From positions 1,780,959 to 1,844,958 of the forward strand of contig NZ_FXXA01000002.1 of the NCBI RefSeq assembly GCF_900184265.1: a stretch of 64,000 bases of DNA. Reading direction: 5' to 3'. The position numbers and the translations under genes are program-made. The stretch's first letter is position 1, and each line of letters begins with the position of its first letter. The DNA comes from Eggerthella timonensis (lineage in GTDB: Bacteria > Actinomycetota > Coriobacteriia > Coriobacteriales > Eggerthellaceae). Positions 1-64,000 of the stretch are shown one piece after another. Under the pieces are notes generated by a model, which searched no databases, was not told where the DNA came from, and saw only the letters and a list, made by a program, of their open reading frames with translations.

Positions 1-2
1 TT

Positions 3-215
3 TGCCTGAGCGGCAGCTACTCGCGCATGGGCAGTACGCTCACGTTCTTGAGCTGGCCGCGCGTGCAAGGCGAACCCCAGCCGGGCGACGTTGCGGTGAA
101 CGCCGAGCACTGCGGTATCTACGTCGGCGGCGGCCAGATGATCCACGCGGCCACGTACGGCGTCGGTGTCGTGCAGGGCCCGGTGCAGAGCGGGATGGTG
201 TTCGTCCGCCCGTAG
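3..215 (+). CDS. NlpC/P60 cell-wall hydrolase, C-terminal fragment
   Basis: This is the 3' end of a gene that begins before the window; the reading frame is open from base 3 to the TAG at 213-215. The 70 visible residues match the second half of an NlpC/P60 papain-like peptidase: a GDV strand, then EHCGIYVGGGQMIHA, where the first His is the expected catalytic base and the second His sits at the usual third polar position. The catalytic Cys would lie upstream, outside the window. Such enzymes cleave peptidoglycan stem peptides outside the membrane. Family assignment is good; the full domain architecture cannot be seen. Confidence 0.8.
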   Translation, partial: CLSGSYSRMGSTLTFLSWPRVQGEPQPGDVAVNAEHCGIYVGGGQMIHAATYGVGVVQGPVQSGMVFVRP

Positions 216-237
216 CGCGAACTTCATAGCGATATCG

Positions 238-263
238 GAGAGGCGGCCCATGGGCCGCCTCTC
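238..263. terminator. Perfect palindromic hairpin after the NlpC/P60 gene
   Basis: A 26-nt perfect palindrome with GAGAGGCGGCCCA as its left half starts 22 nt after the stop codon. The following run is only weakly T-rich, so it could be a terminator of the + strand gene or a simple protective hairpin. Confidence 0.6.
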
Positions 264-369
264 TTCATGGATGAGATTGAACGACGCAATGCGCCGACCT
301 CGACGCCCACGCGGTCGCAGCTTCGCCTCCGGTCCGCTTCCGCCCGTCGTGCATCCTGGAAGGGGCGGG

Positions 370-534
370 ATGGCAGGTTTTCATCGAATTCGGAGCTTTG
401 GGCTCCGTCCCAAAGCTCGGCTGCGCGCTCCTTCCCGGAAAAAGACCAGGTGGCGGGAAGACCCATCTCACCGACGGGTTCGCAGACCCCGCCCTTGGCG
501 CACCGAACCTCCGAATTCGGTGAAAACCTGCCAT
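370..534. repeat. Long inverted-repeat element A (165 nt)
   Basis: Arms at 370-394 and 510-534 are complementary at 24 of 25 positions. The element runs from TGGCAGG (371) to CCTGCCA (533). A second hairpin sits directly inside the left arm: GAGCTTTGGG at 393-402 pairs with CCCAAAGCTC at 409-418 around a 6-nt loop. The 430-base stretch 216-645 has no credible gene; it holds this element and the hairpin at 238-263. The architecture matches five other intergenic elements in the window. Confidence 0.75.
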
Positions 535-645
535 TCTCGGAGGCGTCCGCTGCACGGAGGGGCGCACGCGATGGATCCTGCTGGGAGCATGCGTTGCGGA
601 GAGGAGATCGAGCGACGGGAAGCTCGCCGCGCCGCTGGAACGCGC

Positions 646-1227
646 TTACCGAACGCTGCTCTTGATGAGCGAGCGCAGCTCGTCGATGCCGGTGCCCTTC
701 TCCGATGAGCACACGACGAGCGGCACGTCGGCCCCTAGCTTCAGCTGCTTCTTCAGGGCGGCCTTCTGCTTCATCTGCTGCTGCCGGCTGAGCTTGTCGG
801 CTTTCGTCAGCACCACGGCGAACGGCAGCTCGGCTTCCTGCAAAAAGCCGATCATGTTCACGTCGAGGTCGGACGCCTCATGGCGGATGTCTACGAGCGA
901 CACCACGAGCGCAAGGTCGCGATCTTGGTTGAAGTAGCCCTCGATCAGCTCCGACCAGCGGCTCTTGTCCGACTTCGACACCTTCGCGTAGCCGTAGCCC
1001 GGCAGGTCGACGAAGCGCACGCCGTCGCACGAGAAGAAGTTGATGGTGGCCGTCTTGCCCGGCGTCTGCGACACCTTCGCCAGCCCTTTGCGGTTGAACA
1101 GCTTGTTCAGCAGCGACGATTTGCCCACGTTCGAGCGCCCTGCAAACGCGATCTCGGGCATGGTCGAAGGCGTGAGCTGCGACGATACGCCGAACGATCG
1201 CTCGAATGTCACGTTGTTGATGTTCAT
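646..1227 (-). CDS. engB: Ribosome biogenesis GTP-binding protein EngB/YsxC
   Basis: A 193-residue TrmE-Era-EngA-EngB-Septin-like GTPase, usual length for the family, which acts in late assembly of the large ribosomal subunit. Visible GTPase motifs are the P-loop GRSNVGKS (about 30-37), the switch TPGKT, G3 DLPGYG and G4 LTKAD. The ATG at 1227 is chosen over an upstream in-frame ATG because it gives the family N-terminus (MNINNVTF) and has AAGGAG seven bases upstream. It is transcribed away from the zinc-ribbon/kinase pair on the same strand, about 110 bases downstream of it. Confidence 0.95.
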   Translation of the reverse strand: MNINNVTFERSFGVSSQLTPSTMPEIAFAGRSNVGKSSLLNKLFNRKGLAKVSQTPGKTATINFFSCDGVRFVDLPGYGYAKVSKSDKSRWSELIEGYFNQDRDLALVVSLVDIRHEASDLDVNMIGFLQEAELPFAVVLTKADKLSRQQQMKQKAALKKQLKLGADVPLVVCSSEKGTGIDELRSLIKSSVR

Positions 1228-1338
1228 GGGCCGCTCCTTGCCGCTCTTGCATTCACGATGCCCCTCATGGTACCCGAACCCCGTCGGCGATGCGGGCCAG
1301 ACCTGGCAACCCCCTCGCATTCCCCATGGGGCGCTCGC

Positions 1339-2133
1339 TCAGCACCTGAACGCTTCCTCGAAGGCGGGGCCGATGGATGCGAAGTCGGGCAGCGCGGGTT
1401 CGTCCGAGAACAGGTCGAGCAGCAGATCCCGCTGGGCGTGCGCGAGGTCGAGGTCGTCGAACCAGGGAAGCTCGGCGCGCCGTCCGCGACGGCGCGCCAC
1501 GGCAGGGTTCGCGTACAACAGGAACAGCAACACGTCGGCGAGGCCTGCACGGTCGGAGGCGTTCGCCGTAGGGTCCGGCGCGCCTCGCTCGAAGAAATCG
1601 GCCAGCCCGAAATCGACGAGCGACACGGCGCCCTCGTCGTCGATCAGCAGGTTCGCCGGCCGCACGTCGCCGTGCGTCACGCCGCAGCGCTCCAAGTGCG
1701 CGAGCATGTCGACGACCTGACGGCCGACGGAGGCGATCTCAGCATGGTCGAACGGTCTTCGCTGCCGGAACAGCACGCGGTCGAGGGAGGTGCCGGGCAT
1801 GAGGCTTTGCGCCATGAAACAGCGCCCGCGGTCGCGCGGGTCGTCGCGCTCGCACACGATGCCGAGCCAGCGGGGGACGGCGGGGTGCGCGCACAGCGAC
1901 AGCGCCTTCGCCTCTCTCCAGAGGGCGTCGCGGTCGAGGGATCCCCGCTCGGGCTTGATCAGCTTGAGGGCCGCGATGCGGGGCTCGTCGCTGGAGCGCG
2001 AGGCTCGAAAGCACGTGCCGAACCGGCCTTGTCCCAGCACGGCATCGAGATGCCACGCCCCGAACGTGCTGCCGACGAGCCTGCGGTCGCCGGCAGCGGT
2101 GGCGAAGCGCGCTAGCCGCGCGGCGTGCCGCAT
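1339..2133 (-). CDS. Protein kinase-like protein (Bud32/Ser-Thr kinase fold)
   Basis: 264 residues if started at the ATG at 2133. Kinase motifs are in order: glycine loop GQGRFG (34-39), lysine in AALKLI (K57), catalytic loop HGDVRPANLL (154-163, with HGD instead of HRD) and DFG (174-176). The C-lobe is short, and no membrane segment is visible. It overlaps the 3' end of the zinc-ribbon gene by 22 bases and has no clear ribosome-binding site, so translation is probably coupled or the two frames form one product by frameshifting. The frame stays open upstream to 2568, but that extension is antisense-like low-complexity sequence. Substrate unknown. Confidence 0.72.
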   Translation of the reverse strand: MRHAARLARFATAAGDRRLVGSTFGAWHLDAVLGQGRFGTCFRASRSSDEPRIAALKLIKPERGSLDRDALWREAKALSLCAHPAVPRWLGIVCERDDPRDRGRCFMAQSLMPGTSLDRVLFRQRRPFDHAEIASVGRQVVDMLAHLERCGVTHGDVRPANLLIDDEGAVSLVDFGLADFFERGAPDPTANASDRAGLADVLLFLLYANPAVARRRGRRAELPWFDDLDLAHAQRDLLLDLFSDEPALPDFASIGPAFEEAFRC

Positions 2134-2507
2134 TCGAGGCAGAACTTCGCGCTGGGAGGCAGCGTCGCGCCGCACTGCCCGCAGAACCCGCCGCCCAGCT
2201 TCTCGCCGCATTCGAGGCAAAACTTGGAACCCGCCGGCACTTGCGCGTTGCACTTCGGGCAGGAAAGCGATCCGGCGGCCGAGGCGGCGCGCGGCGCGTG
2301 CGCTTGCGCTTGGGGTGCGGCCTGCGCCTGGCCGGGGAAGGGCTGCGCGTTCTGCTGGGGGTAGCCGTGGCCGTAGCGCTTGCGGTCCGAGCTGCTGAAC
2401 GAGCCCATGAAGCCGCCGAGCTTGCCCATGAATCCTTGCTGTTGATAGTAGCCGCTGCCTTGGTTGGTGCGGTGCTTTTTGCGACCGCTCATGGAGAAGA
2501 GCCCCAT
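2112..2507 (-). CDS. Double zinc-ribbon protein
   Basis: 131 residues. The first half is rich in Gly, Ser, Gln and Tyr and looks disordered; the C-terminal 55 residues carry two zinc ribbons, CPKC...CLEC and CGQC...CLEC. The ATG at 2507 has AAAGGA eight bases upstream. It lies directly upstream of the kinase-like gene, overlapping it by 22 bases, which suggests that the zinc ribbon and the kinase work together, as in actinobacterial proteins where a zinc ribbon is fused to a kinase. No specific function can be assigned. Confidence 0.75.
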   Translation of the reverse strand: MGLFSMSGRKKHRTNQGSGYYQQQGFMGKLGGFMGSFSSSDRKRYGHGYPQQNAQPFPGQAQAAPQAQAHAPRAASAAGSLSCPKCNAQVPAGSKFCLECGEKLGGGFCGQCGATLPPSAKFCLECGTPRG

Positions 2508-2762
2508 CGGGTGGTCCTTTCAATCGGCTGGATAGCTGAGCCTCAGCATACCCGAAAGCCCCGTGCACCCGAACGCCGCCGCCCGACTCCCGGAAAAATC
2601 CAAGGGGCGAGGCGAGACGGCGGCTGCGCTTCGGTTTCGCAACCGGAGCGTTGCGTGTCCGAAACGCATGCGAACCGGCTCCGGAGCGTCGCTACACTGG
2701 ATACGTTCGTCGCCGCGAGGCGTCGGGCGCGGGCGGTTCGGCGAACGAGGAAAGGCGGCGAC

Positions 2763-4172
2763 ATGGGCGAGGCGAACAAGCGCAAAGGGACCGTGGCGAG
2801 CATGCTGCCCGTGCTGCTGGCGTGCTCCTTCACGGCCTCGTTCGGGCAGAGCATGATGAACGTCGCCCTCCCCGAGCTGGCGGAGCGCTTCGGCGTGACG
2901 CTGTCGATCGCGAACTGGGTGATCGTGGGGTACATGGTGGTCGCCGCGACGGCCATCATGCTGTCGTCGTTCATGCTGAGGCGCCTCGGGCTGCGTCGCG
3001 TGTTCTTCGTCGGCGCGGGAGCGCTCGCGCTCGGAAGCGCGTTCGCGCTGCTCTCGCAGGATTTCCCCATGCTGTTCGCCAGCCGCCTCGTGCAGGCGGT
3101 GGGCACGGGCCTGTTCTTCCCATCGGTGACGAGCGTCATCATGACGAACTCGCCGGTCGCGGTGCGCGGCACGCGCCTCGCGTTGAACAGCGGCGTCATC
3201 GCCGTAGGGCTTGCCGTCAGCCCGACGGCCTCGGGATTCGCGCTCACGCAGTTCGGCTGGCGCGCCATGTTCGTCGTGTCGCTCGCCATGTCCGTCGCGC
3301 TTCTGGCGGTCGGCTTCTTCCGCGTTCACGGCGGCCCTTCGACGAAGCGCGTTCCCATCGATGCGCTCAGCGTGATGCTCGGGCCGCTCGGGTTGGCCGC
3401 GTTCCTGTACGGCTTGGGCGAGGTCACGCGCGATCTCGCTCCCTCTCTCGCGGCGCTCGCGGTCGGCGCGGTGCTGCTCGCCCTGTTCGCCTGGCGGCAG
3501 TTCGCGCTGGAGAGCCCGCTGCTCGACCTGCACCCCCTCGGCCACCCGCGGTTCGCCGTGGGCATCCTGCTCGTCATGGTGGGCATGCTCACGTCGTTTT
3601 CCATGAGCATCCTGCTGCCGCTGTACTACGAGGGGGCGCTGGGGTACACGGCGTTCTTCGCGGGCTTGCTGCTGCTCGGTCCCGTGCTGGTCAACGCGGC
3701 GTTCACGTTTCTGGGCGGCCGGGTGTTCGACAGGCGCGGCGCGTGGCCGCTCGTACCAGCGGGCCTCGTGCTCGTGCTCGTCGGGCAGGCGGCGGCGTTC
3801 TTCTCGGCCGAGAGCATGATCGCCATCCTGATCATCCTGTCGTCTGCGGCCGTGTACGCGGGCGCCGGGCTCGTGGTGGCGCCGTCCAAGACCGCGGCGC
3901 TCGGCACGCTGCCGCCCGCGACGTACTCCGCCGGCGCGTCCATCAACTCCACGGCCGTGCAAATCGCCTCGGCCATCGGCTCGTCGCTGTTCGTCGGCGT
4001 GCTGTCGGCCGACGTGCTCAGGGACACGGCGGCGGGCGCGGCGAAGGCGCAGGCATACGCCTCGGCGTTCGAGCACACGCTCTCGATCGCCATCGTCATA
4101 GCCGTGGCGGGCCTGCTCGTCGCGTTCTTCTACGCGCGCGCCATGCGCAAACCGGCGTCTGGCCGGCGCTGA
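2763..4172 (+). CDS. MFS transporter, DHA2 (EmrB/QacA-type) family
   Basis: 469 residues with about 14 predicted membrane segments, the length and topology of drug:H+ antiporters of the DHA2 group. The N-terminal half has the typical VALPEL / ANWVIVGYMV segment in TM1-2 and RRLGLRR in the loop after TM2. It probably exports hydrophobic or cationic compounds from the cytoplasm; the substrate cannot be read from sequence. The ATG at 2763 follows GAAAGGCGGCG. It is the only gene in its unit, divergent from the zinc-ribbon gene, and followed by an XRE regulator gene 105 bases downstream. Confidence 0.9.
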   Translation: MGEANKRKGTVASMLPVLLACSFTASFGQSMMNVALPELAERFGVTLSIANWVIVGYMVVAATAIMLSSFMLRRLGLRRVFFVGAGALALGSAFALLSQDFPMLFASRLVQAVGTGLFFPSVTSVIMTNSPVAVRGTRLALNSGVIAVGLAVSPTASGFALTQFGWRAMFVVSLAMSVALLAVGFFRVHGGPSTKRVPIDALSVMLGPLGLAAFLYGLGEVTRDLAPSLAALAVGAVLLALFAWRQFALESPLLDLHPLGHPRFAVGILLVMVGMLTSFSMSILLPLYYEGALGYTAFFAGLLLLGPVLVNAAFTFLGGRVFDRRGAWPLVPAGLVLVLVGQAAAFFSAESMIAILIILSSAAVYAGAGLVVAPSKTAALGTLPPATYSAGASINSTAVQIASAIGSSLFVGVLSADVLRDTAAGAAKAQAYASAFEHTLSIAIVIAVAGLLVAFFYARAMRKPASGRR

Positions 4173-4277
4173 CAACTTCCGGTTGTCGGGGAGACCGTGA
4201 AAAGCATCCCGTAGTTGGTTGAGGTAACCGCGGTTTCGGTGCATGATGGGGAAGAAGGCGATCGAGAGGAGAGCCCC

Positions 4278-5150
4278 ATGAGCTTCCGAGACAATCTCCA
4301 ACATCTGCGCGCAGCGCGCGATTTGAGCCAGGCGCAGCTTGCGACGCTGCTCGGCGTGAGCCGCCAGTCGGTAGCCAAGTGGGAGGCCGAGAAGAGCTAC
4401 CCCGAGATGGACAAGCTCATCAAGCTGTGCGACCTGTTCGAATGCTCGCTCGACGACCTCGTGCGCGGCGACTTAACCGGCTGCGCGACGGCTGCCGAGG
4501 AGCCGACGGTCGCGCTGAAGGCGTCGACATCCGTGGGTGGCGCGCTCATTATGCCGGGGACCGCCGAAGGGGAGTCCGTGCTCGAAGCGGTGGGCGTCGA
4601 GGGCGAGGCACCCGAGGGCGAAGTCGCTGATGCATGCGGCTACGACGAGCACATGCGCCGCCGCGCATGGGACGTCGCCGCCGGTGTGGCGGTGATCGTC
4701 ATGAGCTTCGGGGTGGCGATGTTCGTGACGGGCGGCGGTTACAACAGCACGACGGTTTTGGCGAACATCGTCGTCCACCTCGTAGGGATCGCGCTCGGCC
4801 TGTGCCTTTTCGTTCCGGCGTATCGCAGCCATGCGGCATTTCGCAAAGAGCACCCGGTGGTCGAGGACTGCTACACGCCGGAGGAGAAGGCGGAAGCGCG
4901 CCGTCGGAAGCTGTTCGGTGTCGGCGGCGGTGTCGCGCTGCTCGTCTTGGGCATGTTCATGCCCGGCATGCTCCAATCGATTCAGATGTTCTCGTTCGTG
5001 CCGTTGGGGCTGTTCGCCTGCTTCGCCGCCGCCATCGCCCTGCTCGTCCACGCCGTTCTCATGGATCGCCGCGTCGACGTGTCCTTCTACAACGGCGCTC
5101 CCGATCTCACGATCCGATCCCTCCTTCGAGGGCGTCGTACTGACGCCTGA
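4278..5150 (+). CDS. XRE-family regulator with C-terminal membrane domain
   Basis: 290 residues. Residues about 1-65 are a helix-turn-helix of the Cro/CI type (LSQAQLATLLGVSRQSVAKW). A linker of about 70 residues follows, then four hydrophobic segments, so the protein should be a membrane-anchored DNA-binding protein. The ATG at 4278 is preceded by GAGAGGAGAG. Its 3' end overlaps the convergent nuclease gene by 44 bases. Members of this layout often control a neighbouring transporter, here possibly the MFS gene upstream; this is inference only. Confidence 0.8.
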   Translation: MSFRDNLQHLRAARDLSQAQLATLLGVSRQSVAKWEAEKSYPEMDKLIKLCDLFECSLDDLVRGDLTGCATAAEEPTVALKASTSVGGALIMPGTAEGESVLEAVGVEGEAPEGEVADACGYDEHMRRRAWDVAAGVAVIVMSFGVAMFVTGGGYNSTTVLANIVVHLVGIALGLCLFVPAYRSHAAFRKEHPVVEDCYTPEEKAEARRRKLFGVGGGVALLVLGMFMPGMLQSIQMFSFVPLGLFACFAAAIALLVHAVLMDRRVDVSFYNGAPDLTIRSLLRGRRTDA

Positions 5151-6150
5151 TCTCGTCGCGCAGCTCGTCTTCGGATGGCAAGCAGGGCAGGCATTCCGGC
5201 ACGAAGATCTGCCGCTCGCCTTCCGGGAGGGTGTACTTTACCACGGCGTCTTTCTTGTTCGCGCACATCACGAGCCCCACGGGCGGGTTGTCGCCCTCGT
5301 TCATGAGCTCGCGCGTGTAATAATGGACGTACATCTGCATCTGTCCGAGATCCTGATGCGTGAGCGTGCCGGTTTTGAGGTCGATAAGCACGAAGCATCG
5401 CGTAACGTAGTTGTAGAACACGAGGTCGATGTAGAAGTGGTCGCCGTCGATCGTGATGCGCTTCTGCCGACCGACAAAGGCGAAGCCGCGACCGAGTTCC
5501 AGCATGAAGTCCTGCAGATGGTCGATAAGCGCTTGCTCAAGGTCGCTCTCGAGCCATGTTTCATCCTGCCTGAGGCCGAGGAATTCCAGCACGTACGGGT
5601 CGCGGATGAGGTCTTCGGGGCGCGTGGGGGCGATTTCGCCTTCTGGCTGGGCGGCGAGCGTGGGCTTGCCGAGAAGGCGCTCGTAGTGAAAGCTTCCGAT
5701 CTGTCGCTTGAGTTGTCGTACGCTCCAGCCCTCTTTGATGCATTCTTCCAGATAGAAAGCACGAGCGTCCTTTTGGGTGACGCGCATGAGTTCGCAATAG
5801 TGGCTCCAGCTCAATTGGCTAGACAGTGTCTGGCCAATTGGAAACGTCAGGTAGAACTGCCGCATGTTCTTGAGGTTTGCAACGGTGAACCCCTTTCCGA
5901 AATCGGCGGTCATGCGTTTCGACAGCTGCTGGATGAGCTTCGTGCCGTACTCTGCGCGTTCCATGCCTTTCTGCTTAGCGACGATGCTCTCGCCGATACG
6001 CCAGTACGCCTGCACCATGGCGAAGTTTGCTGCGGAGTACGCGCGCTTCCGGGCGCTTTCCATGATCTCGTGGATGTGCGTGTAGAACGCGGCGTCGACG
6101 AGCGTGCTTGAGCCATCGGACGTTGCGTTTCGTGAATCGTGCATGTCCAT
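5107..6150 (-). CDS. YhcG/DUF1016-type PDDEXK nuclease
   Basis: 347 residues. The N-terminal half is the DUF1016 helical domain (YWRIGESIV, YGTKLIQQLSKRMTADFGKGF, LSWSHY). The C-terminal half is a PDDEXK nuclease domain with DGDHFYIDLVFYN and VLIDLKTG holding the expected acidic and Lys residues, followed by a Q-rich helix (QMQMYVHYY). The ATG at 6150 has AAAGGA upstream. YhcG-like proteins are DNA-cleaving or recombination-linked enzymes often found near restriction or defence loci; here it stands alone, tail-to-tail and overlapping with an XRE regulator gene. Function in this host is unknown. Confidence 0.87.
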   Translation of the reverse strand: MDMHDSRNATSDGSSTLVDAAFYTHIHEIMESARKRAYSAANFAMVQAYWRIGESIVAKQKGMERAEYGTKLIQQLSKRMTADFGKGFTVANLKNMRQFYLTFPIGQTLSSQLSWSHYCELMRVTQKDARAFYLEECIKEGWSVRQLKRQIGSFHYERLLGKPTLAAQPEGEIAPTRPEDLIRDPYVLEFLGLRQDETWLESDLEQALIDHLQDFMLELGRGFAFVGRQKRITIDGDHFYIDLVFYNYVTRCFVLIDLKTGTLTHQDLGQMQMYVHYYTRELMNEGDNPPVGLVMCANKKDAVVKYTLPEGERQIFVPECLPCLPSEDELRDEIRRQYDALEGGIGS

Positions 6151-6362
6151 GATCGTCCTTTCGTTCGGTGTCGGTAACGTAAGCCGGGGCGACGAACGAG
6201 AGGAGCCGTCCGGAGCGCCGCCTTCCCATGCAAGCCTGCGGCATCTCCGATACGCTGGGTAGAGTGTACCGCGATTCGGCGAGAGCGAATCTGTTACATG
6301 CATAGTGCATGCAACAAACATGCTTTGTTCTAAAACGCCTGATCTCGTCGCGCAGCCGAATG

Positions 6363-6515
6363 TGGGCGCGAATCGGCAGCTGTGACAATGTGGACGGTGT
6401 TTGCGGACGGCGACAGACGAAAGTGATTCGTCCCACCTGGGGTTTCTCGTTCTTCAGAGGCAGTGTTGCCCGCTCAAAGGGTCGCCGGATTGTCATGGGT
6501 ACCGATTCGCGCCCA
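6363..6515. repeat. Long inverted-repeat element B (153 nt)
   Basis: Arms at 6363-6376 and 6502-6515 are complementary at 14 of 14 positions; the pairing continues inward to about 6391/6487 through a shared TGACAAT block (23 of 29 overall). The element starts TGGGCG and ends CGCCCA. An internal hairpin pairs GACGAA (6416-6421) with TTCGTC (6427-6432). It lies in the 583-base gap 6151-6733 between the nuclease gene and rpsB, which otherwise holds a small CATGCA/TGCATG palindrome near 6297-6312 and the rpsB promoter. Confidence 0.65.
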
Positions 6516-6590
6516 TATTCGGGCGCACTCGCGCGTCGTCGTCGGCAAATTCGCCGCAACCGCGCGCGAACGGCCTTTTGCGCTTTTCGC

Positions 6591-6618
6591 TTGCAAACGC
6601 TCGGCGGCGTGGTATACT
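6591..6618 (+). promoter_or_regulatory. Promoter of the rpsB-tsf unit
   Basis: TTGCAA at 6591-6596 and TATACT at 6613-6618 are separated by 16 bases, a good sigma-70-type promoter. The start would lie near 6625, giving a leader of about 105 bases before the rpsB ATG; such leaders often carry S2 autoregulation, but no structure was identified here. Confidence 0.7.
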
Positions 6619-6733
6619 TCTGCAGTTTCTAAATACGCATGCTTGCGCGACCCGATCCGCTAGTGGCCAACCGAAAAAGGCTGCGGATGCAAGGGGATGA
6701 CCGCAAGCAGAGGACTAACGAATGGAGAGAATC

Positions 6734-7546
6734 ATGACGAAAGTCAGCATTACCTCGCTGCTCGATGCGGGCAGCCACTTCGGCCATCAGACGCGCCGCT
6801 GGAACCCCAAAATGAAGCCGTACATTTTCGGCAGCCGCGGGGACATCTACATCATCGACCTCAAGCAGACGCTCGTGGGCCTCGACCAGGCGTACACGTT
6901 CGTTTCCGAGCTGGCCAAGAAGGGCGGCACCGTGCTGTTCGTGGGCACGAAGAAGCAGGCCCAGGAGGCCGTCGCCGACGCTGCGAACCGCTGCGGCATG
7001 CCCTATGTGAACGCTCGCTGGCTCGGCGGCATGCTGACCAACTTCGTGACCATCCGCTCCCGCGTGAACCGCATGGAGGAGCTGGAGGCCATGGAGGCCG
7101 ACGGCCGCATGGCCGTGCTGCCCAAGAAGGAGCAGATCCTGCTGCACAAGGAGCTGTCCAAGCTGCAGACGAACCTCAACGGCATCCGCAACATGAAGCG
7201 CACGCCCGACGCCGTGTTCGTGATCGACACGAACCGCGAGGCCATCGCCATCCACGAGTCCCGTCGTCTCGACATCCCCGTGGTGGGCACGCTCGACACG
7301 AACTGCGATCCGGACGACGTCGATTTCGGCATCCCCGCCAACGACGACGCCATCCGCTCGGTCCGCCTGCTGGCCGACTTCATTGCCGACGCCGTCATCG
7401 CCGGCGTGGGCGTGCCGGTGACCGCCGCCGACATGGCTGCGCCCGCCGAGGCTGCCGAAGCCGTCGCCGAGGTCGCCGTCGAAGCCGCTGCCGTCGAGGC
7501 TGTTGCAGAGGCCGCCGTCGAGGCTGCCGCGCCTGCCGCCGAGTAA
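6734..7546 (+). CDS. rpsB: 30S ribosomal protein S2
   Basis: 270 residues. The N-terminus MTKVSITSLLDAGSHFGHQ and the GTKKQAQ / WLGGMLTNF segments are diagnostic of S2, which sits at the head-body junction of the small subunit. The ATG at 6734 was chosen over the one at 6722 because GGAGAG precedes it at the right distance. The last 40 residues are an Ala/Glu/Val-only tail beyond the normal S2 core. It is followed by tsf, the usual gene pair. Confidence 0.97.
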   Translation: MTKVSITSLLDAGSHFGHQTRRWNPKMKPYIFGSRGDIYIIDLKQTLVGLDQAYTFVSELAKKGGTVLFVGTKKQAQEAVADAANRCGMPYVNARWLGGMLTNFVTIRSRVNRMEELEAMEADGRMAVLPKKEQILLHKELSKLQTNLNGIRNMKRTPDAVFVIDTNREAIAIHESRRLDIPVVGTLDTNCDPDDVDFGIPANDDAIRSVRLLADFIADAVIAGVGVPVTAADMAAPAEAAEAVAEVAVEAAAVEAVAEAAVEAAAPAAE

Positions 7547-7656
7547 GCTGCTTCGCGCATCTACCGCACTGAACGCGCCGCCCCGCTCTCCAGCGCGGCG
7601 GCGCTCGACACCCCGCCGCGCCCCGAGGCCGCGGCATCGTGAGAGAAAGGAACAAC

Positions 7657-8523
7657 GTGGCTGCTGTTACCGCTTCCATGGTCAAGGAACTCCGTGAGAT
7701 GACCGGCGCTGGCATGATGGAGTGCAAGAAGGCGCTCGTCGAGGCCGACGGCAACATCGACCAGGCCGTCGACGTGCTGCGCACGCGCGGTCTCGCCGCC
7801 GTCGCCAAGAAGGCCGGCCGCGCCACCAACGAGGGCACCGTCATGGCCATCGTCTCCGACGACGCCACGTCCGGCGCCGTCGTCGAGCTGAACTGCGAGA
7901 CCGACTTCGTGGGCATGAACGACAAGTTCAAGGCCTACGCCGAGAAGATCGCCCAGGCCGCCCTGGCTTCCAAGCCGGCCGACCTCGAGGCCCTCAAGGC
8001 CGCCGACGCCGCAGGCGAGACGGTCGAGGCCGTGGTGACCGACGCTATCCACACGCTGGGCGAGAACATCCAGCTCGCCCGCTTCGCGGTGGTGGAGGGC
8101 GGCGCCGTGTCGTCCTACATCCACGGCGGCGGCAAGATCGGCGTGCTCGTGCAGTTCGACGTCGAGGGCATCGACCCCGCGTCCGACGGCTTCAAGCAGT
8201 TCGGCCGCGACGTGGCCATGCAGGTCGCCGCTGCGGCTCCGGTCGCCGCGACGCGCGAGTCGGTCGACCCGGCCATCGTCGAGCACGAGAAGGCCATCTA
8301 CATGGCGCAGGCCGCCGAGTCCGGCAAGCCCGAGGCCATCCAGGAGAAGATGGCCACCGGCCGCCTGGAGAAGTTCTTCAAGGAGAGCACGCTGACCGAG
8401 CAGCCCTTCGTGAAGAACCCGGACCAGTCCGTCAGCGAGTACGCGGCTGAGGTCGCCAAGAACCTCGGCGGCGAGATCAAGATCGTCGACTTCAAGCGCT
8501 TCGTGCTTGGCGAGGAAGCGTAA
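7657..8523 (+). CDS. tsf: Translation elongation factor Ts
   Basis: 288 residues, the GDP-GTP exchange factor for EF-Tu. The N-terminal UBA-like domain shows TASMVKELREMTGAGMMECK and the core has the TDFV loop (ETDFVGMN). The start is taken as GTG at 7657 because GAAAGGA lies just upstream and it gives the family N-terminus; a GTG at 7639 is in frame but lacks a good site. It lies 110 bases after rpsB, with a strong terminator 25 bases downstream. Confidence 0.96.
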   Translation: MAAVTASMVKELREMTGAGMMECKKALVEADGNIDQAVDVLRTRGLAAVAKKAGRATNEGTVMAIVSDDATSGAVVELNCETDFVGMNDKFKAYAEKIAQAALASKPADLEALKAADAAGETVEAVVTDAIHTLGENIQLARFAVVEGGAVSSYIHGGGKIGVLVQFDVEGIDPASDGFKQFGRDVAMQVAAAAPVAATRESVDPAIVEHEKAIYMAQAAESGKPEAIQEKMATGRLEKFFKESTLTEQPFVKNPDQSVSEYAAEVAKNLGGEIKIVDFKRFVLGEEA

Positions 8524-8547
8524 GCTTCGCTCGCATACCGCGCACCC

Positions 8548-8578
8548 AAGGCCCGGGGCTTCGGCTCCGGGCCTTTTT
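8548..8578 (+). terminator. Rho-independent terminator of rpsB-tsf
   Basis: AAGGCCCGGGGC at 8548-8559 pairs with GCTCCGGGCCTT at 8564-8575 around a TTCG tetraloop, followed by a short T run. Confidence 0.9.
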
Positions 8579-8593
8579 GCGTCCGCAACGGAG

Positions 8594-8649
8594 ATCGTCG
8601 CCCGATTCGCACGGTTCCCGCTCGAAAACCGTACGAATCGGGCGACGAT
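8594..8649. repeat. 23-bp-stem hairpin after tsf
   Basis: 8594-8616 and 8627-8649 are complementary at 22 of 23 positions with a 10-base loop. It comes only 16 bases after the real terminator, so a second terminator role is not needed. The 302-base gap 8524-8825 otherwise contains a TATAAT box at 8727-8732 that probably belongs to the murA promoter. Confidence 0.7.
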
Positions 8650-8825
8650 GATGTGCGTGCCGCTCGCCCTCCATCAGCCGTTCTGCTTTCGTTGTGATGA
8701 GGGTGGGCGGGCAGCCCCCCTGTTCCTATAATGGTGGAACGACGAATCAGGCGCACCCGCTGCGGTGCGTGTCTATAGACGAGAAAACGCCCGAGCCCAT
8801 CGCATCGGGCTCGGAGGATGCTTCC

Positions 8826-10115
8826 ATGGCTGAAGAGATCATCATCGTACAGGGCAACAACACGCTGGCCGGCGACGTCGCCGTGGCGGGCGCGAAGAAC
8901 TCGGCGCTCAAGCTGATCGCCGCCGCCCTGCTGGGGCAGGGCGAAACCGTCATCCGCAACGTCCCGCTCATCTCGGACATCAGCATCATGTCCGACGTGC
9001 TGCGCTGCCTCGGCGCGCGCGTGGAGCGCGACGGCCATACGCTGACGGTGGACACCTCCGCCGTCGACAAGCACGAGACCCCCTACGAGCTGGTGTCGAA
9101 GATGCGCGCGAGCATCTCGGTGCTCGGCCCGCTCGTCGGCCGCTTCGGTCGGGCCCGCGTTGCCATGCCCGGCGGCTGCCAGATCGGGGCGCGCAAGATC
9201 GATATGCACCTCGTGGGCCTCGAGGCCATCGGCGTGGAGTTCTCCATCGACCACGGCTTCCTCGAGGCCACCACGCCGAACGGTTTGCACGGTTCGCACG
9301 TCGTGCTCGACTTCCCCAGCGTAGGCGCGACGGAGAACCTGCTCATGGCCGCCGTGGCGGCCGAGGGCTCCACGGTCATCGAGAACGCTGCGCGCGAGCC
9401 CGAGATCGTGGACCTCGCGAACATGCTCGCGTCCATGGGCGCGCGCGTGACGGGCGCCGGCTCGGACATCATCGAGGTGGAGGGCGTGCCGCTCGCCTCG
9501 ATGCACCCCTGCGAGCATACCACCGTGGGCGACCGCATCGAGGCCGGCACCTTCCTGGCCGGCGGCGCGCTGACGGGCGGCCCCGTGACCGTGCACGGCA
9601 TCGATCCGTCGTACTTGCGCGTGGCGCTCATGAAGCTCCGCGCCATGGGCTGCGACGTGGAGACGGGCGAGGATTGGATCACCGTGCGTCGCACGCGCCC
9701 GCTTCAGCCCATCGACCTGCAGACGCTGCCGCATCCCGGCTTCCCCACCGATTTGCAGGCTCAGTTCATGCTGCTGGCCGCGTTCGCCGAAGGCATGTCC
9801 GTCATCACGGAGAACGTGTTCGAGAACCGCTTCATGTTCGCGAGCGAGCTCATGCGCATGGGCGCCGACATCGCCATCGAAGACCACCATGCCCTCGTGC
9901 GCGGCGTCGAGGGGCTGCAGGGCGCCGACGTGTCTTCCACCGACCTGCGGGCCGGAGCCGCCCTCGTGCTGGCCGGCATCGTGGGGGAGGGCGAGACCCG
10001 CGTGCACAACATCGGCCACATCGACCGCGGCTACGAAGACTACGTGGGCAAGCTGCGCGGCCTCGGCGCCGACGTGGTGCGCGCGGACGCCGAGCAAGCC
10101 CGGTCGTCGCACTAG
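8826..10115 (+). CDS. murA: UDP-N-acetylglucosamine 1-carboxyvinyltransferase
   Basis: 429 residues, full family length. MurA transfers enolpyruvate from PEP to UDP-GlcNAc, the first committed step of peptidoglycan synthesis in the cytoplasm. Key residues visible are the AGAKNSAL substrate Lys (about 24) and the catalytic Cys118 in MPGGCQIGAR, the fosfomycin target. The ATG at 8826 has GGAGGA upstream. The LCP-like gene follows after nine bases, so the two are probably co-transcribed. Confidence 0.96.
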   Translation: MAEEIIIVQGNNTLAGDVAVAGAKNSALKLIAAALLGQGETVIRNVPLISDISIMSDVLRCLGARVERDGHTLTVDTSAVDKHETPYELVSKMRASISVLGPLVGRFGRARVAMPGGCQIGARKIDMHLVGLEAIGVEFSIDHGFLEATTPNGLHGSHVVLDFPSVGATENLLMAAVAAEGSTVIENAAREPEIVDLANMLASMGARVTGAGSDIIEVEGVPLASMHPCEHTTVGDRIEAGTFLAGGALTGGPVTVHGIDPSYLRVALMKLRAMGCDVETGEDWITVRRTRPLQPIDLQTLPHPGFPTDLQAQFMLLAAFAEGMSVITENVFENRFMFASELMRMGADIAIEDHHALVRGVEGLQGADVSSTDLRAGAALVLAGIVGEGETRVHNIGHIDRGYEDYVGKLRGLGADVVRADAEQARSSH

Positions 10116-10124
10116 CGAGCGCCC

Positions 10125-11618
10125 ATGGTCAACAAACGCAAGCAGGGCTTCACGCAGGCCCGCTCGAAACTCACGTCCCACCGCATGAAGTCGGCGACGG
10201 TCGGCACCCACGTGCCGCGCCGCTCGTCGCGCCATATGAACGGCGAATCGGTGGGATTCTCCAGCCCCCGCAAGCAGAAGCGCGCGGCGCGCGGCATCGT
10301 GGACACCATCCTGCCCGCCACCGCGTCGGGGGAGAGCTCTTCGCAGTACGCTCGGCGCGTCAGCCGGCGCGAGTTCACCCAGGAGATCCAGCGCAAGGCG
10401 CGCGTGCGCCGCATCCTCGCGATCGCGGTGTGCCTCGTCGTTGCGGTGGGCATCGCCGTCGCCGTGGGCGTGGCCACGTTCTTCGGGTCGCTCGACGCGA
10501 AGCTCGCGCTCAAGAACTCCGATGCCTCGTCGGCGCTCGTCGCGCCGAAGGCCGACGCGAAGGCGTTCTACACGGTGGTTGCCGCCGACCTGGATGCGCC
10601 CGGATCGGCGAACGGGATCGACGGCCCCGACGCCGTGGCGCTCGTGCGCGTCGACGAGGCCGCCCGCACCGTGACGGTCGTGTCGATCCCGCCCACGCTG
10701 CAGGTGTCGCTCAAGGACGGCAAGACGCACCCGCTGCGCGAGGCTCAGACGCAGGAAGGCGACGCCTCGCTCGTGTCGGCCGTGGCCGATTTCGCGGGCG
10801 TGGACGTGGCCCACTACGTGAAGACCGACGCGGAATCCATCGTGCGCCTCGTGGACGCCCTCGGCGGCATCGAGGTGAACGTGACCGAGGAGGTTGACGA
10901 TCCGAACGCCGGCGACGCCTTCCTGCAGCCCGGAACGCAGACGCTCGACGGCGCTCAGGCGCTCACCTTGCTGCGCGCCAGCAACTTCGCGAACGGCCTC
11001 GAGGCGCAGGCCGCGAATCAACGCGCATTTCTCACGGCGTTGTCGCTGCGCCTGTTGGGCGACGGGTCGCTCGGCTTCCTCACCATGCTCGACAGCGTGG
11101 GCGGTTCCTTCCAAACCGACCTGTCGGCGACGGCGGCGCTCTCCATCGCCGACGCGATGCGCGGTATGGACGCCTCCGCGGTGTACGGCGCGCTCGTGCC
11201 CGGCTACGAGACTACGCGCGACGGCGTGACCACGTACGCGGCATCGTCCGATTCCTGGAAGAGCATGATGGAGCTCGTGGCGGCCGGGTCCGAGCCCGTG
11301 GTGGAGCAGGCGGCGCCCCAGGTCGATCCGGGCAGTTTCACCATCACCGTGCGCAACGGCTCGGGCGTGACGGGCGGGGCGAGCCAGATCGCCGACGCGC
11401 TGAAAGACCGCGGCTTCGATGTGACCGAAACGGGTAACACCGACACGTACGCCTACGACGAGACGCTCGTGGTGTATAACGACGACGCCTACGAGGCGGC
11501 CGCGGAAACCGTGGTGTCGTCGCTCGGCATGGGGCGCACGGTGGCGGGCGCCGGTTTTTACACGTTCGACACCGACGTGTTGGTGGTTCTCGGCAAGGAT
11601 TGGAAGCCCACGTCGTAG
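10125..11618 (+). CDS. LytR-CpsA-Psr (LCP)-like membrane protein with LytR_C domain
   Basis: 497 residues. A basic cytoplasmic N-terminus of about 95 residues precedes one membrane helix (about 98-120). The LCP domain spans about 150-340 and a LytR C-terminal domain about 390-495 (VRNGSGVTGGASQIADAL). LCP proteins attach secondary polymers to peptidoglycan. Here the catalytic core is degenerate: the usual VSIPRD is VSIPPT, and the Arg-rich RQQ motif is LLRASNFANGLEAQAANQ. It may be an inactive LCP homologue. It starts nine bases after murA without a strong ribosome-binding site. Confidence 0.82.
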   Translation: MVNKRKQGFTQARSKLTSHRMKSATVGTHVPRRSSRHMNGESVGFSSPRKQKRAARGIVDTILPATASGESSSQYARRVSRREFTQEIQRKARVRRILAIAVCLVVAVGIAVAVGVATFFGSLDAKLALKNSDASSALVAPKADAKAFYTVVAADLDAPGSANGIDGPDAVALVRVDEAARTVTVVSIPPTLQVSLKDGKTHPLREAQTQEGDASLVSAVADFAGVDVAHYVKTDAESIVRLVDALGGIEVNVTEEVDDPNAGDAFLQPGTQTLDGAQALTLLRASNFANGLEAQAANQRAFLTALSLRLLGDGSLGFLTMLDSVGGSFQTDLSATAALSIADAMRGMDASAVYGALVPGYETTRDGVTTYAASSDSWKSMMELVAAGSEPVVEQAAPQVDPGSFTITVRNGSGVTGGASQIADALKDRGFDVTETGNTDTYAYDETLVVYNDDAYEAAAETVVSSLGMGRTVAGAGFYTFDTDVLVVLGKDWKPTS

Positions 11619-11674
11619 ACTGTGGTAGAATCGGCAACCGAGACGGAAGTTTACAGTTCGAAAAGGAGCTTTTC

Positions 11675-11908
11675 ATGGTAGATAAGAACGATGTGGCGGC
11701 AGTGCTCGAGCTCATTCGCCCCAGCCTGCAGGCCGACGGCGGCGACGTGCGCCTCGTGGACGTGAGCGAGGACGGCGTGGTGTCCGTGGAGCTGCAGGGT
11801 GCCTGCAAGGGCTGCCCGATGTCCCAGATGACGCTGGCCAACGGCGTGGAGCGCATCCTCAAGGAGCGCGTCCCCGGCGTGACGAAGGTCGTCCCGGCAG
11901 ACCTGTAA
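11675..11908 (+). CDS. NifU-like Fe-S scaffold protein (C-terminal domain type)
   Basis: 77 residues consisting only of a NifU C-terminal domain (IRPSLQADGGDVRLVDV, then CKGCPMS holding the CxxC that binds a transient Fe-S cluster). Such proteins (NfuA-type) deliver clusters to target enzymes, fitting the many Fe-S proteins nearby. The ATG at 11675 has AAAAGGAG upstream. A TAGAAT box at about 11625 could be the -10 of its own promoter. Confidence 0.92.
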   Translation: MVDKNDVAAVLELIRPSLQADGGDVRLVDVSEDGVVSVELQGACKGCPMSQMTLANGVERILKERVPGVTKVVPADL

Positions 11909-11948
11909 GCCAGACCTGATTCAGACGAGAGCGGGGAAGGAGGCGGAT

Positions 11949-12239
11949 ATGGCGCAGTGTTGGGAGCGTCGCGGATGCGACGAGGAGATGATGTCGCGCT
12001 GCCCGCACAACATCCCGGGCGAGCCGTGCCCCGCCGAATGCCGTTTCGCCGCATGCACGCGCTCGACGCACGTGGTGTGCCAGGATTTCAACAAGCTGCT
12101 GAATCCCGAGCGCGATTACGACGCGGCCGTCAAGGAGGTGTGCCGCTTCTGCGAGCACTTCCTGGAACATGGTCCTGACGTTGCCGAACGCACCGGCGAG
12201 GTCACGCGTCAGGGCAACCCGAACCGGTTTTTGCTCTAG
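11949..12239 (+). CDS. Small Cys-rich protein of unknown function
   Basis: 96 residues with nine cysteines, including [14 protein letters not shown] and CRFCEHF pairs, suggesting a metal- or cluster-binding fold. No signal peptide or membrane segment is visible. The ATG at 11949 has a very strong GGAAGGAGG site. It follows the NifU-like gene by 40 bases and is probably co-transcribed; that neighbour suggests an iron-sulfur or redox role, but no family was recognised. Confidence 0.75.
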
Positions 12240-12375
12240 CCGAGCGGATCCGGTCAAAGCGCGCGGCCGTGCGGGGCCGGGCGCGCCAATCGCATCACCA
12301 ACGCGGCCGTGCAGGGCATCTGCGCGGCCGCGCGCTACCCATGCACGACACGAGATCACCGACGAAAGGGAGACG

Positions 12376-13266
12376 ATGGCAGAGCAGGCGAGGGGTACGC
12401 TGAAGGTTAAGACCGGGTTCGCGGAGATGATGAAGGGCGGCGTCATCATGGACGTCGTGAACCCCGAGCAGGCGAAGATCGCCGAAGATGCGGGAGCGGT
12501 GGCCGTCATGGCCCTCGAGCGCGTCCCGGCCGACATCCGCGCTCACGGCGGCGTGGCTCGCATGAGCGACCCCACCATGATCGAGGGCATCGTGGAAGCC
12601 GTGTCCATCCCCGTCATGGCGAAGTGCCGCATCGGGCACTTCGTGGAAGCCCAGGTGCTGCAGAGCCTCGGCGTCGACTTCATCGACGAGAGCGAGGTGC
12701 TCACGCCGGCCGACGACGAGTACCATGTGAACAAGTGGGACTTCGACGTGCCGTTCGTGTGCGGCGCCCGCAACCTGGGCGAGGCCCTGCGCCGCATCGC
12801 TGAGGGCGCGGCCATGATCCGCACGAAGGGCGAGCCGGGCACGGGCAACGTGGTGGAAGCCGTGCGCCACATGCGCACCGTGACCACCGATATCGCCCGC
12901 ATCAAGGGCCTGCGCGACGAGCAGCTGTTCACTGCCGCAAAGGACCTGCAGGCTCCCTACGAGCTGGTGAAGTGGGTGGCCGAGCACGGATGCCTGCCCG
13001 TGGTGAACTTCTCGGCCGGCGGCATCGCCACGCCCGCCGACGCGGCGCTCATGATGCAGCTGGGCTGCGACGGCGTGTTCGTGGGCAGCGGCATCTTCAA
13101 GTCGGGCGATCCGGCGAAGCGCGCCCGCGCCATCGTGGAGGCCACGACGAACTACGACGATCCCGACACCATCGCGCGCGTCTCGCGCAACCTGGGCGAG
13201 GCCATGGTGGGCATCGAGATATCGGACATCCCCGACAACGAGCTCATGGCCGGCCGAGGCTGGTAA
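12376..13266 (+). CDS. pdxS: Pyridoxal 5'-phosphate synthase, PdxS subunit
   Basis: 296 residues, a (beta/alpha)8 barrel that builds PLP from ribose 5-phosphate, glyceraldehyde 3-phosphate and ammonia. Visible: [13 protein letters not shown], the ERVPADIR segment, [12 protein letters not shown] with the substrate Lys, [11 protein letters not shown] and [13 protein letters not shown] phosphate loop. The ATG at 12376 has AAAGGGAGA upstream. pdxT follows after seven bases, forming the complete deoxyxylulose-independent vitamin B6 pathway. Confidence 0.97.
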
Positions 13267-13273
13267 GGCTCGC

Positions 13274-13864
13274 ATGACGACGAAGCGCATCGGCGTCCTG
13301 GCGTTGCAGGGCGCCTTTCGGGAGCATCGGAGGATGCTCGACGGGTTGGGGGCCGACACGCGCCTCGTGCGCTGGCCGGACGAGCTCGACGGCCTCGACG
13401 GCCTCGTGATGCCGGGGGGCGAGTCCACGGCCATTGCGAAGCTGCTGGCCATCCACGGCTTGTACGAACCGCTGCGCGCCGCGCATGCGGACGGCATGGC
13501 CGTATTCGGCACGTGCGCCGGAGCCATCCTCATGGCGCGCGACATCGAGGGCGCGCGCCCCGACCAAGAGCCGCTCGCCCTCATGGACGTGCGCATCCGC
13601 CGCAACGCCTACGGACGGCAGATCGACTCGTTCGAGACGACGGTGCCGTGGACGGGAATCGAGGGCGGGCCGGTGAAGGGCGTGTTCATCCGCGCGCCGC
13701 GCTTCGCCGATCGGGGGCCGGGCGTGGAGGTGCTCAGCACGGCCGAGGACGGCGAGCCCCTGGCCGTGCGCGAGGGCCGGGCGCTCGCCGTGGCGTTCCA
13801 TCCGGAGCTCACCGACGACGACCGCGTGCACGCCTATTTCCTCGAGCACGTCGCGGGATCGTGA
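13274..13864 (+). CDS. pdxT: Pyridoxal 5'-phosphate synthase, PdxT glutaminase subunit
   Basis: 196 residues, a class I glutamine amidotransferase that supplies ammonia to PdxS. It has VLALQGAFREH at the N-terminus, the oxyanion MPGGEST segment, catalytic Cys81 in FGTCAG and the C-terminal His-x-Glu in FHPELTDD. It directly follows pdxS, probably in one transcript. Confidence 0.97.
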   Translation: MTTKRIGVLALQGAFREHRRMLDGLGADTRLVRWPDELDGLDGLVMPGGESTAIAKLLAIHGLYEPLRAAHADGMAVFGTCAGAILMARDIEGARPDQEPLALMDVRIRRNAYGRQIDSFETTVPWTGIEGGPVKGVFIRAPRFADRGPGVEVLSTAEDGEPLAVREGRALAVAFHPELTDDDRVHAYFLEHVAGS

Positions 13865-13974
13865 GGGTCCGGACGCGTTGACGGGGCGTTTCCAATCGCA
13901 GATGCCGGTCTGGGAAGTTCTGCTACAATGAGGTCAACGGCAGGCGGACGGCGAAGCGAGAGGAGCGTGAACCG

Positions 13975-14193
13975 ATGGGCAAGGGCGTGACCTGTCCCGC
14001 ATGCGGAGCGGTCGGTTTGGACGTGTGTCGCTACGAGTCCATGATGGTGGTGCGCGCCGATCTCGCGCTGTTCACGCTGCGCTGCCCGCACTGCGATGCG
14101 ACCGTATCCAGCATGCAGCCCATCCCGCCGCAGCTGCTCGAGGAGGTGCGGTTCGCCGCCCTTGAAGTGGGCGCCGGCATGGGTCTCGAATAA
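13975..14193 (+). CDS. Small zinc-ribbon protein
   Basis: 72 residues with two CxxC knuckles, CPAC near the N-terminus and CPHC about 32 residues later, likely binding one zinc ion. The ATG at 13975 is preceded by GAGAGGAGCG. It sits alone between pdxT and lgt with its own terminator. No specific family was recognised. Confidence 0.75.
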   Translation: MGKGVTCPACGAVGLDVCRYESMMVVRADLALFTLRCPHCDATVSSMQPIPPQLLEEVRFAALEVGAGMGLE

Positions 14194-14228
14194 CGGTTCC
14201 GTCGGCTCGGTCCGGCGGAACCGTTTTC
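14192..14228 (+). terminator. Terminator after the small zinc-ribbon gene
   Basis: A 14-bp stem (AACGGTTCCGTCGG at 14192-14205 with 14212-14225, one G-T pair), loop CTCGGT, followed by TTCT. The left arm begins inside the stop codon. Confidence 0.85.
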
Positions 14229-14286
14229 TGTGCGGCTCGAACTACAACGAGAGGCCCGCGCCGCGCGCGGGCGATGAAGGAACGAC

Positions 14287-15120
14287 ATGCTCAACGACAT
14301 CTACCAATCCATCGATCCCGTCCTCTTCGCCTTCGGGCCGTTCACCGTACGCTGGTACGGCGTCGCCTATGTGTTGGGCTTCGTCTTCGCCGGTCTCGTC
14401 ATCTGGCGCGTCGCGCGTCGCTGGCGCGTGCGCGTGGATGTGGACTCGCTGCTCACCATCATGTTCTGCGTCATCATCGGCGTCATCGTGGGCGGGCGCC
14501 TCGGCTACGTCCTGTTCTACGGCGAAGGCTACTACTTCCAGCACCCCGAGCTGATCCTCGCGTTCAACCAGGGGGGCATGAGCTTCCACGGCGGCCTGAT
14601 CGGCGCCCTGCTGTCGGGCATCGTGGCGGCGAGGCTCACCCACATCCCGTACCTCACGCTGGCCGACCTCGGTTGCATCGGCGCGCCGCTCGGCCTTCTG
14701 TTCGGCCGTTGCGCGAACTTCATCAACGGCGAGCTGTGGGGCGCGCCCACCGACGCGGCCTGGGGCGTGGTGTTCGGCGGCGCGGCCGGCACGATGCCTC
14801 GTCATCCGTCCCAGCTCTACGAGGCGTTCCTCGAGGGCATCGTCATCTTCGCCGTGCTGTACCTGCTGTCGCGCCGCATGCCGCCGCGCCCGCGCGGCAC
14901 GTTCCTCGGCCTGTTCCTCATCATGTACGGATGCTTCCGCTTCCTCGTCGAGTTCGTGCGCGAGCCCGACGTGCAGCTGGGCTACCTGTGGGGAGGTTGG
15001 CTCACGATGGGGCAGCTGCTGTCGGTCCCGCTGATCCTCGTGGGCGTCGGCGTGTTCGTTTATGCGCTTGTCGTGAAAAAGCCCCAACAGGGTCTTCCCG
15101 AAATGCAACAATCTGAGTAA
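14287..15120 (+). CDS. lgt: Prolipoprotein diacylglyceryl transferase
   Basis: 277 residues, seven membrane segments. Lgt adds diacylglycerol to the lipobox Cys of prolipoproteins at the membrane. The signature LFGRCANFINGELWGAPTD holds the invariant Arg, Asn and Glu, and SFHGGLIGA and RHPSQLYEAF are also typical. The ATG at 14287 has GAAGGA upstream. Several likely client lipoproteins are encoded in the window (16977, 24608, 38723). Confidence 0.96.
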   Translation: MLNDIYQSIDPVLFAFGPFTVRWYGVAYVLGFVFAGLVIWRVARRWRVRVDVDSLLTIMFCVIIGVIVGGRLGYVLFYGEGYYFQHPELILAFNQGGMSFHGGLIGALLSGIVAARLTHIPYLTLADLGCIGAPLGLLFGRCANFINGELWGAPTDAAWGVVFGGAAGTMPRHPSQLYEAFLEGIVIFAVLYLLSRRMPPRPRGTFLGLFLIMYGCFRFLVEFVREPDVQLGYLWGGWLTMGQLLSVPLILVGVGVFVYALVVKKPQQGLPEMQQSE

Positions 15121-15292
15121 CATTTAACGCGAACCGAGCGACGGTTTCGCCGCCATCCGGCGACGCATACGCGCTTGGTTACGGTTCGGCGGCAACCGGG
15201 CGTTCGGTAACGGTTTGCTGGCCTGACGAAGCTAAACTGGCAACAGAACAGATTGATTGCAGGTTATACCAGACGACGAAGGGGGACCCACC

Positions 15293-15673
15293 ATGGATCT
15301 CAAGTTCTACAAGTGCATGCATTGCGGCAACATCGCCATCAAGCCGTTCGACGCGGGCGTTCCGCTGGTGTGCTGCGGCGAGCAGATGACCGAGCTCACC
15401 GCCAATACGACCGACGCCGCGGTCGAGAAGCACGTGCCCGTCGTGCGCGTCGACGGCGCGAACGTGCATGTCGAGGTGGGCAGCACGCTGCACCCCATGA
15501 CCCCTGAGCACTACATCACGTTCATCTGCCTCGTCACGAAGAACGGCTACCAGATCGTCGAGCTCACGCCGGAGGACGCCCCCGTGGCCGACTTCGCCAT
15601 CGCCGAGGGCGACGAGGCCCTCAAGGTGTACGAGTACTGCAACATCCACGGCCTCTGGGTCGCCGAGGTGTAA
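15293..15673 (+). CDS. dfx: Desulfoferrodoxin (superoxide reductase with desulforedoxin domain)
   Basis: 126 residues. The N-terminal desulforedoxin domain has CMHC and VCC as the FeCys4 site; the C-terminal superoxide reductase site has HVPV, HPM..EH and the ligand pair in YCNIHG. The enzyme reduces superoxide to peroxide in anaerobes. The ATG at 15293 has AAGGGGGA upstream. It is a single-gene unit, with a duplicated terminator downstream. Confidence 0.95.
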   Translation: MDLKFYKCMHCGNIAIKPFDAGVPLVCCGEQMTELTANTTDAAVEKHVPVVRVDGANVHVEVGSTLHPMTPEHYITFICLVTKNGYQIVELTPEDAPVADFAIAEGDEALKVYEYCNIHGLWVAEV

Positions 15674-15696
15674 GCAGCTCCGCTCGCCGGTCTGCG

Positions 15697-15733
15697 AAGC
15701 GCCCGTCCCGGTCGTCGGGGCGGGCGCTTTTTC
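15697..15733 (+). terminator. Terminator of dfx, copy 1
   Basis: AAGCGCCCGTCCCG at 15697-15710 pairs with 15716-15729 (one G-T pair), followed by a T5 run and TCGTC. Confidence 0.9.
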
Positions 15734-15778
15734 GTCTCGCGGCCGGGCGGTTCGTCCGCTCCGCTGCCGGTCTGCGAT

Positions 15779-15810
15779 GCGCCCGTCCCGCCAAGCGGGG
15801 CGGGCGCTTC
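15779..15810 (+). terminator. Terminator of dfx, copy 2 (duplicated)
   Basis: GCGCCCGTCCCG at 15779-15790 pairs with 15796-15807. The preceding CCGGTCTGCGA block also repeats the sequence before copy 1, so a segment of about 50 bases has been duplicated in tandem; this copy has lost most of its T run. Confidence 0.75.
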
Positions 15811-15875
15811 TCGTTCGGAGGGGAGTGCCGCGCGGCGAGCGCTCGGCGGCGCCGTCGGCCACGCGCCGGCTAGGA

Positions 15876-15891
15876 TGTTTCACGTGAAATA
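15876..15891. other. parS-like ParB-binding site (15 of 16)
   Basis: TGTTTCACGTGAAATA matches the 16-bp parS consensus TGTTTCACGTGAAACA at 15 positions. It lies between the convergent dfx and crp/fnr genes. Confidence 0.6.
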
Positions 15892-15929
15892 TCCGTTCTT
15901 GTTCCTCGTTGCTTCCGAGCCGCCCCCTG

Positions 15930-16664
15930 TCAGTACAGGACGGGGTTCTCCTCGAGCAGCAGGCGCTGCACCTCGCCGCGGTCCGCGATCTCGAGGTGCG
16001 TTCTCGTTTTGCTGGCGATGCCCTGTTCCTTGAGCGATTTCAGCAGCTTGTTGCATGTGGCGTAGTGGATCTCCAGCAATCCGGATATCTCGTCGACGAT
16101 GAGGTTGCAGGGGATGCGGTACACGCCGTCGGCGTCGGGCGCATTCGCTTCGCACAGCTTCTCGAGCCATAGCAGCATGCGACGGCTCGTGGATTGTTGG
16201 TTTGCGGCATCGATGCGGTGCCCCAGCTGCGCCATCGTCATGTGCAGCGCGTGCATCACGTCGTCGTAGAACGCGTCGTCGGCGTGCATAAGGGCGCGCA
16301 CCTGGGCGCGCGTGAAGCTGATGAGCACGGTGTTGCGCACCGCCCTGAACGTGAGGCGGCTCGATCCGAGCGACAGATAGCCCGGCAGCCCTGCGACGGC
16401 TGCGTCCCCGGCGCCGCGTACGTAGAAATAGCTCAGCTTGCGCCCGTCGTCGCGGCTGAGCCCTACCTCCATCGCTCCGGTCTGCACGTAGAACAGGTAG
16501 GGGTCTTCGGGCGTCTCGCAGGTGGCGTCGTGCTCCTCTTCGCGGAACAGTTTGAGCACGGTGCCCTGATCCAGGTATCGATCGAAATCCATCTTGCGGT
16601 GCAGCGACGACGTGAGCAGGATCGACGTCTCATCGTTGTGCCCCTCTTGGCCCCTCAGCCTCAT
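15930..16664 (-). CDS. Crp/Fnr-family transcriptional regulator
   Basis: 244 residues. An N-terminal cyclic-nucleotide-binding-like beta domain (about 30-130) is followed by a C-terminal winged helix (VDEISGLLEIHYATCNKLLKS). No FNR-type Cys cluster is obvious, so the effector is unknown. The ATG at 16664 has AAAGGGGG upstream; an earlier in-frame ATG gives a poor N-terminus. It is divergent from the cytochrome/molybdopterin operon at 16977, its likely target. Confidence 0.87.
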   Translation of the reverse strand: MRLRGQEGHNDETSILLTSSLHRKMDFDRYLDQGTVLKLFREEEHDATCETPEDPYLFYVQTGAMEVGLSRDDGRKLSYFYVRGAGDAAVAGLPGYLSLGSSRLTFRAVRNTVLISFTRAQVRALMHADDAFYDDVMHALHMTMAQLGHRIDAANQQSTSRRMLLWLEKLCEANAPDADGVYRIPCNLIVDEISGLLEIHYATCNKLLKSLKEQGIASKTRTHLEIADRGEVQRLLLEENPVLY

Positions 16665-16976
16665 GGGTCCCCCTTTGCTTGGTGCGGCTCGGCCCCCTTT
16701 GTCGAGCGCGTTTCTTTCAGCTGGTAGTGTGCCACAATCGCAGCCGAATCGAAAGGCGCTCACGTGTCCGTATGTGATCTTGTCGAATACTCGTTTCAGA
16801 ACATTCTCGTCGAGAAATAACTTCCCGCGCGCACGCGCGAGTCGCTTCCGCGCGAAAAAGACGTCACGAGCCGATATCCTGCGCCTACAGTCGAACGGCG
16901 TCTTCCCTTAGAGTTGCCATGGGGGACGAGCGCACGGGATTCGCTCGTCGAAGAACGAGAAAGAAGGAGGGATCGC
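16665..16976. promoter_or_regulatory. Divergent control region, crp/fnr gene and cytochrome operon
   Basis: A 312-base gene-free region. It contains two dyads that could be regulator sites: TCAC at 16760-16763 with GTGA at 16774-16777, and TTCTCG-T-CGAGAA at 16804-16816. TACAGT at 16886-16891 is a possible -10 for the operon to the right. These assignments are tentative. Confidence 0.4.
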
Positions 16977-18566
16977 ATGAAGACGAAAGGAAAGCTGGCG
17001 ACATCGGCGCTGTGCCTGGTGGCCGCCGTCGGGCTCATGGCGGCATGCGCGCCGCAGGGCTCCGAGTCCACGCAGGGGGCCGACAAGCCCGCCCCCATCA
17101 CGGCCGACGATCTGGGCCGCATCGGCAACGACATCGGCTATGCCGACGACGGGGGCACGTACCTCGAGAACTACGCCGAATACGCCGAGAAGCTGAAGTA
17201 CGCCGACAAGGTGGCCAAGAACGCCGAGGACAACCAGCCGGCGCAGTACGCCGACCAGTTCGGGTTCACCACGCAACCCGTGCCGGCCGACCCGAAGGGC
17301 TGGAACGTCACGTACCTCGACGCCGACAACCGCGGCTGCCTGTCGTGCCACGAGAGCATCGAGGACGTGGTGATGAGCCTGCCCACGAAGCACAACGTGT
17401 ACGCCATGGGCTATACCACGCAGCTGACGGTGGCGAACTGCCTGGGCTGCCACCGCAACGCCGGGTTCGGCAACATCCAGCTCGTGGAGACGCTGCACGG
17501 CATCCACAACGGCAACGCCAAGTTCTCGGGCATGAACGGCAGCTGCGACTCGTGCCACTACATCGACGAAAACAGCGAGTTCAACCTGTGGGACTACGCC
17601 AAGTACGACCTGTACAAGGGCATCACGGACGTGAAGGCCGACGATGCGAAGCTCGGCTTGAGCTACGACCAGGACACCGTGTCCGACAACGACCAGCTGT
17701 TCTTCGAGTCGCTGAACAACGAGCCGTCCGAGTGGCGCACCGACACCGACCCGGCGGTGGCCGACGCATGGATGCTGACCATCGGCGGCGACGTGGAGAA
17801 CCCCCTCGAGATGACGGTCACCGAGCTCAAGGAGAAGTTCGGCACCAAGAGCTTCGTGCAGAAGCAGGGGTGCATCGAGAACGCCACGGCCAACGCGTGG
17901 ATCTACCAGGCCGAGCTGACCGGCGTGTCCATGAAGGACGTCATCGACTACGTGAAGCCGGCCGGCGGCACCACCAACATCGAGGTGACGTCCGAGGACG
18001 GCTACAACATGGTGGCACCCTCGTTCGAGTCGATCAACGTGGAGGACTGCCTGCTGGTCACCGAGATCAACGGCCAGCCGCTGCCCGCGAGCCAGGGCTA
18101 CCCGGTGACGCTCGCCGTGCCGCGCAACTCCGCCGCCTCCTACATCAAGGCCATCATGACCATCGACTTCGTCAACGATCCCGAGTTCGAGGACGAGGAG
18201 GGCGTGGACACGCCGCTCGACCCGCACACCGGCCTGATGCAGGGCAAGCCGAACAGCGCCATCCTCAACTACCCCGACGGCGTGGTGCTCGACGGCCAGG
18301 CCGGCAAGGAGCTGACCATCGAAGGCTTCGCCGACGCCTACGACGAGCCCATCGCGAAGGTGGAGTATTCGCTCGACCACGGCAAGACCTGGACGACGCT
18401 CGAGACGCCCGTCAACGACCCGACGCGCTGGACGTACTGGCGCATGACGTACACGCCGGCCGAGGCGGGGTCGTACCTTCTGAAGGTGCGCACCACCTCG
18501 ACGCAGCCCGACGGCTCCGAGCGCGTGTCATCGCGCGACACCAACTTCCTGTTCAACGTCAAGTAG
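16977..18566 (+). CDS. Exported triheme cytochrome c fused to a sulfite-oxidase-type molybdopterin domain
   Basis: 529 residues. A lipoprotein signal ends at Cys24 (LMAAC). Three c-heme motifs follow: CLSCH (121-125), CLGCH (155-159) and CDSCH (190-194). Residues about 255-410 form a sulfite-oxidase-like molybdopterin domain with a candidate Mo-ligand Cys299 in KQGCIENA; about 440-529 is an Ig-like Mo-cofactor dimerisation domain (VEYSLDHGKTW). The protein should sit on the outer face of the membrane and pass electrons between hemes and Mo centre. The ATG at 16977 has AAGGAGGG upstream. Substrate unknown; it leads an operon with a heme-less paralogue. Confidence 0.88.
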   Translation: MKTKGKLATSALCLVAAVGLMAACAPQGSESTQGADKPAPITADDLGRIGNDIGYADDGGTYLENYAEYAEKLKYADKVAKNAEDNQPAQYADQFGFTTQPVPADPKGWNVTYLDADNRGCLSCHESIEDVVMSLPTKHNVYAMGYTTQLTVANCLGCHRNAGFGNIQLVETLHGIHNGNAKFSGMNGSCDSCHYIDENSEFNLWDYAKYDLYKGITDVKADDAKLGLSYDQDTVSDNDQLFFESLNNEPSEWRTDTDPAVADAWMLTIGGDVENPLEMTVTELKEKFGTKSFVQKQGCIENATANAWIYQAELTGVSMKDVIDYVKPAGGTTNIEVTSEDGYNMVAPSFESINVEDCLLVTEINGQPLPASQGYPVTLAVPRNSAASYIKAIMTIDFVNDPEFEDEEGVDTPLDPHTGLMQGKPNSAILNYPDGVVLDGQAGKELTIEGFADAYDEPIAKVEYSLDHGKTWTTLETPVNDPTRWTYWRMTYTPAEAGSYLLKVRTTSTQPDGSERVSSRDTNFLFNVK

Positions 18567-18579
18567 ATCGGAGATGAGC

Positions 18580-19380
18580 ATGCAAGATTACAAGAAAGGC
18601 CTGATGGCCGGCACGATGATCGCCTCCTTGACGTTGAGCGGGGCGGGCACGGCCTTCGCGGCCGACGGCGCGCCGGCATCCGACCAGGGCGCTTCCCCTG
18701 CGTCGACCGTCGAGGCGCCCGTCGGCACCGCCGTCGCCTCGCCGCTGGTCAGCGCATCGGCCGCGGCGGGAACGTTCTCGTACGACCAGACCGAGCTCAC
18801 GCTGAACAGCGCCATCAAGGACGTGTTCCAGCGGGCGACGTCGGCGCTATGCGGCGCCACCGACGATCTCGTCGTCACGAACCCGCTCGAATGGAAGCTC
18901 GCGGTGACCGGCGAGGTGGACAACGCGTTCACCGCCCCGGTGGACGTGCTGGCGTCCGAGAGCAGCGTCAAGCAGGTGATGACGTGCACCTGCGGCGGGA
19001 ACCCGGCCGACGGCAAGGCCATCATCACCGCCGACGTGAAGGGCATCCCCGTCTCGCACCTGCTCGACCGCGCCGAAGCGCGCGACGGCGTGAACACGGT
19101 GACGTTCGTGTCGAGCGACGGCACCGAGCTGGCCATGCCCATCAGCTACGTGGTGGGCCGTCACGGCGTGCTGTCCTACGAGATCAACGACGAGGACCTG
19201 TCGGCCTCGGTGGGCGGCAACAACCAGCTGTGGATGACGCGCACGCCGGCCAACTACTTCGTGCGCGACGTGGTGGAGGTGCGCGTGACGCGCGAGGAGG
19301 AGCCGCCCGCGAACCCGGGCGAGGACATGACGTACCCCAACAGCCCCAACGTGGGCGTGTTGGCGGCATCCGTCTCGTAA
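18580..19380 (+). CDS. Exported sulfite-oxidase-fold protein lacking hemes and dimer domain
   Basis: 266 residues (an ATG at 18574 is also possible, but GGAG is spaced correctly for 18580). A Sec signal ends near AFAAD, and no lipobox is present. The rest aligns by eye with the molybdopterin domain of the upstream protein; the Cys region reads VMTCTCGG. It ends in YPNSPNVGVL, equivalent to the point where the upstream protein enters its dimer domain, which here is encoded by the next gene. It may be a partner subunit or half of a split enzyme. Confidence 0.78.
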   Translation: MQDYKKGLMAGTMIASLTLSGAGTAFAADGAPASDQGASPASTVEAPVGTAVASPLVSASAAAGTFSYDQTELTLNSAIKDVFQRATSALCGATDDLVVTNPLEWKLAVTGEVDNAFTAPVDVLASESSVKQVMTCTCGGNPADGKAIITADVKGIPVSHLLDRAEARDGVNTVTFVSSDGTELAMPISYVVGRHGVLSYEINDEDLSASVGGNNQLWMTRTPANYFVRDVVEVRVTREEEPPANPGEDMTYPNSPNVGVLAASVS

Positions 19381-19396
19381 GGCGAAGGGGGATTCT

Positions 19397-19675
19397 ATGA
19401 TCGCGCCGCAGGAGCTGGCCGTAGGCCAGACCGTCACGTTCGAAGGATACGCCGACGACTACGGCACGCGCATCGTCGCGCTACAGTTCTCGCTCGACGG
19501 GGGCCGCACGTGGTGCACGCACGACGTGTCCGACGCGTCGGCCGACCTCTGGGTGCATTGGACGTACGCGTTCACGCCGGAGCGCGCCGGCAGCTACCGG
19601 CTGCGCGTGCGGTCGATGAACGAGGAGGGCCGCACTAGCCCCGCTTCGGCGGTGGCCGACTTCCTCGTCGCGTAA
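19397..19675 (+). CDS. Stand-alone Mo-cofactor dimerisation (Ig-like) domain
   Basis: 92 residues that match the last 90 residues of the protein encoded at 16977 (VTFEGYADDYGTRI, LQFSLDGGRTW, AGSYRLRVRS). There is no signal peptide, although its partner is exported. GAAGGGGGA precedes the ATG at 19397, 16 bases after the upstream stop. Either the two genes come from a stop in an ancestral fused gene with a new start, or the product is a very recent degenerate piece. Without a signal it may not reach the outside unless made as a read-through product. Confidence 0.65.
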   Translation: MIAPQELAVGQTVTFEGYADDYGTRIVALQFSLDGGRTWCTHDVSDASADLWVHWTYAFTPERAGSYRLRVRSMNEEGRTSPASAVADFLVA

Positions 19676-19711
19676 GCGCGCGCGTGCGGGTGCGCGTTCG
19701 AAAGGCGCAGG

Positions 19712-19741
19712 CGGGCCCCGAAGGATGCTTCGGGGCCCGTT
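19712..19741 (+). terminator. Terminator of the cytochrome/molybdopterin operon
   Basis: CGGGCCCCGAAG (19712-19723) pairs perfectly with 19728-19739 around GATG, followed by TT. Confidence 0.85.
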
Positions 19742-19881
19742 GCCGTTTCGGGGTGCCTCCTGCGGGCGGCTCGGCGCGCGCCGCCGTTCGGGGCGGCGCG
19801 ACGGTCGCGAGCATTTTGCGGATCGCGCCGGGTGCGTCGCTTTCGCTCGGCTGGGCGATACTGCGCGCTGAACGGGTCGGG

Positions 19882-20021
19882 TGGACAAAAAGCCGACTTT
19901 TCTTTATCTTGAATAAAGAATAATCGCGCGAGCGAAGTCCTCACCTGCGGTTATGAAAACCCGAAATTCCCGCGTCTCGGATTCCCGCTCGAAATCTAGA
20001 GAAAACTGCCCTTTTTGTCCA
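19882..20021. repeat. Long inverted-repeat element C (140 nt)
   Basis: Left arm 19882-19903 and right arm 20000-20021 pair at about 18 of 22 positions; the ends are TGGACAAAAAG and CTTTTTGTCCA. An internal hairpin, TTCTTTAT with ATAAAGAA (about 19900-19921), sits just inside the left arm. The 521-base gap 19676-20196 contains this element and the terminator at 19712; no further gene is visible there. Confidence 0.65.
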
Positions 20022-20196
20022 TGATGCGTCAGGTCAGGTATCGAAGAGGCGAACCTGCGGACGTGCCTTCGGGCCGAAGCCGTCTACGGCACGTTACGGT
20101 TGTGTGCAGACTCGCCGGATTGGGCGCGCTGCGGCATGGGCGCGCTGCGGTTCACGGTATCATGCGATCATGGAACAGGCGCGATCGAGGAGGAGC

Positions 20197-21651
20197 ATGG
20201 CCAGACGCACGAAGATCGTTTGCACGCTGGGACCCGCCGTCGACGACGAGGCCTCCCTGCGCGAGCTGCTGTCCGCCGGCATGGACGTGGCGCGCTTCAA
20301 CTTCTCGCATGGGTCGCACGACGAGCATCGCGCGCGCATGGACATGCTGAAGCGCGTGCGCCGCGACCTCGGCTCGCCGTGCGCCATCCTGCTGGATACC
20401 CGCGGCCCCGAGATCCGCACGGGCTCGCTTGAGGGAGGAGGTCCCGTCGAGCTGCATGCGGGCGACGCGCTCGTGCTCACCGAGGGCGCGGTGGAAGGAA
20501 CCGCGCAGCTGGTCGCTCAAACCTGCGCGGGGCTGGCGAAGGTCGTCGAGCCCGGCGCGGCCATCTTGCTCGACGACGGGCTCATCGAGCTCGCGGTGGA
20601 CGCCGTCGAGGGTTCCGACATCCGCTGCACCGTGCGTAACAGCGGTCTTCTGGGCGAGCGCAAGTCTATCAACCTGCCCGACACGAGCGTGCCGCTGCCG
20701 GTGATGACCGACCAGGATCGCGCAGACCTCGTCTTCGGCATCGAGCAGGACGTCGACTTCGTGGCGGCATCGTTCGTGCGCAACGCAGAGGGCGTGCGCG
20801 AGCTGCGGCGCTTCCTCGACGAGCACGGCGGCGCGGACGTGGGCCTCATCGCGAAGATCGAGTGCGCCGAGGCGGTGGAGAACTACGAGGCCATCATCGA
20901 GGCGGCCGACGGCGTGATGGTTGCGCGCGGCGATTTGGGCGTGGAAGTGCCGGCGCACAAGGTGCCGCACATCCAGAAGGAGATCATCCGCGCGTCGAAC
21001 CGCGCGTCGAAGCCGGTGATCACGGCCACGCAGATGCTCGATTCGATGATACGCAACCCGCGTCCCACGCGTGCGGAGGTGGGGGACGTGGCCAACGCCA
21101 TCTACGACGGCACCGACGCGGTCATGCTGTCGGGCGAGACGGCCAGCGGCCGCTGGCCGGTGGAGGCCGTGCGCATGATGGCGCGCATCGCCGAATCGAG
21201 CGAGCCTTACCTGTTCGACGAACGCGCGCCCGACCGCACGCGCGACCGTGCGCGGGTGGCGCTGGCCGTGGGGCTGGCCGCCGTGCAGACGGCCGAGAAC
21301 GTGGGGGCCTCCTGCATCGTGGCGCCCACGATGTCGGGACGCACGGCGCGCCTCGTGTCGAACCTGCGGCCGCGCGTGCCCATTTACGTGGTCACGCCGT
21401 TTCCGCGCGTCATGCGCCAGCAGCAGCTCAACTGGGGCGTGACGCCCATGCTCGGCGACGTGCAGGGCGACATGCGCCACGTCATCGAGCAGGCTCACGA
21501 CGCCGTGCTGGCCAGCGGGCTGGCGCAGCCGGGCCAGCTGGCGGTGTTCACGGCGGGCGACCCGTCCACGAGCCCAACCATCGGCGAGCCGGGTTCCGGC
21601 GCGGTGGCCGCCACGAACGTGATGTACGTCGTGCAGATACGCACGCGATAG
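20197..21651 (+). CDS. pyk: Pyruvate kinase
   Basis: 484 residues. It converts PEP and ADP to pyruvate and ATP. N-terminal RRTKIVCTLGPA and ARFNFSHGS, the K+/ADP-binding LDTRGPEIR, catalytic IAKIE and VMVARGDLGVE, and the MLDSMIRNPRPTRAE and DAVMLSGETA motifs are intact. The C-terminal allosteric domain is present. The ATG at 20197 has GAGGAGGAG upstream. Confidence 0.97.
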   Translation: MARRTKIVCTLGPAVDDEASLRELLSAGMDVARFNFSHGSHDEHRARMDMLKRVRRDLGSPCAILLDTRGPEIRTGSLEGGGPVELHAGDALVLTEGAVEGTAQLVAQTCAGLAKVVEPGAAILLDDGLIELAVDAVEGSDIRCTVRNSGLLGERKSINLPDTSVPLPVMTDQDRADLVFGIEQDVDFVAASFVRNAEGVRELRRFLDEHGGADVGLIAKIECAEAVENYEAIIEAADGVMVARGDLGVEVPAHKVPHIQKEIIRASNRASKPVITATQMLDSMIRNPRPTRAEVGDVANAIYDGTDAVMLSGETASGRWPVEAVRMMARIAESSEPYLFDERAPDRTRDRARVALAVGLAAVQTAENVGASCIVAPTMSGRTARLVSNLRPRVPIYVVTPFPRVMRQQQLNWGVTPMLGDVQGDMRHVIEQAHDAVLASGLAQPGQLAVFTAGDPSTSPTIGEPGSGAVAATNVMYVVQIRTR

Positions 21652-21682
21652 CGATAACCGAACTACGGACAAGGAGTTGATC

Positions 21683-22588
21683 ATGGGTTTCTTCGATAAC
21701 GCTCAGGAAGTGCTCGATCGCGGCGTGTCGGCGGCGAAGGGCGCCGTCTCGGGCGTGGCCGTGGAGCAGCAGGCGTTCGTGAAAGGGTTCGTGCGCCTGT
21801 GCAGCGACGGCGCGGGCCAGGGCTGGCACGAGAGCAACGGCGGAAACGCGTCGTATCGGCTTACGCCGGAGGACGTGGCGTCAAGCCGCTCGTTCTTCTA
21901 CGACAACCCCAGCTCGTGGGTGCCGCTGGGCTTGCAGGCCGCCAACCTGGGCGGCGAGTTCTTCCTGGTGACGGCTGCGGGCGCGCACATGCGCAACGTG
22001 GCGCTCGATCCGGACACGGGCGCGGGCATCGCGGAGATCAACGCGGCGGGCGATGCATGGCGCATCGTGTGGGGCTTCAAGAACGGCGGCGTCCCCACGA
22101 GCGAGTTCCCCAGCCATGTTGCCATCCAGTCGGTGCGCAAGGAGGTCACCGGCGGCACAGGCCGCGTGCTGTACCATGCGCATCCCGCGCACGTGGTGGC
22201 GCTGACGAACGTGCTGCCGCTCGACGCGCGCACGTTCACGCGCGCTTTGTGGAAGATGCTGATGGAGTGCATGATCGCGTTCCCGAAGGGCATCGGCGTG
22301 GTGCCGTGGATGGTGCCGGGCGGCCCCGAGATCGCCGATGCCACGGCCGATGCGATGCGCACCTACGACGCGTGCGTGTGGGCGCATCACGGCCTGTTCT
22401 GCGCCGGCTCCGACTTCGACGCCGCCTTCGGGCTGGCGCACACCATCGACAAAGCGGCGACCATCTACGCTCAGGCTCGCGCGATGAACGGCGGTAGCGA
22501 CCGATTCGCCAGCGCCATCCCCGACGAGGGCCTGCGCGGTATCGCCGCCGCCTACAACCTCCCGGTAAACGAGGCGTTCCTCGGCTAG
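21683..22588 (+). CDS. Rhamnulose-1-phosphate aldolase-like class II aldolase
   Basis: 301 residues. It resembles RhaD: GGNASYRL, then the zinc site HAHPAH and the second His pair AHHGLF followed by DAAFGLAHTIDKAA. RhaD splits rhamnulose 1-phosphate into DHAP and lactaldehyde. No rhamnose isomerase or kinase gene is near, so the real substrate is uncertain. The first 30 residues (FFDNAQEVLDRGVSAAKGAV) look like an added amphipathic helix. The ATG at 21683 has AAGGAG upstream. It follows pyk by 31 bases, which links it to DHAP-pyruvate metabolism. Confidence 0.82.
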   Translation: MGFFDNAQEVLDRGVSAAKGAVSGVAVEQQAFVKGFVRLCSDGAGQGWHESNGGNASYRLTPEDVASSRSFFYDNPSSWVPLGLQAANLGGEFFLVTAAGAHMRNVALDPDTGAGIAEINAAGDAWRIVWGFKNGGVPTSEFPSHVAIQSVRKEVTGGTGRVLYHAHPAHVVALTNVLPLDARTFTRALWKMLMECMIAFPKGIGVVPWMVPGGPEIADATADAMRTYDACVWAHHGLFCAGSDFDAAFGLAHTIDKAATIYAQARAMNGGSDRFASAIPDEGLRGIAAAYNLPVNEAFLG

Positions 22589-22636
22589 GGGAGGGGATTT
22601 CCTGAGAAAACGCGTGCGTTCGAAGGATGGCTGTGC

Positions 22637-22642
22637 TATAGT
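22637..22642 (+). promoter_or_regulatory. Extended -10 box of the rpmE promoter
   Basis: TGCTATAGT gives an extended -10 element (TGn plus TATAGT); no convincing -35 box is present at 17 bases. Transcription would start near 22649, about 50 bases before rpmE. Confidence 0.55.
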
Positions 22643-22697
22643 GCAAAGGCTTGTCTTCGCCTTGGTCGGAAACCAAGGCCTGTAAAGGAGAACCATA

Positions 22698-23159
22698 ATG
22701 AAACAGGGTATTCATCCGGAGTACGTGGAGTGCACGGTCAAGTGCAGCTGCGGCAACACGTTCACGACGCGTTCCACGAAGCCTGAGCTGAAGATCGACA
22801 TCTGCAACGTGTGCCATCCGTTCTACACCGGCCAGCAGCGCTTCGTCGACACCGGCGGACGCGTCCAGCGCTTCGCCGACAAGTTCGGCGCCGCGAAGGA
22901 GACCGTGGCCGAGCGCGAGGCCGCCAAGAAGGCAGCGCGTGCCGCCGCCATCGCCGAGGCCGAGGCCAAGAAGAAGGCCGAGCGCGACGCGAAGGCTGCC
23001 GAGAAGGCCAAGCGCGCCGAGGAGTTCGCCAAGAAGTCCGAGGCCGAGGCCAAGAAGGCCGCTGAGGTCGAGGCTGCCGCCGAGACCGCTCCCGAGGCCA
23101 CGGCCGAGGAAGCCGCTGCCGTCGACGCCCTCGTCGAGGAGGCTCCGGCCGCCGAATAG
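22698..23159 (+). CDS. rpmE: 50S ribosomal protein L31 with long charged C-terminal tail
   Basis: 153 residues; the first 70 are a zinc-binding L31 ([23 protein letters not shown] with four Cys, [17 protein letters not shown]). The remaining 80 residues are a continuous Ala/Lys/Glu helix ending in an acidic Ala-rich stretch; normal L31 stops near 70-80. The ATG at 22698 has AAAGGAG upstream. L31 bridges the two subunits; the tail may reach into solvent or bind another factor. Confidence 0.93.
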
Positions 23160-23189
23160 CGCATCCGCGCCGCTTCTGCAGCAAGCAAG

Positions 23190-23219
23190 ACGAACGCCCG
23201 GTCGATGCCGGGCGTTCGT
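23190..23219 (+). terminator. Terminator of rpmE
   Basis: ACGAACGCCCGG (23190-23201) pairs perfectly with 23208-23219 around TCGATG; little T run follows. Confidence 0.7.
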
Positions 23220-23295
23220 GCGTTCGGGGCCTTATGGCGTCCGGTCGGCGCGGTACGGCGCGCCCGCGCCCCATGCGATTCCCCGCGTTGGCAAG

Positions 23296-24510
23296 CTACC
23301 CTTCCTCGATGAACTCCTCGCCGCGCAGCAGCTCCACCTCGAGGAGGTCGCCTTCCTCCCACCCCGCTTCGCCGAGGGGCGAGACGCGCTGGGCGTTCGA
23401 CGTCATGCAGACGGCCAGCTCCCCGGCCTTGAAGTCGAGGAAGTGCGCCACGTAGCCCTCGCCGCCGCGCGTCACGCGTACGCGGGCGATGTTCGCCATC
23501 TTGGGGATGCTCGTCTTCGCGGCGTCCGTCCGCGCCTGCACGACGGGGCGGCGGTGCGGCGGAATTCCCAGGATGCGCGCCGTGATCGCCTGCAGGCACC
23601 ATTCGGAGCCGAAGTAGGCGGCCATGGTGGGGCCGGGGAGGTCGACGACCGGCTTGCCGTCCACCACGGCCATCATGAGCGGTCGCCCCGGCACGGCGGC
23701 GATGTAGTGGTGCACCACCTGTCCGCGCCGCTCGATCAGCTTCGCGTTGAAGTCCTCCTCGCCGAGGGCCGAGCCTCCGTTGACCACCACGACGTCGGCG
23801 GTGGCCAGCGCCGCCTCGAAGGCGCGCTCGAGTTCGGCGGGGTCGTCGTGCACGAGGGGGAATACCACGGGTTCGGCACCGTACTCGATGAGGAGGTGCT
23901 TGCACATGAGGCTGTTCGTGTCCACGTTCTGCCCGCGCCGCGGCTTGATGCCGGCGGGCACGAGCTCGCTGCCCGTGGGGATGAACGCCACGCGCGGCCT
24001 GACGCGCACGGGCACCATCGTGGCGCCGCCCATGGCGAGTGCGGCCAGGTCGGTGGGGCGGATGACGCTGCCGGCGCTCATGAGCGGCTCGCCCGCGCGC
24101 AACGTTGAGCCGGAGGGCCGCACGCCCGAGCCGGGCTCGACCGTCACGTCGTCGTCGAGCTTCACCGAACCGTCCTCCTGAACGGCCGCCTTCTCGATCA
24201 TCACCACGGCATCGAACGCATCGAGGAAGTCGTCGCCGGTGTCGGCGCGCACGTAGTCCGCGCCGGGCTTCCAGCAGCTCGCGTCGGGCAGGCCGTTCGC
24301 GAACGCCGCAGACTTCACCGCGATGCCGTCGAACGCCGAAGCGCGCACCACCGGCAGTGTGTTCGCGGACGCGAGGTCCTCGGCGAGCACGCGCCCGACT
24401 GCGCCGTCGAGCGCGACGTGCTCGACGCGCCGCACCGGCTCCCATGCGGCGAAGAAGTCGGTCAGCGCCTCTTCCCGCGAGGGGAAGCCGTCCATGATCT
24501 TCTCTCCCAT
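23296..24510 (-). CDS. moeA: Molybdopterin molybdenumtransferase MoeA-like protein
   Basis: 404 residues. MoeA inserts molybdate into adenylylated molybdopterin. It shows VRASAFDGIAV, EPGSGVRPSG, the domain III GSELVPAG and GRPLMMAVVDGKPVVDLPGP. The usual GGxSxG motif reads NGGSALGEEDF. The start at 24510 is chosen because AAGGAG is correctly spaced for it and not for the ATG six bases earlier. It may serve the molybdopterin protein(s) encoded at 16977-19675; other moco genes are not in the window. Confidence 0.88.
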   Translation of the reverse strand: MGEKIMDGFPSREEALTDFFAAWEPVRRVEHVALDGAVGRVLAEDLASANTLPVVRASAFDGIAVKSAAFANGLPDASCWKPGADYVRADTGDDFLDAFDAVVMIEKAAVQEDGSVKLDDDVTVEPGSGVRPSGSTLRAGEPLMSAGSVIRPTDLAALAMGGATMVPVRVRPRVAFIPTGSELVPAGIKPRRGQNVDTNSLMCKHLLIEYGAEPVVFPLVHDDPAELERAFEAALATADVVVVNGGSALGEEDFNAKLIERRGQVVHHYIAAVPGRPLMMAVVDGKPVVDLPGPTMAAYFGSEWCLQAITARILGIPPHRRPVVQARTDAAKTSIPKMANIARVRVTRGGEGYVAHFLDFKAGELAVCMTSNAQRVSPLGEAGWEEGDLLEVELLRGEEFIEEG

Positions 24511-24543
24511 ACGCATCTCCTTGTTCGGTTTTCCACGATGATA

Positions 24544-24577
24544 GCGGGAAAGCCCGGCGCGCGCCGGGCTTTCCCGC
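24544..24577. terminator. Bidirectional perfect palindrome between moeA and the importer operon
   Basis: A 34-nt perfect palindrome with left half GCGGGAAAGCCCGGCGC. The importer operon (minus strand) ends 31 bases away at 24608 and moeA begins 34 bases on the other side, so it likely ends the operon transcript before moeA. Confidence 0.75.
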
Positions 24578-24607
24578 AGGGGTGCGAACGGGTCGCGGGA
24601 CGAGACG

Positions 24608-25756
24608 CTAGGCCCTGGGCTGTGCGTTCGCGGCGATCTCGTCGAACTCGGATTCACTCAGGTCGTACCCGTAGAACGTCTTGAAGTAGCCGGCCACCGT
24701 CCCATACAGGTCGTTGTCGTACTGCTCGGGGTACAGCAGGCGCGGCAGCCACTGCATGCCCAGCACCTGGTTCACCGTCGGAGGGCTGTTCAGCCAGTTC
24801 CACGGCGTGTCGGGCACCTCGTAGTACGAGCCGGACTTGACGGCGTCGATGTCGGCGAAGGCGGCATCGGAGCCCACCGTGTCGTAGATGCTGTTCTCCG
24901 CGAACAGGATGACCTGCGGGTTCCACAGCGCCAGCTGCTCCATGCTGATCTCCACGCCGGCGCCGCTGCCGGACACCTCGCCCAGCTCGGCCACGTTGTT
25001 GGCCACGAGGTCGACCACTTGGCCCTGGTAGGAGTCCTTCGCGATGGTGTTCGTGCCCTTGTCGCCCAGCAGGTAGGCCACGTTCGCGCGCTCGGACTCG
25101 GGGATCTTGCCCATCACCGACACCGTCTCGTCGTAGGCGGCCTTGCAGTAGTCGGACAGCTCCTTGCCGCGATCTTCCATGCCCAAAAGCTCGCCCAGCA
25201 TCTCGTAGGCCGCGCCGTAGTCTTCCATCTTCGTCTCGATGACCACCACGGGGATGCCCAGCTGCTCCTGCAGCGTGTCGAGGTCCTCCTTGATGCCGTC
25301 CTTGAGCTCGCCGGTGTCGATGAGGATCTGCGCGCCGGAGGCGGCGACCGCCTCCTTGTTGAGGTCGCCCTTCGCGCCGAAGGCGGCTCCCGTCACGGGC
25401 AGGTTGGCGTAGTCGGAGCCCAGGTACTTCGCCTGATCGGCGGTGAGCTCCTGCGAGACGGTCGCCATCTTCTCCGGCGCCATCGTCAGCAGGATCTGCG
25501 TGGCGGTGTGGCCAGCCGGGGCGATGCGGTCGATCTGCGCGGGCACTTCAACGGTGCGCCCGGCCGAATCGGTGAACGTGCGCATCTCGTTCTGCGTCGC
25601 CCGATCGGTCTGCGCCGCTCCGTCCGTGCTTGCGGGCGCGTCCTGCGACGGGGCCTGCGAGCATCCGTTCAACGCGAACGCCAGCCCCAGGCACAGCATG
25701 CCCGCGACCAGCAGGCGCCGCGCCCGCTGCGTGTTCTTTGCGGTAATCCCTCCCAT
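24608..25756 (-). CDS. Iron/cobalamin-type ABC importer, substrate-binding lipoprotein
   Basis: 382 residues. A lipoprotein signal ends at a Cys in LNGC. Two periplasmic-binding (BtuF/FhuD-type) lobes follow (ADQAKYLGSDYANLP, GAQILIDTG, VIETKMEDYG). It would capture an iron chelate, heme or cobalamin outside and hand it to the permease. The ATG at 25756 has AAAGGA upstream. It is the last gene of a three-gene unit read on the minus strand; the region upstream carries Fur-like sites, so an iron substrate is favoured. Confidence 0.9.
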   Translation of the reverse strand: MGGITAKNTQRARRLLVAGMLCLGLAFALNGCSQAPSQDAPASTDGAAQTDRATQNEMRTFTDSAGRTVEVPAQIDRIAPAGHTATQILLTMAPEKMATVSQELTADQAKYLGSDYANLPVTGAAFGAKGDLNKEAVAASGAQILIDTGELKDGIKEDLDTLQEQLGIPVVVIETKMEDYGAAYEMLGELLGMEDRGKELSDYCKAAYDETVSVMGKIPESERANVAYLLGDKGTNTIAKDSYQGQVVDLVANNVAELGEVSGSGAGVEISMEQLALWNPQVILFAENSIYDTVGSDAAFADIDAVKSGSYYEVPDTPWNWLNSPPTVNQVLGMQWLPRLLYPEQYDNDLYGTVAGYFKTFYGYDLSESEFDEIAANAQPRA

Positions 25757-25791
25757 AGATTCTTCCTTTCTCAACCTCTGTCGCCTTGCTT

Positions 25792-26574
25792 CTAACGCTC
25801 TATCTCGCGTACGGGCACGCACACGCGCACCTTGTCGCCGTATAGGGAATTGACCTCCACGTCCACGTCGTAGATGGTGCTGACCAGCTCCTTGGTGATG
25901 ACGTCTTTGGGGTCGCCGAACGCGTGCACGCGGCCCTCGTTGATGACAAGCGTCTGGTCTGCGTACAAAAACGCCTGGTCGGGTTGGTGCGTCGATTGGA
26001 TGATGCTCAGGCCCTCGCGGGCGAGCTGGCGCACGGTGGACAGCACGCGCACCGTGTTGCCGTAGTCGAGCGCGCTCGTGGGCTCGTCCATGATGATGGT
26101 GCGCGCGTTCTGCGCGATGGCGCGCGCGATGAGCACGAGCTGCCGCTCGCCGCCCGATATCTGCGTGTAGGGGCGATGCCCCAGATGAGCGATGCCCACG
26201 CGCTCGAGCGCGTCCCAGGCGCGGTCGACGTGCATGCGCTTGGGCGAGGAGAACAGCCCGATGCCGCCGCCGGCGCTCATGAGCACCACGTCGAGCACGT
26301 CGTAGGCGTAGGTGGACGAATGCGACTGGGGGATGTAGGCGATCTCGCTCGCGCGCTCGCGGATGGATATCGTGCGCAGGTCCTTCCCGTTCACGTGGAT
26401 GCTTCCCGTCCAACCGTTGTCGAGGCACAGGATGCAGCGGAACAGCGTCGATTTGCCCACGCCGTTGGGCCCCAGCACGTTCACGAGCGTGTTGTCGGGG
26501 ATATGGAAGCTCAGGTCGCGCAGCACATGGTGGCTGCCGTACGAGAAATCGAGGCGTTCGACGTCGATGCTCAT
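25792..26574 (-). CDS. Iron/cobalamin-type ABC importer, ATPase
   Basis: 260 residues, FecE/BtuD-type. Walker A LGPNGVGKST, Q-loop IPQSHSS, signature ISGGERQL and Walker B TIIMDEP are intact, and the switch His is in QSTHQP. The start ATG overlaps the permease stop by four bases (ATGA), so translation is coupled. The 32-base gap before the binding-protein gene keeps it in the same operon. Confidence 0.94.
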   Translation of the reverse strand: MSIDVERLDFSYGSHHVLRDLSFHIPDNTLVNVLGPNGVGKSTLFRCILCLDNGWTGSIHVNGKDLRTISIRERASEIAYIPQSHSSTYAYDVLDVVLMSAGGGIGLFSSPKRMHVDRAWDALERVGIAHLGHRPYTQISGGERQLVLIARAIAQNARTIIMDEPTSALDYGNTVRVLSTVRQLAREGLSIIQSTHQPDQAFLYADQTLVINEGRVHAFGDPKDVITKELVSTIYDVDVEVNSLYGDKVRVCVPVREIER

Positions 26575-27677
26575 AGCCCCTGCTTCCTCCTCGTGATGAG
26601 GTACAGGAAGAACGGCGCACCCACGAACGCGGTCAGGATGCCGATGGGTATCTCGGAGGTTGCCACGAGGCGTGCCACGTCGTCGACGACGAGCAGGAAG
26701 CTGGCGCCCATGAGCATGCTGGCAGGCAGCAGCTTGCGGTAGTCGCAGCCGATGATCATGCGCGCGAAGTGGGGGATGACGAGGCCCACCCAGCCGATCA
26801 TGCCCGAGATGGACACGCTGGCGGCGGTGACGAGCGTGGCGGCCACGATGACGATGAGCCGCACGCGGCGCGCGTTCACGCCCATGGTGGAGGCCTCGTC
26901 GTCGCCCATGGTGAGCACGTTGATGCGCCAGCGCAGGGCGAACAGCGCCGCGAGGCCGATCGCGATGGGGCCCAGAGAAAAGGCCATGTCGCTCCATTTC
27001 GCGCCGGTGAGGCTGCCCATGAGCCAGTACGTGATGGCGGCCAGCTGGTCGGTGGGGTCGGCGATGAGCTTCGTGAACGACACGCCCGCCTGGAACAGCG
27101 AGCTGACCATGACGCCCGCCAGCACCACGATGAGCAGGTGGTTGCCCTTCGCACGGGTGCCGATGGCCAGCACCAGCAGCACGGCGGCGATGGAGCAGGC
27201 GAACGCGAAGACGGAGATGCTGAGCGAGCCGAGCCCCAGCAGGATGGCCACCGCGGCGCCGAACGCGGCGCCCTGCGAGGCGCCGAGGATGTCGGGGGAG
27301 ACGAGCGGATTCTGGAACGTGCCCTGGTAGGCGGCGCCGGCGGCCGCCAGGCTGCAGCCCACCATGAGCGCGAGCGCGATGCGCGGCAGGCGCACCTGGA
27401 AGAACAGCGTCTCCTGCTGAGACGTCCAGAACGGGTCGATGGGGAAGGCGAGGTTGGCCAGCATGCCGACGGCTTCGATGGGGGTGATGGGGTAGCGCCC
27501 GAGCATGAGCGAGGCGAGCGTGCTCGCTACGACGAGCGCGCCGAGCGCGATCAGGATGAGCGTGCCGCGCCGCGCGTTGCGGCGGGACGCGCATCGGGCC
27601 GCAACCTCGCCGTCACGCGCCCGAGGGGGTACCCCCTCGGCGCTGCTGATGCTTCTGGCATCAGCAGCGCTTCGCAT
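26571..27677 (-). CDS. Iron/cobalamin-type ABC importer, permease
   Basis: 368 residues, FecCD/BtuC family with about ten membrane helices (RLPRIALALMVGCSLAAAGAAYQGTFQNPL, split here only as a landmark region at about 98-127; GWVGLVIPHFAR near 297). An extra 40-residue basic N-terminus precedes the first helix; its codons contain two perfect palindromes, so the true start could lie further in. GAGGGG precedes the ATG at 27677. Confidence 0.9.
   Translation of the reverse strand: MRSAADARSISSAEGVPPRARDGEVAARCASRRNARRGTLILIALGALVVASTLASLMLGRYPITPIEAVGMLANLAFPIDPFWTSQQETLFFQVRLPRIALALMVGCSLAAAGAAYQGTFQNPLVSPDILGASQGAAFGAAVAILLGLGSLSISVFAFACSIAAVLLVLAIGTRAKGNHLLIVVLAGVMVSSLFQAGVSFTKLIADPTDQLAAITYWLMGSLTGAKWSDMAFSLGPIAIGLAALFALRWRINVLTMGDDEASTMGVNARRVRLIVIVAATLVTAASVSISGMIGWVGLVIPHFARMIIGCDYRKLLPASMLMGASFLLVVDDVARLVATSEIPIGILTAFVGAPFFLYLITRRKQGL
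27621..27670. repeat. Two adjacent palindromes in the permease 5' codons
   Basis: A 20-nt perfect palindrome occupies 27621-27640, and a 12-bp inverted repeat GCGCTGCTGATG (27640-27651) pairs with 27659-27670 over a 7-nt loop. Both fall within the first 20 codons of the permease frame. Confidence 0.7.
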
Positions 27678-27736
27678 CCCCTCGTCTAAAGTGTCTTCAA
27701 TAGCTTCTATCGCTCTCGTCCCCTATGATTCGCAAT

Positions 27737-27784
27737 TGAGAATAATACTGAGAGCAATATATACTAAAGTACAATTATTATCAA
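27737..27784 (-). promoter_or_regulatory. Promoter with Fur-like boxes for the iron importer operon
   Basis: On the minus strand, TTGATA (27784-27779) and TATATT (27761-27756) are 17 bases apart, a strong promoter. TGAGAATAATACTGA (plus strand, 27737-27751) matches the 7-1-7 Fur pattern at about 11 of 14 positions just downstream of the -10, and TGATAATAATT overlaps the -35 on the minus strand. The region is far more AT-rich than its surroundings. Confidence 0.65.
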
Positions 27785-27827
27785 TTGAATATAATCAAGA
27801 TTGCACCGAGCAACCGCTTCGCACGGA

Positions 27828-27843
27828 TGCTTCATGTGAAACA
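27828..27843. other. Degenerate parS-like site in a hairpin
   Basis: TGCTTCATGTGAAACA differs from the parS consensus at two positions. It is the centre of a longer inverted repeat, GCACGGATG at 27821-27829 pairing with CATCCGTGC at 27842-27850, so it may instead be the terminator of the downstream end of the DUF364-type gene. Confidence 0.4.
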
Positions 27844-27875
27844 TCCGTGCGGGAATGCGTCCGAGGGCGCGGAGG

Positions 27876-28682
27876 CTAGGACCGCTCGCGTTCGACGAGG
27901 GTCATCTGCAGCGCCTCGCCGAAGAACTGGCCGGCGCCGTTCTGCACGGCGAAGCGCGCCTTCTCCGGATCGGCCACCACGCTGCCGGCCAGCGCGTCGG
28001 CACCCTGCTCGAACAGGCACGGCGCCATGATCACGCTGGGGCCCACGAGCACGGTGGTCGCGTCCTTCGCGAGCTCCAGCAGGCGCGGCGCGGTCTTGTT
28101 GATAAGGGTGACGCCGGTGACGAAGGCGAAGTCGGTGCCGGGCAGCACGTACTCGCACGCGGGGTCGGGCGTGTCGAGCTCGTGCGTGCAGTTCCGTTCG
28201 AGCACCGTGAGGTCGGCGTAGGCGGCGATGCGGTCGACGTGGGGGAAGTGGCCGATCACCGTCACGCGTTTGCCAGCGGAGCGCTCGATGCGCGGACGGT
28301 ACCGCTCGAATGCGTCCATCGTGCGGACGGTGCCGTCAGGAAGCTCGACAGGCTCGTCGTACACGGCGCCGAGCGGGTCGAGCAGCTCGGCGCGCGCGTA
28401 GTAGGCGTTGAGCGCCGCCACGCCGAGCGTGGCTTCCTCGAAGCACCATGACTTCGCGAGTTCGGCCATCGCGCGCAGCGGGACGCCGCGCAGATCCTGC
28501 TTGCAGGTGCGCAAGCCACCGCCCTTGCAGGTGAAGCTCACGCCCATGCCGCAGTCGGCCTCGACGTAGGACCAGTGCGTTCCCAGGCAGTAGTCGCGCA
28601 CGACGAGGTCGTCGGGAACGCTCTCGATCAATCGGTCGTACAGCTTCCACGGTGCGGCGTCCTCGGCATCGGCTTTTCGCAT
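27876..28682 (-). CDS. DUF364/DUF4213-type putative heavy-metal-chelation protein
   Basis: 268 residues. The N-terminal part has YCLGTHWSYVEAD and GVSFTCKGGGLRTC; the C-terminal Rossmann-like part has VTVIGHFPHVDRI and VLVGPSVIMAP, as in DUF364 proteins, which are usually encoded near metal or molybdate metabolism genes. The ATG at 28682 has AAAGGA upstream. It lies between the iron importer promoter region and a divergent NTPase gene; a role in iron or metal handling is inferred from this position. Confidence 0.78.
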   Translation of the reverse strand: MRKADAEDAAPWKLYDRLIESVPDDLVVRDYCLGTHWSYVEADCGMGVSFTCKGGGLRTCKQDLRGVPLRAMAELAKSWCFEEATLGVAALNAYYARAELLDPLGAVYDEPVELPDGTVRTMDAFERYRPRIERSAGKRVTVIGHFPHVDRIAAYADLTVLERNCTHELDTPDPACEYVLPGTDFAFVTGVTLINKTAPRLLELAKDATTVLVGPSVIMAPCLFEQGADALAGSVVADPEKARFAVQNGAGQFFGEALQMTLVERERS

Positions 28683-28696
28683 AGCGCATCCTTTCT

Positions 28697-28722
28697 GTAT
28701 TATTCGTGATGATATATAATAC
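28697..28722. promoter_or_regulatory. Divergent promoter/operator, DUF364 gene and NTPase gene
   Basis: GTATTAT (28697-28703), 12 bases, ATAATAC (28716-28722) form a dyad that could bind a regulator. On the plus strand TTTCTG (28692-28697) and TATAAT (28715-28720) are 17 bases apart and would drive the NTPase gene. The dyad overlaps this promoter. Confidence 0.55.
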
Positions 28723-28755
28723 ACCGATGAGAAGAAATGCGGAAGGAGAAGGCCC

Positions 28756-29610
28756 GTGCTGTTCTTGTTGACGGGAGACGTTCAGACAGGCAAGACGCGC
28801 TGGCTCGCCGCATTGGCGGACGAGCTTGCGAGCGGAGGCGTGGACGTCGCGGGCGTGCTGGCGCCCGGCGTGTGGCGCGAGCGCGGCCGGGCGGGCGAAA
28901 GGCGCTTCGAGAAGCTCGGTATCGACAACGTGCTGCTGCCCACGGGCGAGCGCATCGCGTTCGCGCGCCGCCGCGACCTCGCGCTGGCGGAGGGATCGTT
29001 CGACCCGACGAGCCAGAGCGCCGCCGCCCAGCTGGCCTGGGAGATATCGGACGACGCCATCGCGCGCGTCAACGCCCACTTCGACGCCCTCGCCCACGGG
29101 GCGGCGGCCCCAGTAGATCACGTGCGCCCCGCGGTTTCGGCGGCTCCCGCGGATCATGCGTGTCCCGAGAGTTCGACGGCCCTCTCAAGCCCCGCGCTCC
29201 CCGTGGTCCCTGCATGTTCGGCGGCCCCCGCGCGCCTCTCAAGCCCCGCGTGCCCTGTGCTCCCGAACGAAGTGTTTCACGTGAAACATTCGTTCGCGCA
29301 AACAAATGTTTCACGTGAAACATCGGGCGCGGTTGAGGCGTGCGAGACGCGTTCCGGGCTGCTCGTGGTGGACGAGCTGGGACGGCTCGAGCTCATGCAC
29401 GACGGCGGCCTCGTCTCGGCCACGGCGCTGCTGGCGCAGGGGCCCCGAACGGGCTTCCGCCATGCGATCGCCGTGGTGCGCGGCTGGCTGCTCCCGCGCG
29501 CCGAGGAGCGCTTCGCCGCAGCCTGGGGCGGTGCGCAGGCGATAGCGCCCGACGACGCGTCCCGCGCCCTCGTCCGCGCCGCGTGCGGACTTGCCGACCA
29601 ATCGCATTGA
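28756..29610 (+). CDS. P-loop nucleotide kinase/NTPase (THEP1-like) with parS-bearing insert
   Basis: 284 residues against about 180 for the THEP1/NTPase_1 family. Walker A is LTGDVQTGKTRW near the N-terminus and Walker B is LLVVDELGRLEL at about 201-212. Between them, residues about 115-195 are an Ala/Pro/Ser-rich low-complexity insert whose codons contain two perfect parS sites, read as VFHVKH and NVSRET. The catalytic halves look intact on both sides of the insert. The ATG at 28756 gives MLFLLTGD. Substrate unknown; the iron-gene neighbourhood is the only hint. Confidence 0.75.
   Translation: MLFLLTGDVQTGKTRWLAALADELASGGVDVAGVLAPGVWRERGRAGERRFEKLGIDNVLLPTGERIAFARRRDLALAEGSFDPTSQSAAAQLAWEISDDAIARVNAHFDALAHGAAAPVDHVRPAVSAAPADHACPESSTALSSPALPVVPACSAAPARLSSPACPVLPNEVFHVKHSFAQTNVSRETSGAVEACETRSGLLVVDELGRLELMHDGGLVSATALLAQGPRTGFRHAIAVVRGWLLPRAEERFAAAWGGAQAIAPDDASRALVRAACGLADQSH
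29273..29288. other. Perfect parS site 1
   Basis: TGTTTCACGTGAAACA, identical to the consensus palindrome bound by ParB/Spo0J. It is inside the NTPase coding sequence. Confidence 0.9.
29307..29322. other. Perfect parS site 2
   Basis: A second TGTTTCACGTGAAACA, 34 bp from the first (start to start) in the same insert. Because 34 bp is not a multiple of three, the two sites are read in different frames of the protein. Confidence 0.9.
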
Positions 29611-29625
29611 GGCCTTGCGTTCCTT

Positions 29626-29647
29626 AATGAGAATGATTATCATTATT
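29626..29647. promoter_or_regulatory. Fur-box-like operator upstream of the flavoredoxin-rubredoxin gene
   Basis: AATGAGAATGATTATCATTATT contains the dyad AATGAT-T-ATCATT (29632-29644), very close to the classical Fur box. It is 36 bases before the ATG at 29683 and directly after the NTPase gene. Iron-dependent repression of the next gene is a reasonable inference. Confidence 0.75.
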
Positions 29648-29682
29648 GGAAACGTAAACGAGAGCAGGGGAAAGGCGTCATC

Positions 29683-30375
29683 ATGATCGATCAGACTGCG
29701 TTCTTCAGTTTGAGCTACGGGCTCTACATCATCGGCGCGACGGACGGCGAGCGTAAAGCCGCCTGCGTCGCCAACACGTTTCAGCAGGTCACATCATCGC
29801 CGTTGCAGGTGAGCGTGGCGCTGAACAAGGAGAACGCCACCACCGACGTCATCCTGGACTCCGGCCGCTTCACCGTGTCGTGCCTGGCGCAGGAGGCGAC
29901 GATGGAGCTCATCGGCACGTTCGGCTTCCATTGCAGCACCGATACCGACAAGTTCGCAGCCTGCGAAACGGGGCTCGACGCGGCGGGCGTGCCCTATGTG
30001 GCCGAGCAGTGCGTCGCGCGCTTCTCCGTGCGCGTCACCCAGGCGGTGAACCTCGGCACGCACATCCTCTACATCGGCGAGGTGGAGGAGGCTGAGAAGG
30101 TGTGCGCGGGCGATCCGATGACGTACGCCTACTACCACCAGGTGAAAGGCGGGAAGACGCCGCCGAAGGCCTCGAGCTACCTGCCTGACGCGCCCGACGC
30201 GGCGCCGGCTGCCCCGGCGGTCGCGGCTGCGGGCGACGAGGAGGCTCCGAAGCCGAAGTACGCGTGGCGCTGCAAGGTGTGCGGCCACATCGAGTATGGC
30301 GACGAGCTGCCCGAGGACTTCGCATGCCCGGTGTGCAGCGTAGGTCCCGACATGTTCGAGCGCATCGAGCTGTAG
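29683..30375 (+). CDS. Flavin reductase-rubredoxin fusion (high-molecular-weight rubredoxin type)
   Basis: 230 residues. The N-terminal 150 residues are a flavin reductase-like FMN-binding domain (YGLYIIGATDGERKAACVANTFQQ). After an Ala/Pro linker, residues about 188-230 are a rubredoxin with CKVC and CPVC. Such proteins (Hrb/Nror-like) pass electrons from NAD(P)H to oxygen- or NO-reducing flavoproteins. The ATG at 29683 follows GGGGAAAGG. It probably forms a single-gene iron-regulated unit. Confidence 0.92.
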   Translation: MIDQTAFFSLSYGLYIIGATDGERKAACVANTFQQVTSSPLQVSVALNKENATTDVILDSGRFTVSCLAQEATMELIGTFGFHCSTDTDKFAACETGLDAAGVPYVAEQCVARFSVRVTQAVNLGTHILYIGEVEEAEKVCAGDPMTYAYYHQVKGGKTPPKASSYLPDAPDAAPAAPAVAAAGDEEAPKPKYAWRCKVCGHIEYGDELPEDFACPVCSVGPDMFERIEL

Positions 30376-30386
30376 GCGCCGAGTAC

Positions 30387-30417
30387 GGCATGGGAAGGGA
30401 TAGCCCCTTTCCATGCC
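30387..30417 (+). terminator. Terminator between convergent flavoredoxin and methyltransferase genes
   Basis: GGCATGGGAAGGG (30387-30399) pairs with 30405-30417 (one G-T pair), followed by AAAA on the plus strand, so it can serve either direction. Confidence 0.75.
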
Positions 30418-30444
30418 AAAAGGGAGGCGCGCTGCTTCGGTCCT

Positions 30445-31353
30445 CTACTTGTTCCAGGCGATGAAGGCCCAGGTGACCGTCCGGGGCACGCGCAGACGCA
30501 GGGGCTTCTCCGGAAGCCCCTTCTTGTCGGGCATGCCCGCGCGCTCGTTCTCGACGAGGTTCTCCTCGAGCCACGTGCGCAGCCGGACGATGGCCGCGGC
30601 GCGCTCCTCGGCGCCGATGAACGCCGCGGTGGCGTCGTCTACCATGCGGGAGAACACGCCGAACGCGTCGTCGAGGGAGTCGAAGGTGTCGGTGCGCTCG
30701 CTGTCGATGTAGGCGACCTCAGGGCGCAGCCCCTCGTTCGCGAGGATGTTGAACGCATAGAGATGGTCGCGGCCGAGCACGCTGGAGAGGCCGATGGCGT
30801 TGAGGATGCGCTCATCGGTGCGCGGCGACGAGCCCGTGGCCAGCGTGACGCACGCGCGGCGGCGCGCCACGTCGGTGAGGCGCAGCAGCGCGTCGCGCAG
30901 GTCGGCCGTGGCCACCGAGCGCGAGGCCAGCGCCACGTCCACCATGCCCGGGCGCACGCCGTGGGCCGGCCAGTCGTCCGACCAGCTCATGCGCTTGGGG
31001 AACACGGTGCGAACGCCCTCGGCATCGAGCGTGGCCTGCATCTGGTCGAGCATGCCCTGCGAGAAGTCGGCCGCCACCACCTTGATGCCGCGCTTGCCCA
31101 GCGGCACCGACAGCGCGCCCGTGCCGCAGCCCATGTCGAACACCGTCTCGCCCTCGCGGATGCCAGCGAGCTCGAGGAACCGCTCGACGTAGGGGTTCGG
31201 CGCGTCCTTCGTCGTGAAGGTGGCCGCGCGCTTGTCCCAGTAGCTCGCGTCGTCGAACCGTCGTCGCGCCTGTTGGAGCTGCTTCCACTCGGCGTTCCAG
31301 TCGCGGGTGGTGAGCTGGGGGACGAAGGGTTGGGACGTGTTGTTTTCGGGCAT
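30445..31353 (-). CDS. Class I SAM-dependent methyltransferase
   Basis: 302 residues. The SAM-binding motif I is VFDMGCGTGALSVPLG, followed by VVAADFS (motif II acidic residue) in the middle third; N-terminal WNAEWKQLQQARRRFDDASYWDKRA is seen in small-molecule methyltransferases of gut anaerobes. The acceptor is unknown. It is divergent from thyX across 112 bases. Confidence 0.87.
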   Translation of the reverse strand: MPENNTSQPFVPQLTTRDWNAEWKQLQQARRRFDDASYWDKRAATFTTKDAPNPYVERFLELAGIREGETVFDMGCGTGALSVPLGKRGIKVVAADFSQGMLDQMQATLDAEGVRTVFPKRMSWSDDWPAHGVRPGMVDVALASRSVATADLRDALLRLTDVARRRACVTLATGSSPRTDERILNAIGLSSVLGRDHLYAFNILANEGLRPEVAYIDSERTDTFDSLDDAFGVFSRMVDDATAAFIGAEERAAAIVRLRTWLEENLVENERAGMPDKKGLPEKPLRLRVPRTVTWAFIAWNK

Positions 31354-31392
31354 GGCGCGCCTCTCGCTTCGCTGGTCGGGGGCTTCGGGTAC

Positions 31393-31398
31393 TATACT
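31393..31398 (+). promoter_or_regulatory. -10 box of the thyX promoter
   Basis: TATACT at 31393-31398 is a near-consensus -10; the best -35 candidate (TTCGCT at 31368-31373) has a 19-base spacer. It would start transcription about 60 bases before thyX. Confidence 0.5.
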
Positions 31399-31465
31399 AG
31401 CGAAAGTGAACGCCTCTGTGCGCGCGAACCGCCGAATTTATCTCGAAGCGAGGAGCATTCATCCC

Positions 31466-32146
31466 ATGCAAGTTGAACTTCTGTACCACACGCCCGACCC
31501 CGAGCGCGCCATCGCCACGGCCGCGCGCCTGTGCTACGCGCCCGTCGGCGCGGCCGAGCTCATGGAGACCATGCCGGAGGAGCGCGTGAAAAGCGTGCTG
31601 TCCACCATCATGAGCGCAGGCCACACGTCCACGCTCGAGCATGCCAGCTACACGTTCGCGGTGGACGGCGTCTCGCGCGCGCTGACGCATCAGCTGGTGC
31701 GTCACCGCATCGCCAGCTTCAACCAGCAGAGCCAGCGCTACGTGAAGTTCACGGACGGCCTGGCCACGGTGAAGCCCGACAGCGTGAGGGCGAGCGAGGA
31801 GACGAACGCGGTGTTCGACGAGGCCATCGAGGCAGCCATCGCCGCCTACGAGAAGCTGCTGGCGGCTGGCATCCCCGCCGAGGACGCGCGCTACCTGCTG
31901 CCGAACGCCGCCGAGACGAAGATCGTCATCACGATGAACGTGCGCGAGCTGTTGCACTTCTTCTCGCTGCGCTGCTGCAACCGCGCGCAGTGGGAGATCC
32001 GCGCCATGGCGCATCGCATGCTGGAGCTGGCCAAGCCCACGGCTCCGTTCATCTTCATGGACGCGGGCGCGCCCTGCATTCGCGGCAACTGTCCCGAGGG
32101 CAAGATGACCTGCGGGAATCCGTACCCGCGCGTGAAGAGGGACTAG
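31466..32146 (+). CDS. thyX: Flavin-dependent thymidylate synthase
   Basis: 226 residues. ThyX makes dTMP from dUMP using FAD and methylenetetrahydrofolate. The ThyX motif RHRIASFNQQSQR is intact, with ETKIVITMNVRELLHF as the second conserved block. The ATG at 31466 follows GCGAGGAGC by about ten bases. It is separated from the DUF1385 gene by one base, so the two are co-transcribed; thymidylate kinase is encoded at 55818. Confidence 0.96.
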   Translation: MQVELLYHTPDPERAIATAARLCYAPVGAAELMETMPEERVKSVLSTIMSAGHTSTLEHASYTFAVDGVSRALTHQLVRHRIASFNQQSQRYVKFTDGLATVKPDSVRASEETNAVFDEAIEAAIAAYEKLLAAGIPAEDARYLLPNAAETKIVITMNVRELLHFFSLRCCNRAQWEIRAMAHRMLELAKPTAPFIFMDAGAPCIRGNCPEGKMTCGNPYPRVKRD

Positions 32147-32147
32147 C

Positions 32148-33401
32148 ATGGGCGAGCAGAAGAGCGACCTGTCGCGCGCGTTCTCCGAAGACGGCGCGCT
32201 CAAGACGCACGTCGGCGGCCAGGCGCTCATCGAGGGCATCATGATGCGCGGCAAGTACAACTGGTCGGTGGCCGTGCGCGAGCCGGGCGGCGACATCTAC
32301 GTGGAAGAGCACGACCTGGCCTCGGGCCGCAACAAGAACGGCTGGATGCACTGGCCGCTCGTGCGCGGCTGCCGGGCGCTCGTCGAGTCGCTCGTGCTGG
32401 GGTACAAGGCCCTCGAGATCGCGGCGCTGCACGCGTTCGCGGAGGAGGGGGAGGGCTCGTCCGGCGAGTCCGCGGAGGGGGACGGCGCCGCCGTTGAGGA
32501 GCGCTCGATCGGCTCGCTCGCTGAAGAAGGCGACTTCTCCTGGAAGGACGACTTCGGGCGACCCGATACGATGATCGACGCCCTCGGGGCGCAGCGTTCC
32601 CTCGAGGTGGTCTCCGAACCCGAGCCCGAGCCCGCCAAAAAATCCTTCATGGACGAAGAGGTGGAGTTCGGCAAGAAGGAGATGGCCGTTTCGATGGTGC
32701 TCGGCCTCGTGCTGGGCGTGGTGCTGTTCATCGTGGCGCCGGCGTTCATCACGAACCTCATCGTGGGCGAGTACGACCAGAACACCGTGCTGTGGAACAT
32801 CGTGGACGGCCTTTTGCGCGTGGCCGTGTTCGTGTTCTACCTGTGGCTCATCGGGCGCATGGGCGAGATCAAGCGCATGTTCGGCTACCACGGCGCCGAG
32901 CACAAGACCATCCACTGCTACGAGCACGGCCTGCCGCTCACGGCCGCCAACGCGCGCAGCTTCCCGCGCTTGCACGTGCGTTGCGGCACGGCGTTCCTCA
33001 TCATGGTCATGGTCATCGCCATCTTCGTGTACACCATCACGCCCATCAACGGGCTCATCGAGATGTGGGGCGTGCCCGACGGCGCGCCGAAGCTCGCGCT
33101 CGTCATCCTCGTGCGCATCCTGCTCATGCCCGTCATCGCGGGCATCTCCTACGAGATCACCGTGAGGTGGGCGGGCAGCCACCCCGACAACCCGCTCGTG
33201 AAGGTGGTGCTGTGGCCGGGCATGCAGATGCAGTACCTCACCACGAACGAGCCCGACGACGGCCAGATCGAGTGCGCCATCGCCGCCATGCAGAAGGTGC
33301 TCGAGCGCGAGCAGGCCGAGGAGGCGAAGGCCGCATCCTCCGAGGCCGCAGCTTCGCCCGTCGCCGCCGACTTGGAGCCTTCCGCGCCGTCGGCTTCGTA
33401 A
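32148..33401 (+). CDS. DUF1385 multi-pass membrane protein with acidic insert
   Basis: 417 residues. DUF1385 landmarks are VGGQALIEGIMMRG near the N-terminus, YHGAEHKTIHCYEHG and HVRCGTAFL; about four to five membrane helices are visible in the second half. Between about 97 and 170 lies a Glu/Asp/Ser-rich insert not needed by the family core. The C-terminus is an Ala/Glu-rich tail. Function of DUF1385 (YqhQ-like) is unknown. One base separates it from thyX. Confidence 0.9.
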   Translation: MGEQKSDLSRAFSEDGALKTHVGGQALIEGIMMRGKYNWSVAVREPGGDIYVEEHDLASGRNKNGWMHWPLVRGCRALVESLVLGYKALEIAALHAFAEEGEGSSGESAEGDGAAVEERSIGSLAEEGDFSWKDDFGRPDTMIDALGAQRSLEVVSEPEPEPAKKSFMDEEVEFGKKEMAVSMVLGLVLGVVLFIVAPAFITNLIVGEYDQNTVLWNIVDGLLRVAVFVFYLWLIGRMGEIKRMFGYHGAEHKTIHCYEHGLPLTAANARSFPRLHVRCGTAFLIMVMVIAIFVYTITPINGLIEMWGVPDGAPKLALVILVRILLMPVIAGISYEITVRWAGSHPDNPLVKVVLWPGMQMQYLTTNEPDDGQIECAIAAMQKVLEREQAEEAKAASSEAAASPVAADLEPSAPSAS

Positions 33402-33410
33402 CCCTCGCGC

Positions 33411-33458
33411 GCAAGGGGCGCATCGTCGCGCATCACGCGATGACGAAGCGCCCCTTGC
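33411..33458. terminator. Bidirectional nested hairpin between DUF1385 and GGDEF genes
   Basis: GCAAGGGGCGC (33411-33421) pairs with 33448-33458; inside it a second dyad CATCG..CGCG / CGCG..ATG lies around 33421-33443. The right arm overlaps the last codons of the convergent GGDEF gene. Confidence 0.65.
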
Positions 33459-35580
33459 CCAAACGCTTCGCTTCGTACATGGCCTTGTCCGCGCAATCGT
33501 AGAGATCGAGGTAGCTCTCGTCCCCCTCAGTCGCCCGATGCGCCCCGATGCTCACCGTGAAGGGGCGCCCTTGGGCCAGCGACTCGAGCCGCACGCGCTC
33601 CCCGAGCTCGGCGCAGCGCGTTTCGAGGGCCTCCTTGCTGATGGGGCCGCCGAGGCACACGGCGAACTCGTCGCCTCCGAAGCGGCTGACGGCATCGCTT
33701 TCCCGAAACGAAGCCTCGAGCGCGCGGGCCAGAAGGCACAGGGCCTCGTCGCCCGCCTTGTGGCCGTACGTGTCGTTCACGTTCTTGAAATCGTCGATGT
33801 CGATGACGGCGAACCCGCCGATCTCCTTGCGCGCAGCGAGGTCGGCCGCCGTCTCGCGAAGCGCCCCCACCGTGAGCAGGCCGGTGAGGTCGTCCTGCTC
33901 GGCGACCGCTTTGAGGCGCTCCTTCTCCGCCCTGATGATGGCGAGCGCTTTCGACCGGTTGCGCGCGTACGCCACGGTGAGCACGACGATCAGGAGGGTG
34001 AACAGCACGCCGCAGGCGATGATCGTCTTCGCATTGGCCTCCACGAACCGGCTGAGCGTCATCTCGCGGTCCTGCAGGATCTCGCCGTAGATGGCGTCGT
34101 TGACGGTCCCGGCCGGCATCTCGCGGATGGCCTCGTTGAATGCGCGCAGCAGCGCGGAATCGCAGTCGGGAGCGATCGCGAAGCAGAAGTCGCTGGGGAT
34201 GTCGGCGTTTACCAGGGATGTCACGTTGCGCAAGCCTTTTGCGTTGATCAGGTACGAGGTCGTGAACCCTTCGGCGTAGGTGTAGTCGGCATCCCCTGAG
34301 CTCACCGCTTCGATGCAGTCCTCGAGCGTCTCGCAGATCAGCGTTCCCTCTTTGATGCTCATGCTTCCTGCGGCCCCTCTCGACACGGCGAGGCGCTGGT
34401 CGTCGAGGTTCGAGGCATCGCTGCTTTCGCGCACCACGAGACACTGGTACGACGACAGGTACGGGGTGCTGAGCGAGAGGCCGTACTGCCGGGCGAAATC
34501 GAAATCGTGGATGATACCGGCGATTGCATCGAGGTCGTACTGCTCGACCGCGTCGTTCCAGTTGTCGGGGTTGGGGATGGGGACGCACTCGATCTCGAGC
34601 CCCGTGTACGAGGCGATGAACTCGAGCGTCGCTTTCGACGCCCCGACGGGCTCGCCGGTGGACTCGTCGATGTCTTGGATGGGCGCGGCGCCGGCGAGGT
34701 AGCCTACGCGCACGGGCTCGCTGCGTCCGACGAAGGCCTGCAGGTCCTTCGACAGCGTCTGAGAGCCCCTCGCGCCGCTGAAGTACTTGTCGTACAGCTC
34801 GATGCTCAGCGAGGGCTCGGACTTCTCGATCTGGGTGATCGCCTCGTTCAGAGAGGAGACGACGTCCTGCTCGCCTTTGGCCACGGCGAAATAGAACGGG
34901 TTGGCCCCGAGCGTCGCCACGACGTGCATGCCCTCGACGGGGCCGATGTCCGATCCGACGAGCGCGTCGGCGCGTCCGGACAGCACGGCTTCGACCTGCT
35001 CGTTCGAGTCCTCGCACTCGACGCGCTCGAAACCGATGCCGTTCATGTCGCAGAACGTCTGGGCCGTCTGGGTGCTTTTCGGCGAAGAGCCTACGAAAGC
35101 GACGCGCAAGGTCTCCCGCGCGTAGACGTTGACGTCGGTGAGGTCTTCGTTGGCGTCCGACGCCAGCAGCGCCGTGTGGGCCGTGCCGTAGGACTTGATG
35201 GCGAAGTCGTAGCGTTGCGCGTACGCATCGCTGTAGTTCATAGCGCCCATGATGTCCACTTCGCCGGATTCCAGCATGCCGAGGAGCGTGACGAGCTGCT
35301 CGTTGAGGTCGCCCTCCACTCGCACGAACTCGTACTTCCAGTCCGTGAACTGCGCGATCCTTTCGAGGTACTCGTAGGTGTAGCCGGAATAGGCGCCGTT
35401 TTCGTCCATTTCGGTCAAACCGGTCTGGTCGGGCCATGCGACGCGAATCGTGCGCCGATCGTCTGCGGGGGCGCTGCCTTCGTCGTCGGCGTACGCCTGT
35501 CCGGCGACGGCGCATACGAGCGCGACGGCGGCCACGAGGGCGAACGTCGATGCGACGAGCCGTGAGTACACCTGCTTCAT
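33433..35580 (-). CDS. Diguanylate cyclase with tandem solute-binding sensor domains
   Basis: 715 residues. A Sec signal (about 1-32, ending AYAD) is followed by two SBP_bac_3-type domains outside the membrane (about 40-270 and 280-530), one membrane helix (TIIACGVLFTLLIVVLTVAY) and a cytoplasmic GGDEF domain (about 560-715). The catalytic motif is RFGGDEF, with the inhibitory I-site RESD five residues before it, so an active and feedback-controlled c-di-GMP synthase is expected. The ligand of the amino-acid-binding-like sensors is unknown. The ATG at 35580 has AAAGGAGG upstream. Confidence 0.93.
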   Translation of the reverse strand: MKQVYSRLVASTFALVAAVALVCAVAGQAYADDEGSAPADDRRTIRVAWPDQTGLTEMDENGAYSGYTYEYLERIAQFTDWKYEFVRVEGDLNEQLVTLLGMLESGEVDIMGAMNYSDAYAQRYDFAIKSYGTAHTALLASDANEDLTDVNVYARETLRVAFVGSSPKSTQTAQTFCDMNGIGFERVECEDSNEQVEAVLSGRADALVGSDIGPVEGMHVVATLGANPFYFAVAKGEQDVVSSLNEAITQIEKSEPSLSIELYDKYFSGARGSQTLSKDLQAFVGRSEPVRVGYLAGAAPIQDIDESTGEPVGASKATLEFIASYTGLEIECVPIPNPDNWNDAVEQYDLDAIAGIIHDFDFARQYGLSLSTPYLSSYQCLVVRESSDASNLDDQRLAVSRGAAGSMSIKEGTLICETLEDCIEAVSSGDADYTYAEGFTTSYLINAKGLRNVTSLVNADIPSDFCFAIAPDCDSALLRAFNEAIREMPAGTVNDAIYGEILQDREMTLSRFVEANAKTIIACGVLFTLLIVVLTVAYARNRSKALAIIRAEKERLKAVAEQDDLTGLLTVGALRETAADLAARKEIGGFAVIDIDDFKNVNDTYGHKAGDEALCLLARALEASFRESDAVSRFGGDEFAVCLGGPISKEALETRCAELGERVRLESLAQGRPFTVSIGAHRATEGDESYLDLYDCADKAMYEAKRLGKGRFVIA

Positions 35581-35763
35581 GATGCCTCCTTTGGACGGAT
35601 CGAGGCTGCGCTGCGCGAAGGTAGCCCGTTCGCAACCCAACGAGTATACACCAACGGGGGGGTGCGCTAAAGACGAACCGATGGCCCGAATGTGCTTGCC
35701 CCCCCCCTCGCTGTTATACTCATGCGGAACCTGTTATCGATTTCGACTCAGAGAGGTGAGCCG

Positions 35764-36540
35764 ATGGAATCAGCCCTGTCCGCACGAGGACTGCGGAAAT
35801 CGTTCAAGCTTTCCGCCAAGCAACGCAAGCTCGAGCGCACCGATGCGCCCGTGAAGGTCGCGGTGGACGGATTGTCGTTCGACGTGCACCGCGGCGAGAT
35901 CTACGGGCTGCTCGGCCCGAACGGCGCCGGGAAGACCACGACGCTGCGCATGCTGGCCGCGCTCGTGAAGCCCGACGAGGGCGACGCGTTCGTGGAAGGC
36001 GCCTCCGTCGTGTCCGACCCCGCTCGCGTGCGCAGCCTCATCGGCTTCTTGACGAGCGAGCTCAAGCTGGAGGACGTGTTCTCGCCCGACTACCTGTTCG
36101 ACTTCTTCTCGGAGCTGCACCATGTCGATGCTCCCGTGCGCGACGAGCGCAAGCGCGCGCTGTTCGAGCGGTTCGGCATCGACCGCTTCGCCCAGACGAA
36201 GGTGGCCGACCTGTCCACCGGCATGAAGCAGAAGGCGTCGCTGGCCATCTCGCTCGTGCACGACCCGCGGGTCATCATCTTCGACGAGCCCACGAACGGC
36301 CTCGACGTGCTCACGGCCAAGACGGTGACCGACTTCCTGTTGGAACTGGCCGCCGAGGGCAGGACGGTGCTCCTGTCCACCCATATCTTCAGCCTCGTAG
36401 AGAAGGTATGCGATCGCGTGGGCATCGTCATCGACGGGCGCATGGTGGCCTCGGGCACGCTGCCGGAGGTGGCGGGGGAGCGTTCGCTCGAGGACGCGTT
36501 CTTCGACTTGTACGCGGAAACGGCAGGTGAGGCCTCATGA
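35764..36540 (+). CDS. ABC-2 exporter, ATPase (NatA-like)
   Basis: 258 residues. Walker A LGPNGAGKTT, signature LSTGMKQKASLA (in place of LSGGQ), Walker B VIIFDEPTNGLD and the His switch LLSTHIF are intact. The ATG at 35764 follows GAGAGGTGAG. The next gene starts inside its stop codon (ATGA), so ATPase and permease are coupled. Such pairs export Na+, drugs or peptides; the substrate is not evident. Confidence 0.93.
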   Translation: MESALSARGLRKSFKLSAKQRKLERTDAPVKVAVDGLSFDVHRGEIYGLLGPNGAGKTTTLRMLAALVKPDEGDAFVEGASVVSDPARVRSLIGFLTSELKLEDVFSPDYLFDFFSELHHVDAPVRDERKRALFERFGIDRFAQTKVADLSTGMKQKASLAISLVHDPRVIIFDEPTNGLDVLTAKTVTDFLLELAAEGRTVLLSTHIFSLVEKVCDRVGIVIDGRMVASGTLPEVAGERSLEDAFFDLYAETAGEAS

Positions 36541-37709
36541 AAAGCAGCGCCTTCGTCATCGCGCGCAAGGAGTTGGCGCGCTTCTTCAGCAACAAGGCCT
36601 CGGCGTTCGTGTCCATCGCGCTGCCTGGCCTGCTGATCTTCTTCATGTGGACGTTCATGGGCGACGCCATGGGCGGCATGTTCAATCCCGACGACAGCAA
36701 GCGGCCCGTGGTGGCCGTGGTGAACGAGCCGGCCAGCGTCGAGGCGCTCGCCTCCGCCGCGGGCATCGATGTGGTGCCCGAAACCGCGCTGCCCGACGCC
36801 GACGAGATGCGCGAGCGCATCGAGCAGGGCGATGTGAAGGCGTTCGCCGCGTTCCCCGACGGGTTCGACGCCGATGTGGCGGCGTACGATCCCGCATCGG
36901 GCGCTCCGGCGCCGCAGGTGGAGATCTTCTACAACTCCGCCGACCCCGATTCCAGCCGGGCGCATTCGTCGTTCGCCGCGATGCTGGACGCCTACGAATC
37001 GTCGCTGTCGAACCGCTTCGACGTCAACGCGGGCGAGGGAGGCTACGACGTGGCCAAGGAGCGCGACGTCGCGGGCAGCATCGTGGTGTCCATCGTGCCG
37101 CTTTTGCTGCTCATCCTCGTGTTCACGAGCGTCATGTCCATCGCCGCAGAATCGGTGGCGGGCGAGAAGGAGCGCGGCACGATGGCGACGCTGTTGGCAA
37201 CGCCTATCAACCGGCGCGACATCGCGCTGGGCAAGGTGCTGGCCATCACCGCTATCGGCCTGCTCATCGCTGTGTCGAGCGCGCTCGGCATCTTCGCGGG
37301 GCTGCCCAGCATCATGCAGGGGGCCGTGGACGTGAACGTGTACGGCCCGACGGACTACCTGCTGCTGGCGCTCGTCATCCTGTCGACGACGCTGCTCGTC
37401 GTCATGCTGATCACCATCGTGTCCACCCTGGCCAAGTCGGTGAAAGAGGCCACGATGTACCTGACTCCGCTCATGATCGCGGTCATGCTCGTTGGCATCC
37501 TCGGCATGTTCGGCGACGCGAAGGCGGACATCGGGTACTACTTCATCCCCCTGTACAACGCGGTGCAGTGCATGATCGGCATCTTCTCGTTCGATTTCCA
37601 ACCGATCAACGTGGTCGCTTGCGTGGTCAGCAACCTCGTGTACACCGCCGCGGGCGTGGCGGTGCTGCAGCGCATGTTCGACAGCGAGCGCCTCATGTTC
37701 GCCCGCTAG
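36537..37709 (+). CDS. ABC-2 exporter, permease (NatB-like)
   Basis: 390 residues. One N-terminal membrane helix, an extracytoplasmic domain of about 150 residues (VAVVNEPASVEALASA to the GGYDVAKERDVAG region), then five C-terminal helices with the ABC-2 landmark GEKERGTMATLLATPINRRDI. This layout matches NatB/YhfP-type permeases. It overlaps the ATPase gene by four bases. Confidence 0.92.
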   Translation: MKSSAFVIARKELARFFSNKASAFVSIALPGLLIFFMWTFMGDAMGGMFNPDDSKRPVVAVVNEPASVEALASAAGIDVVPETALPDADEMRERIEQGDVKAFAAFPDGFDADVAAYDPASGAPAPQVEIFYNSADPDSSRAHSSFAAMLDAYESSLSNRFDVNAGEGGYDVAKERDVAGSIVVSIVPLLLLILVFTSVMSIAAESVAGEKERGTMATLLATPINRRDIALGKVLAITAIGLLIAVSSALGIFAGLPSIMQGAVDVNVYGPTDYLLLALVILSTTLLVVMLITIVSTLAKSVKEATMYLTPLMIAVMLVGILGMFGDAKADIGYYFIPLYNAVQCMIGIFSFDFQPINVVACVVSNLVYTAAGVAVLQRMFDSERLMFAR

Positions 37710-37717
37710 CTCCGGGC

Positions 37718-37797
37718 GGGATGAGACAGAGGGACGGGGTAATTGTCTCATTTTGCGGGCAAAATGAGACAATTACCCCGTCCCTCTGTCTCATCCC
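37718..37797. repeat. Giant perfect hairpin (39-bp stem), REP-like
   Basis: 37718-37756 and 37759-37797 are perfectly complementary over 39 bases with a 2-base loop (GG). It contains GAGACAGAGGGACGGGG, a motif resembling REP sequences associated with Y1-family (TnpA-REP) transposases in other gut bacteria; that resemblance is from memory. It lies nine bases after the exporter stop codon and would also stop transcription. Confidence 0.85.
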
Positions 37798-37983
37798 CGT
37801 CCCCTGCCTCGGCCGGTTTCGCGCTGAGCGCGACCGATTTCGCTATCGTCAAAGTCTCGTAACCTCCCTGTCATCTGGGAAGATGCCGTGCATGCTAGAC
37901 TGATCGGTGCATTCCTACATCGACCAGTTGACCGCGGCGCCCCTCGTAGATCGCGGCCGAGAACCATACGGGAGGCGTCAAGC

Positions 37984-38715
<732 letters not shown>

Positions 38716-38722
38716 GCGCGCC

Positions 38723-39544
38723 ATGATCACGAGAAGGACATTCATCCGCACGTCGGCGCTGGCCGCGGCGACGCTCGCGCTCGGAGGGACGGCGGGCGCC
38801 CTCGTCGGCTGCGCCGCCGACCCGAACGTGTTGCGCGTGGGCACGAAGATCGACGTGCCCGGCTTCGGCTTCCAGAACCCCGAGACGGGCAACATCGAGG
38901 GCATGGAAGTGGACATCGCGCGCGAGTTGGCGAAGCGCATCAAGGGCAGCCCCGACGCGCTCAAGGTGACCGGCGTGAACGTCACCACGCGCGGCGCGAT
39001 GCTCGACAACGGCACGCTCGATGCGACGCTGGCCACCTTCACCATCACCGAGGCGCGCAAGAAGAGCTACAACTTCTCGCGCCCGTACTACACCGACCAC
39101 ATCGGGGTGCTCGTGAAGAAGTCGTCGGGGATCGTCGATCTGGCGGGCCTGGACGGCAAGACCGTGGGCGTGGCGCTGTCGGCCACGACGCGCGACAAGC
39201 TGACCGCCGCCGGCGACGAGATCGGCATCCACATGAACTTCGCCGAGTACTCGACGTATCCCGAGATCAAGATCGCGCTGGTCACCGGCCGCGTCGACGC
39301 GTTCTCGGTGGACCGTTCCATCCTCAACGGCTACGTGGACGACTCCACCATGCTGCTGGACGCGCAGTTCGCGCCCCAGGAGTACGGCGTGGCCACGAAG
39401 AAGTCGAACACCGAGCTTGCCGACCAGGTGGACGCCGCCATCGCCGGCATGGCCGATGACGGCACGCTCGCCGCGCTCCAGCAGCGGTGGGGGCTGTCCA
39501 CCGAGAAGCCCGGCGAGGGCGAGGGAGGCGCGTCCCATGCTTGA
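38723..39544 (+). CDS. Polar amino-acid ABC importer, substrate-binding protein
   Basis: 273 residues. The N-terminus has a twin-arginine-like RRTFIRTS followed by a hydrophobic stretch and a lipobox LVGC, so it may be a Tat-exported lipoprotein. The rest is an SBP_bac_3 fold (LRVGTKIDVPGFGFQNPETG, GMEVDIARELAK, ATFTITEARKKSYNFSRPYY), typical of glutamine/glutamate-type binding proteins. Seven bases follow the ATPase gene; the next gene overlaps by eight bases. Confidence 0.92.
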   Translation: MITRRTFIRTSALAAATLALGGTAGALVGCAADPNVLRVGTKIDVPGFGFQNPETGNIEGMEVDIARELAKRIKGSPDALKVTGVNVTTRGAMLDNGTLDATLATFTITEARKKSYNFSRPYYTDHIGVLVKKSSGIVDLAGLDGKTVGVALSATTRDKLTAAGDEIGIHMNFAEYSTYPEIKIALVTGRVDAFSVDRSILNGYVDDSTMLLDAQFAPQEYGVATKKSNTELADQVDAAIAGMADDGTLAALQQRWGLSTEKPGEGEGGASHA

Positions 39545-41243
39545 TATCTTCGCGCCCTACAAATGGGAGGCGCTGTTCGAGCGCTGGCCCGACATCCTGG
39601 CCGCGTTCGGCACCACGGTGGGCATCTCGGTGCTGGCGCTGGTCATCGCGCTGGCGCTGGGCATCGTGTTCGGCGTGCTGTCGGTATCGCGCATCCCCGT
39701 GCTGCGCGGCATCACCCGCGTGTACGTCGAGGTTGTGCAGAACGTGCCGTTGCTGCTGCAGGTGTTCGTGTTCTACGCCATCTTCCCCTTGCTCGGCCTG
39801 TCGCTGGCCGCGTTCTGGATCGGGGTCCTGGCCATCGGCATCTACCACGGCGGCTACATCTCCGAGGTGGTGCGCTCCGGCATCGGCTCCATCCACCGCG
39901 GGCAGTTCGAGGCGGCGAAGAGCCAGGGCTTCTCGTACTGGCAGTCGATGTTCGTGATCATATTGCCCCAGGCCATCCGCATCATCATGCCGCCATTGGC
40001 CGTGCAGGCCGCGAACCTCGTGAAGAACACGTCGGTGCTCGCGCTCATCGCGGGCGGCGAGCTCATGTACTTCTCGAACTCGTTCGCGGGGGCGACGAGC
40101 TACTACGGCCCGGTGTACGTGGTTGCGGCGCTGCTGTACTTCGTCATCTGCTTCCCGCTGTCGCGCCTGGCGCTGTACCTCGAGCGCCGCACGCGCTCTC
40201 ATAGGCACCTGGCCACCGGCGACGCCACCGAGGCGCTGTCCGAGGACACGATGGAGGTCACGCCGGGCACGCACGACATCACGGGCCGGGCGGCGGCGGA
40301 CACGATGGCCGGCGGCGTGCAGACCATGTACGGCACGGTGGACATCGCGCCGGCGCGCGTGGCGCCCTCGCCGCGCCACCCGCTGCACGCGCTCGCCGAG
40401 GACGCGCTCGAGCCGGGCGTGGCGCCGGAGGATCCGTACGACCAGACCTTCACCGGTAACCAGGCTGCCGAGATCGCCGACGAGATCGGGCGCGAGATCG
40501 CGCAGGAGATCGCCGAGCAGTGCGGCGACGACGAGGCGTGCGCCGCTCGCATCATGCGCACGAAGTCGGGGCGCGTGAAGGCGCACCGTCGCCTCGAGCG
40601 CCGGGTCGCCGCGCGCCGCGGCGTCGAGGGTGCGCGCGGGTCGGGGGCGGCGATGCCCACGACGCCCGACGCCGCCGCCGAGGGCGCGCGCGACGGGCGG
40701 GCGCGCCATCGCTCGCCCGAGGCCGACGACGCGCTCGCCTCGCGGGCCGAGACGGTGACGAGCGACCGTATCACGAGCGACGTGCGACGTCGCGTTGACG
40801 AAAGCGCGCAGGCCCAGGCCGCGCGCGACCGGGTCCGCGACCGCGCGGAGCTGGGAGAGGAGGCTTTCTTGGATAACGACTACCTGCCGGGCGAGCTGGA
40901 GCAGCCCGATGAGCGCATCGCCCAGGTGCGCGCGCCGCACGACGAAGCCGATTTCGACGCCGAGGCCGAGGACGCCGCGGAGCGCGAAAGCCGCCGCGAG
41001 CGCCGCGAGGAGCATCGCGCAAAACGTCGAGAGCGACGCGAGGCGCGCGAGCGGGCCGACGAGACCGGCGGTCCTCAGACCGTGCAGCCCGACGACGTGC
41101 GCCTCGACGAGGAGGCGGACGAAGCGCTCGAGGACGCCGAGGAGGCGGCCGAGATCGACGAGCGCTCCATGGACGTGGAGCGCAGCGAGCTCGCCGCGGG
41201 CGAAGAGGCCGCCACGACCGACGACGGGCGGAAGGATCGCTGA
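39537..41243 (+). CDS. Amino-acid ABC permease with a 350-residue charged tail
   Basis: 568 residues. Residues 1-220 are a complete HisM/GlnP-type permease with the EAAKSQGF loop. Residues about 221-568 are hydrophilic, low-complexity and rich in Arg, Glu, Asp and Ala, with no membrane segment or recognised domain; normal permeases end near 220-230. The tail is in frame without a stop and its neighbours overlap tightly (8 bases with the binding protein, 1 base with the next permease), so the frame is real. The tail is expected in the cytoplasm and may act as a scaffold. Confidence 0.85.
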   Translation: MLDIFAPYKWEALFERWPDILAAFGTTVGISVLALVIALALGIVFGVLSVSRIPVLRGITRVYVEVVQNVPLLLQVFVFYAIFPLLGLSLAAFWIGVLAIGIYHGGYISEVVRSGIGSIHRGQFEAAKSQGFSYWQSMFVIILPQAIRIIMPPLAVQAANLVKNTSVLALIAGGELMYFSNSFAGATSYYGPVYVVAALLYFVICFPLSRLALYLERRTRSHRHLATGDATEALSEDTMEVTPGTHDITGRAAADTMAGGVQTMYGTVDIAPARVAPSPRHPLHALAEDALEPGVAPEDPYDQTFTGNQAAEIADEIGREIAQEIAEQCGDDEACAARIMRTKSGRVKAHRRLERRVAARRGVEGARGSGAAMPTTPDAAAEGARDGRARHRSPEADDALASRAETVTSDRITSDVRRRVDESAQAQAARDRVRDRAELGEEAFLDNDYLPGELEQPDERIAQVRAPHDEADFDAEAEDAAERESRRERREEHRAKRRERREARERADETGGPQTVQPDDVRLDEEADEALEDAEEAAEIDERSMDVERSELAAGEEAATTDDGRKDR

Positions 41244-41905
41244 TGAGCGACATCGCCGCCCTGTTCACGTGGGTCAACATGCGCTTCCTGTTGCAGGGGC
41301 TCGGCATGACGCTGCTCATTTCCGCCCTGGCCATCCTCTGCTCGGTGGTGCTCGGCACGGTCATCTCGGTCATGCGCACGTCGAACGTCCGCGTGCTGCG
41401 GGGCATCGCCACGGTGTACATCGAGATATTCAAGAACACGCCGCTCCTGCTGTGGATCATGTTCACGTTCTTCGTGGCCCAGCTACCGCCCATCGGGGCA
41501 GCCGTGCTGGCGTTCACGCTGTTCACGAGCGCGAGCGTGGCCGAGATCGTGCGCGGAGGCCTGGCCAGCGTGCCGCACGGCCAGTACGAGGCCGCCAAGT
41601 CGCAGGGGTTCTCCGCGGTGCAGACCTACGCGGTGATCATCCTGCCGCAGGCGCTGCGCAACATGGTGCCCGCGCTGCTGTCGCAGTTCGTAACCACCAT
41701 CAAGGACACGAGCTACCTCTGGGGCGCCATGGCGCTGCAGGAGCTCATGGGTCGCGGCATGATCCTCATGAACAGCTACAACTCCACTGTGCAGATCTTC
41801 GCCATCTTCGGCATCATGGCGCTCATCTACTTCATCGTGTGCTTCACGCTGTCGCAGATCGTGCGCGCCTACCAGCGCAGGCTGAAGGAAGCCCGCACGG
41901 CGTAG
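41243..41905 (+). CDS. Polar amino-acid ABC importer, second permease
   Basis: 220 residues, five membrane helices, with the EAAKSQGFSAVQTY loop that docks onto the ATPase. Its start shares one base with the preceding stop. It is the standard-length partner of the tailed permease. Confidence 0.94.
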   Translation: MSDIAALFTWVNMRFLLQGLGMTLLISALAILCSVVLGTVISVMRTSNVRVLRGIATVYIEIFKNTPLLLWIMFTFFVAQLPPIGAAVLAFTLFTSASVAEIVRGGLASVPHGQYEAAKSQGFSAVQTYAVIILPQALRNMVPALLSQFVTTIKDTSYLWGAMALQELMGRGMILMNSYNSTVQIFAIFGIMALIYFIVCFTLSQIVRAYQRRLKEARTA

Positions 41906-41989
41906 AAGGGGATGCGGGCGCGTTTCCCTGTTATCTCCGAATGCCGCGCGAAGTCGAAGGGCGCCGTACGGCTTTATCCGGCTGGAGCC

Positions 41990-42138
41990 CCGTCTGACGG
42001 AGGCTCGCCGACCGGGCCCGTGTTGGGACCCTGTCCGCCGGAGGCTCGCCGATCGGACCGGTGTCGGAGCCTCGCCCGCCGGAGGCTCGCCGATCAGCCC
42101 CGCGTCAGCCCCGTCCGCTGGGGCCTCGCCGACCGGAG
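41990..42138. repeat. GC-rich tandem repeat, period about 41 nt
   Basis: Four copies of a core GGAGGCTCGCCGA (last copy GGGGCCTCGCCGA) start at 41999, 42040, 42081 and 42120, with diverged spacers. It fills part of the 505-base gap 41906-42410; no convincing gene is present there. Confidence 0.7.
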
Positions 42139-42162
42139 TTCCTCCATGTGACAGTGAAGAAG

Positions 42163-42328
42163 GGCCGATCTGCGGCAAAATCGGGTTTTTGGCAGTGCGG
42201 AAACGCGTTTCTCGCGGAGGCGGTGAGGCGACCAGGCATTTTGCCGACGGCTTGATGGTCGGGTGCTTTCTCTCGGCGTTCAAAACGGGAAAACGCTGCC
42301 AAAAATCCGATTTTGCCGCAGATCGTCC
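42163..42328. repeat. Long inverted-repeat element D (166 nt)
   Basis: Arms 42163-42195 and 42296-42328 pair at 31 of 33 positions (28 of 29 over 42167-42195/42296-42324). A perfect internal palindrome GAAACGCGTTTC lies just inside the left arm (about 42200-42211). Unlike the other elements, its ends are GGGCCG and TCGTCCC rather than TGG and CCA; TGGCAG and CTGCCA occur at the inner end of the arms instead. Confidence 0.75.
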
Positions 42329-42410
42329 CCTGAAAAGCGCGCGAAAGAGAACCTGGGTCGCGCGGCGAGCCGCTCAGTTCCGCGGCGCGCCGCTTGCTGG
42401 GTCGTCGACG

Positions 42411-42878
42411 CTACTGCACGTAGGCGAGGTAGGGAAGGTAGTCCTGCGCGCTTTCGGGCACGGCGAGCGTGATCGTCTGGCCGTAGGCTTCGACGGAAAT
42501 GTAGCCAGGGTCGTCGTAGGTGGTGATGGTGCCGTTCACGCCGGCGGCGCTGCCGTCGATGGTGCCGGTGGGCGTGGCGGAGGAAGGCAGCGAGGCGGCT
42601 TGCCACTCGTCGATGTTGAGCTGCTCGATGGCTTGATCCACCTGGCTCTCGCTGAGGCCCGTTGCGGCGACGATGCTCGCCTTGTTGTCCTCGAGGGCGC
42701 TCTTGGCCTTGTCCTTGAGGCCGGCGGCGTCGATGGCGGCGTTCGCGGCGGCCGCTTTCGCGTCGTTCGCGAGGTCGCTCGCGGGGCCCGCGTCGGCGCC
42801 CGAAAGGGCGAACACGCCCACGATGCCGACGATGATGAGGGCGATCAGCCCGAGGAACACGCCCAGAACTCGTTTCAT
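42411..42878 (-). CDS. Membrane-anchored protein of unknown function
   Basis: 155 residues. One N-terminal membrane helix (about 4-26) is followed by an extracytoplasmic part: an Ala/Lys-rich helix (about 30-70), a short helical segment (ATGLSESQVDQAIEQL) and a small beta-rich end (GTIDGSAAGVNGTITTYDD). The ATG at 42878 has GGGAGG upstream. No family recognised; no operon partner. Confidence 0.72.
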   Translation of the reverse strand: MKRVLGVFLGLIALIIVGIVGVFALSGADAGPASDLANDAKAAAANAAIDAAGLKDKAKSALEDNKASIVAATGLSESQVDQAIEQLNIDEWQAASLPSSATPTGTIDGSAAGVNGTITTYDDPGYISVEAYGQTITLAVPESAQDYLPYLAYVQ

Positions 42879-43140
42879 GGCATACCTCCCGTTTGTCGGC
42901 CCGACGGGCCGTGCGTTCGGCGGGACGCCGCCGCTGCTTCGTTCGTGGTGCGGCGAGATTTCAGCGGTGCGGCGATTCGGCGGCTCATCCCTTGTCTTCA
43001 AGGGTACCCGACATACGGCCGCTTCACAAAACGCCCCCAGCATCTTCAACGCACGGTGACGAAATCCCCATCCGATTTCCGGAAGTCGCGGCGTGCCGTC
43101 GCGCCGCTGCGGCGTGACGTGGAGCCTGCGTGGGATCCGC

Positions 43141-43347
43141 ATGCGCCTCGCGCACTATGACGTTGTCGATGCCATTATCGCGGCGCGCGCCGAAGAGAAC
43201 CTCACCCAGCGTGAGCTGGCGCAGCGGTGCGGCATGAAGCAAAGCGCGTTCGCGCGCCTGGAATCCGGCAACGCCAACCCCACGATCGAAACGCTTCAGC
43301 GCGTGGCCGAAGGCCTCGGCAAGAAGCTCAGGATCAGCTTCGTCTAG
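43141..43347 (+). CDS. Small XRE-family DNA-binding protein
   Basis: 68 residues, a single helix-turn-helix domain (LTQRELAQRCGMKQSAFARLE, NPTIETLQRVAEGLGKKL) like HigA/HipB-type antitoxins. No toxin gene is adjacent on either side, so it is either a lone regulator or a remnant. The ATG at 43141 has only a weak ribosome-binding site. Confidence 0.68.
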   Translation: MRLAHYDVVDAIIAARAEENLTQRELAQRCGMKQSAFARLESGNANPTIETLQRVAEGLGKKLRISFV

Positions 43348-43606
43348 CGCGGCTCCTCGGGCGCGGATCGCCTTGTGCGGCTTTCCGACGGCCTCGTCGC
43401 GTGCGGCGCTCTTGTTTTTCGCCAGCTTGGCAATTTTTCGCCCTCCCCGCGAGAAATCGTGTATGCTAACACCTGCTGCGCCCGGACGGCGCGGCGAACG
43501 CGCGCCTGCAAGCGCGCCCATCCCCGCACACGTTAATAAATAGGTGGGGCAACCGTGTGAATGAAAGGCTGCGGGAGGCGGCCGGAACAGGACAGGAGGG
43601 AACCGC

Positions 43607-46138
43607 GTGAAGCTGGTGGTAACCGAGAAGAACGACGCGGCTCAGAAGATCGCCGATTTGCTCGGCGTCAAGAAACCCAAGGCGGACAAGGTGTACTCGA
43701 CGCCGGTGTACCGTTTCGACGTCGACGGGGAGGAATGGGTGACCATCGGCCTGCGCGGCCACATCCTCGAGCCCGACTTCGCGCCGACGATGGTGTACAA
43801 GAAGCGCGGCGGATGGCAGGGCGTCACCGAGGAGGGCGAGACGCTCCCGGCCGAGCTGCCCGCGACGCTGCCGAAGCCCCCGTTCAAAAAGAAGAAGCCC
43901 TTCACCGAGGACGGCGTGGAGCTTAAGTCCTGGAAGATGGACGCGCTGCCGTACCTCGTGTACGCCCCCATCAACAAGCTGCCGAAGGAGAAGGAGATCA
44001 TTCGCTCGCTGAAGAACCTCGCGAAGAAGGCCGACTCGGTCATCATCGCGACCGACTTCGACCGCGAGGGCGAGCTCATCGGAAGCGACGCGCTCAGCTG
44101 CATCCAGGAAGTGAATCCCACGGCCCCCGTGTCGCGCGCCCGCTACTCGGCGTTCACGAAAGAGGAGATCACTCACGCGTTCGACAACCTCGTCGAGCTC
44201 GACACGAACCTCGCCTCCGCCGGCGCCTCGCGCCAGGACATCGACCTCATCTGGGGCGCGGTGCTCACGCGCTACCTGACGCTCGTGAAGTTCGCCGGCT
44301 ACGGCAACGTGCGCTCGTCGGGCCGCGTGCAGACGCCCACGCTCGCCCTCATCGTGGCGCGCGAGCGCGAGCGCCTCGCGTTCATCCCGGAAGACTACTG
44401 GGTGATCCGCGGCGCGTTCGGCACCGATCCCGACGCTTTCGAAGCCCCGCACGCCACGGCCCGCTTCAAGGCCGAGGCCGAGGCGAACGCGGTCATGGCG
44501 CACGTGGAGGGCGTGACGAGCGCGACCGTGTCGTCGGTGGAGAAGAAGAAGCGCACGGTGCAGCCGCCCGCGCCGTTCAACACCACGTCGCTCATGGCGG
44601 CGGCATCGGCCGAGGGCCTGAGCCCCGCGCGCACCATGCGCATCGCCGAGAGCCTGTACATGGACGGCTACATCTCCTACCCCCGTGTGGACAACACCGT
44701 GTACCCGAGCTCGCTCGATCTCGCCGACACGGTGAAGGCCATCTCCGGCAACCCCGCCTACGCGCCGTACTGCAAGGAGCTGCTGGCGAAGGGCAAGCTC
44801 ACGGCCACGCGCGGCAAGAAGGAGACGACGGACCACCCGCCCATCTACCCGACGGCCAAGGCCACGCCCGACGACCTGGCGCCCGCCGACTACAAGCTGT
44901 ACAACCTCATCGCGCGCCGCTTCCTGGCGACGCTGTCCGAGGCGGCCGTCATCGAGGGCACGAAGGTTACCCTCGACGTGAACGCCGAGCCGTTCGTGGC
45001 GAAGGGCGACGTGCTGGTGAAGCAGGGCTACCGCGCCATCTACCCCTACGGCCTCAAGAAGGACGAGCAGCTGCCCGCGCTGTCCGAAGGCGATACGATC
45101 GCGTTCGGCGGCGCCACCTGCACGAAGAAGCAGACCGAGCCGCCCGCGCGCTACAGCCAGGGCAAGCTCATCCAGGAGATGGAAAAGCTGGGCCTCGGCA
45201 CGAAGTCCACGCGCCACTCCATCATCGAGCGCCTCTACGCGGTGAAGTACTGCATGAACGACCCCATCGAGCCCAGCCAGCTGGGCATGGCCGTGTGCGA
45301 CGCCCTCGACAAGTTCGCGCCGCACATCACGCACCCCGAGATGACGGCCGAGCTCGAGGAGGAGATGGACAACATCGCCGAGGGCCGCACGACGAAAACG
45401 CAGGTGGTGGACACGAGCCGCAACCTCCTGTCCGAGCAGCTGGCAAGCCTGCTGCCGCATTCCGAGGAGGTCAAGGAAGCCCTGGCCGACGCCGTGGCCG
45501 CCGACGCCTACGTGGGGCCGTGCCCGAAGTGCGGCAAGGATCTGCAGCTGCGCGCGTCGCAGAAGACCCGCAGCATGTTCATCGGCTGCTCCGGCTGGCC
45601 CGACTGCGACGTGACCTATCCGCTGCCGAAGGGCAAGGTGGAGGCCGTTCCCGAGCCGTGCCCCACCTGCGGCATGCCGCAGGTGAAGGTGACCGCGTTC
45701 CGATCCAAGCCGCGCACCATCTGCATCGACCCGCATTGCGCCACGAACCAGGAGCCCGACGTGGTGGTGGGCGAGTGCCCGGCCTGCAAGGAGAAGGGCA
45801 TCCAGGCGAAGCTGATCGCGCAGAAGAACCCGCGCACGCTCAAGCGCTTCATCCGCTGCGAGAACTACGACGACTGCGGCACGGGCTACCCGCTGCCCCA
45901 GTACGGCGCGCTCACGGCCACCGAGGAGGTGTGCGAGCATTGCGGCGCGCCCATGGTGATCGTCACCACCGCGCGCGGCCCGTGGAAGCTGTGCCCCAAC
46001 TTCGACTGCCCCGGCAAGGAGCAGAAGGAGGACGCGAAGGACGCCAAGGGCGCGAAGGGGGCCGTCGCGAAGAAGCCGGCGGCGAAGAAGGCGCCTGCCA
46101 AGAAAGCCCCGGCGAAGAAGGCTGCGGCGAAGAAGTAG
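43607..46138 (+). CDS. topA: DNA topoisomerase I, archaeal-type TopA
   Basis: 843 residues from a GTG start with ACAGGAGGG upstream. TOPRIM residues are in VVTEKNDAA and ATDFDREGELIG; the catalytic Tyr is Tyr358 in YISYPRVDNTVYP. The body resembles archaeal/eukaryal-type type IA enzymes more than E. coli TopA. The C-terminal part has five zinc-ribbon-like Cys clusters (CPKC, CPTC, CPAC, CEHC and related), then a Lys/Ala-Pro tail of about 40 residues like histone H1. It relaxes negative supercoils. Confidence 0.93.
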   Translation: MKLVVTEKNDAAQKIADLLGVKKPKADKVYSTPVYRFDVDGEEWVTIGLRGHILEPDFAPTMVYKKRGGWQGVTEEGETLPAELPATLPKPPFKKKKPFTEDGVELKSWKMDALPYLVYAPINKLPKEKEIIRSLKNLAKKADSVIIATDFDREGELIGSDALSCIQEVNPTAPVSRARYSAFTKEEITHAFDNLVELDTNLASAGASRQDIDLIWGAVLTRYLTLVKFAGYGNVRSSGRVQTPTLALIVARERERLAFIPEDYWVIRGAFGTDPDAFEAPHATARFKAEAEANAVMAHVEGVTSATVSSVEKKKRTVQPPAPFNTTSLMAAASAEGLSPARTMRIAESLYMDGYISYPRVDNTVYPSSLDLADTVKAISGNPAYAPYCKELLAKGKLTATRGKKETTDHPPIYPTAKATPDDLAPADYKLYNLIARRFLATLSEAAVIEGTKVTLDVNAEPFVAKGDVLVKQGYRAIYPYGLKKDEQLPALSEGDTIAFGGATCTKKQTEPPARYSQGKLIQEMEKLGLGTKSTRHSIIERLYAVKYCMNDPIEPSQLGMAVCDALDKFAPHITHPEMTAELEEEMDNIAEGRTTKTQVVDTSRNLLSEQLASLLPHSEEVKEALADAVAADAYVGPCPKCGKDLQLRASQKTRSMFIGCSGWPDCDVTYPLPKGKVEAVPEPCPTCGMPQVKVTAFRSKPRTICIDPHCATNQEPDVVVGECPACKEKGIQAKLIAQKNPRTLKRFIRCENYDDCGTGYPLPQYGALTATEEVCEHCGAPMVIVTTARGPWKLCPNFDCPGKEQKEDAKDAKGAKGAVAKKPAAKKAPAKKAPAKKAAAKK

Positions 46139-46270
46139 CGAACCGTCTTGGATGCGGTGAACTGGTTGACGATGCCGGCAGGGAAAGACCCGCCGGCATC
46201 GTTCGTTTTCGCGCGGGGGATCGGCGGGCGGGAGGTCGGCAGACCGGAGTGCTCTCGAGCGTTTGCGGGG

Positions 46271-46486
46271 CTAATGCTCGAGAGGCATGAGCAGCTGGTA
46301 CGCCTCTATGCCGAGCGGCTCGGCGATCTTTTGCAGGTTCAACGTGGACACGTTGATGCGGCGCTGCTCGATGCCCCCGATATAGGTGCGGTGAAGGCCC
46401 GTCTTGTTCGCAAGCTGTTCTTGCGAGAGACCGGCCTTCTTTCGGTAGTGCCGTAGATTGGTCGAAAGCGTCAGCAGGATATCCAT
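46271..46486 (-). CDS. Small XRE-family regulator (controller-like)
   Basis: 71 residues with an HTH (LSQEQLANKTGLHRTYIGGIE), close in layout to restriction-modification controller proteins and small phage repressors. The ATG at 46486 is preceded by GAAGG. It is divergent from the surface-protein gene at 46659 and may control it; no methylase or nuclease gene is near. Confidence 0.72.
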   Translation of the reverse strand: MDILLTLSTNLRHYRKKAGLSQEQLANKTGLHRTYIGGIEQRRINVSTLNLQKIAEPLGIEAYQLLMPLEH

Positions 46487-46577
46487 TAACCTTCATCTCA
46501 GATAGCGGCGGATGCCCGTAGTTCCTGACGACAAGTTTCAAATAACTCATAATATAAATCGACAGAATATATATAGC

Positions 46578-46605
46578 TTTACATTGCCGAAGATGCCGTT
46601 ATAAT
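46578..46605 (+). promoter_or_regulatory. Promoter of the BspA-like surface protein gene
   Basis: TTTACA (46578-46583), 16 bases, TATAAT (46600-46605). The 170-base region between the divergent genes is unusually AT-rich for this genome, with several ATATAT runs that could bind the neighbouring regulator. Confidence 0.72.
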
Positions 46606-46658
46606 CAGCATAATGACTATGATATATAGCATTTTGCAGAGAGAGGCGTGAAGAACAT

Positions 46659-49600
46659 ATGCGGCATGGCAACCAAATTCGCAACTCCGGAAGAGCCGTC
46701 TGCGCTTTCGCATGCGCATGCTTGCTTGCGCTGGGCGCGTCCGTCGGGGCCGTAGCTGAGGCGTCCTGCGCGTTCGCGGCCGAGGGCGTCGAGACGGCTT
46801 CAAGCGGGGATGAGCCTGCGGTCGTGCCGTCCTCTCAAGCGGCCGCGAGCGTGCCGCTCTCCCAAGACCCCAAGCCCGCCGTCGGCGAGATGCGCGCCGA
46901 CGGCCTCGTGTTCCGCGTGCAGCCCGACGGCGCGTCCGCCGCGCTCGTCGGCTGGTACGGCGAGGCGCTCCCCGCCGACGTCGTGATCCCCGCGCGCGTG
47001 TCGAGCGGCGGCGACCCCTACGAGGTGCGGGCGATCGGCCTAGCCGACGACGAGGGGCGCTGCGGGCCCCTGCTTAAAGGCTCCGAGATCGAGTCGCTCT
47101 CGATCCCCGCGACCGTCTCCGAGATCGCCGACGGCGCTCTCGCCGGCTGCGATTCCCTGTCCCGCATCGCCGTCTCTCACGAGAACGAAGCCTACTCCTC
47201 CTTCGACGGCATGCTGTTCTCGAAGGACCTCTCAAGCCTCCTGCTCGTTCCCGAGGGCAAGGAGGGCGCTGCCCGCATCCCCGACCAGACGGCGACTGTC
47301 CCTGCCTCGGCATTTTCCCGGTGCCAGAGGCTCCAAGCCGTCCAGGCCGGGGAGGGCTGCGCCGCGTGCTCCTCGCGGAACGGTATCCTGTATTCCAAGG
47401 ACATGAAGGCGCTCGTCGCGTGCCCGCCCGGCGCGGGCGGGGCCGTCGTCGTCCCGGAGGGCGTCGAGTCCGTCGCCCCCGGCGCGTTCGCGGGCTGCTC
47501 CGTGGACTCGATCGCGGTTCTCGGCGAAGTGAATTCCATCGCCCCCGACGCGTTCGACGAGGCCGCGAAGTCGGCCGTCGTCGCGCTGCCGGAAGGCTCC
47601 GACCGCGGGGTCTGGGAGGCCGCGGGCTTCTCGCGGTTCGCCGAGCCGGCGAGCCCCGGCGACACGGCCGAGCCCGAACCTGCCGGCCCCGACGCGCCAG
47701 AAGGCGAGGATCCCGGCTCCCCGCGGGCCGGGCTCTCCTTCGAGGTGCTTGGCGACTACACGCTGGCCGCCTCCTGGGCCGGAGGCGAGGCCCCCGCGAC
47801 GATCGAGGTCCCCGCCGCCGCCGAGGTCGGGGGCGCGTCCTACCGCGTGAGCGCCGTCGCCCCCGCGGGCTTCTCGAACCTGGCGACCCTCGAGTCCGTC
47901 GTCCTCCCGGCGGGCCTCTCGACGATCGGCGACGCCGCCTTCGCGGGCTGCTCGAGCCTCTCCTCCGTCAACGTCCCCGACGGCGTCTCCTCGATCGGCG
48001 AGCGCGCCTTCGAGGCGACGGCGCTGACGGAGGCGTGGCTCCCTGAAAGCGTCGAGGCGGTGGGCCCGCGCGCGTTCGCGTCGTGCGCCTCCTTGGCCCG
48101 CGTGGTCGCGCTCGGGACCCCCGACGTCGCCGCGGACGCCCTCGCCGAGTGCTCGGGCGTCTCGGTCTACTGCCCGTCGGGCTCCGAGGGCGCCTGGAAC
48201 CCCGGCCTTCCCGCCGCGGGCAACCGCGTGCTCCCGTACGCCGCGACGCTCTCTGCCGAGCCGCTGGCCCTGGCCGCCGGCGAGACCGCCGACCTGCTGG
48301 AGGGAGGCGGGCTGCTCGCCCCCGAGCCCGTGGAGGCGTCCTACTCCTACCCGGCCAAGCCGCTTTCCGTCGACGCCGACGGCTCGGTCGCCGGCAAGTC
48401 CGAGGGCGCGGCCGACGTGGCCGTGTCGCTCTCCCTCGACGGCGTCGAGCTCGCCCGCGCCTCGCGCCCGGTCGAGGTCGCCCCCGGCGAGGCCGGCGCC
48501 GTTCCCGAGCCCGCGGTCGTCAGCGAGGACCGCCCGCTCCTTCCGTCCGCCTACCTCGCCGGCGAGCGCGCCGCGGCGGCCCCCATCAGCGTCACCGCGC
48601 CGGTCGCCGTCACCTTCGGCGACGGCAACGGCTACGACGTGGCGAACCCCGCCGACAGCGTGACGTCGAGCGCCAGCTTCAAGAACAACGGCGACTATCA
48701 GGTTCGGCTCGCGAGCGTGTCTTGCGCCGACGCAGGCGCCGGATCGGTTCTCGACGCGAAACAAGGCGCACCGGCCCTGGAGTCCCAAGACCTGTTCTCC
48801 ATCGCGCCAACATCTGATCCCTCAAAGTCGGTGTCGTTCGGCCTGACCGACACTGGCGTCGTCCCTACCGATAAAGCGGCTTTCGCCGCCGATCCCGGAA
48901 GCACGCTCGTGTGCTCCTTCGGCTTGGACCTTGCAAATGCCCAGATCGAAAGCTCGGCCGCCGACCATGGCATGACCGTGAAGCCGCTGGCGACGGTGAC
49001 TTGCACGTTCGAGCTTGTTCCCGGGCAGGGCAAGGAGAGCGACTCCTTCTACCTCAAGGACGTCGACAAGGACCTGACGTACAGCCTCGTCGAGGTGAAA
49101 TCGCATGCTGAGGACATCTCCGCGAAAGGCGAAAGCTCCGAGTGGTACCGTCAATACGAGGGCTACATCGCCGACGAATCCGCATACGAATGCTGGACGA
49201 CGTGGGACGGCACCCCCTACGAGGTGCGCGTCATCGGCATCAACCACGACGTAAAGTCGGACGGAACCGGAAAGGCCGGCCTCACGTTCCAGTTCAAGAA
49301 TCTTCTGAACGATGAGCACAGCATGAAGCCCGTAAACATCAGCGCTGGCGGCTGGGGCTCTAGCGATCTTCGAAAGAGCATGAACGAGGGCGTCATTTGG
49401 AAATCGGTTCCAAGCGACCTGAGTGAGGCGATCGAGGCCGTGCAAAAGGGGTACGGGATCGAGAGAAATCAGACGTCTCCCGATGTCGAATATTCTCCCG
49501 ACAAACTTTTCGTCGCCAGCTACTTCGAGCTCACGGGGACAGTTCAGGGCCGTTGGCTTTCGAAAGAATGGCTGTCTCGCGAAGGTTCGCAATACGAATA

Positions 49601-49811
49601 CTGGAAGGGAAAGGTCGAGAACGGACTTGGCGAAAACCCCAGACTCGTCAAGGGGTTCCAGAATACGCCGGGCGTCCCGAACCTCTGGTGGGAGCGTTCG
49701 ATATACCCTGACACGGACACCCATTTCTTCCGCGTCATAACGGACGGCAATCCTAGCAACAATGGAAGCGCAAGCGCTCCCGGCGGCGTGTGCCCCTGCT
49801 TCTGCCTCTGA
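46659..49811 (+). CDS. Exported BspA-like leucine-rich-repeat surface protein
   Basis: 1050 residues. A Sec signal ends near CAFAAE (about residue 41). Two blocks of LRR_5/BspA-type repeats follow (about 130-330 and 370-520; units such as VPDGVSSIGERAFEAT and LATLESVVLPAGLSTIGDAAF). The middle is a Gly/Ala-rich beta region (about 520-800); the last 250 residues resemble a DUF6273-type domain (SAGGWGSSDLRKSMNEG). There is no LPXTG anchor; the chain ends in PCFCL. Such proteins bind host or bacterial surfaces. Base composition shifts: the first two thirds are very GC-rich, the C-terminal third much less so. Confidence 0.82.
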   Translation: MRHGNQIRNSGRAVCAFACACLLALGASVGAVAEASCAFAAEGVETASSGDEPAVVPSSQAAASVPLSQDPKPAVGEMRADGLVFRVQPDGASAALVGWYGEALPADVVIPARVSSGGDPYEVRAIGLADDEGRCGPLLKGSEIESLSIPATVSEIADGALAGCDSLSRIAVSHENEAYSSFDGMLFSKDLSSLLLVPEGKEGAARIPDQTATVPASAFSRCQRLQAVQAGEGCAACSSRNGILYSKDMKALVACPPGAGGAVVVPEGVESVAPGAFAGCSVDSIAVLGEVNSIAPDAFDEAAKSAVVALPEGSDRGVWEAAGFSRFAEPASPGDTAEPEPAGPDAPEGEDPGSPRAGLSFEVLGDYTLAASWAGGEAPATIEVPAAAEVGGASYRVSAVAPAGFSNLATLESVVLPAGLSTIGDAAFAGCSSLSSVNVPDGVSSIGERAFEATALTEAWLPESVEAVGPRAFASCASLARVVALGTPDVAADALAECSGVSVYCPSGSEGAWNPGLPAAGNRVLPYAATLSAEPLALAAGETADLLEGGGLLAPEPVEASYSYPAKPLSVDADGSVAGKSEGAADVAVSLSLDGVELARASRPVEVAPGEAGAVPEPAVVSEDRPLLPSAYLAGERAAAAPISVTAPVAVTFGDGNGYDVANPADSVTSSASFKNNGDYQVRLASVSCADAGAGSVLDAKQGAPALESQDLFSIAPTSDPSKSVSFGLTDTGVVPTDKAAFAADPGSTLVCSFGLDLANAQIESSAADHGMTVKPLATVTCTFELVPGQGKESDSFYLKDVDKDLTYSLVEVKSHAEDISAKGESSEWYRQYEGYIADESAYECWTTWDGTPYEVRVIGINHDVKSDGTGKAGLTFQFKNLLNDEHSMKPVNISAGGWGSSDLRKSMNEGVIWKSVPSDLSEAIEAVQKGYGIERNQTSPDVEYSPDKLFVASYFELTGTVQGRWLSKEWLSREGSQYEYWKGKVENGLGENPRLVKGFQNTPGVPNLWWERSIYPDTDTHFFRVITDGNPSNNGSASAPGGVCPCFCL

Positions 49812-49838
49812 TCGGCGATGGAAAGGAAGGCGGAAAGC

Positions 49839-50678
49839 ATGCAACGCAACAGAGCAGGGATCAGGCTTCGCTGGGTCGGGCATGCGGCGGCGGTCTGCGT
49901 CCTGGCGGCCTCGCTCGCGCTGTCGGGCACGGCCTTCGCAGGCTCCATGCAGCTCGGTCTGCGCGTGTGGGACTCTTCGCAGGGCCAGGGCTCGGAAGAT
50001 GGAGGCCAGCCGGGAGCGACGCTGCTCGGCATTCGGGTGACGGACTCGTCGAGCTCGGCTCCGCTGACCGTGCGGGTATCGTTCGACCCCTGCAACGGTT
50101 CGGCTGTGTCGATGCGGGAGGTTCCTTACAACTCGCCTGCGTCCGAGCCCGGCATCCCGGTACGCGACGGGTATTCTTTCCTCGGCTGGTTCGATGCTCC
50201 CTCAGGCGGGTTGCTCTACGATTTCTCTTCGCCGGCGACATCCGACGTCGTGCTCTACGCCCAGTGGGCGCTGAGGGTGTCCTGCGACGTGCCCGCAACC
50301 GCCGTCGTCGCGATCGACGCTTCGGGGGACGCAACGGGCCAGGTTCTGCCCTTCGTGTCTGGATCCGTGGCTCCCATCGAGGTGAGCGCCGTCAAGAGCG
50401 CAAGGCTCGCAGGAGCGGAGTCCGTCTTCTCCGACCCGGCAACCCTCGTCGGCGTCCGCATGACCCTCGAGCCGCCCGCCTCCGCGGGCTCGGCCGTGCA
50501 GGTCCCGCTCGAGACCTCGGCGGACGGCCAGCCCGCGGGTTTCGTCGTCCCCGCCAAGGGCACCCTCGCGGTGTCGTTCGGTCTGTCGCTCCCGGCGAAT
50601 GCGAAGCTCTCTTTCGTCGAATCCTCCGCTGAGATCTGCCGGCTCAGCTACGTGATCGGCGCGGCGCCGTCGAGTTGA
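49839..50678 (+). CDS. Exported InlB B-repeat protein
   Basis: 279 residues from the ATG at 49839 (GGCGGAAAG upstream; an ATG at 49818 is possible). A Sec signal ends near AFAG. Residues about 80-145 form one Listeria-Bacteroides InlB B repeat (DGYSFLGWFDAPSGG, LYAQW). The C-terminal part is a beta-rich domain of unknown type. It follows the BspA-like gene after 27 bases and is likely co-expressed with it. Confidence 0.78.
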   Translation: MQRNRAGIRLRWVGHAAAVCVLAASLALSGTAFAGSMQLGLRVWDSSQGQGSEDGGQPGATLLGIRVTDSSSSAPLTVRVSFDPCNGSAVSMREVPYNSPASEPGIPVRDGYSFLGWFDAPSGGLLYDFSSPATSDVVLYAQWALRVSCDVPATAVVAIDASGDATGQVLPFVSGSVAPIEVSAVKSARLAGAESVFSDPATLVGVRMTLEPPASAGSAVQVPLETSADGQPAGFVVPAKGTLAVSFGLSLPANAKLSFVESSAEICRLSYVIGAAPSS

Positions 50679-50720
50679 CGGGCCGGGCGATTCCTTCCCG
50701 CGTGCGGAAGCCTTTCGTGT

Positions 50721-50840
50721 TGGCAGAGATCGAACGATATGAACGATTTTCCGGCATGTTTTTCGTCTTCGGTCGGGAAAGCACCAGGTCGCTAAAAGTT
50801 AGCTTTGGCTATTATCGTTCATAACGTTCGATCTCTGCCA
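50721..50840. repeat. Long inverted-repeat element E (120 nt)
   Basis: Arms 50721-50747 and 50814-50840 pair at 26 of 27 positions; ends are TGGCAGAGATCG and CGATCTCTGCCA. A small hairpin GCTAA-AAG-TTAGC (50791-50803) lies close to the right arm. The 338-base gap 50679-51016 also holds a possible mdh -10 box TACAAT at 50973-50978. Confidence 0.75.
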
Positions 50841-51016
50841 CGGAGGCTGCAAGGCCTCAAGTTGTACGTCTTGCGGCCCCCCGTATGGGTGCCTAAGGGC
50901 GTCGGCTCGCGCGCGACGTGCCGTTTCGCTGGAGATACGCGGCTCGCCTTCGCGCTTGGCCGCCCCAAGCGCTACAATGCAGGGCGCAGAACCTGACATC
51001 GAAGGAGAGCTATCAC

Positions 51017-51940
51017 ATGCCCAAGGTAACCATCGTCGGCGCCGGCAACGTCGGTGCCACCGCCGCCCACATCATCGCATCCAAGAACCTGGCCGACGTC
51101 GTGCTCATCGACGTGGCCGAGGGCCTGCCCCAGGGCAAGGCGCTCGACATGATGCACATGCGCAGCGTCGAGCAGTTCACGGTCAAGGTGACCGGCACCA
51201 ACGACTATGCCGATACGCGCGACTCCGACGTGGTGGTCATCACCGCCGGCATCGCCCGCAAGCCCGGCATGACCCGCGAGGACCTGCTCGGCGTGAACGC
51301 CGGCATCATGAAGTCGGTGATCGGCCAGGCCATGGAGGCGTCCCCGAACGCCGTGTTCATCTGCGTGACGAACCCGCTCGACGTCATGACCACGCTGGCG
51401 TTCCGCGAGTCGGGCCTGCCGGCGAACCGCCTCATGGGCATGGGCGGCGTGCTGGACTCCTCGCGCCTCGCGTTCGCGGTGTGCGAGCAGCTGGGCTGCC
51501 CGCCGGCGTCGGTGACGGCTTGGGCCGTGGGCGCGCACGGCGAGGGCATGGTGTGCTGGCCGCGCTTCACCACGGTCGACGGCACCCCCATCACCGAGCT
51601 CATGGACGAGTCGGCGGTGGCCAGCGTGGTGCAGCGCTGCGTGAAGGGCGGCGCCGAAGTGGTGGCCTTCCTCAAGACCGGCAGCGCCTACTACGCTCCC
51701 GGCGCATCCATCGCGAAGATGGTGGAAGCCATCCTCACCGACTCGCACGAGGTCATGAGCGTGTGCGCGCACATCGACGGCCAGTACGGCATCGACGACC
51801 TCTACATGAACGTGCCGGTGCGCCTCGGCAAGAACGGCGTCGAGGAGGTCGTGGAGTTCGACCTGAACGACGACGAGCTGGCAGCCCTGCGCGCCAGCGC
51901 CGACAGCGTCCGCGCCGGGCTGGCTAACCTGCCGGAGTAA
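51017..51940 (+). CDS. mdh: Malate dehydrogenase (LDH-like type)
   Basis: 307 residues. NAD-binding IVGAGNVGA, NPLDVMT, and the catalytic His in AVGAHGEGM are visible; the substrate-binding Arg loop is IARKPGMTRED. LDH-like malate dehydrogenases interconvert malate and oxaloacetate. The ATG at 51017 has AAGGAGAG upstream. Together with the fumarase genes at 54364 it would feed a reductive malate-fumarate branch. Confidence 0.93.
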   Translation: MPKVTIVGAGNVGATAAHIIASKNLADVVLIDVAEGLPQGKALDMMHMRSVEQFTVKVTGTNDYADTRDSDVVVITAGIARKPGMTREDLLGVNAGIMKSVIGQAMEASPNAVFICVTNPLDVMTTLAFRESGLPANRLMGMGGVLDSSRLAFAVCEQLGCPPASVTAWAVGAHGEGMVCWPRFTTVDGTPITELMDESAVASVVQRCVKGGAEVVAFLKTGSAYYAPGASIAKMVEAILTDSHEVMSVCAHIDGQYGIDDLYMNVPVRLGKNGVEEVVEFDLNDDELAALRASADSVRAGLANLPE

Positions 51941-51991
51941 GCGCGGCGGAGCGAGGGCGGGCCCCTGCGCCCGCCTGCATCGAAATCAATG

Positions 51992-52048
51992 CATCTTCGC
52001 TCCGAAAACACGCCACAGCCGCTGTGGCGTGTTTTCGGAGCGAAGATG
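51992..52048. repeat. 28-bp perfect stem hairpin in the nitroreductase leader
   Basis: 51992-52019 and 52021-52048 are perfectly complementary with a single base between them. The right arm ends only 9 bases before the AAGGGAGG ribosome-binding site of the downstream gene, so besides ending mdh transcription it could control the next gene's translation or processing. Confidence 0.85.
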
Positions 52049-52065
52049 TTTCAAGGGAGGCATCC

Positions 52066-52860
52066 ATGCTGATCGAAATCGAAGAAGAACGCTGCATCGG
52101 GTGCGGACGGTGCGTCGCCGACTGCGTGGGAACGAACTTGCTGGTGGAGAACGGGATCGCGCGCGTGAAAGGCCGCTGTATCCTGTGCGGGCACTGCGTG
52201 GCCATCTGCCTGACGGCTGCCGTGTCGATCCCGAGCTTGGACATGGCTGACGTGGAGCCCGCCGCGCCCGCAAGCGAGACGCTCGACGCGGTCGCGCTGC
52301 TGCGCGCCATCAAGTCGCGCCGCAGCGTGCGCGACTACCGCCCGCGTCCGGTGGGGCGCGACGAGCTCGAGCTCGTGCTGCAAGCGGGCCGCTACACCGC
52401 GACGGCCAAGAACGCCCAAGGATGCCGCTTCGTCGTAGTGCAGGACGCGCTCGACGAGTTCAAGGGCCTCGTGTGGGACGGCATCGACGATCTGCTCGCC
52501 CTGCCGCCCTCCGACAAGCCGCGTTGGGCGAAGCTGTACAAGCCGTTCAGCCGCGGACGGTTCGCCGACGAGCCCGTCGACTTCCTCTTCCGCAACGCGC
52601 CCGCGGTCGTGTTCGTGGCCGCCGAGCGCGCCGACGACGCGGGGCTGGCCGCGCAGAACATGGAGCTCGTGGCCTCCTCGCTCGGCCTCGGCGTGCTGTA
52701 CAACGGCTACCTATGCCGCGCGGCCGAAGAGCTTCCCGCAGCGAAGGCATTTCTCGAAGCGGAGGACAAGCCGCTGCAGGTGTGCATGCTGCTGGGGTAC
52801 CCGGCCGTGTCGTTTCCGCGCACGGCGCCGCGCCTGCCGGGCGACTTCGTGGTGAAGTAG
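52066..52860 (+). CDS. Ferredoxin-nitroreductase fusion
   Basis: 264 residues. Residues 1-60 are a 2[4Fe-4S] ferredoxin (CIGCGRCVADC and CILCGHCVAIC). The rest is an FMN-dependent nitroreductase fold (IKSRRSVRDYRPRPV, YTATAKNAQG, ELVASSLGLGVLYNGYL). The fusion would deliver electrons from the ferredoxin to FMN for reduction of nitro or enone-type substrates. The ATG at 52066 has AAGGGAGG upstream; one base separates its stop from the next gene. Confidence 0.93.
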   Translation: MLIEIEEERCIGCGRCVADCVGTNLLVENGIARVKGRCILCGHCVAICLTAAVSIPSLDMADVEPAAPASETLDAVALLRAIKSRRSVRDYRPRPVGRDELELVLQAGRYTATAKNAQGCRFVVVQDALDEFKGLVWDGIDDLLALPPSDKPRWAKLYKPFSRGRFADEPVDFLFRNAPAVVFVAAERADDAGLAAQNMELVASSLGLGVLYNGYLCRAAEELPAAKAFLEAEDKPLQVCMLLGYPAVSFPRTAPRLPGDFVVK

Positions 52861-52861
52861 C

Positions 52862-54040
52862 ATGCTGAGCGTAGGCGTCGACCAGGTACGACGGTTCCGA
52901 TTGCGCGCGCATCACCTCGATCGCTCCTACGACGTGCGGGACGCCCTCGCGCTGGCGGGGGCGTGCGGGATGCAGAACACCCCGCCGGGCGCATGGGAGG
53001 CGGCCCTGTTCAACCGCGCGCCAACCTTCCGCGGGAAGGACGCCGAGCGCTTGCTGTACGGCGAGAAGTCGCTCGTGCAGGCCTGGAGCTTGCGCGGCGC
53101 CCCCGTCGTGTTCCCGGCGGCGGAGAGCGACGCGTTCCTCTCGGCCCTCGTGCCGCGCGACGGCGAGCCGTGGATATACACGAACGGCATCCGTCTCGCC
53201 CTCGATGCGCTGGGCATAGGGTTCGCCGAGGCGCTGGACCTGGTGAGGCGCGCGACGGCGCTGCTCGACGAGCGGTCCGTCGCGAGCAAGGCGGCCCTCG
53301 ACCAGGTGCTGGCGGATGCGGTGGAGCCCCTGCTGCCTGAGGGTAAGCGCGCGGCGTGGCGGGAGCCGTCGATGTACGGCAGCCCCGACAGGCAGACGGT
53401 GGGCGGGGCGGCGGTGTCGTTCTTGCTGCGCCCCTGTTCCTTTCTCGGCCTCGTCGTGTTCGGCGAGCGCGACGGCGTCGCGCCCACGTTCACCTCGTAC
53501 CGGCGTTGGCTGGGGCACGCGCTGGAGCCCGCCGACGACGCGGCGGAGCGCCTCGTGCGGAAGTTCGTGCACTGCTACGGCCCGACGAGGCCCGACGCGC
53601 TCGCGAAGCAGCTCGGCTGCTCGGGCGCGCAGGCGCGGCGCCTGTGGAAGCTTGTCGCGGACGAACTGGAGCCGGTGGGGTTCGGGGACGGGCGGGCGTG
53701 GGCGCTGGCCGCTGACCGCGATGCGCTCGCGTCTTCCGGGTGGCCGGAGCGCCGCCTGCTGCTGCTGGCTGCCCACGATCCGTACCTCGACCAGCGCGAC
53801 CGCGCGACCCTGCAAGCCGATCGAGCCTTGCAGCGCCGCATCTGGCGGACGGTGGCGAATCCCGGCGTCGTCGTGCGCGATGGCGAGGCGGTGGGGGTCT
53901 GGACGAGCAAGAAGCAAGCGCGTGGCCTGACGATCTCGTGCGAGGTGTGGAGCCCCTGCGACGAGGCTCGGCTGCGCGCGCTCGCCGAGGAGTACGCCGC
54001 CTTCCGGGGGCAGCCGTTGCTGAGCGTGAGCTTCGGATAG
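52862..54040 (+). CDS. AlkZ-like winged-helix DNA glycosylase family protein
   Basis: 392 residues of the HTH_42/AlkZ family, whose members unhook DNA interstrand crosslinks or protect antibiotic producers from their own genotoxin. Family landmarks are LLYGEKSLVQAW, the winged-helix middle, and HDPYLDQRDRATL with VANPGVVVRDGEAVGVWTSKK near the C-terminus. The catalytic QxQ-type motif is not certain. It starts one base after the nitroreductase stop and is co-transcribed with it. Confidence 0.85.
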   Translation: MLSVGVDQVRRFRLRAHHLDRSYDVRDALALAGACGMQNTPPGAWEAALFNRAPTFRGKDAERLLYGEKSLVQAWSLRGAPVVFPAAESDAFLSALVPRDGEPWIYTNGIRLALDALGIGFAEALDLVRRATALLDERSVASKAALDQVLADAVEPLLPEGKRAAWREPSMYGSPDRQTVGGAAVSFLLRPCSFLGLVVFGERDGVAPTFTSYRRWLGHALEPADDAAERLVRKFVHCYGPTRPDALAKQLGCSGAQARRLWKLVADELEPVGFGDGRAWALAADRDALASSGWPERRLLLLAAHDPYLDQRDRATLQADRALQRRIWRTVANPGVVVRDGEAVGVWTSKKQARGLTISCEVWSPCDEARLRALAEEYAAFRGQPLLSVSFG

Positions 54041-54080
54041 GACGCGCCCCCTCCTGGATGCGGGCGTGCCGGCGAGATTC

Positions 54081-54222
54081 TGGCAAGTTCGTGCCGTTAT
54101 GCGAGGGTTTTGCTCGCTGGAGAAGGGTCGTGTCGATGAGCGCCGTAAGAATTGCCTGGTCACGAGTCGGCACGCTAACTCTTTCCTCCATTGAGGAAAG
54201 CCAAAACAACGCGAACTTGCCA
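54081..54222. repeat. Long inverted-repeat element F (142 nt)
   Basis: Left arm 54081-54098 (TGGCAAGTTCG...) and right arm 54205-54222 (...CGAACTTGCCA) pair at 15 of 18 positions plus a G-T. A perfect internal hairpin CTTTCCTC-CATT-GAGGAAAG is at 54181-54200. The 323-base gap 54041-54363 holds this element and the fumarase -10 box TATAAT at 54350-54355. Confidence 0.68.
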
Positions 54223-54349
54223 AGATTTCCCATGGAAGCGCATCGGGCGCTTCGGGTTCGACCGACGCGCGGCCGGTGCGGCGGGGCGCCCTGATCGCGC
54301 GCGATCCCGCTCCTGCAGGATGGACGGCATGAAGCGCCCGTGCTTGCGG

Positions 54350-54355
54350 TATAAT
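54350..54355 (+). promoter_or_regulatory. -10 box of the fumarase promoter
   Basis: TATAAT, 9 bases before the fumarase alpha ATG; the transcript would be nearly leaderless, and no clear ribosome-binding site precedes the ATG. Confidence 0.55.
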
Positions 54356-54363
54356 CTCTCGCT

Positions 54364-55239
54364 ATGGATACCATCATCACGAAATCACAGGTCGCAGACG
54401 CGGTGCGCGCGGCCATCCCGCAGCTTGCCTGCGTGCTGCCGGCCGACATCGAGGCCGGTCTCGCCGCCGCCCGGGCCGCCGAGGACAACCCGCGCGGCAT
54501 CGCCGTGCTCGACCAGCTGCTGACGAACGCCTCGATCGCCGCCGAGGATCGCGTTCCCATCTGCCAGGATACCGGCACCGTGTGGGCGAGCCTCGAGATC
54601 GGACCGGACGTGCTCGTGCGCGGCGACGTGTTCGCCGACGTGGACGACGCGGTGGCCCGCGCGTACGACGAGGCGCGCCTGCGCAAATCGGTGGTGCGCA
54701 ATGCCGTCTTCGACCGAGCGAATACGGGCGACAACACGCCGGCGTTCTGCGATATCCACCCGGTGGACGAGCCGGGCGCGGCGCGGCTGCACCTCATGCT
54801 GAAGGGCGGCGGCTCGGACAACGCGAGCCGCGTGGTCATGCTCGTGCCGGGCGCCGGCAAGCAGGGCATCGTGGACGAGCTCGTGCGCTGCGTGCGCGAA
54901 AAGGCCGCGAACGCCTGCCCGCCGCTCGTGGTGGGCATCGGGATCGGAAGCACGTTCGACAAGGTGGCCGGTCTGGCGAAGCGGGCGCTCATGCGGCCCG
55001 TGGACGAGCCGGCGGCCGATCCGCAGCTGCGCGCGCTCGAGGAGGAGCTGCTCGAGGCCGTGAACGCCACGGGCGTGGGCCCCGGCGGGCTCGGTGGGCG
55101 CACGACGGCGCTCGCCGTGCGCGTGGCGACCGCGCCGTGCCATATCGCGGCGCTGCCGCTCGCCATCAACATGGGCTGCAGCGCGATGCGAAGGGTTACG
55201 GTGGATTTGCGCGGCGAGGCCGAGGGGGGCGCGCGATGA
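54364..55239 (+). CDS. Class I fumarate hydratase (or tartrate dehydratase), alpha subunit
   Basis: 291 residues. Fe-S fumarase alpha family: RVPICQDTGTV holds one cluster Cys, GIGIGSTFDKVA and NMGCSAMRR hold further conserved residues. The enzyme hydrates fumarate to malate in anaerobes. The gene starts at the ATG at 54364, and its stop overlaps the beta-subunit ATG by four bases. Confidence 0.92.
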   Translation: MDTIITKSQVADAVRAAIPQLACVLPADIEAGLAAARAAEDNPRGIAVLDQLLTNASIAAEDRVPICQDTGTVWASLEIGPDVLVRGDVFADVDDAVARAYDEARLRKSVVRNAVFDRANTGDNTPAFCDIHPVDEPGAARLHLMLKGGGSDNASRVVMLVPGAGKQGIVDELVRCVREKAANACPPLVVGIGIGSTFDKVAGLAKRALMRPVDEPAADPQLRALEEELLEAVNATGVGPGGLGGRTTALAVRVATAPCHIAALPLAINMGCSAMRRVTVDLRGEAEGGAR

Positions 55240-55778
55240 ACGATGAACCCATCCGCTTGACGCTGCCGCTCGACCGCGCGCAACTCGCGACGCTCGAGGC
55301 GGGCGACGCCTGCCTGCTCACGGGGCCGCTGTACACGCTGCGCGACGCGGGCCACGTGCGCCTCATGGCCGAGCTCGAGGCCGCGGGCGGAGAGCTGCCT
55401 TACGGCTTGGACGGCCAAGCCGTCTTCTACGCGGGCCCCACGCCCGCAGCCGCCGGCCGCCCGTTCGGCGCGGTCGGGCCCACCACGGCCAGCCGCATGG
55501 ACTTCGCCGCGCCGGCGCTGCACCGCGCGGGCATCGCGGCCACGGTGGGCAAGGGGCGCCGCAGCGCCGAGGTGCGCGAGGCGTGCCGTGCCACGGGTTC
55601 CGTTTATTTCGTGGCATGCGGCGGGGCCGCGGCCTATCTGGCGAAGTGCGTGGCATCATCGGAGACGGTGGCGTACGACGATCTGGGAACCGAGGCGCTC
55701 CGCCGCATCGAGGTCGTGGAGTTCCCCGTGTTCGTCGGCGTCGACGTACGGGGCTGCGACGTGTACGACCTGGCGTAA
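55236..55778 (+). CDS. Class I fumarate hydratase (or tartrate dehydratase), beta subunit
   Basis: 180 residues. Landmarks are GPTTASRMDFAAP, VGKGRRS and YFVACGGAAAYLAKCV. It pairs with the alpha subunit encoded directly upstream (ATGA overlap). Tartrate dehydratase is the alternative; the mdh gene nearby favours fumarase. Confidence 0.92.
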   Translation: MNDEPIRLTLPLDRAQLATLEAGDACLLTGPLYTLRDAGHVRLMAELEAAGGELPYGLDGQAVFYAGPTPAAAGRPFGAVGPTTASRMDFAAPALHRAGIAATVGKGRRSAEVREACRATGSVYFVACGGAAAYLAKCVASSETVAYDDLGTEALRRIEVVEFPVFVGVDVRGCDVYDLA

Positions 55779-55817
55779 GCCCCAGCACGCTTCAAGGGAG
55801 AAGGAACGGCCATACCC

Positions 55818-56552
55818 GTGACACACGATTTTTCTGATACGACCGATGCCCTGCGCGGCATCTTCATCACGTTCGAGGGCGGCGAGGGAGCCGGCAAGAC
55901 GACGCATATCCGCTTCCTGTCCGAGGCGCTGCGCGCGCACGGCCGCGAGGTGCTGTGCCTGCGCGAGCCCGGCGGCACCGAGGTGGGCGAGCAGCTGCGC
56001 GCCGTCGTGCTGGACCCGGCGAACGACGGCATGTCTGACGAGGCCGAGCTGCTCATCTACGAAGCCGCTCGCGCGCAGCTGATGGCGCAGGTCATCGCGC
56101 CCGCGCTCGCGCGGGGAGCCGTGGTGCTGTGCGACCGCTTCACCGATTCGACGGTGGCGTACCAAGCTTACGGGCGGGGCTTGCCGCGCATGTTCGTCGA
56201 TCGCGTCAACGAGTTCGCCTGCCAGGGCGTGCATCCCGACCGCACTATCCTCATGACCACGGGCGGCGAGGCGAACGTGGGCCTCGTGCGCGCGACGCAT
56301 CGGGGCGGGGCCGATCGCCTGGAGCAGGCGGGCGAAACGTTCCACGCCCGCGTGAACGAGGCGTTCATGGAGATCGCCCGCCGCGATCCCGAGCGCGTGC
56401 GCGTGGTCGTCTCGAACGGCAGCAAGTCCTCGACGGCCGCGGCGGTGTTCGCCGAGTTGGCCGACCTGTTCCCCTGGATGGCGCAGGTCGTCGACGACGA
56501 TCCCGCCTTCTTCGAGCGCCTCGACGTGAAGCGCTCGCAGGTGGAGGCTTAG
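55818..56552 (+). CDS. tmk: Thymidylate kinase
   Basis: 244 residues from a GTG start, with about 20 extra residues before the family core. P-loop FEGGEGAGKTT, the DR(F/Y) motif DRFTDSTVAYQAYGRG, and REPGGTEVGEQLR are intact. It phosphorylates dTMP to dTDP. The first gene of the tmk-holB-ricT cluster. Confidence 0.95.
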   Translation: MTHDFSDTTDALRGIFITFEGGEGAGKTTHIRFLSEALRAHGREVLCLREPGGTEVGEQLRAVVLDPANDGMSDEAELLIYEAARAQLMAQVIAPALARGAVVLCDRFTDSTVAYQAYGRGLPRMFVDRVNEFACQGVHPDRTILMTTGGEANVGLVRATHRGGADRLEQAGETFHARVNEAFMEIARRDPERVRVVVSNGSKSSTAAAVFAELADLFPWMAQVVDDDPAFFERLDVKRSQVEA

Positions 56553-56556
56553 GGCC

Positions 56557-57708
56557 ATGGCCGACGCGTTCGAGAACATCCTCGGCCAGCCGCAGGTGCG
56601 CGAGTTCTTGCGCGCCACGGTGGCCCAGGACAAGGTGAGCCATGCCTACCTGTTCACCGGCCCGGCCGGGTCGAACAAGACGATGGCCGCCTACGCGTTC
56701 GCGCAGGCCGTGCTGTGCCCGAAGGGCGCTTCCGGCCCGCGCGGCGGCAACTGCGGCGCATGCGACGCCTGCCGCCGCATCATGCGCAAGAAGCATCCCG
56801 ACGTCCGCTACTTCGCGCCCGAGGGCGCGGGCGGCTACCTGGTCGAGCAGATCCGCGACATCGTGTCCGATACGTCGCTCGCGCCCATCCAGGCGCACAA
56901 GAAGGTCTACATCCTCGACCGCGTGGACCTGTTGGGCGTCCAGGCCGCCAACGCGTTCCTCAAGACGCTCGAGGAGCCGCCCTCCGACGTGGTGCTCATC
57001 CTGCTCGCGCGCACGCGCGAGAGCGTGCTGCCCACCATCCTGTCGCGCTGCCAGGTGGTGCCGTTCCGCACCATCCCGGCCAGCGAGGCGGCCGGGATCA
57101 TCGTGCAGAACACCGGCGCGTCGCGCGAGCAGGCGCGCATGGCCATCGAAGCCTGCGACGGCTCCATCACGCGCGCCGTGGAGTTCTTGAAGTCCAACGA
57201 GCGCATGGCGTTCCGCGCCCGCGTGCTGGAAGTGCTGGGCTACCTGCGCAAAGCCGACGATTGGGACGTCATCGGGTTCGCGAGCGACCTCGTGGTGCTC
57301 GTGAAGGCGCCGCTCGACGTGGCGCGCGCCGAGCAGGAGCAGGAGCTCGCCGAGAACGCGGACTTCCTCGCGAAGTCGGCCATCCGCCAGATCGAGGCGC
57401 GCAACAAGCGCCAGCTGACGGCCAAGACCTTCGAGTCGCTGCGCCAGCTCACGGCCATCGTGCGCTCGTGGCTGCGCGACGTCATGGCCGTGTGCGCCGA
57501 GACGCCCGAGCTCGTGATCAACGTTGACGCGCGCGCGTCCGTCATGGAGGCGGCCGAGGCCACCGACGAGGCCCGCGCTGCGGCCGCGCTCAAGGCCGTG
57601 CGCCGCTGCGACGAGGCGATCTCATATAATGTATCACCGGAAACGTGCATCGACGCGATGCTGTTCGAGATAAGAGAGGTGCTCTATGGTTCGCATAGCG
57701 CCGATTAA
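56557..57708 (+). CDS. holB: DNA polymerase III delta' subunit
   Basis: 383 residues. Clamp-loader AAA+ fold: Walker A FTGPAGSNKT, zinc site CGACDACRR plus the earlier Cys, sensor region ANAFLKTLEEPP, and RTRESVLPTILSRCQ. It starts four bases after tmk and overlaps ricT by 23 bases, the order seen in many Gram-positive genomes. Confidence 0.94.
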   Translation: MADAFENILGQPQVREFLRATVAQDKVSHAYLFTGPAGSNKTMAAYAFAQAVLCPKGASGPRGGNCGACDACRRIMRKKHPDVRYFAPEGAGGYLVEQIRDIVSDTSLAPIQAHKKVYILDRVDLLGVQAANAFLKTLEEPPSDVVLILLARTRESVLPTILSRCQVVPFRTIPASEAAGIIVQNTGASREQARMAIEACDGSITRAVEFLKSNERMAFRARVLEVLGYLRKADDWDVIGFASDLVVLVKAPLDVARAEQEQELAENADFLAKSAIRQIEARNKRQLTAKTFESLRQLTAIVRSWLRDVMAVCAETPELVINVDARASVMEAAEATDEARAAAALKAVRRCDEAISYNVSPETCIDAMLFEIREVLYGSHSAD

Positions 57709-59254
57709 CCTGTATTACAACCCCAAGACGCTCTGGTTCGACGCCGGGGACCTCGAGGTGCGCGCCGGCGACGGCGTGATCGTGACCACCGCCCGCGGCA
57801 CCGAGTTCGGCCGTGCGGCCCATGACGTGTTCGAGGCCGACGAGGCCCAAGTCAAGAAGCTGAAAAGCCCGCTCAAGCCCGTCAAGCGCGTCGCGACGGA
57901 CGAGGACGCGGCCCGCGCGGCCGAGCTGGAGGCCCTGTCGCGCGAAGCGCTTCCCGTGTTCAAGGAGATGGCGGCCGAGGCGAACGGCGACATGCACCCC
58001 GTGTCGGTGGAGTACCTGTTCGAGGGCGACAAGGCCATCTTCTACTTCGAGGCCGAGGAGCGCGTTGACTTCCGCGAGCTCGTGCGCAAGCTTGCCGCGC
58101 ACTTCCACGTGCGCATCGACATGCGCCAGATCGGCGTGCGCGACGAGGCCCGCATGGTGGGCGGCCTGGGGCATTGCGGCCAGGAGCTGTGCTGCAAGCG
58201 CCTGGGCGGCGAGTTCTGTCCCGTGTCCATCCGCATGGCGAAGGAGCAGGACCTCTCGCTCAACCCGCAGAAGATCTCGGGCGTGTGCGGCCGTCTCATG
58301 TGCTGCTTGCGCTACGAGTTCGACGCGTACAAAGACTTCAAGAGCCGCGCGCCGAAACAGAACGCCACGGTGGAGACGCCCGACGGCCCCGCGAAGGTGG
58401 TCGACCTCGACGTGCCGCGCGAGATCGTGTCGCTCAAGATCATGGGCGAGAAGCCCGTGAAGGTGCCGCTGGCCGACTTCGACCCGCCCGAGGAGGGCTC
58501 GAACCGCCCGAACCGCGTGGGCGAGGAGGCCTGGCAGGACGCCACGACGGCCGATCCCATCGGCTCGCCGCTCGAGTCGACGCTGTTCGGCAACACCGCG
58601 CAACTGACCGGGCAGGACAAGCTGGCCGATCCGGGTTCGGTGCGCCGTACGGGCCGCGGGGGCCAGAAGGCGTCGAAGGGCGGCGGATCGAACGGCGGGC
58701 GCGGCGGCAACGGCAACGGCGGCGGTCAGAAGAACGGCGGGCGGCAGCAGGACGACGCGCAGGGCTCGAGCGCGCGCAAGCCGCGCAGGAGGCGCTCGAC
58801 GAAGGTCGGCGGCGAGGGCGCCGCGCCCGAGGCGGCCGACGCGCAGAAACGCAAGCAGAAGCAGCAGGGCGGCTCGCCGAAGGGCGGGCAGGGCGGCGCG
58901 CAGCAGAAGCGCCGGTCGGGCCAGGGCGGCAACGGCGGCAACGGCAACGGCGGCGGCAAGAAGCAGCAGGGCCAGCGCCCGGGCGGCGAGGGCGCGAAGA
59001 AGCAGGGGCCGAAGGGCATGCAGCCCTCGAAGCCGCGTCCCGGCCAGAAGTCCTCGGGCCTGCGCCAGGGCCAGAAGCCGCAGTCGCGCCAGGACAAGGC
59101 GCCGCGCCCCGAGCGTTCGGGCGGCGCGAATCCCGAGGCCAACCGCACAGGGGACGGCGGGCACCGTCGCGCCCGTCGCCGCAGCCACAAGGCCGGCGGC
59201 TCGGAGGGCGCGGGTACGCCCGGCACGGGCGGCGCGGCCCCGAGCGGCGAATAA
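57686..59254 (+). CDS. ricT: PSP1-domain protein RicT with long low-complexity tail
   Basis: 522 residues. The PSP1 core (about 1-280) contains the Cys-rich block HCGQELCCKRLGGEFC and VCGRLMCCLRYE, which in B. subtilis RicT helps bind [4Fe-4S] clusters and RNase Y. The remaining 240 residues are Gly, Gln, Lys and Arg-rich with RGGNGNGGG-like and KPRPGQK-like stretches, a tail suited to RNA binding or condensation. The ATG at 57686 lies inside holB. Confidence 0.9.
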   Translation: MVRIAPINLYYNPKTLWFDAGDLEVRAGDGVIVTTARGTEFGRAAHDVFEADEAQVKKLKSPLKPVKRVATDEDAARAAELEALSREALPVFKEMAAEANGDMHPVSVEYLFEGDKAIFYFEAEERVDFRELVRKLAAHFHVRIDMRQIGVRDEARMVGGLGHCGQELCCKRLGGEFCPVSIRMAKEQDLSLNPQKISGVCGRLMCCLRYEFDAYKDFKSRAPKQNATVETPDGPAKVVDLDVPREIVSLKIMGEKPVKVPLADFDPPEEGSNRPNRVGEEAWQDATTADPIGSPLESTLFGNTAQLTGQDKLADPGSVRRTGRGGQKASKGGGSNGGRGGNGNGGGQKNGGRQQDDAQGSSARKPRRRRSTKVGGEGAAPEAADAQKRKQKQQGGSPKGGQGGAQQKRRSGQGGNGGNGNGGGKKQQGQRPGGEGAKKQGPKGMQPSKPRPGQKSSGLRQGQKPQSRQDKAPRPERSGGANPEANRTGDGGHRRARRRSHKAGGSEGAGTPGTGGAAPSGE

Positions 59255-59293
59255 CCGACGGATACCCGACGTTTGCGAGGAGGCTCATCGTCC

Positions 59294-60754
59294 ATGAGGA
59301 TCGACTACGCGTTGTTGACGGACCTGTACCAGCTCACGATGGCGCAGGGCTATTGGGAGACCGGCCAAGGCGACACGCAGGCCTGCTTCCACATGTACTT
59401 CCGCGACTACCCGTTCAAGGGCGGCTACGCCATCGCGTGCGGTATGGCGCAGCTGGCCGACCTCGTGGACGAGTTCTCGTTCTCCGAAGACGACGTGGCC
59501 TACCTCGCCTCGCTCGACGCCCCCGGCGGCGGCAAGCTGTTCAAGCCCGAGTTCCTCGACTACCTGCGCACGTTCAGGCTGCGCGTGGACATCGACGCGG
59601 TGCTCGAGGGCACCGTCGTGTTCCCGCATGAGCCGCTCGTGCGCGTGTGCGGCCCCATCATGGACTGCCAGCTCATCGAGACGGCGCTTCTGAACTGCGT
59701 CAACTTCGAGACGCTCATCGCCACGAAGGCGGCGCGCGTGTGCCTGGCCGCCCAGGCGCCCGTGGCCGAGTTCGGCCTGAGGCGCGCCCAGGGCGCGGGC
59801 GGCGGCCTGTGGGCCAGCCGCGCGGCCATCGTGGGCGGCTGCTCCTCCACGTCCAACGTGCTGGCGGGCAAGCTGTTCGACATCCCCGTGTCGGGCACGC
59901 ACGCCCACTCGTGGGTCATGTCGTTTTCCGACGAGCTCACCGCGTTCCGCGCGTACGCCGAGGCGTTCCCGAAGAACTGCGTGCTGCTCGTCGACACCTA
60001 CGACGTGGAGCAGGGCATCGAAAACGCCATCACGGTGGGCCTCGAGATGCGCGAGCGCGGCGAGCGCCTCGCGGGCATCCGCATCGATTCGGGCGACCTG
60101 TCGTGGCTCGCGCGCATGGCGCGCCGCATGCTGGACGAGGCCGGCCTGACCGATTGCGGCATCGTGCTGTCCAACGACTTGGACGAGTTCACCATCCAGT
60201 CCATTCGCGACGAGGGGGCGCAGGTGACCTCGTGGGGCGTGGGCACGAAGCTGGCCTGCGCCTACGACCAGCCCACGCTGGGCGGCGTGTACAAGCTGTC
60301 GGCCACGCGCGCGCCGGGGGAGGAGAGGTGGACCGACCGTCTGAAGATATCCGAGTCGGCCGCCAAGCTGACCACGCCCGGCGTTCTGGACGTGCGCCGC
60401 TACTTCTACTGCGGCAGCGGGCGCTTGGCCGGCGACATGGTGTTCGACGTGAACGCGCCGTGCGAGGGGCTGCGCGAGGTCATCGTGGACCCTTCCGACG
60501 ACCTGCGGCAGAAGAACCTCGCGGGACTGTGCTCCGAGACGCTGCTCAAGCCGCTCGCACGCGACGGCGCCACGGTGCTCGATGCCTCCGAGCGCGACGC
60601 GTGGGCCGCGCGCGAACGCGCGCAGGCCGGGCTCGCCACGCTCGACGAGAGCCAGAAGCGCATGCTGAACGCCCATACCTACCCGGTGGGGCTCGAATAT
60701 GGTCTTTTTGAGCGTCGCCGCGATCTGGTTGTGAAGCTGCGGGGCATCGCGTAG
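59294..60754 (+). CDS. pncB: Nicotinate phosphoribosyltransferase
   Basis: 486 residues. It makes nicotinate mononucleotide from nicotinate and PRPP for NAD salvage. YALLTDLYQLTMAQGYW at the N-terminus, FGLRRAQG, SGTHAHSWVMSF (with the phosphorylated-His-type residue) and GIRIDSGDLSWLA are diagnostic. The ATG at 59294 follows GAGGAGG. It starts 39 bases after ricT. Confidence 0.96.
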   Translation: MRIDYALLTDLYQLTMAQGYWETGQGDTQACFHMYFRDYPFKGGYAIACGMAQLADLVDEFSFSEDDVAYLASLDAPGGGKLFKPEFLDYLRTFRLRVDIDAVLEGTVVFPHEPLVRVCGPIMDCQLIETALLNCVNFETLIATKAARVCLAAQAPVAEFGLRRAQGAGGGLWASRAAIVGGCSSTSNVLAGKLFDIPVSGTHAHSWVMSFSDELTAFRAYAEAFPKNCVLLVDTYDVEQGIENAITVGLEMRERGERLAGIRIDSGDLSWLARMARRMLDEAGLTDCGIVLSNDLDEFTIQSIRDEGAQVTSWGVGTKLACAYDQPTLGGVYKLSATRAPGEERWTDRLKISESAAKLTTPGVLDVRRYFYCGSGRLAGDMVFDVNAPCEGLREVIVDPSDDLRQKNLAGLCSETLLKPLARDGATVLDASERDAWAARERAQAGLATLDESQKRMLNAHTYPVGLEYGLFERRRDLVVKLRGIA

Positions 60755-60815
60755 TGTACGAGGGTACGTCATCGATTTTCTCGGGGGCATGCGCCCCATG
60801 TCAAGGAAGGATGTC

Positions 60816-61718
60816 ATGATCAAGATACTCACCGATTCGGTCGCTTCCATTCCCGCCGACGTGGCGCGCGAGGCCGGCATCGACGTGGTCACGCTGTTCG
60901 TGAACCGCGAGGGCACCGAGTACGCGGACGCCGAGATGGACCTCGACGAGTTCTACGCCGACATCTACGACATGGTGGACAACATCCCCACGTCCAGCCA
61001 GCCGTCCCAGCTCGTGCTGGAGAGCCTGTTCGAGGAGACGGCGAAGGCGGGCGACGAGGTGCTGGGCATCTTCATCTCGTCGGAGCTGTCCGGAACCTAC
61101 GAGGGCGCCGTGCGCGCCGCCCGCGCCGTGAAGGCGCGCAACATCGACTTCTCCTACGTCATCATCGACTCCACCTCGTGCGGATACGACGAGGCGTGGC
61201 CGGTGTTCGATGCCGTCGCCGCGCGCGATGCGGGCGAGGATCTCGCCGGCTGCGCCGCCGCTGCGCTCGAGGGCGTGGCGTCCACCCGCTTCCTGTTCAC
61301 GCCCGAGACGCTCACGTTCCTGCAACGGGGCGGGCGCATCGGCAACGCGGCCGCGCTCTTGGGCAACCTCATCCAGCTGGCTCCCGTGCTCACGGTGAGC
61401 GACGGCAAGGCCTCGACGTTCGCGAAAGTGCGCACGCGCAAGAAGGCGCTCGACAAGATCGTGTCGACGTTCAAGAGCGACGTCGAGCAGCACGGCTTGA
61501 AGCACGTCGTGGTGCACTACATCGGCGACAAGGCGCCGGCCGTCGAGTGGGCGCGCGAGGTCATCGAGCCGCTCATCGGGCGCTCGGTGAGCGTGCTGCC
61601 GGTGAGCCCCGTCATCGGCCTGCACGTGGGGCCGGCCGTGGGGATAGCCTACGAGTGCGCGAGCTCGTTGGCCGGCAAGCTCTCCGGCCCGGCTCAGGCG
61701 CGCGCCTGCGCGTCCTAG
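60816..61718 (+). CDS. DegV-family fatty-acid-binding protein 1
   Basis: 300 residues. DegV fold with IKILTDSVASIPADVA, the FISSELSGTYEGA lipid-binding Ser loop, and the QRGGRIG motif. DegV (FakB-type) proteins hold fatty acids for the FakA kinase, which is not in the window. The ATG at 60816 has AAGGAAGG upstream. Confidence 0.94.
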   Translation: MIKILTDSVASIPADVAREAGIDVVTLFVNREGTEYADAEMDLDEFYADIYDMVDNIPTSSQPSQLVLESLFEETAKAGDEVLGIFISSELSGTYEGAVRAARAVKARNIDFSYVIIDSTSCGYDEAWPVFDAVAARDAGEDLAGCAAAALEGVASTRFLFTPETLTFLQRGGRIGNAAALLGNLIQLAPVLTVSDGKASTFAKVRTRKKALDKIVSTFKSDVEQHGLKHVVVHYIGDKAPAVEWAREVIEPLIGRSVSVLPVSPVIGLHVGPAVGIAYECASSLAGKLSGPAQARACAS

Positions 61719-61775
61719 GCGTTCGCGCCCCGAACCGACACGTCTGCAAACCGCCCAGAAAGCGAGAACCCCTCT

Positions 61776-62705
61776 ATGCAGCATCAGTGCAACCTCATCA
61801 TCGATTCGTGCTGCGACCTGCCGCATGAGGTCGTCGATCGGGAAGGCGTCGAGCTCATCGAGTTCCCCTACGTCATGAGCGACGGGGAGCACGCCGACGA
61901 TCTGTACCAAACCTCGACGGCGCACGACTTCTACCAGGCGATGCGCAACGGCGAAGAGCCCACCACGGCGCAGGTGCCCGTGCCCGTGTTCCGCGACGCG
62001 TTCGAGCGCGCCATCGAAAGCGGCGTGCCCACCGTGTTCCTCAGCTTCTCCAGCGGGCTGTCCGGCAGCTTCGACGCAGCCGCGCTCGTGCACGAGCAGC
62101 TGATGGCCGAGCACCCCGATGCCGAGCTGTACATCGTGGACACGTGCCTGGCCTCGGTGGCCGAGGCGCTGCTGGTGTACGAGGCGCTGCGGCAGCGCGA
62201 CAACGGCATGACGGCGCTCGAGCTGGCGCGCTGGGCCGAGGAGGCGCGCTACTTCGTGGACGCCGAGTTCATGGTGGACGACCTCGAGGCGCTGCGCCGA
62301 GGGGGCCGCATCCCCAGCTCGGTGGCGTACGCGGGCTCGAAGCTGGACGTGAAGCCGCTGTTGACCATCACCACCGACGGCAAGCTGTCGCTGGCGGGCG
62401 TGGCGCGCGGGCGCAAGAAGGGCATCAAGCAGCTGGCCGAGTACTACAACAAGCGCAAGGCCGACTCGCGGCCGGGCCGCTGCGTGGTCATCGGCAACGC
62501 CGACTGCCCGAAGGACGCCGCGCGTTTGCAGGAAGCGCTCGGCAAAACCGACGACAGCATCCTGTTTCTGGAGAGCAGCATCGGGCCGGTCATCGGCAGC
62601 CACGTGGGGCCGGACATGATCGCGGTGGTGTTCTGGGGCAACGACAAGCGCGAGGAGCTGTCGGTTGCCGACCGCATCGCGAAGAAGGTCAAGGGCGGCG
62701 AATAG
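61776..62705 (+). CDS. DegV-family fatty-acid-binding protein 2
   Basis: 309 residues. DegV fold: NLIIDSCCDLPHEVV, SFSSGLSGSFDAA, RRGGRIPSS, and the C-terminal PVIGSHVGPDMIAVVFWG. It is a diverged tandem paralogue of the gene upstream (57 bases apart), likely for a different acyl chain. Confidence 0.94.
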   Translation: MQHQCNLIIDSCCDLPHEVVDREGVELIEFPYVMSDGEHADDLYQTSTAHDFYQAMRNGEEPTTAQVPVPVFRDAFERAIESGVPTVFLSFSSGLSGSFDAAALVHEQLMAEHPDAELYIVDTCLASVAEALLVYEALRQRDNGMTALELARWAEEARYFVDAEFMVDDLEALRRGGRIPSSVAYAGSKLDVKPLLTITTDGKLSLAGVARGRKKGIKQLAEYYNKRKADSRPGRCVVIGNADCPKDAARLQEALGKTDDSILFLESSIGPVIGSHVGPDMIAVVFWGNDKREELSVADRIAKKVKGGE

Positions 62706-62765
62706 CCCGCACGCTCGCAGCGTGCCCGGCATATGGAATTCAGACGCATCGGGAAAGGTGCTTAG

Positions 62766-63746
62766 ATGGAACTTTCGTTCGTATACTCCGGCAACGAGGG
62801 GGTGGGCGCCATGGTGACGGCCCGTCTCGAGGCCGCCGGCTGCACGCGCACCGAGGACGTTGCGCATGCCGAGGCCATCATCACGTACTGCACGTCGCAG
62901 ACGGCGCTCGAGGACGCGTACTTCGACGAGGAAGGGCTCGTGCAGGCGGCGGGCAAGGGCGCGCTGCTCATCGACCTGTCGGCGTCGACGCCGAGCTTCG
63001 CGCGCGAGCTGAACGCCGTTGCCGTGGTGAGCGACCTCATGTCGGTGGAAGCGCCGCTCGTGGTGGTCGACGTGGCGCGCGCCGACGCGTTCGGCGACCG
63101 CGACAACCTCGTGTGCTTCGTCGGCGGAGACGAGGAGGCCGTGGACGAGGCGCGCCCCGTGCTCGAGGCGATCGCCGGCACGGTGCAGGACACGGGCGGG
63201 GCGGGCTCGGCGCAGCTCGCGCGCGCCGCGTACACGCTGCAGACGACGGCGCAGGTGATCTCGGCCGTGGAAGCCGACGCGCTGTACCGCGCCGTACGCC
63301 GCTCGTCGGCGTCGCTCGACCAGGCCGTTGAGCGCGTGGGCGCCGCGACGCCCGTGGCCGAGCAGGTGCTGGCCGCGGTGAACACGGGCCGCTTCGACGG
63401 CACGTACACGGTGGAGATGTTCATGGCCGAGCTGTCCGCCGCGCTGACGGCGGCCGACGACGTGGACCTCATCCTTCCGCAGGCCGAGGCGTGCCTGCAC
63501 CTGCTGGAGCTGCTGGCCGTCATCGGCGGCGCCGACAAAGCGCCCTCGGCGCTGGCGCTCGTGTACGGCGAGGAGAAGGCGTGCGCCGAGCAGGGCCTCG
63601 ACTGGACCCGCGCCGAGCAGGCCTACGGCGACGCGTCCGAAGGCTTCGAGGAGCTGGACGACGGCTGCGGGCACGACCACGACCACGGGCACGATCACGG
63701 CTCCTATCCCGACTATCCCGGCTACGGCGCGTACTCGGCCAACTGA
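62766..63746 (+). CDS. 6-phosphogluconate-dehydrogenase-like protein with His-rich tail
   Basis: 326 residues. The order of elements matches beta-hydroxyacid dehydrogenases (LIDLSASTPSFARELNAV, CFVGGDEEAVDEARPVLEAI, GGAGSAQLARAAYTLQTTAQ), but the N-terminal glycine loop is SGNEGVGAMVTARL rather than GxGxMG, and the catalytic Lys region is changed (GSAQLAR instead of GxGxxxK). The C-terminus is CGHDHDHGHDHGS, a likely metal-binding tail. It may be a non-catalytic or redirected member. The ATG at 62766 follows GGGAAAGG. Confidence 0.78.
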   Translation: MELSFVYSGNEGVGAMVTARLEAAGCTRTEDVAHAEAIITYCTSQTALEDAYFDEEGLVQAAGKGALLIDLSASTPSFARELNAVAVVSDLMSVEAPLVVVDVARADAFGDRDNLVCFVGGDEEAVDEARPVLEAIAGTVQDTGGAGSAQLARAAYTLQTTAQVISAVEADALYRAVRRSSASLDQAVERVGAATPVAEQVLAAVNTGRFDGTYTVEMFMAELSAALTAADDVDLILPQAEACLHLLELLAVIGGADKAPSALALVYGEEKACAEQGLDWTRAEQAYGDASEGFEELDDGCGHDHDHGHDHGSYPDYPGYGAYSAN

Positions 63747-63750
63747 GCCC

Positions 63751-64000
63751 ATGGGCTGCGACCTGTGCCCGCGTTCGTGCGGGGCCGACCGGGCGGCGGG
63801 GGAGCGCGGCGCGTGCGGGGCCGATGATCGCCTCGTGGTTGCGCGCGCGGCGCTGCACTTCTGGGAGGAGCCTCCCATCAGCGGAGAGCGCGGCAGCGGC
63901 ACGGTGTTCTTCGCGCATTGCCCGCTCAGGTGCGCGTACTGCCAGAACGCGGTGATCGCCGCAGGTGAGGCGGGCGAGGCGGTGAGCGTCGAGCGCCTCG
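63751..64000 (+). CDS. Radical SAM activating-enzyme-like protein, N-terminal part
   Basis: The frame runs off the window end. The 83 visible residues have an N-terminal Cys cluster (CDLCPRSCG, then GACG) followed by the radical SAM motif CPLRCAYC (CxxxCxxC) in an FAHCPLRCAYCQN context, as in PflA-like and related activases. It starts four bases after the preceding stop and is likely co-transcribed with it. Confidence 0.82.
   Translation, partial: MGCDLCPRSCGADRAAGERGACGADDRLVVARAALHFWEEPPISGERGSGTVFFAHCPLRCAYCQNAVIAAGEAGEAVSVERL

What the first reader, a model, noticed from the sequence alone, without database searches (positions are those of the whole stretch)
370..54222. Six intergenic elements with unrelated but self-complementary long arms and shared TGG...CCA ends
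Seen: at 370-534, 6363-6515, 19882-20021, 42163-42328, 50721-50840 and 54081-54222 there are inverted repeats with arms of about 18-33 nt at 75-96% complementarity, separated by about 65-125 nt, with a smaller hairpin or palindrome inside. Five of the six begin TGG and end CCA exactly where complementarity stops. The arms do not share sequence beyond that, so pairing is kept while sequence drifts. This points to selection on folded RNA or single-stranded DNA, or to a mobile element that recognises structure. All lie between genes, usually at operon borders.
Basis: seen in the sequence. Interest (0 to 1): 0.78.

Follow-up and report, generated by a model that had tools for sequence, protein, structure and literature searches.

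The report
Nuclease-linked mobile palindromes in gut bacteria
The six long palindromes are copies of scattered DNA repeats whose families mostly sit beside their own private gene for a predicted Vsr-like DNA-cutting enzyme, which likely spreads them; this enzyme-repeat pairing was not found in the papers we searched.

Summary
The six inverted repeats are real. Each belongs to a multicopy family in its own genome (3 to 15 places per family), so arms are shared within a family and differ between families. Many families share a central core, about AAACCCCAGGTCG. The main result lies outside the window: such elements sit next to genes for a roughly 310-residue protein with a predicted Vsr/I-Bth0305I-like nuclease domain. 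In the own genome, three genus-mates and one relative, 33 of 40 such genes have an element within 350 bp, against 45 of 291 control ORFs. In 80 loci from Coriobacteriia and a few other MAGs, long inverted repeats crowd into the first 300 bp beside the gene (63, then 9, 6, 1, 2, 0, 1, 1 per 300-bp bin). Arms co-diverge with the protein, and the 5' and 3' elements of one gene share arms (17 of 19). The genes are single and often syntenic between species while elements are dispersed. This resembles REPIN/RAYT logic with an unrelated enzyme. e2-e5 match arms beside a nuclease gene; e1 and e6 do not. Arm mismatches show no RNA-wobble bias. Mobilisation by the nuclease is inferred, not shown.

The parts
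370..534 (+). e1: palindromic element, family E1 (ATGGCAAGTTTTCACCGAATTCGGA arms); core-like AAAGACCAGGTGG at 441-453
   Evidence: (2 further places in own genome); no cognate gene above the null
6356..6522 (-). e2: palindromic element, family E2 (TGGGCGCAAAACGGCACCCATGACAAT arms); core AAACCCCAGGTGG at 6433-6445
   Evidence: arms match elements beside nuclease genes L242 (G001) and L234 (G003)
19882..20021 (-). e3: palindromic element, family E3 (TGGACAAAAACGCGAGTTTTC arms); core-like TAACCGCAGGTGA at 19941-19953
   Evidence: arms match the element beside nuclease gene L222 in G002; a family copy too imperfect for the counting rule (arm score 12.5) lies about 330 bp from own-genome nuclease gene L214; orthologue in G003 keeps the arms but lacks the interior
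42162..42329 (.). e4: palindromic element, family E4 (ATGTGCGGCAAAATCGGGTTTTTGGCAGC arms); core orientation ambiguous (AAATGCCTGGTCG on the - strand at 42229-42241)
   Evidence: 14 places in own genome; orthologue present in G001 and G003; arms match the element beside own-genome nuclease gene L216
50721..50840 (+). e5: palindromic element, family E5 (TGGCAGAGATCGCACGATATGAACGA arms); core AAGCACCAGGTCG at 50779-50791
   Evidence: 15 places in own genome; compensating arm changes; arms match the elements flanking own-genome nuclease gene L209
54081..54222. e6: palindromic element, family E6 (TGGCAAGTTCGAGCCGATATG arms); core weak (8 of 13)
   Evidence: 7 places in own genome; orthologous gap in G001 holds an E4-like element instead; no cognate gene above the null

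Best explanation
The six palindromes are dispersed repeats of several arm families, and four of the six match arms found beside a particular gene for a predicted Vsr-like nuclease that likely binds the arms and spreads the repeats in trans, much as RAYT transposases are thought to spread REPINs. Shown by the calls: families with several to many copies; a shared core in many genomes of the family; linkage of elements to the nuclease genes across the class; arms matching between the two sides of one gene and co-diverging with the protein; single genes, syntenic where close, beside dispersed elements; paired changes in the arms; no RNA-wobble bias. Predicted: the C-terminal part (about 172-286) has the fold of the I-Bth0305I/Vsr catalytic domain, with invariant E175, D220, E231, H237 and D246; the N-terminal half resembles the AbiEi antitoxin, a protein that binds inverted repeats. 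Inferred and untested: the N-terminal half binds the arms, the nuclease cuts in or beside the element, and repair or replication then copies the hairpin into a new intergenic site. The element directly 5' of the gene could also serve as its operator.
Confidence: 0.6

Rival explanations
1. The elements are operators: the AbiEi-like half of the protein binds the arms to repress its own gene and perhaps a set of other genes, and the dispersed copies form a regulon.
Against: 39 of the 109 elements are 3' of the gene; copies of a family align over most of 120-165 bp including the interior, not only arm half-sites; presence and absence between related species, and different families in one orthologous gap, look like insertion; AbiEi repeats are 3 bp apart and those within Rv2827c pairs 13 bp (PMC7319586), here about 60-120 bp.
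Confidence: 0.2
2. The elements are MITEs of an unrelated transposase that tend to land near these nuclease genes, and the genes have no part in it.
For: No direct proof of mobilisation by the nuclease; the TGG...CCA ends of several families look like transposon ends; some arm hits without a partner in the held stretches were not followed up.
Against: Most genes have their own arm family, the two sides match, and arms co-diverge with the protein; close orthologues are syntenic and keep elements; no long relative with the same ends was evident in the stretches held.
Confidence: 0.1
3. The element is made as a structured RNA that controls or guides the nuclease (an RNA antitoxin or a guide).
For: Gene beside a long foldable sequence with a conserved central stretch.
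Against: G.T and A.C mismatches in the arms are about equal on the core strand (28 to 27; 43 to 39) and on the gene strand (75 to 74), while an RNA helix should tolerate G.U; core orientation relative to the gene is mixed (36 of 59 opposite); no Rfam family reached its gathering score over the six elements.
Confidence: 0.06
4. The pair is a defence or self-marking system: the nuclease attacks foreign DNA and its own palindromes act as decoys or marks.
For: Weak PADLOC matches of the nuclease domain in 2 of 4 proteins (mREase_II, E 0.0003 and 0.0006); AbiEi-like half.
Against: Close orthologues are syntenic, unlike many defence genes (the comparison is recalled); the defence library gives only partial nuclease-domain matches.
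Confidence: 0.04

Closest known systems
REPIN / RAYT (TnpA_REP) systems
   Same: Dispersed intergenic hairpin repeats in several families per genome, families found near their own single-copy, largely vertically kept enzyme gene; compensating changes in the hairpin (PMC3116915, abstract and passages read)
   Different: The enzyme is a predicted Vsr-like nuclease, not a Y1/HUH transposase; elements are mostly about 120-200 bp with family-specific arms of about 25-35 bp and often a central core; G001-G003 carry elements but no Y1_Tnp match
I-Bth0305I (EDxHD, Vsr-like) homing endonuclease
   Same: Catalytic-domain fold and a weak sequence-profile match
   Different: An AbiEi-like N-terminal half; linked to dispersed palindromes; whether an intron surrounds any of the genes was not examined
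AbiEi / Rv2827c type IV antitoxins
   Same: N-terminal model resemblance; both are tied to inverted repeats beside the gene (PMC7319586)
   Different: Carries a nuclease domain; the inverted repeats are far apart and also dispersed over the genome
MITEs / ERIC-like intergenic palindromes (ERIC recalled)
   Same: Size, palindromic form, intergenic location, several to many copies
   Different: Class-wide linkage to a nuclease gene and co-diverging arms; no target duplication evident

Membership tests
REPIN / RAYT | Cognate Y1 (HUH) transposase gene beside the repeats | tested here: not met
   PF01797 gives one match in G000 and none in G001-G003, which carry the elements; the linked gene is DUF559/Vsr-like
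REPIN / RAYT | Single-copy enzyme gene, vertically kept, with dispersed hairpin repeats of its own family | tested here: met
   synteny shown for 15 of 16 close pairs, not for distant ones
MITE | Terminal inverted repeats and several to many non-coding copies | tested here: met
MITE | Target-site duplication | tested here: inconclusive
   None evident by eye in 64 copies listed with 16-nt flanks; no clean empty site
MITE | Autonomous relative with the same ends around a transposase | tested here: inconclusive
   Not evident in the stretches held, which are only part of the genome; unpaired arm hits there were not followed up
Vsr / EDxHD nucleases (I-Bth0305I) | Catalytic-domain fold and conserved acidic/His residues | tested here: met
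AbiE type IV toxin-antitoxin | AbiEi-fold antitoxin half | tested here: inconclusive
AbiE type IV toxin-antitoxin | AbiEii (DUF1814) toxin gene next door | not tested
   Neighbouring genes were not scanned for it
Structured RNA family (Rfam) | Match to a curated family | tested here: not met
   Only the L31-Coriobacteria leader at 22659-22690 reached its gathering score in the window; a permissive search of 42100-54300 listed four weak matches, none on e4-e6

The most novel reading that the evidence does not exclude
A class-wide mobile-repeat system in Coriobacteriia in which a diversifying set of AbiEi-Vsr fusion nucleases each recognises and copies its own private palindrome: a REPIN-like world run by a homing-endonuclease-type enzyme instead of a transposase, with dozens to probably hundreds of copies per genome.
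Probability: 0.55. Interest if true: 0.92.

Novelty: categorically new. Interest (0 to 1): 0.83.

Why it matters
DUF559/Vsr-like proteins are, to my knowledge, common and mostly unexplained; this gives one large branch a concrete, testable partner. If the nuclease spreads the palindromes, DNA repeats can be dispersed by a nuclease that is not a known transposase. Many genomes carry ten or more such genes, most of those checked with an element beside them, which would be a natural set of enzyme-site pairs for reading the specificity code. It would also explain where many long intergenic hairpins of Eggerthellaceae come from.

Tried and rejected
Folded RNA: the mismatch test shows no wobble bias. 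RAYT-driven: PF01797 has no match in three of four genus genomes. Insertion into loops of existing hairpins: complementarity continues beyond the family ends in 6 of 64 copies (score 6 or more), against 1.47 expected by permutation (maximum 6 in 2,000), but the one orthologous site that could be read shows no such hairpin, in diverged DNA; left open. Clean empty sites and target duplications: not found. Autonomous long version of an element: not evident in the stretches held, where some unpaired arm hits were not followed up. TGG...CCA as a universal end: only a weak tendency. The tool advises not to read absences from the fold search; none is claimed.

Rows dropped and limits: one search left out 4 of 53 inverted repeats that looked coding or accidental. 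The 40 genes are all matches in G000-G003 (two adjoining matches joined; one is a remnant with stops) and 1 of 12 in G006. The 64 copies include a few orthologous or near-duplicate pairs. Alignment A5 holds 16 copies of the E5 family (12 from G000, 4 from G001); partial, longer or later-found copies were left out. Control stretches were partly chosen because they hold elements, which raises the control rate. The 80 loci are those kept by the tool out of 100 relatives, and one (L306) repeats a locus seen earlier (L206). The core motif was first read from some of the elements that it was then counted in; searches are the more independent test. The 77% cut was set after seeing the list. One search scored at most 19 candidates per genome, so its counts may be low. 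Place counts per family were made by me from the listings.

Papers. Passages read: PMC7319586 and PMC3116915. PMC10969869 was searched for six terms, with no hits. All others were seen as listings with the start of the abstract only. The statement that the pairing was not found described rests, in open-access full texts only; one search listed all 14 papers that name DUF559, and by title and start of abstract none deals with dispersed palindromes beside such a gene. ERIC, parS and the EDxHD label of I-Bth0305I are recalled, the last also seen as a search term hit.

Full report
Observation. All six inverted repeats are in the sequence. e1, e2, e4 and e5 stand out from Markov versions of the window. 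e3 and e6 have short or imperfect outer arms and rest on their relatives. e4 runs 42162-42329, and e2 extends to 6356-6522.

Families. Whole-genome nucleotide searches place the window at 1,780,959-1,844,958 of contig 2 of a 3.9-Mb genome and show that every element has relatives: E5 in 15 places, E4 in 14, E3 in 13, E6 in 7, E2 in 4 and E1 in 3 of the own genome (places counted from the listings, the window copy included). Within a family the arms are conserved. Further families with other arms appear in 20-kb stretches. So the arms are unrelated between families, not within them.

Shared centre. Among 96 inverted repeats, a nine-base core CCCCAGGTC matches fully in 13 and at 8 of 9 in 23, against 0.1% and 1.9% of 5,000 random windows (the motif came from part of these). 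A pattern search for AAACCCCAGGTSG over whole genomes gave 345 matches in 74 of 119 genomes of the family, against 7 for the reversed control. In 15 of 30 such loci the core lies inside a strong inverted repeat, at or near its middle, usually with other arms in another genus; 3 loci have a weak repeat and 12 none. The core is not universal: in the loci a match of 9 or more of 13 is found in 35.7% of elements, chance 18%.

The nuclease. A 310-residue ORF lies between two E5 elements. It just reaches the Pfam DUF559 cut-off (20.7 against 20.6 bits). Relatives number 14 in G000, 13 in G001, 11 in G003 and 2 in G002 and occur in 93 of 119 family genomes. Of 40 genes fetched with flanks, 33 have an element within 350 bp, 8 on both sides; among control ORFs it is 45 of 291, 3 on both sides. 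In 80 loci from the public genome collection (Gordonibacter, Paraeggerthella, Raoultibacter, Rubneribacter, Slackia, Adlercreutzia, Olsenella and many Coriobacteriia MAGs), 58 have an inverted repeat within 350 bp, and repeats scoring 17 or more number 63 in the first 300 bp beside the gene, then 9, 6, 1, 2, 0, 1 and 1 per further 300 bp (the last bin is open-ended within the flank held).

Private pairing. The 5' and 3' elements of one gene share arms in 17 of 19 loci. Arm similarity follows protein similarity (rho 0.208, 0 of 500 permutations). The genes have no close paralogue in their own genome (best 71%) and are syntenic between species in 15 of 16 pairs at 77% identity or more, but in only 1 of 30 pairs at 60-73%, while elements are dispersed. 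Nuclease and core counts correlate over 119 genomes (rho 0.53), with exceptions both ways. Of the six window elements, e2, e3, e4 and e5 match arms beside a nuclease gene above all 60 shuffles of their arms; e1 and e6 do not. For e4 and e5 the gene is in the own genome. For e3 the matched gene is in G002, and a less perfect family copy lies about 330 bp from own-genome gene L214. For e2 the matched genes are in G001 and G003 only.

DNA or RNA. Paired arm changes are real. G.T and A.C mismatches are about equal on the core strand and on the gene strand, so there is no sign that an RNA helix is what is kept. Two DNA causes remain: selection for symmetric binding by the nuclease, or template-directed correction within hairpins; the data do not separate them.

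Mobility. e4 is shared by three species; e2 is missing at the orthologous site in G003 and G001, and e6 in G003; the orthologous gap of e6 in G001 holds an E4-like element instead; e3 in G003 keeps both arms but has lost the interior. An E6 copy at another locus is absent in G003. No insertion was seen at base precision.

Verdict. The link between element families and Vsr-like nuclease genes is firm. That the nuclease disperses the elements is the best reading (0.6). Operator function is the main rival and may be true as well.

Noticed in passing
window 29273-29322: Two copies of TGTTTCACGTGAAACA, which look like parS partition sites (name recalled); they may mark the origin region.
   Followed up: no
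window 37718-37797: A perfect 39-bp palindrome (GGGATGAGACAGAGGGACGGGG...) with a relative at L144:14993-15098: another repeat family.
   Followed up: partly
window 51992-52048: A perfect 28-bp palindrome with a one-base loop about 50 bp after the lactate/malate dehydrogenase ORF, perhaps a terminator.
   Followed up: no
window 22659-22690: L31-Coriobacteria ribosomal leader, Rfam RF03128.
   Followed up: no
window 5107-6321: The ORF of a YhcG/DUF1016 PD-(D/E)XK nuclease begins 34 bp from e2; whether it is related to the linked nuclease was not tested.
   Followed up: no
L128:1099-1869: A lone Y1_Tnp (RAYT-like) gene in the own genome with repeated CCCTTTGGGACT at its flank: probably a separate repeat system.
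   Followed up: partly
L124:15290-15445: In G001 the intergenic gap orthologous to that of e6 holds an E4-like element instead.
   Followed up: partly
L119:2076-2135: The e3 orthologue in G003 keeps both arms unchanged and lacks the interior.
   Followed up: partly
L101, L103, L107, L131 (E3 copies): Several E3 copies carry an extra conserved block like ATGATGCTTTCAATCA just outside one end only.
   Followed up: no
L142:5947-6288, L122:524-913, L132:13524-14011: Elements of different families sit side by side, about 20-220 bp apart.
   Followed up: no
L269, L270, L320, L325: Relatives of the nuclease in MAGs labelled Clostridiales or Spirochaetes; L270, L320 and L325 have an inverted repeat beside the gene and L269 does not; they may be mislabelled bins.
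   Followed up: no
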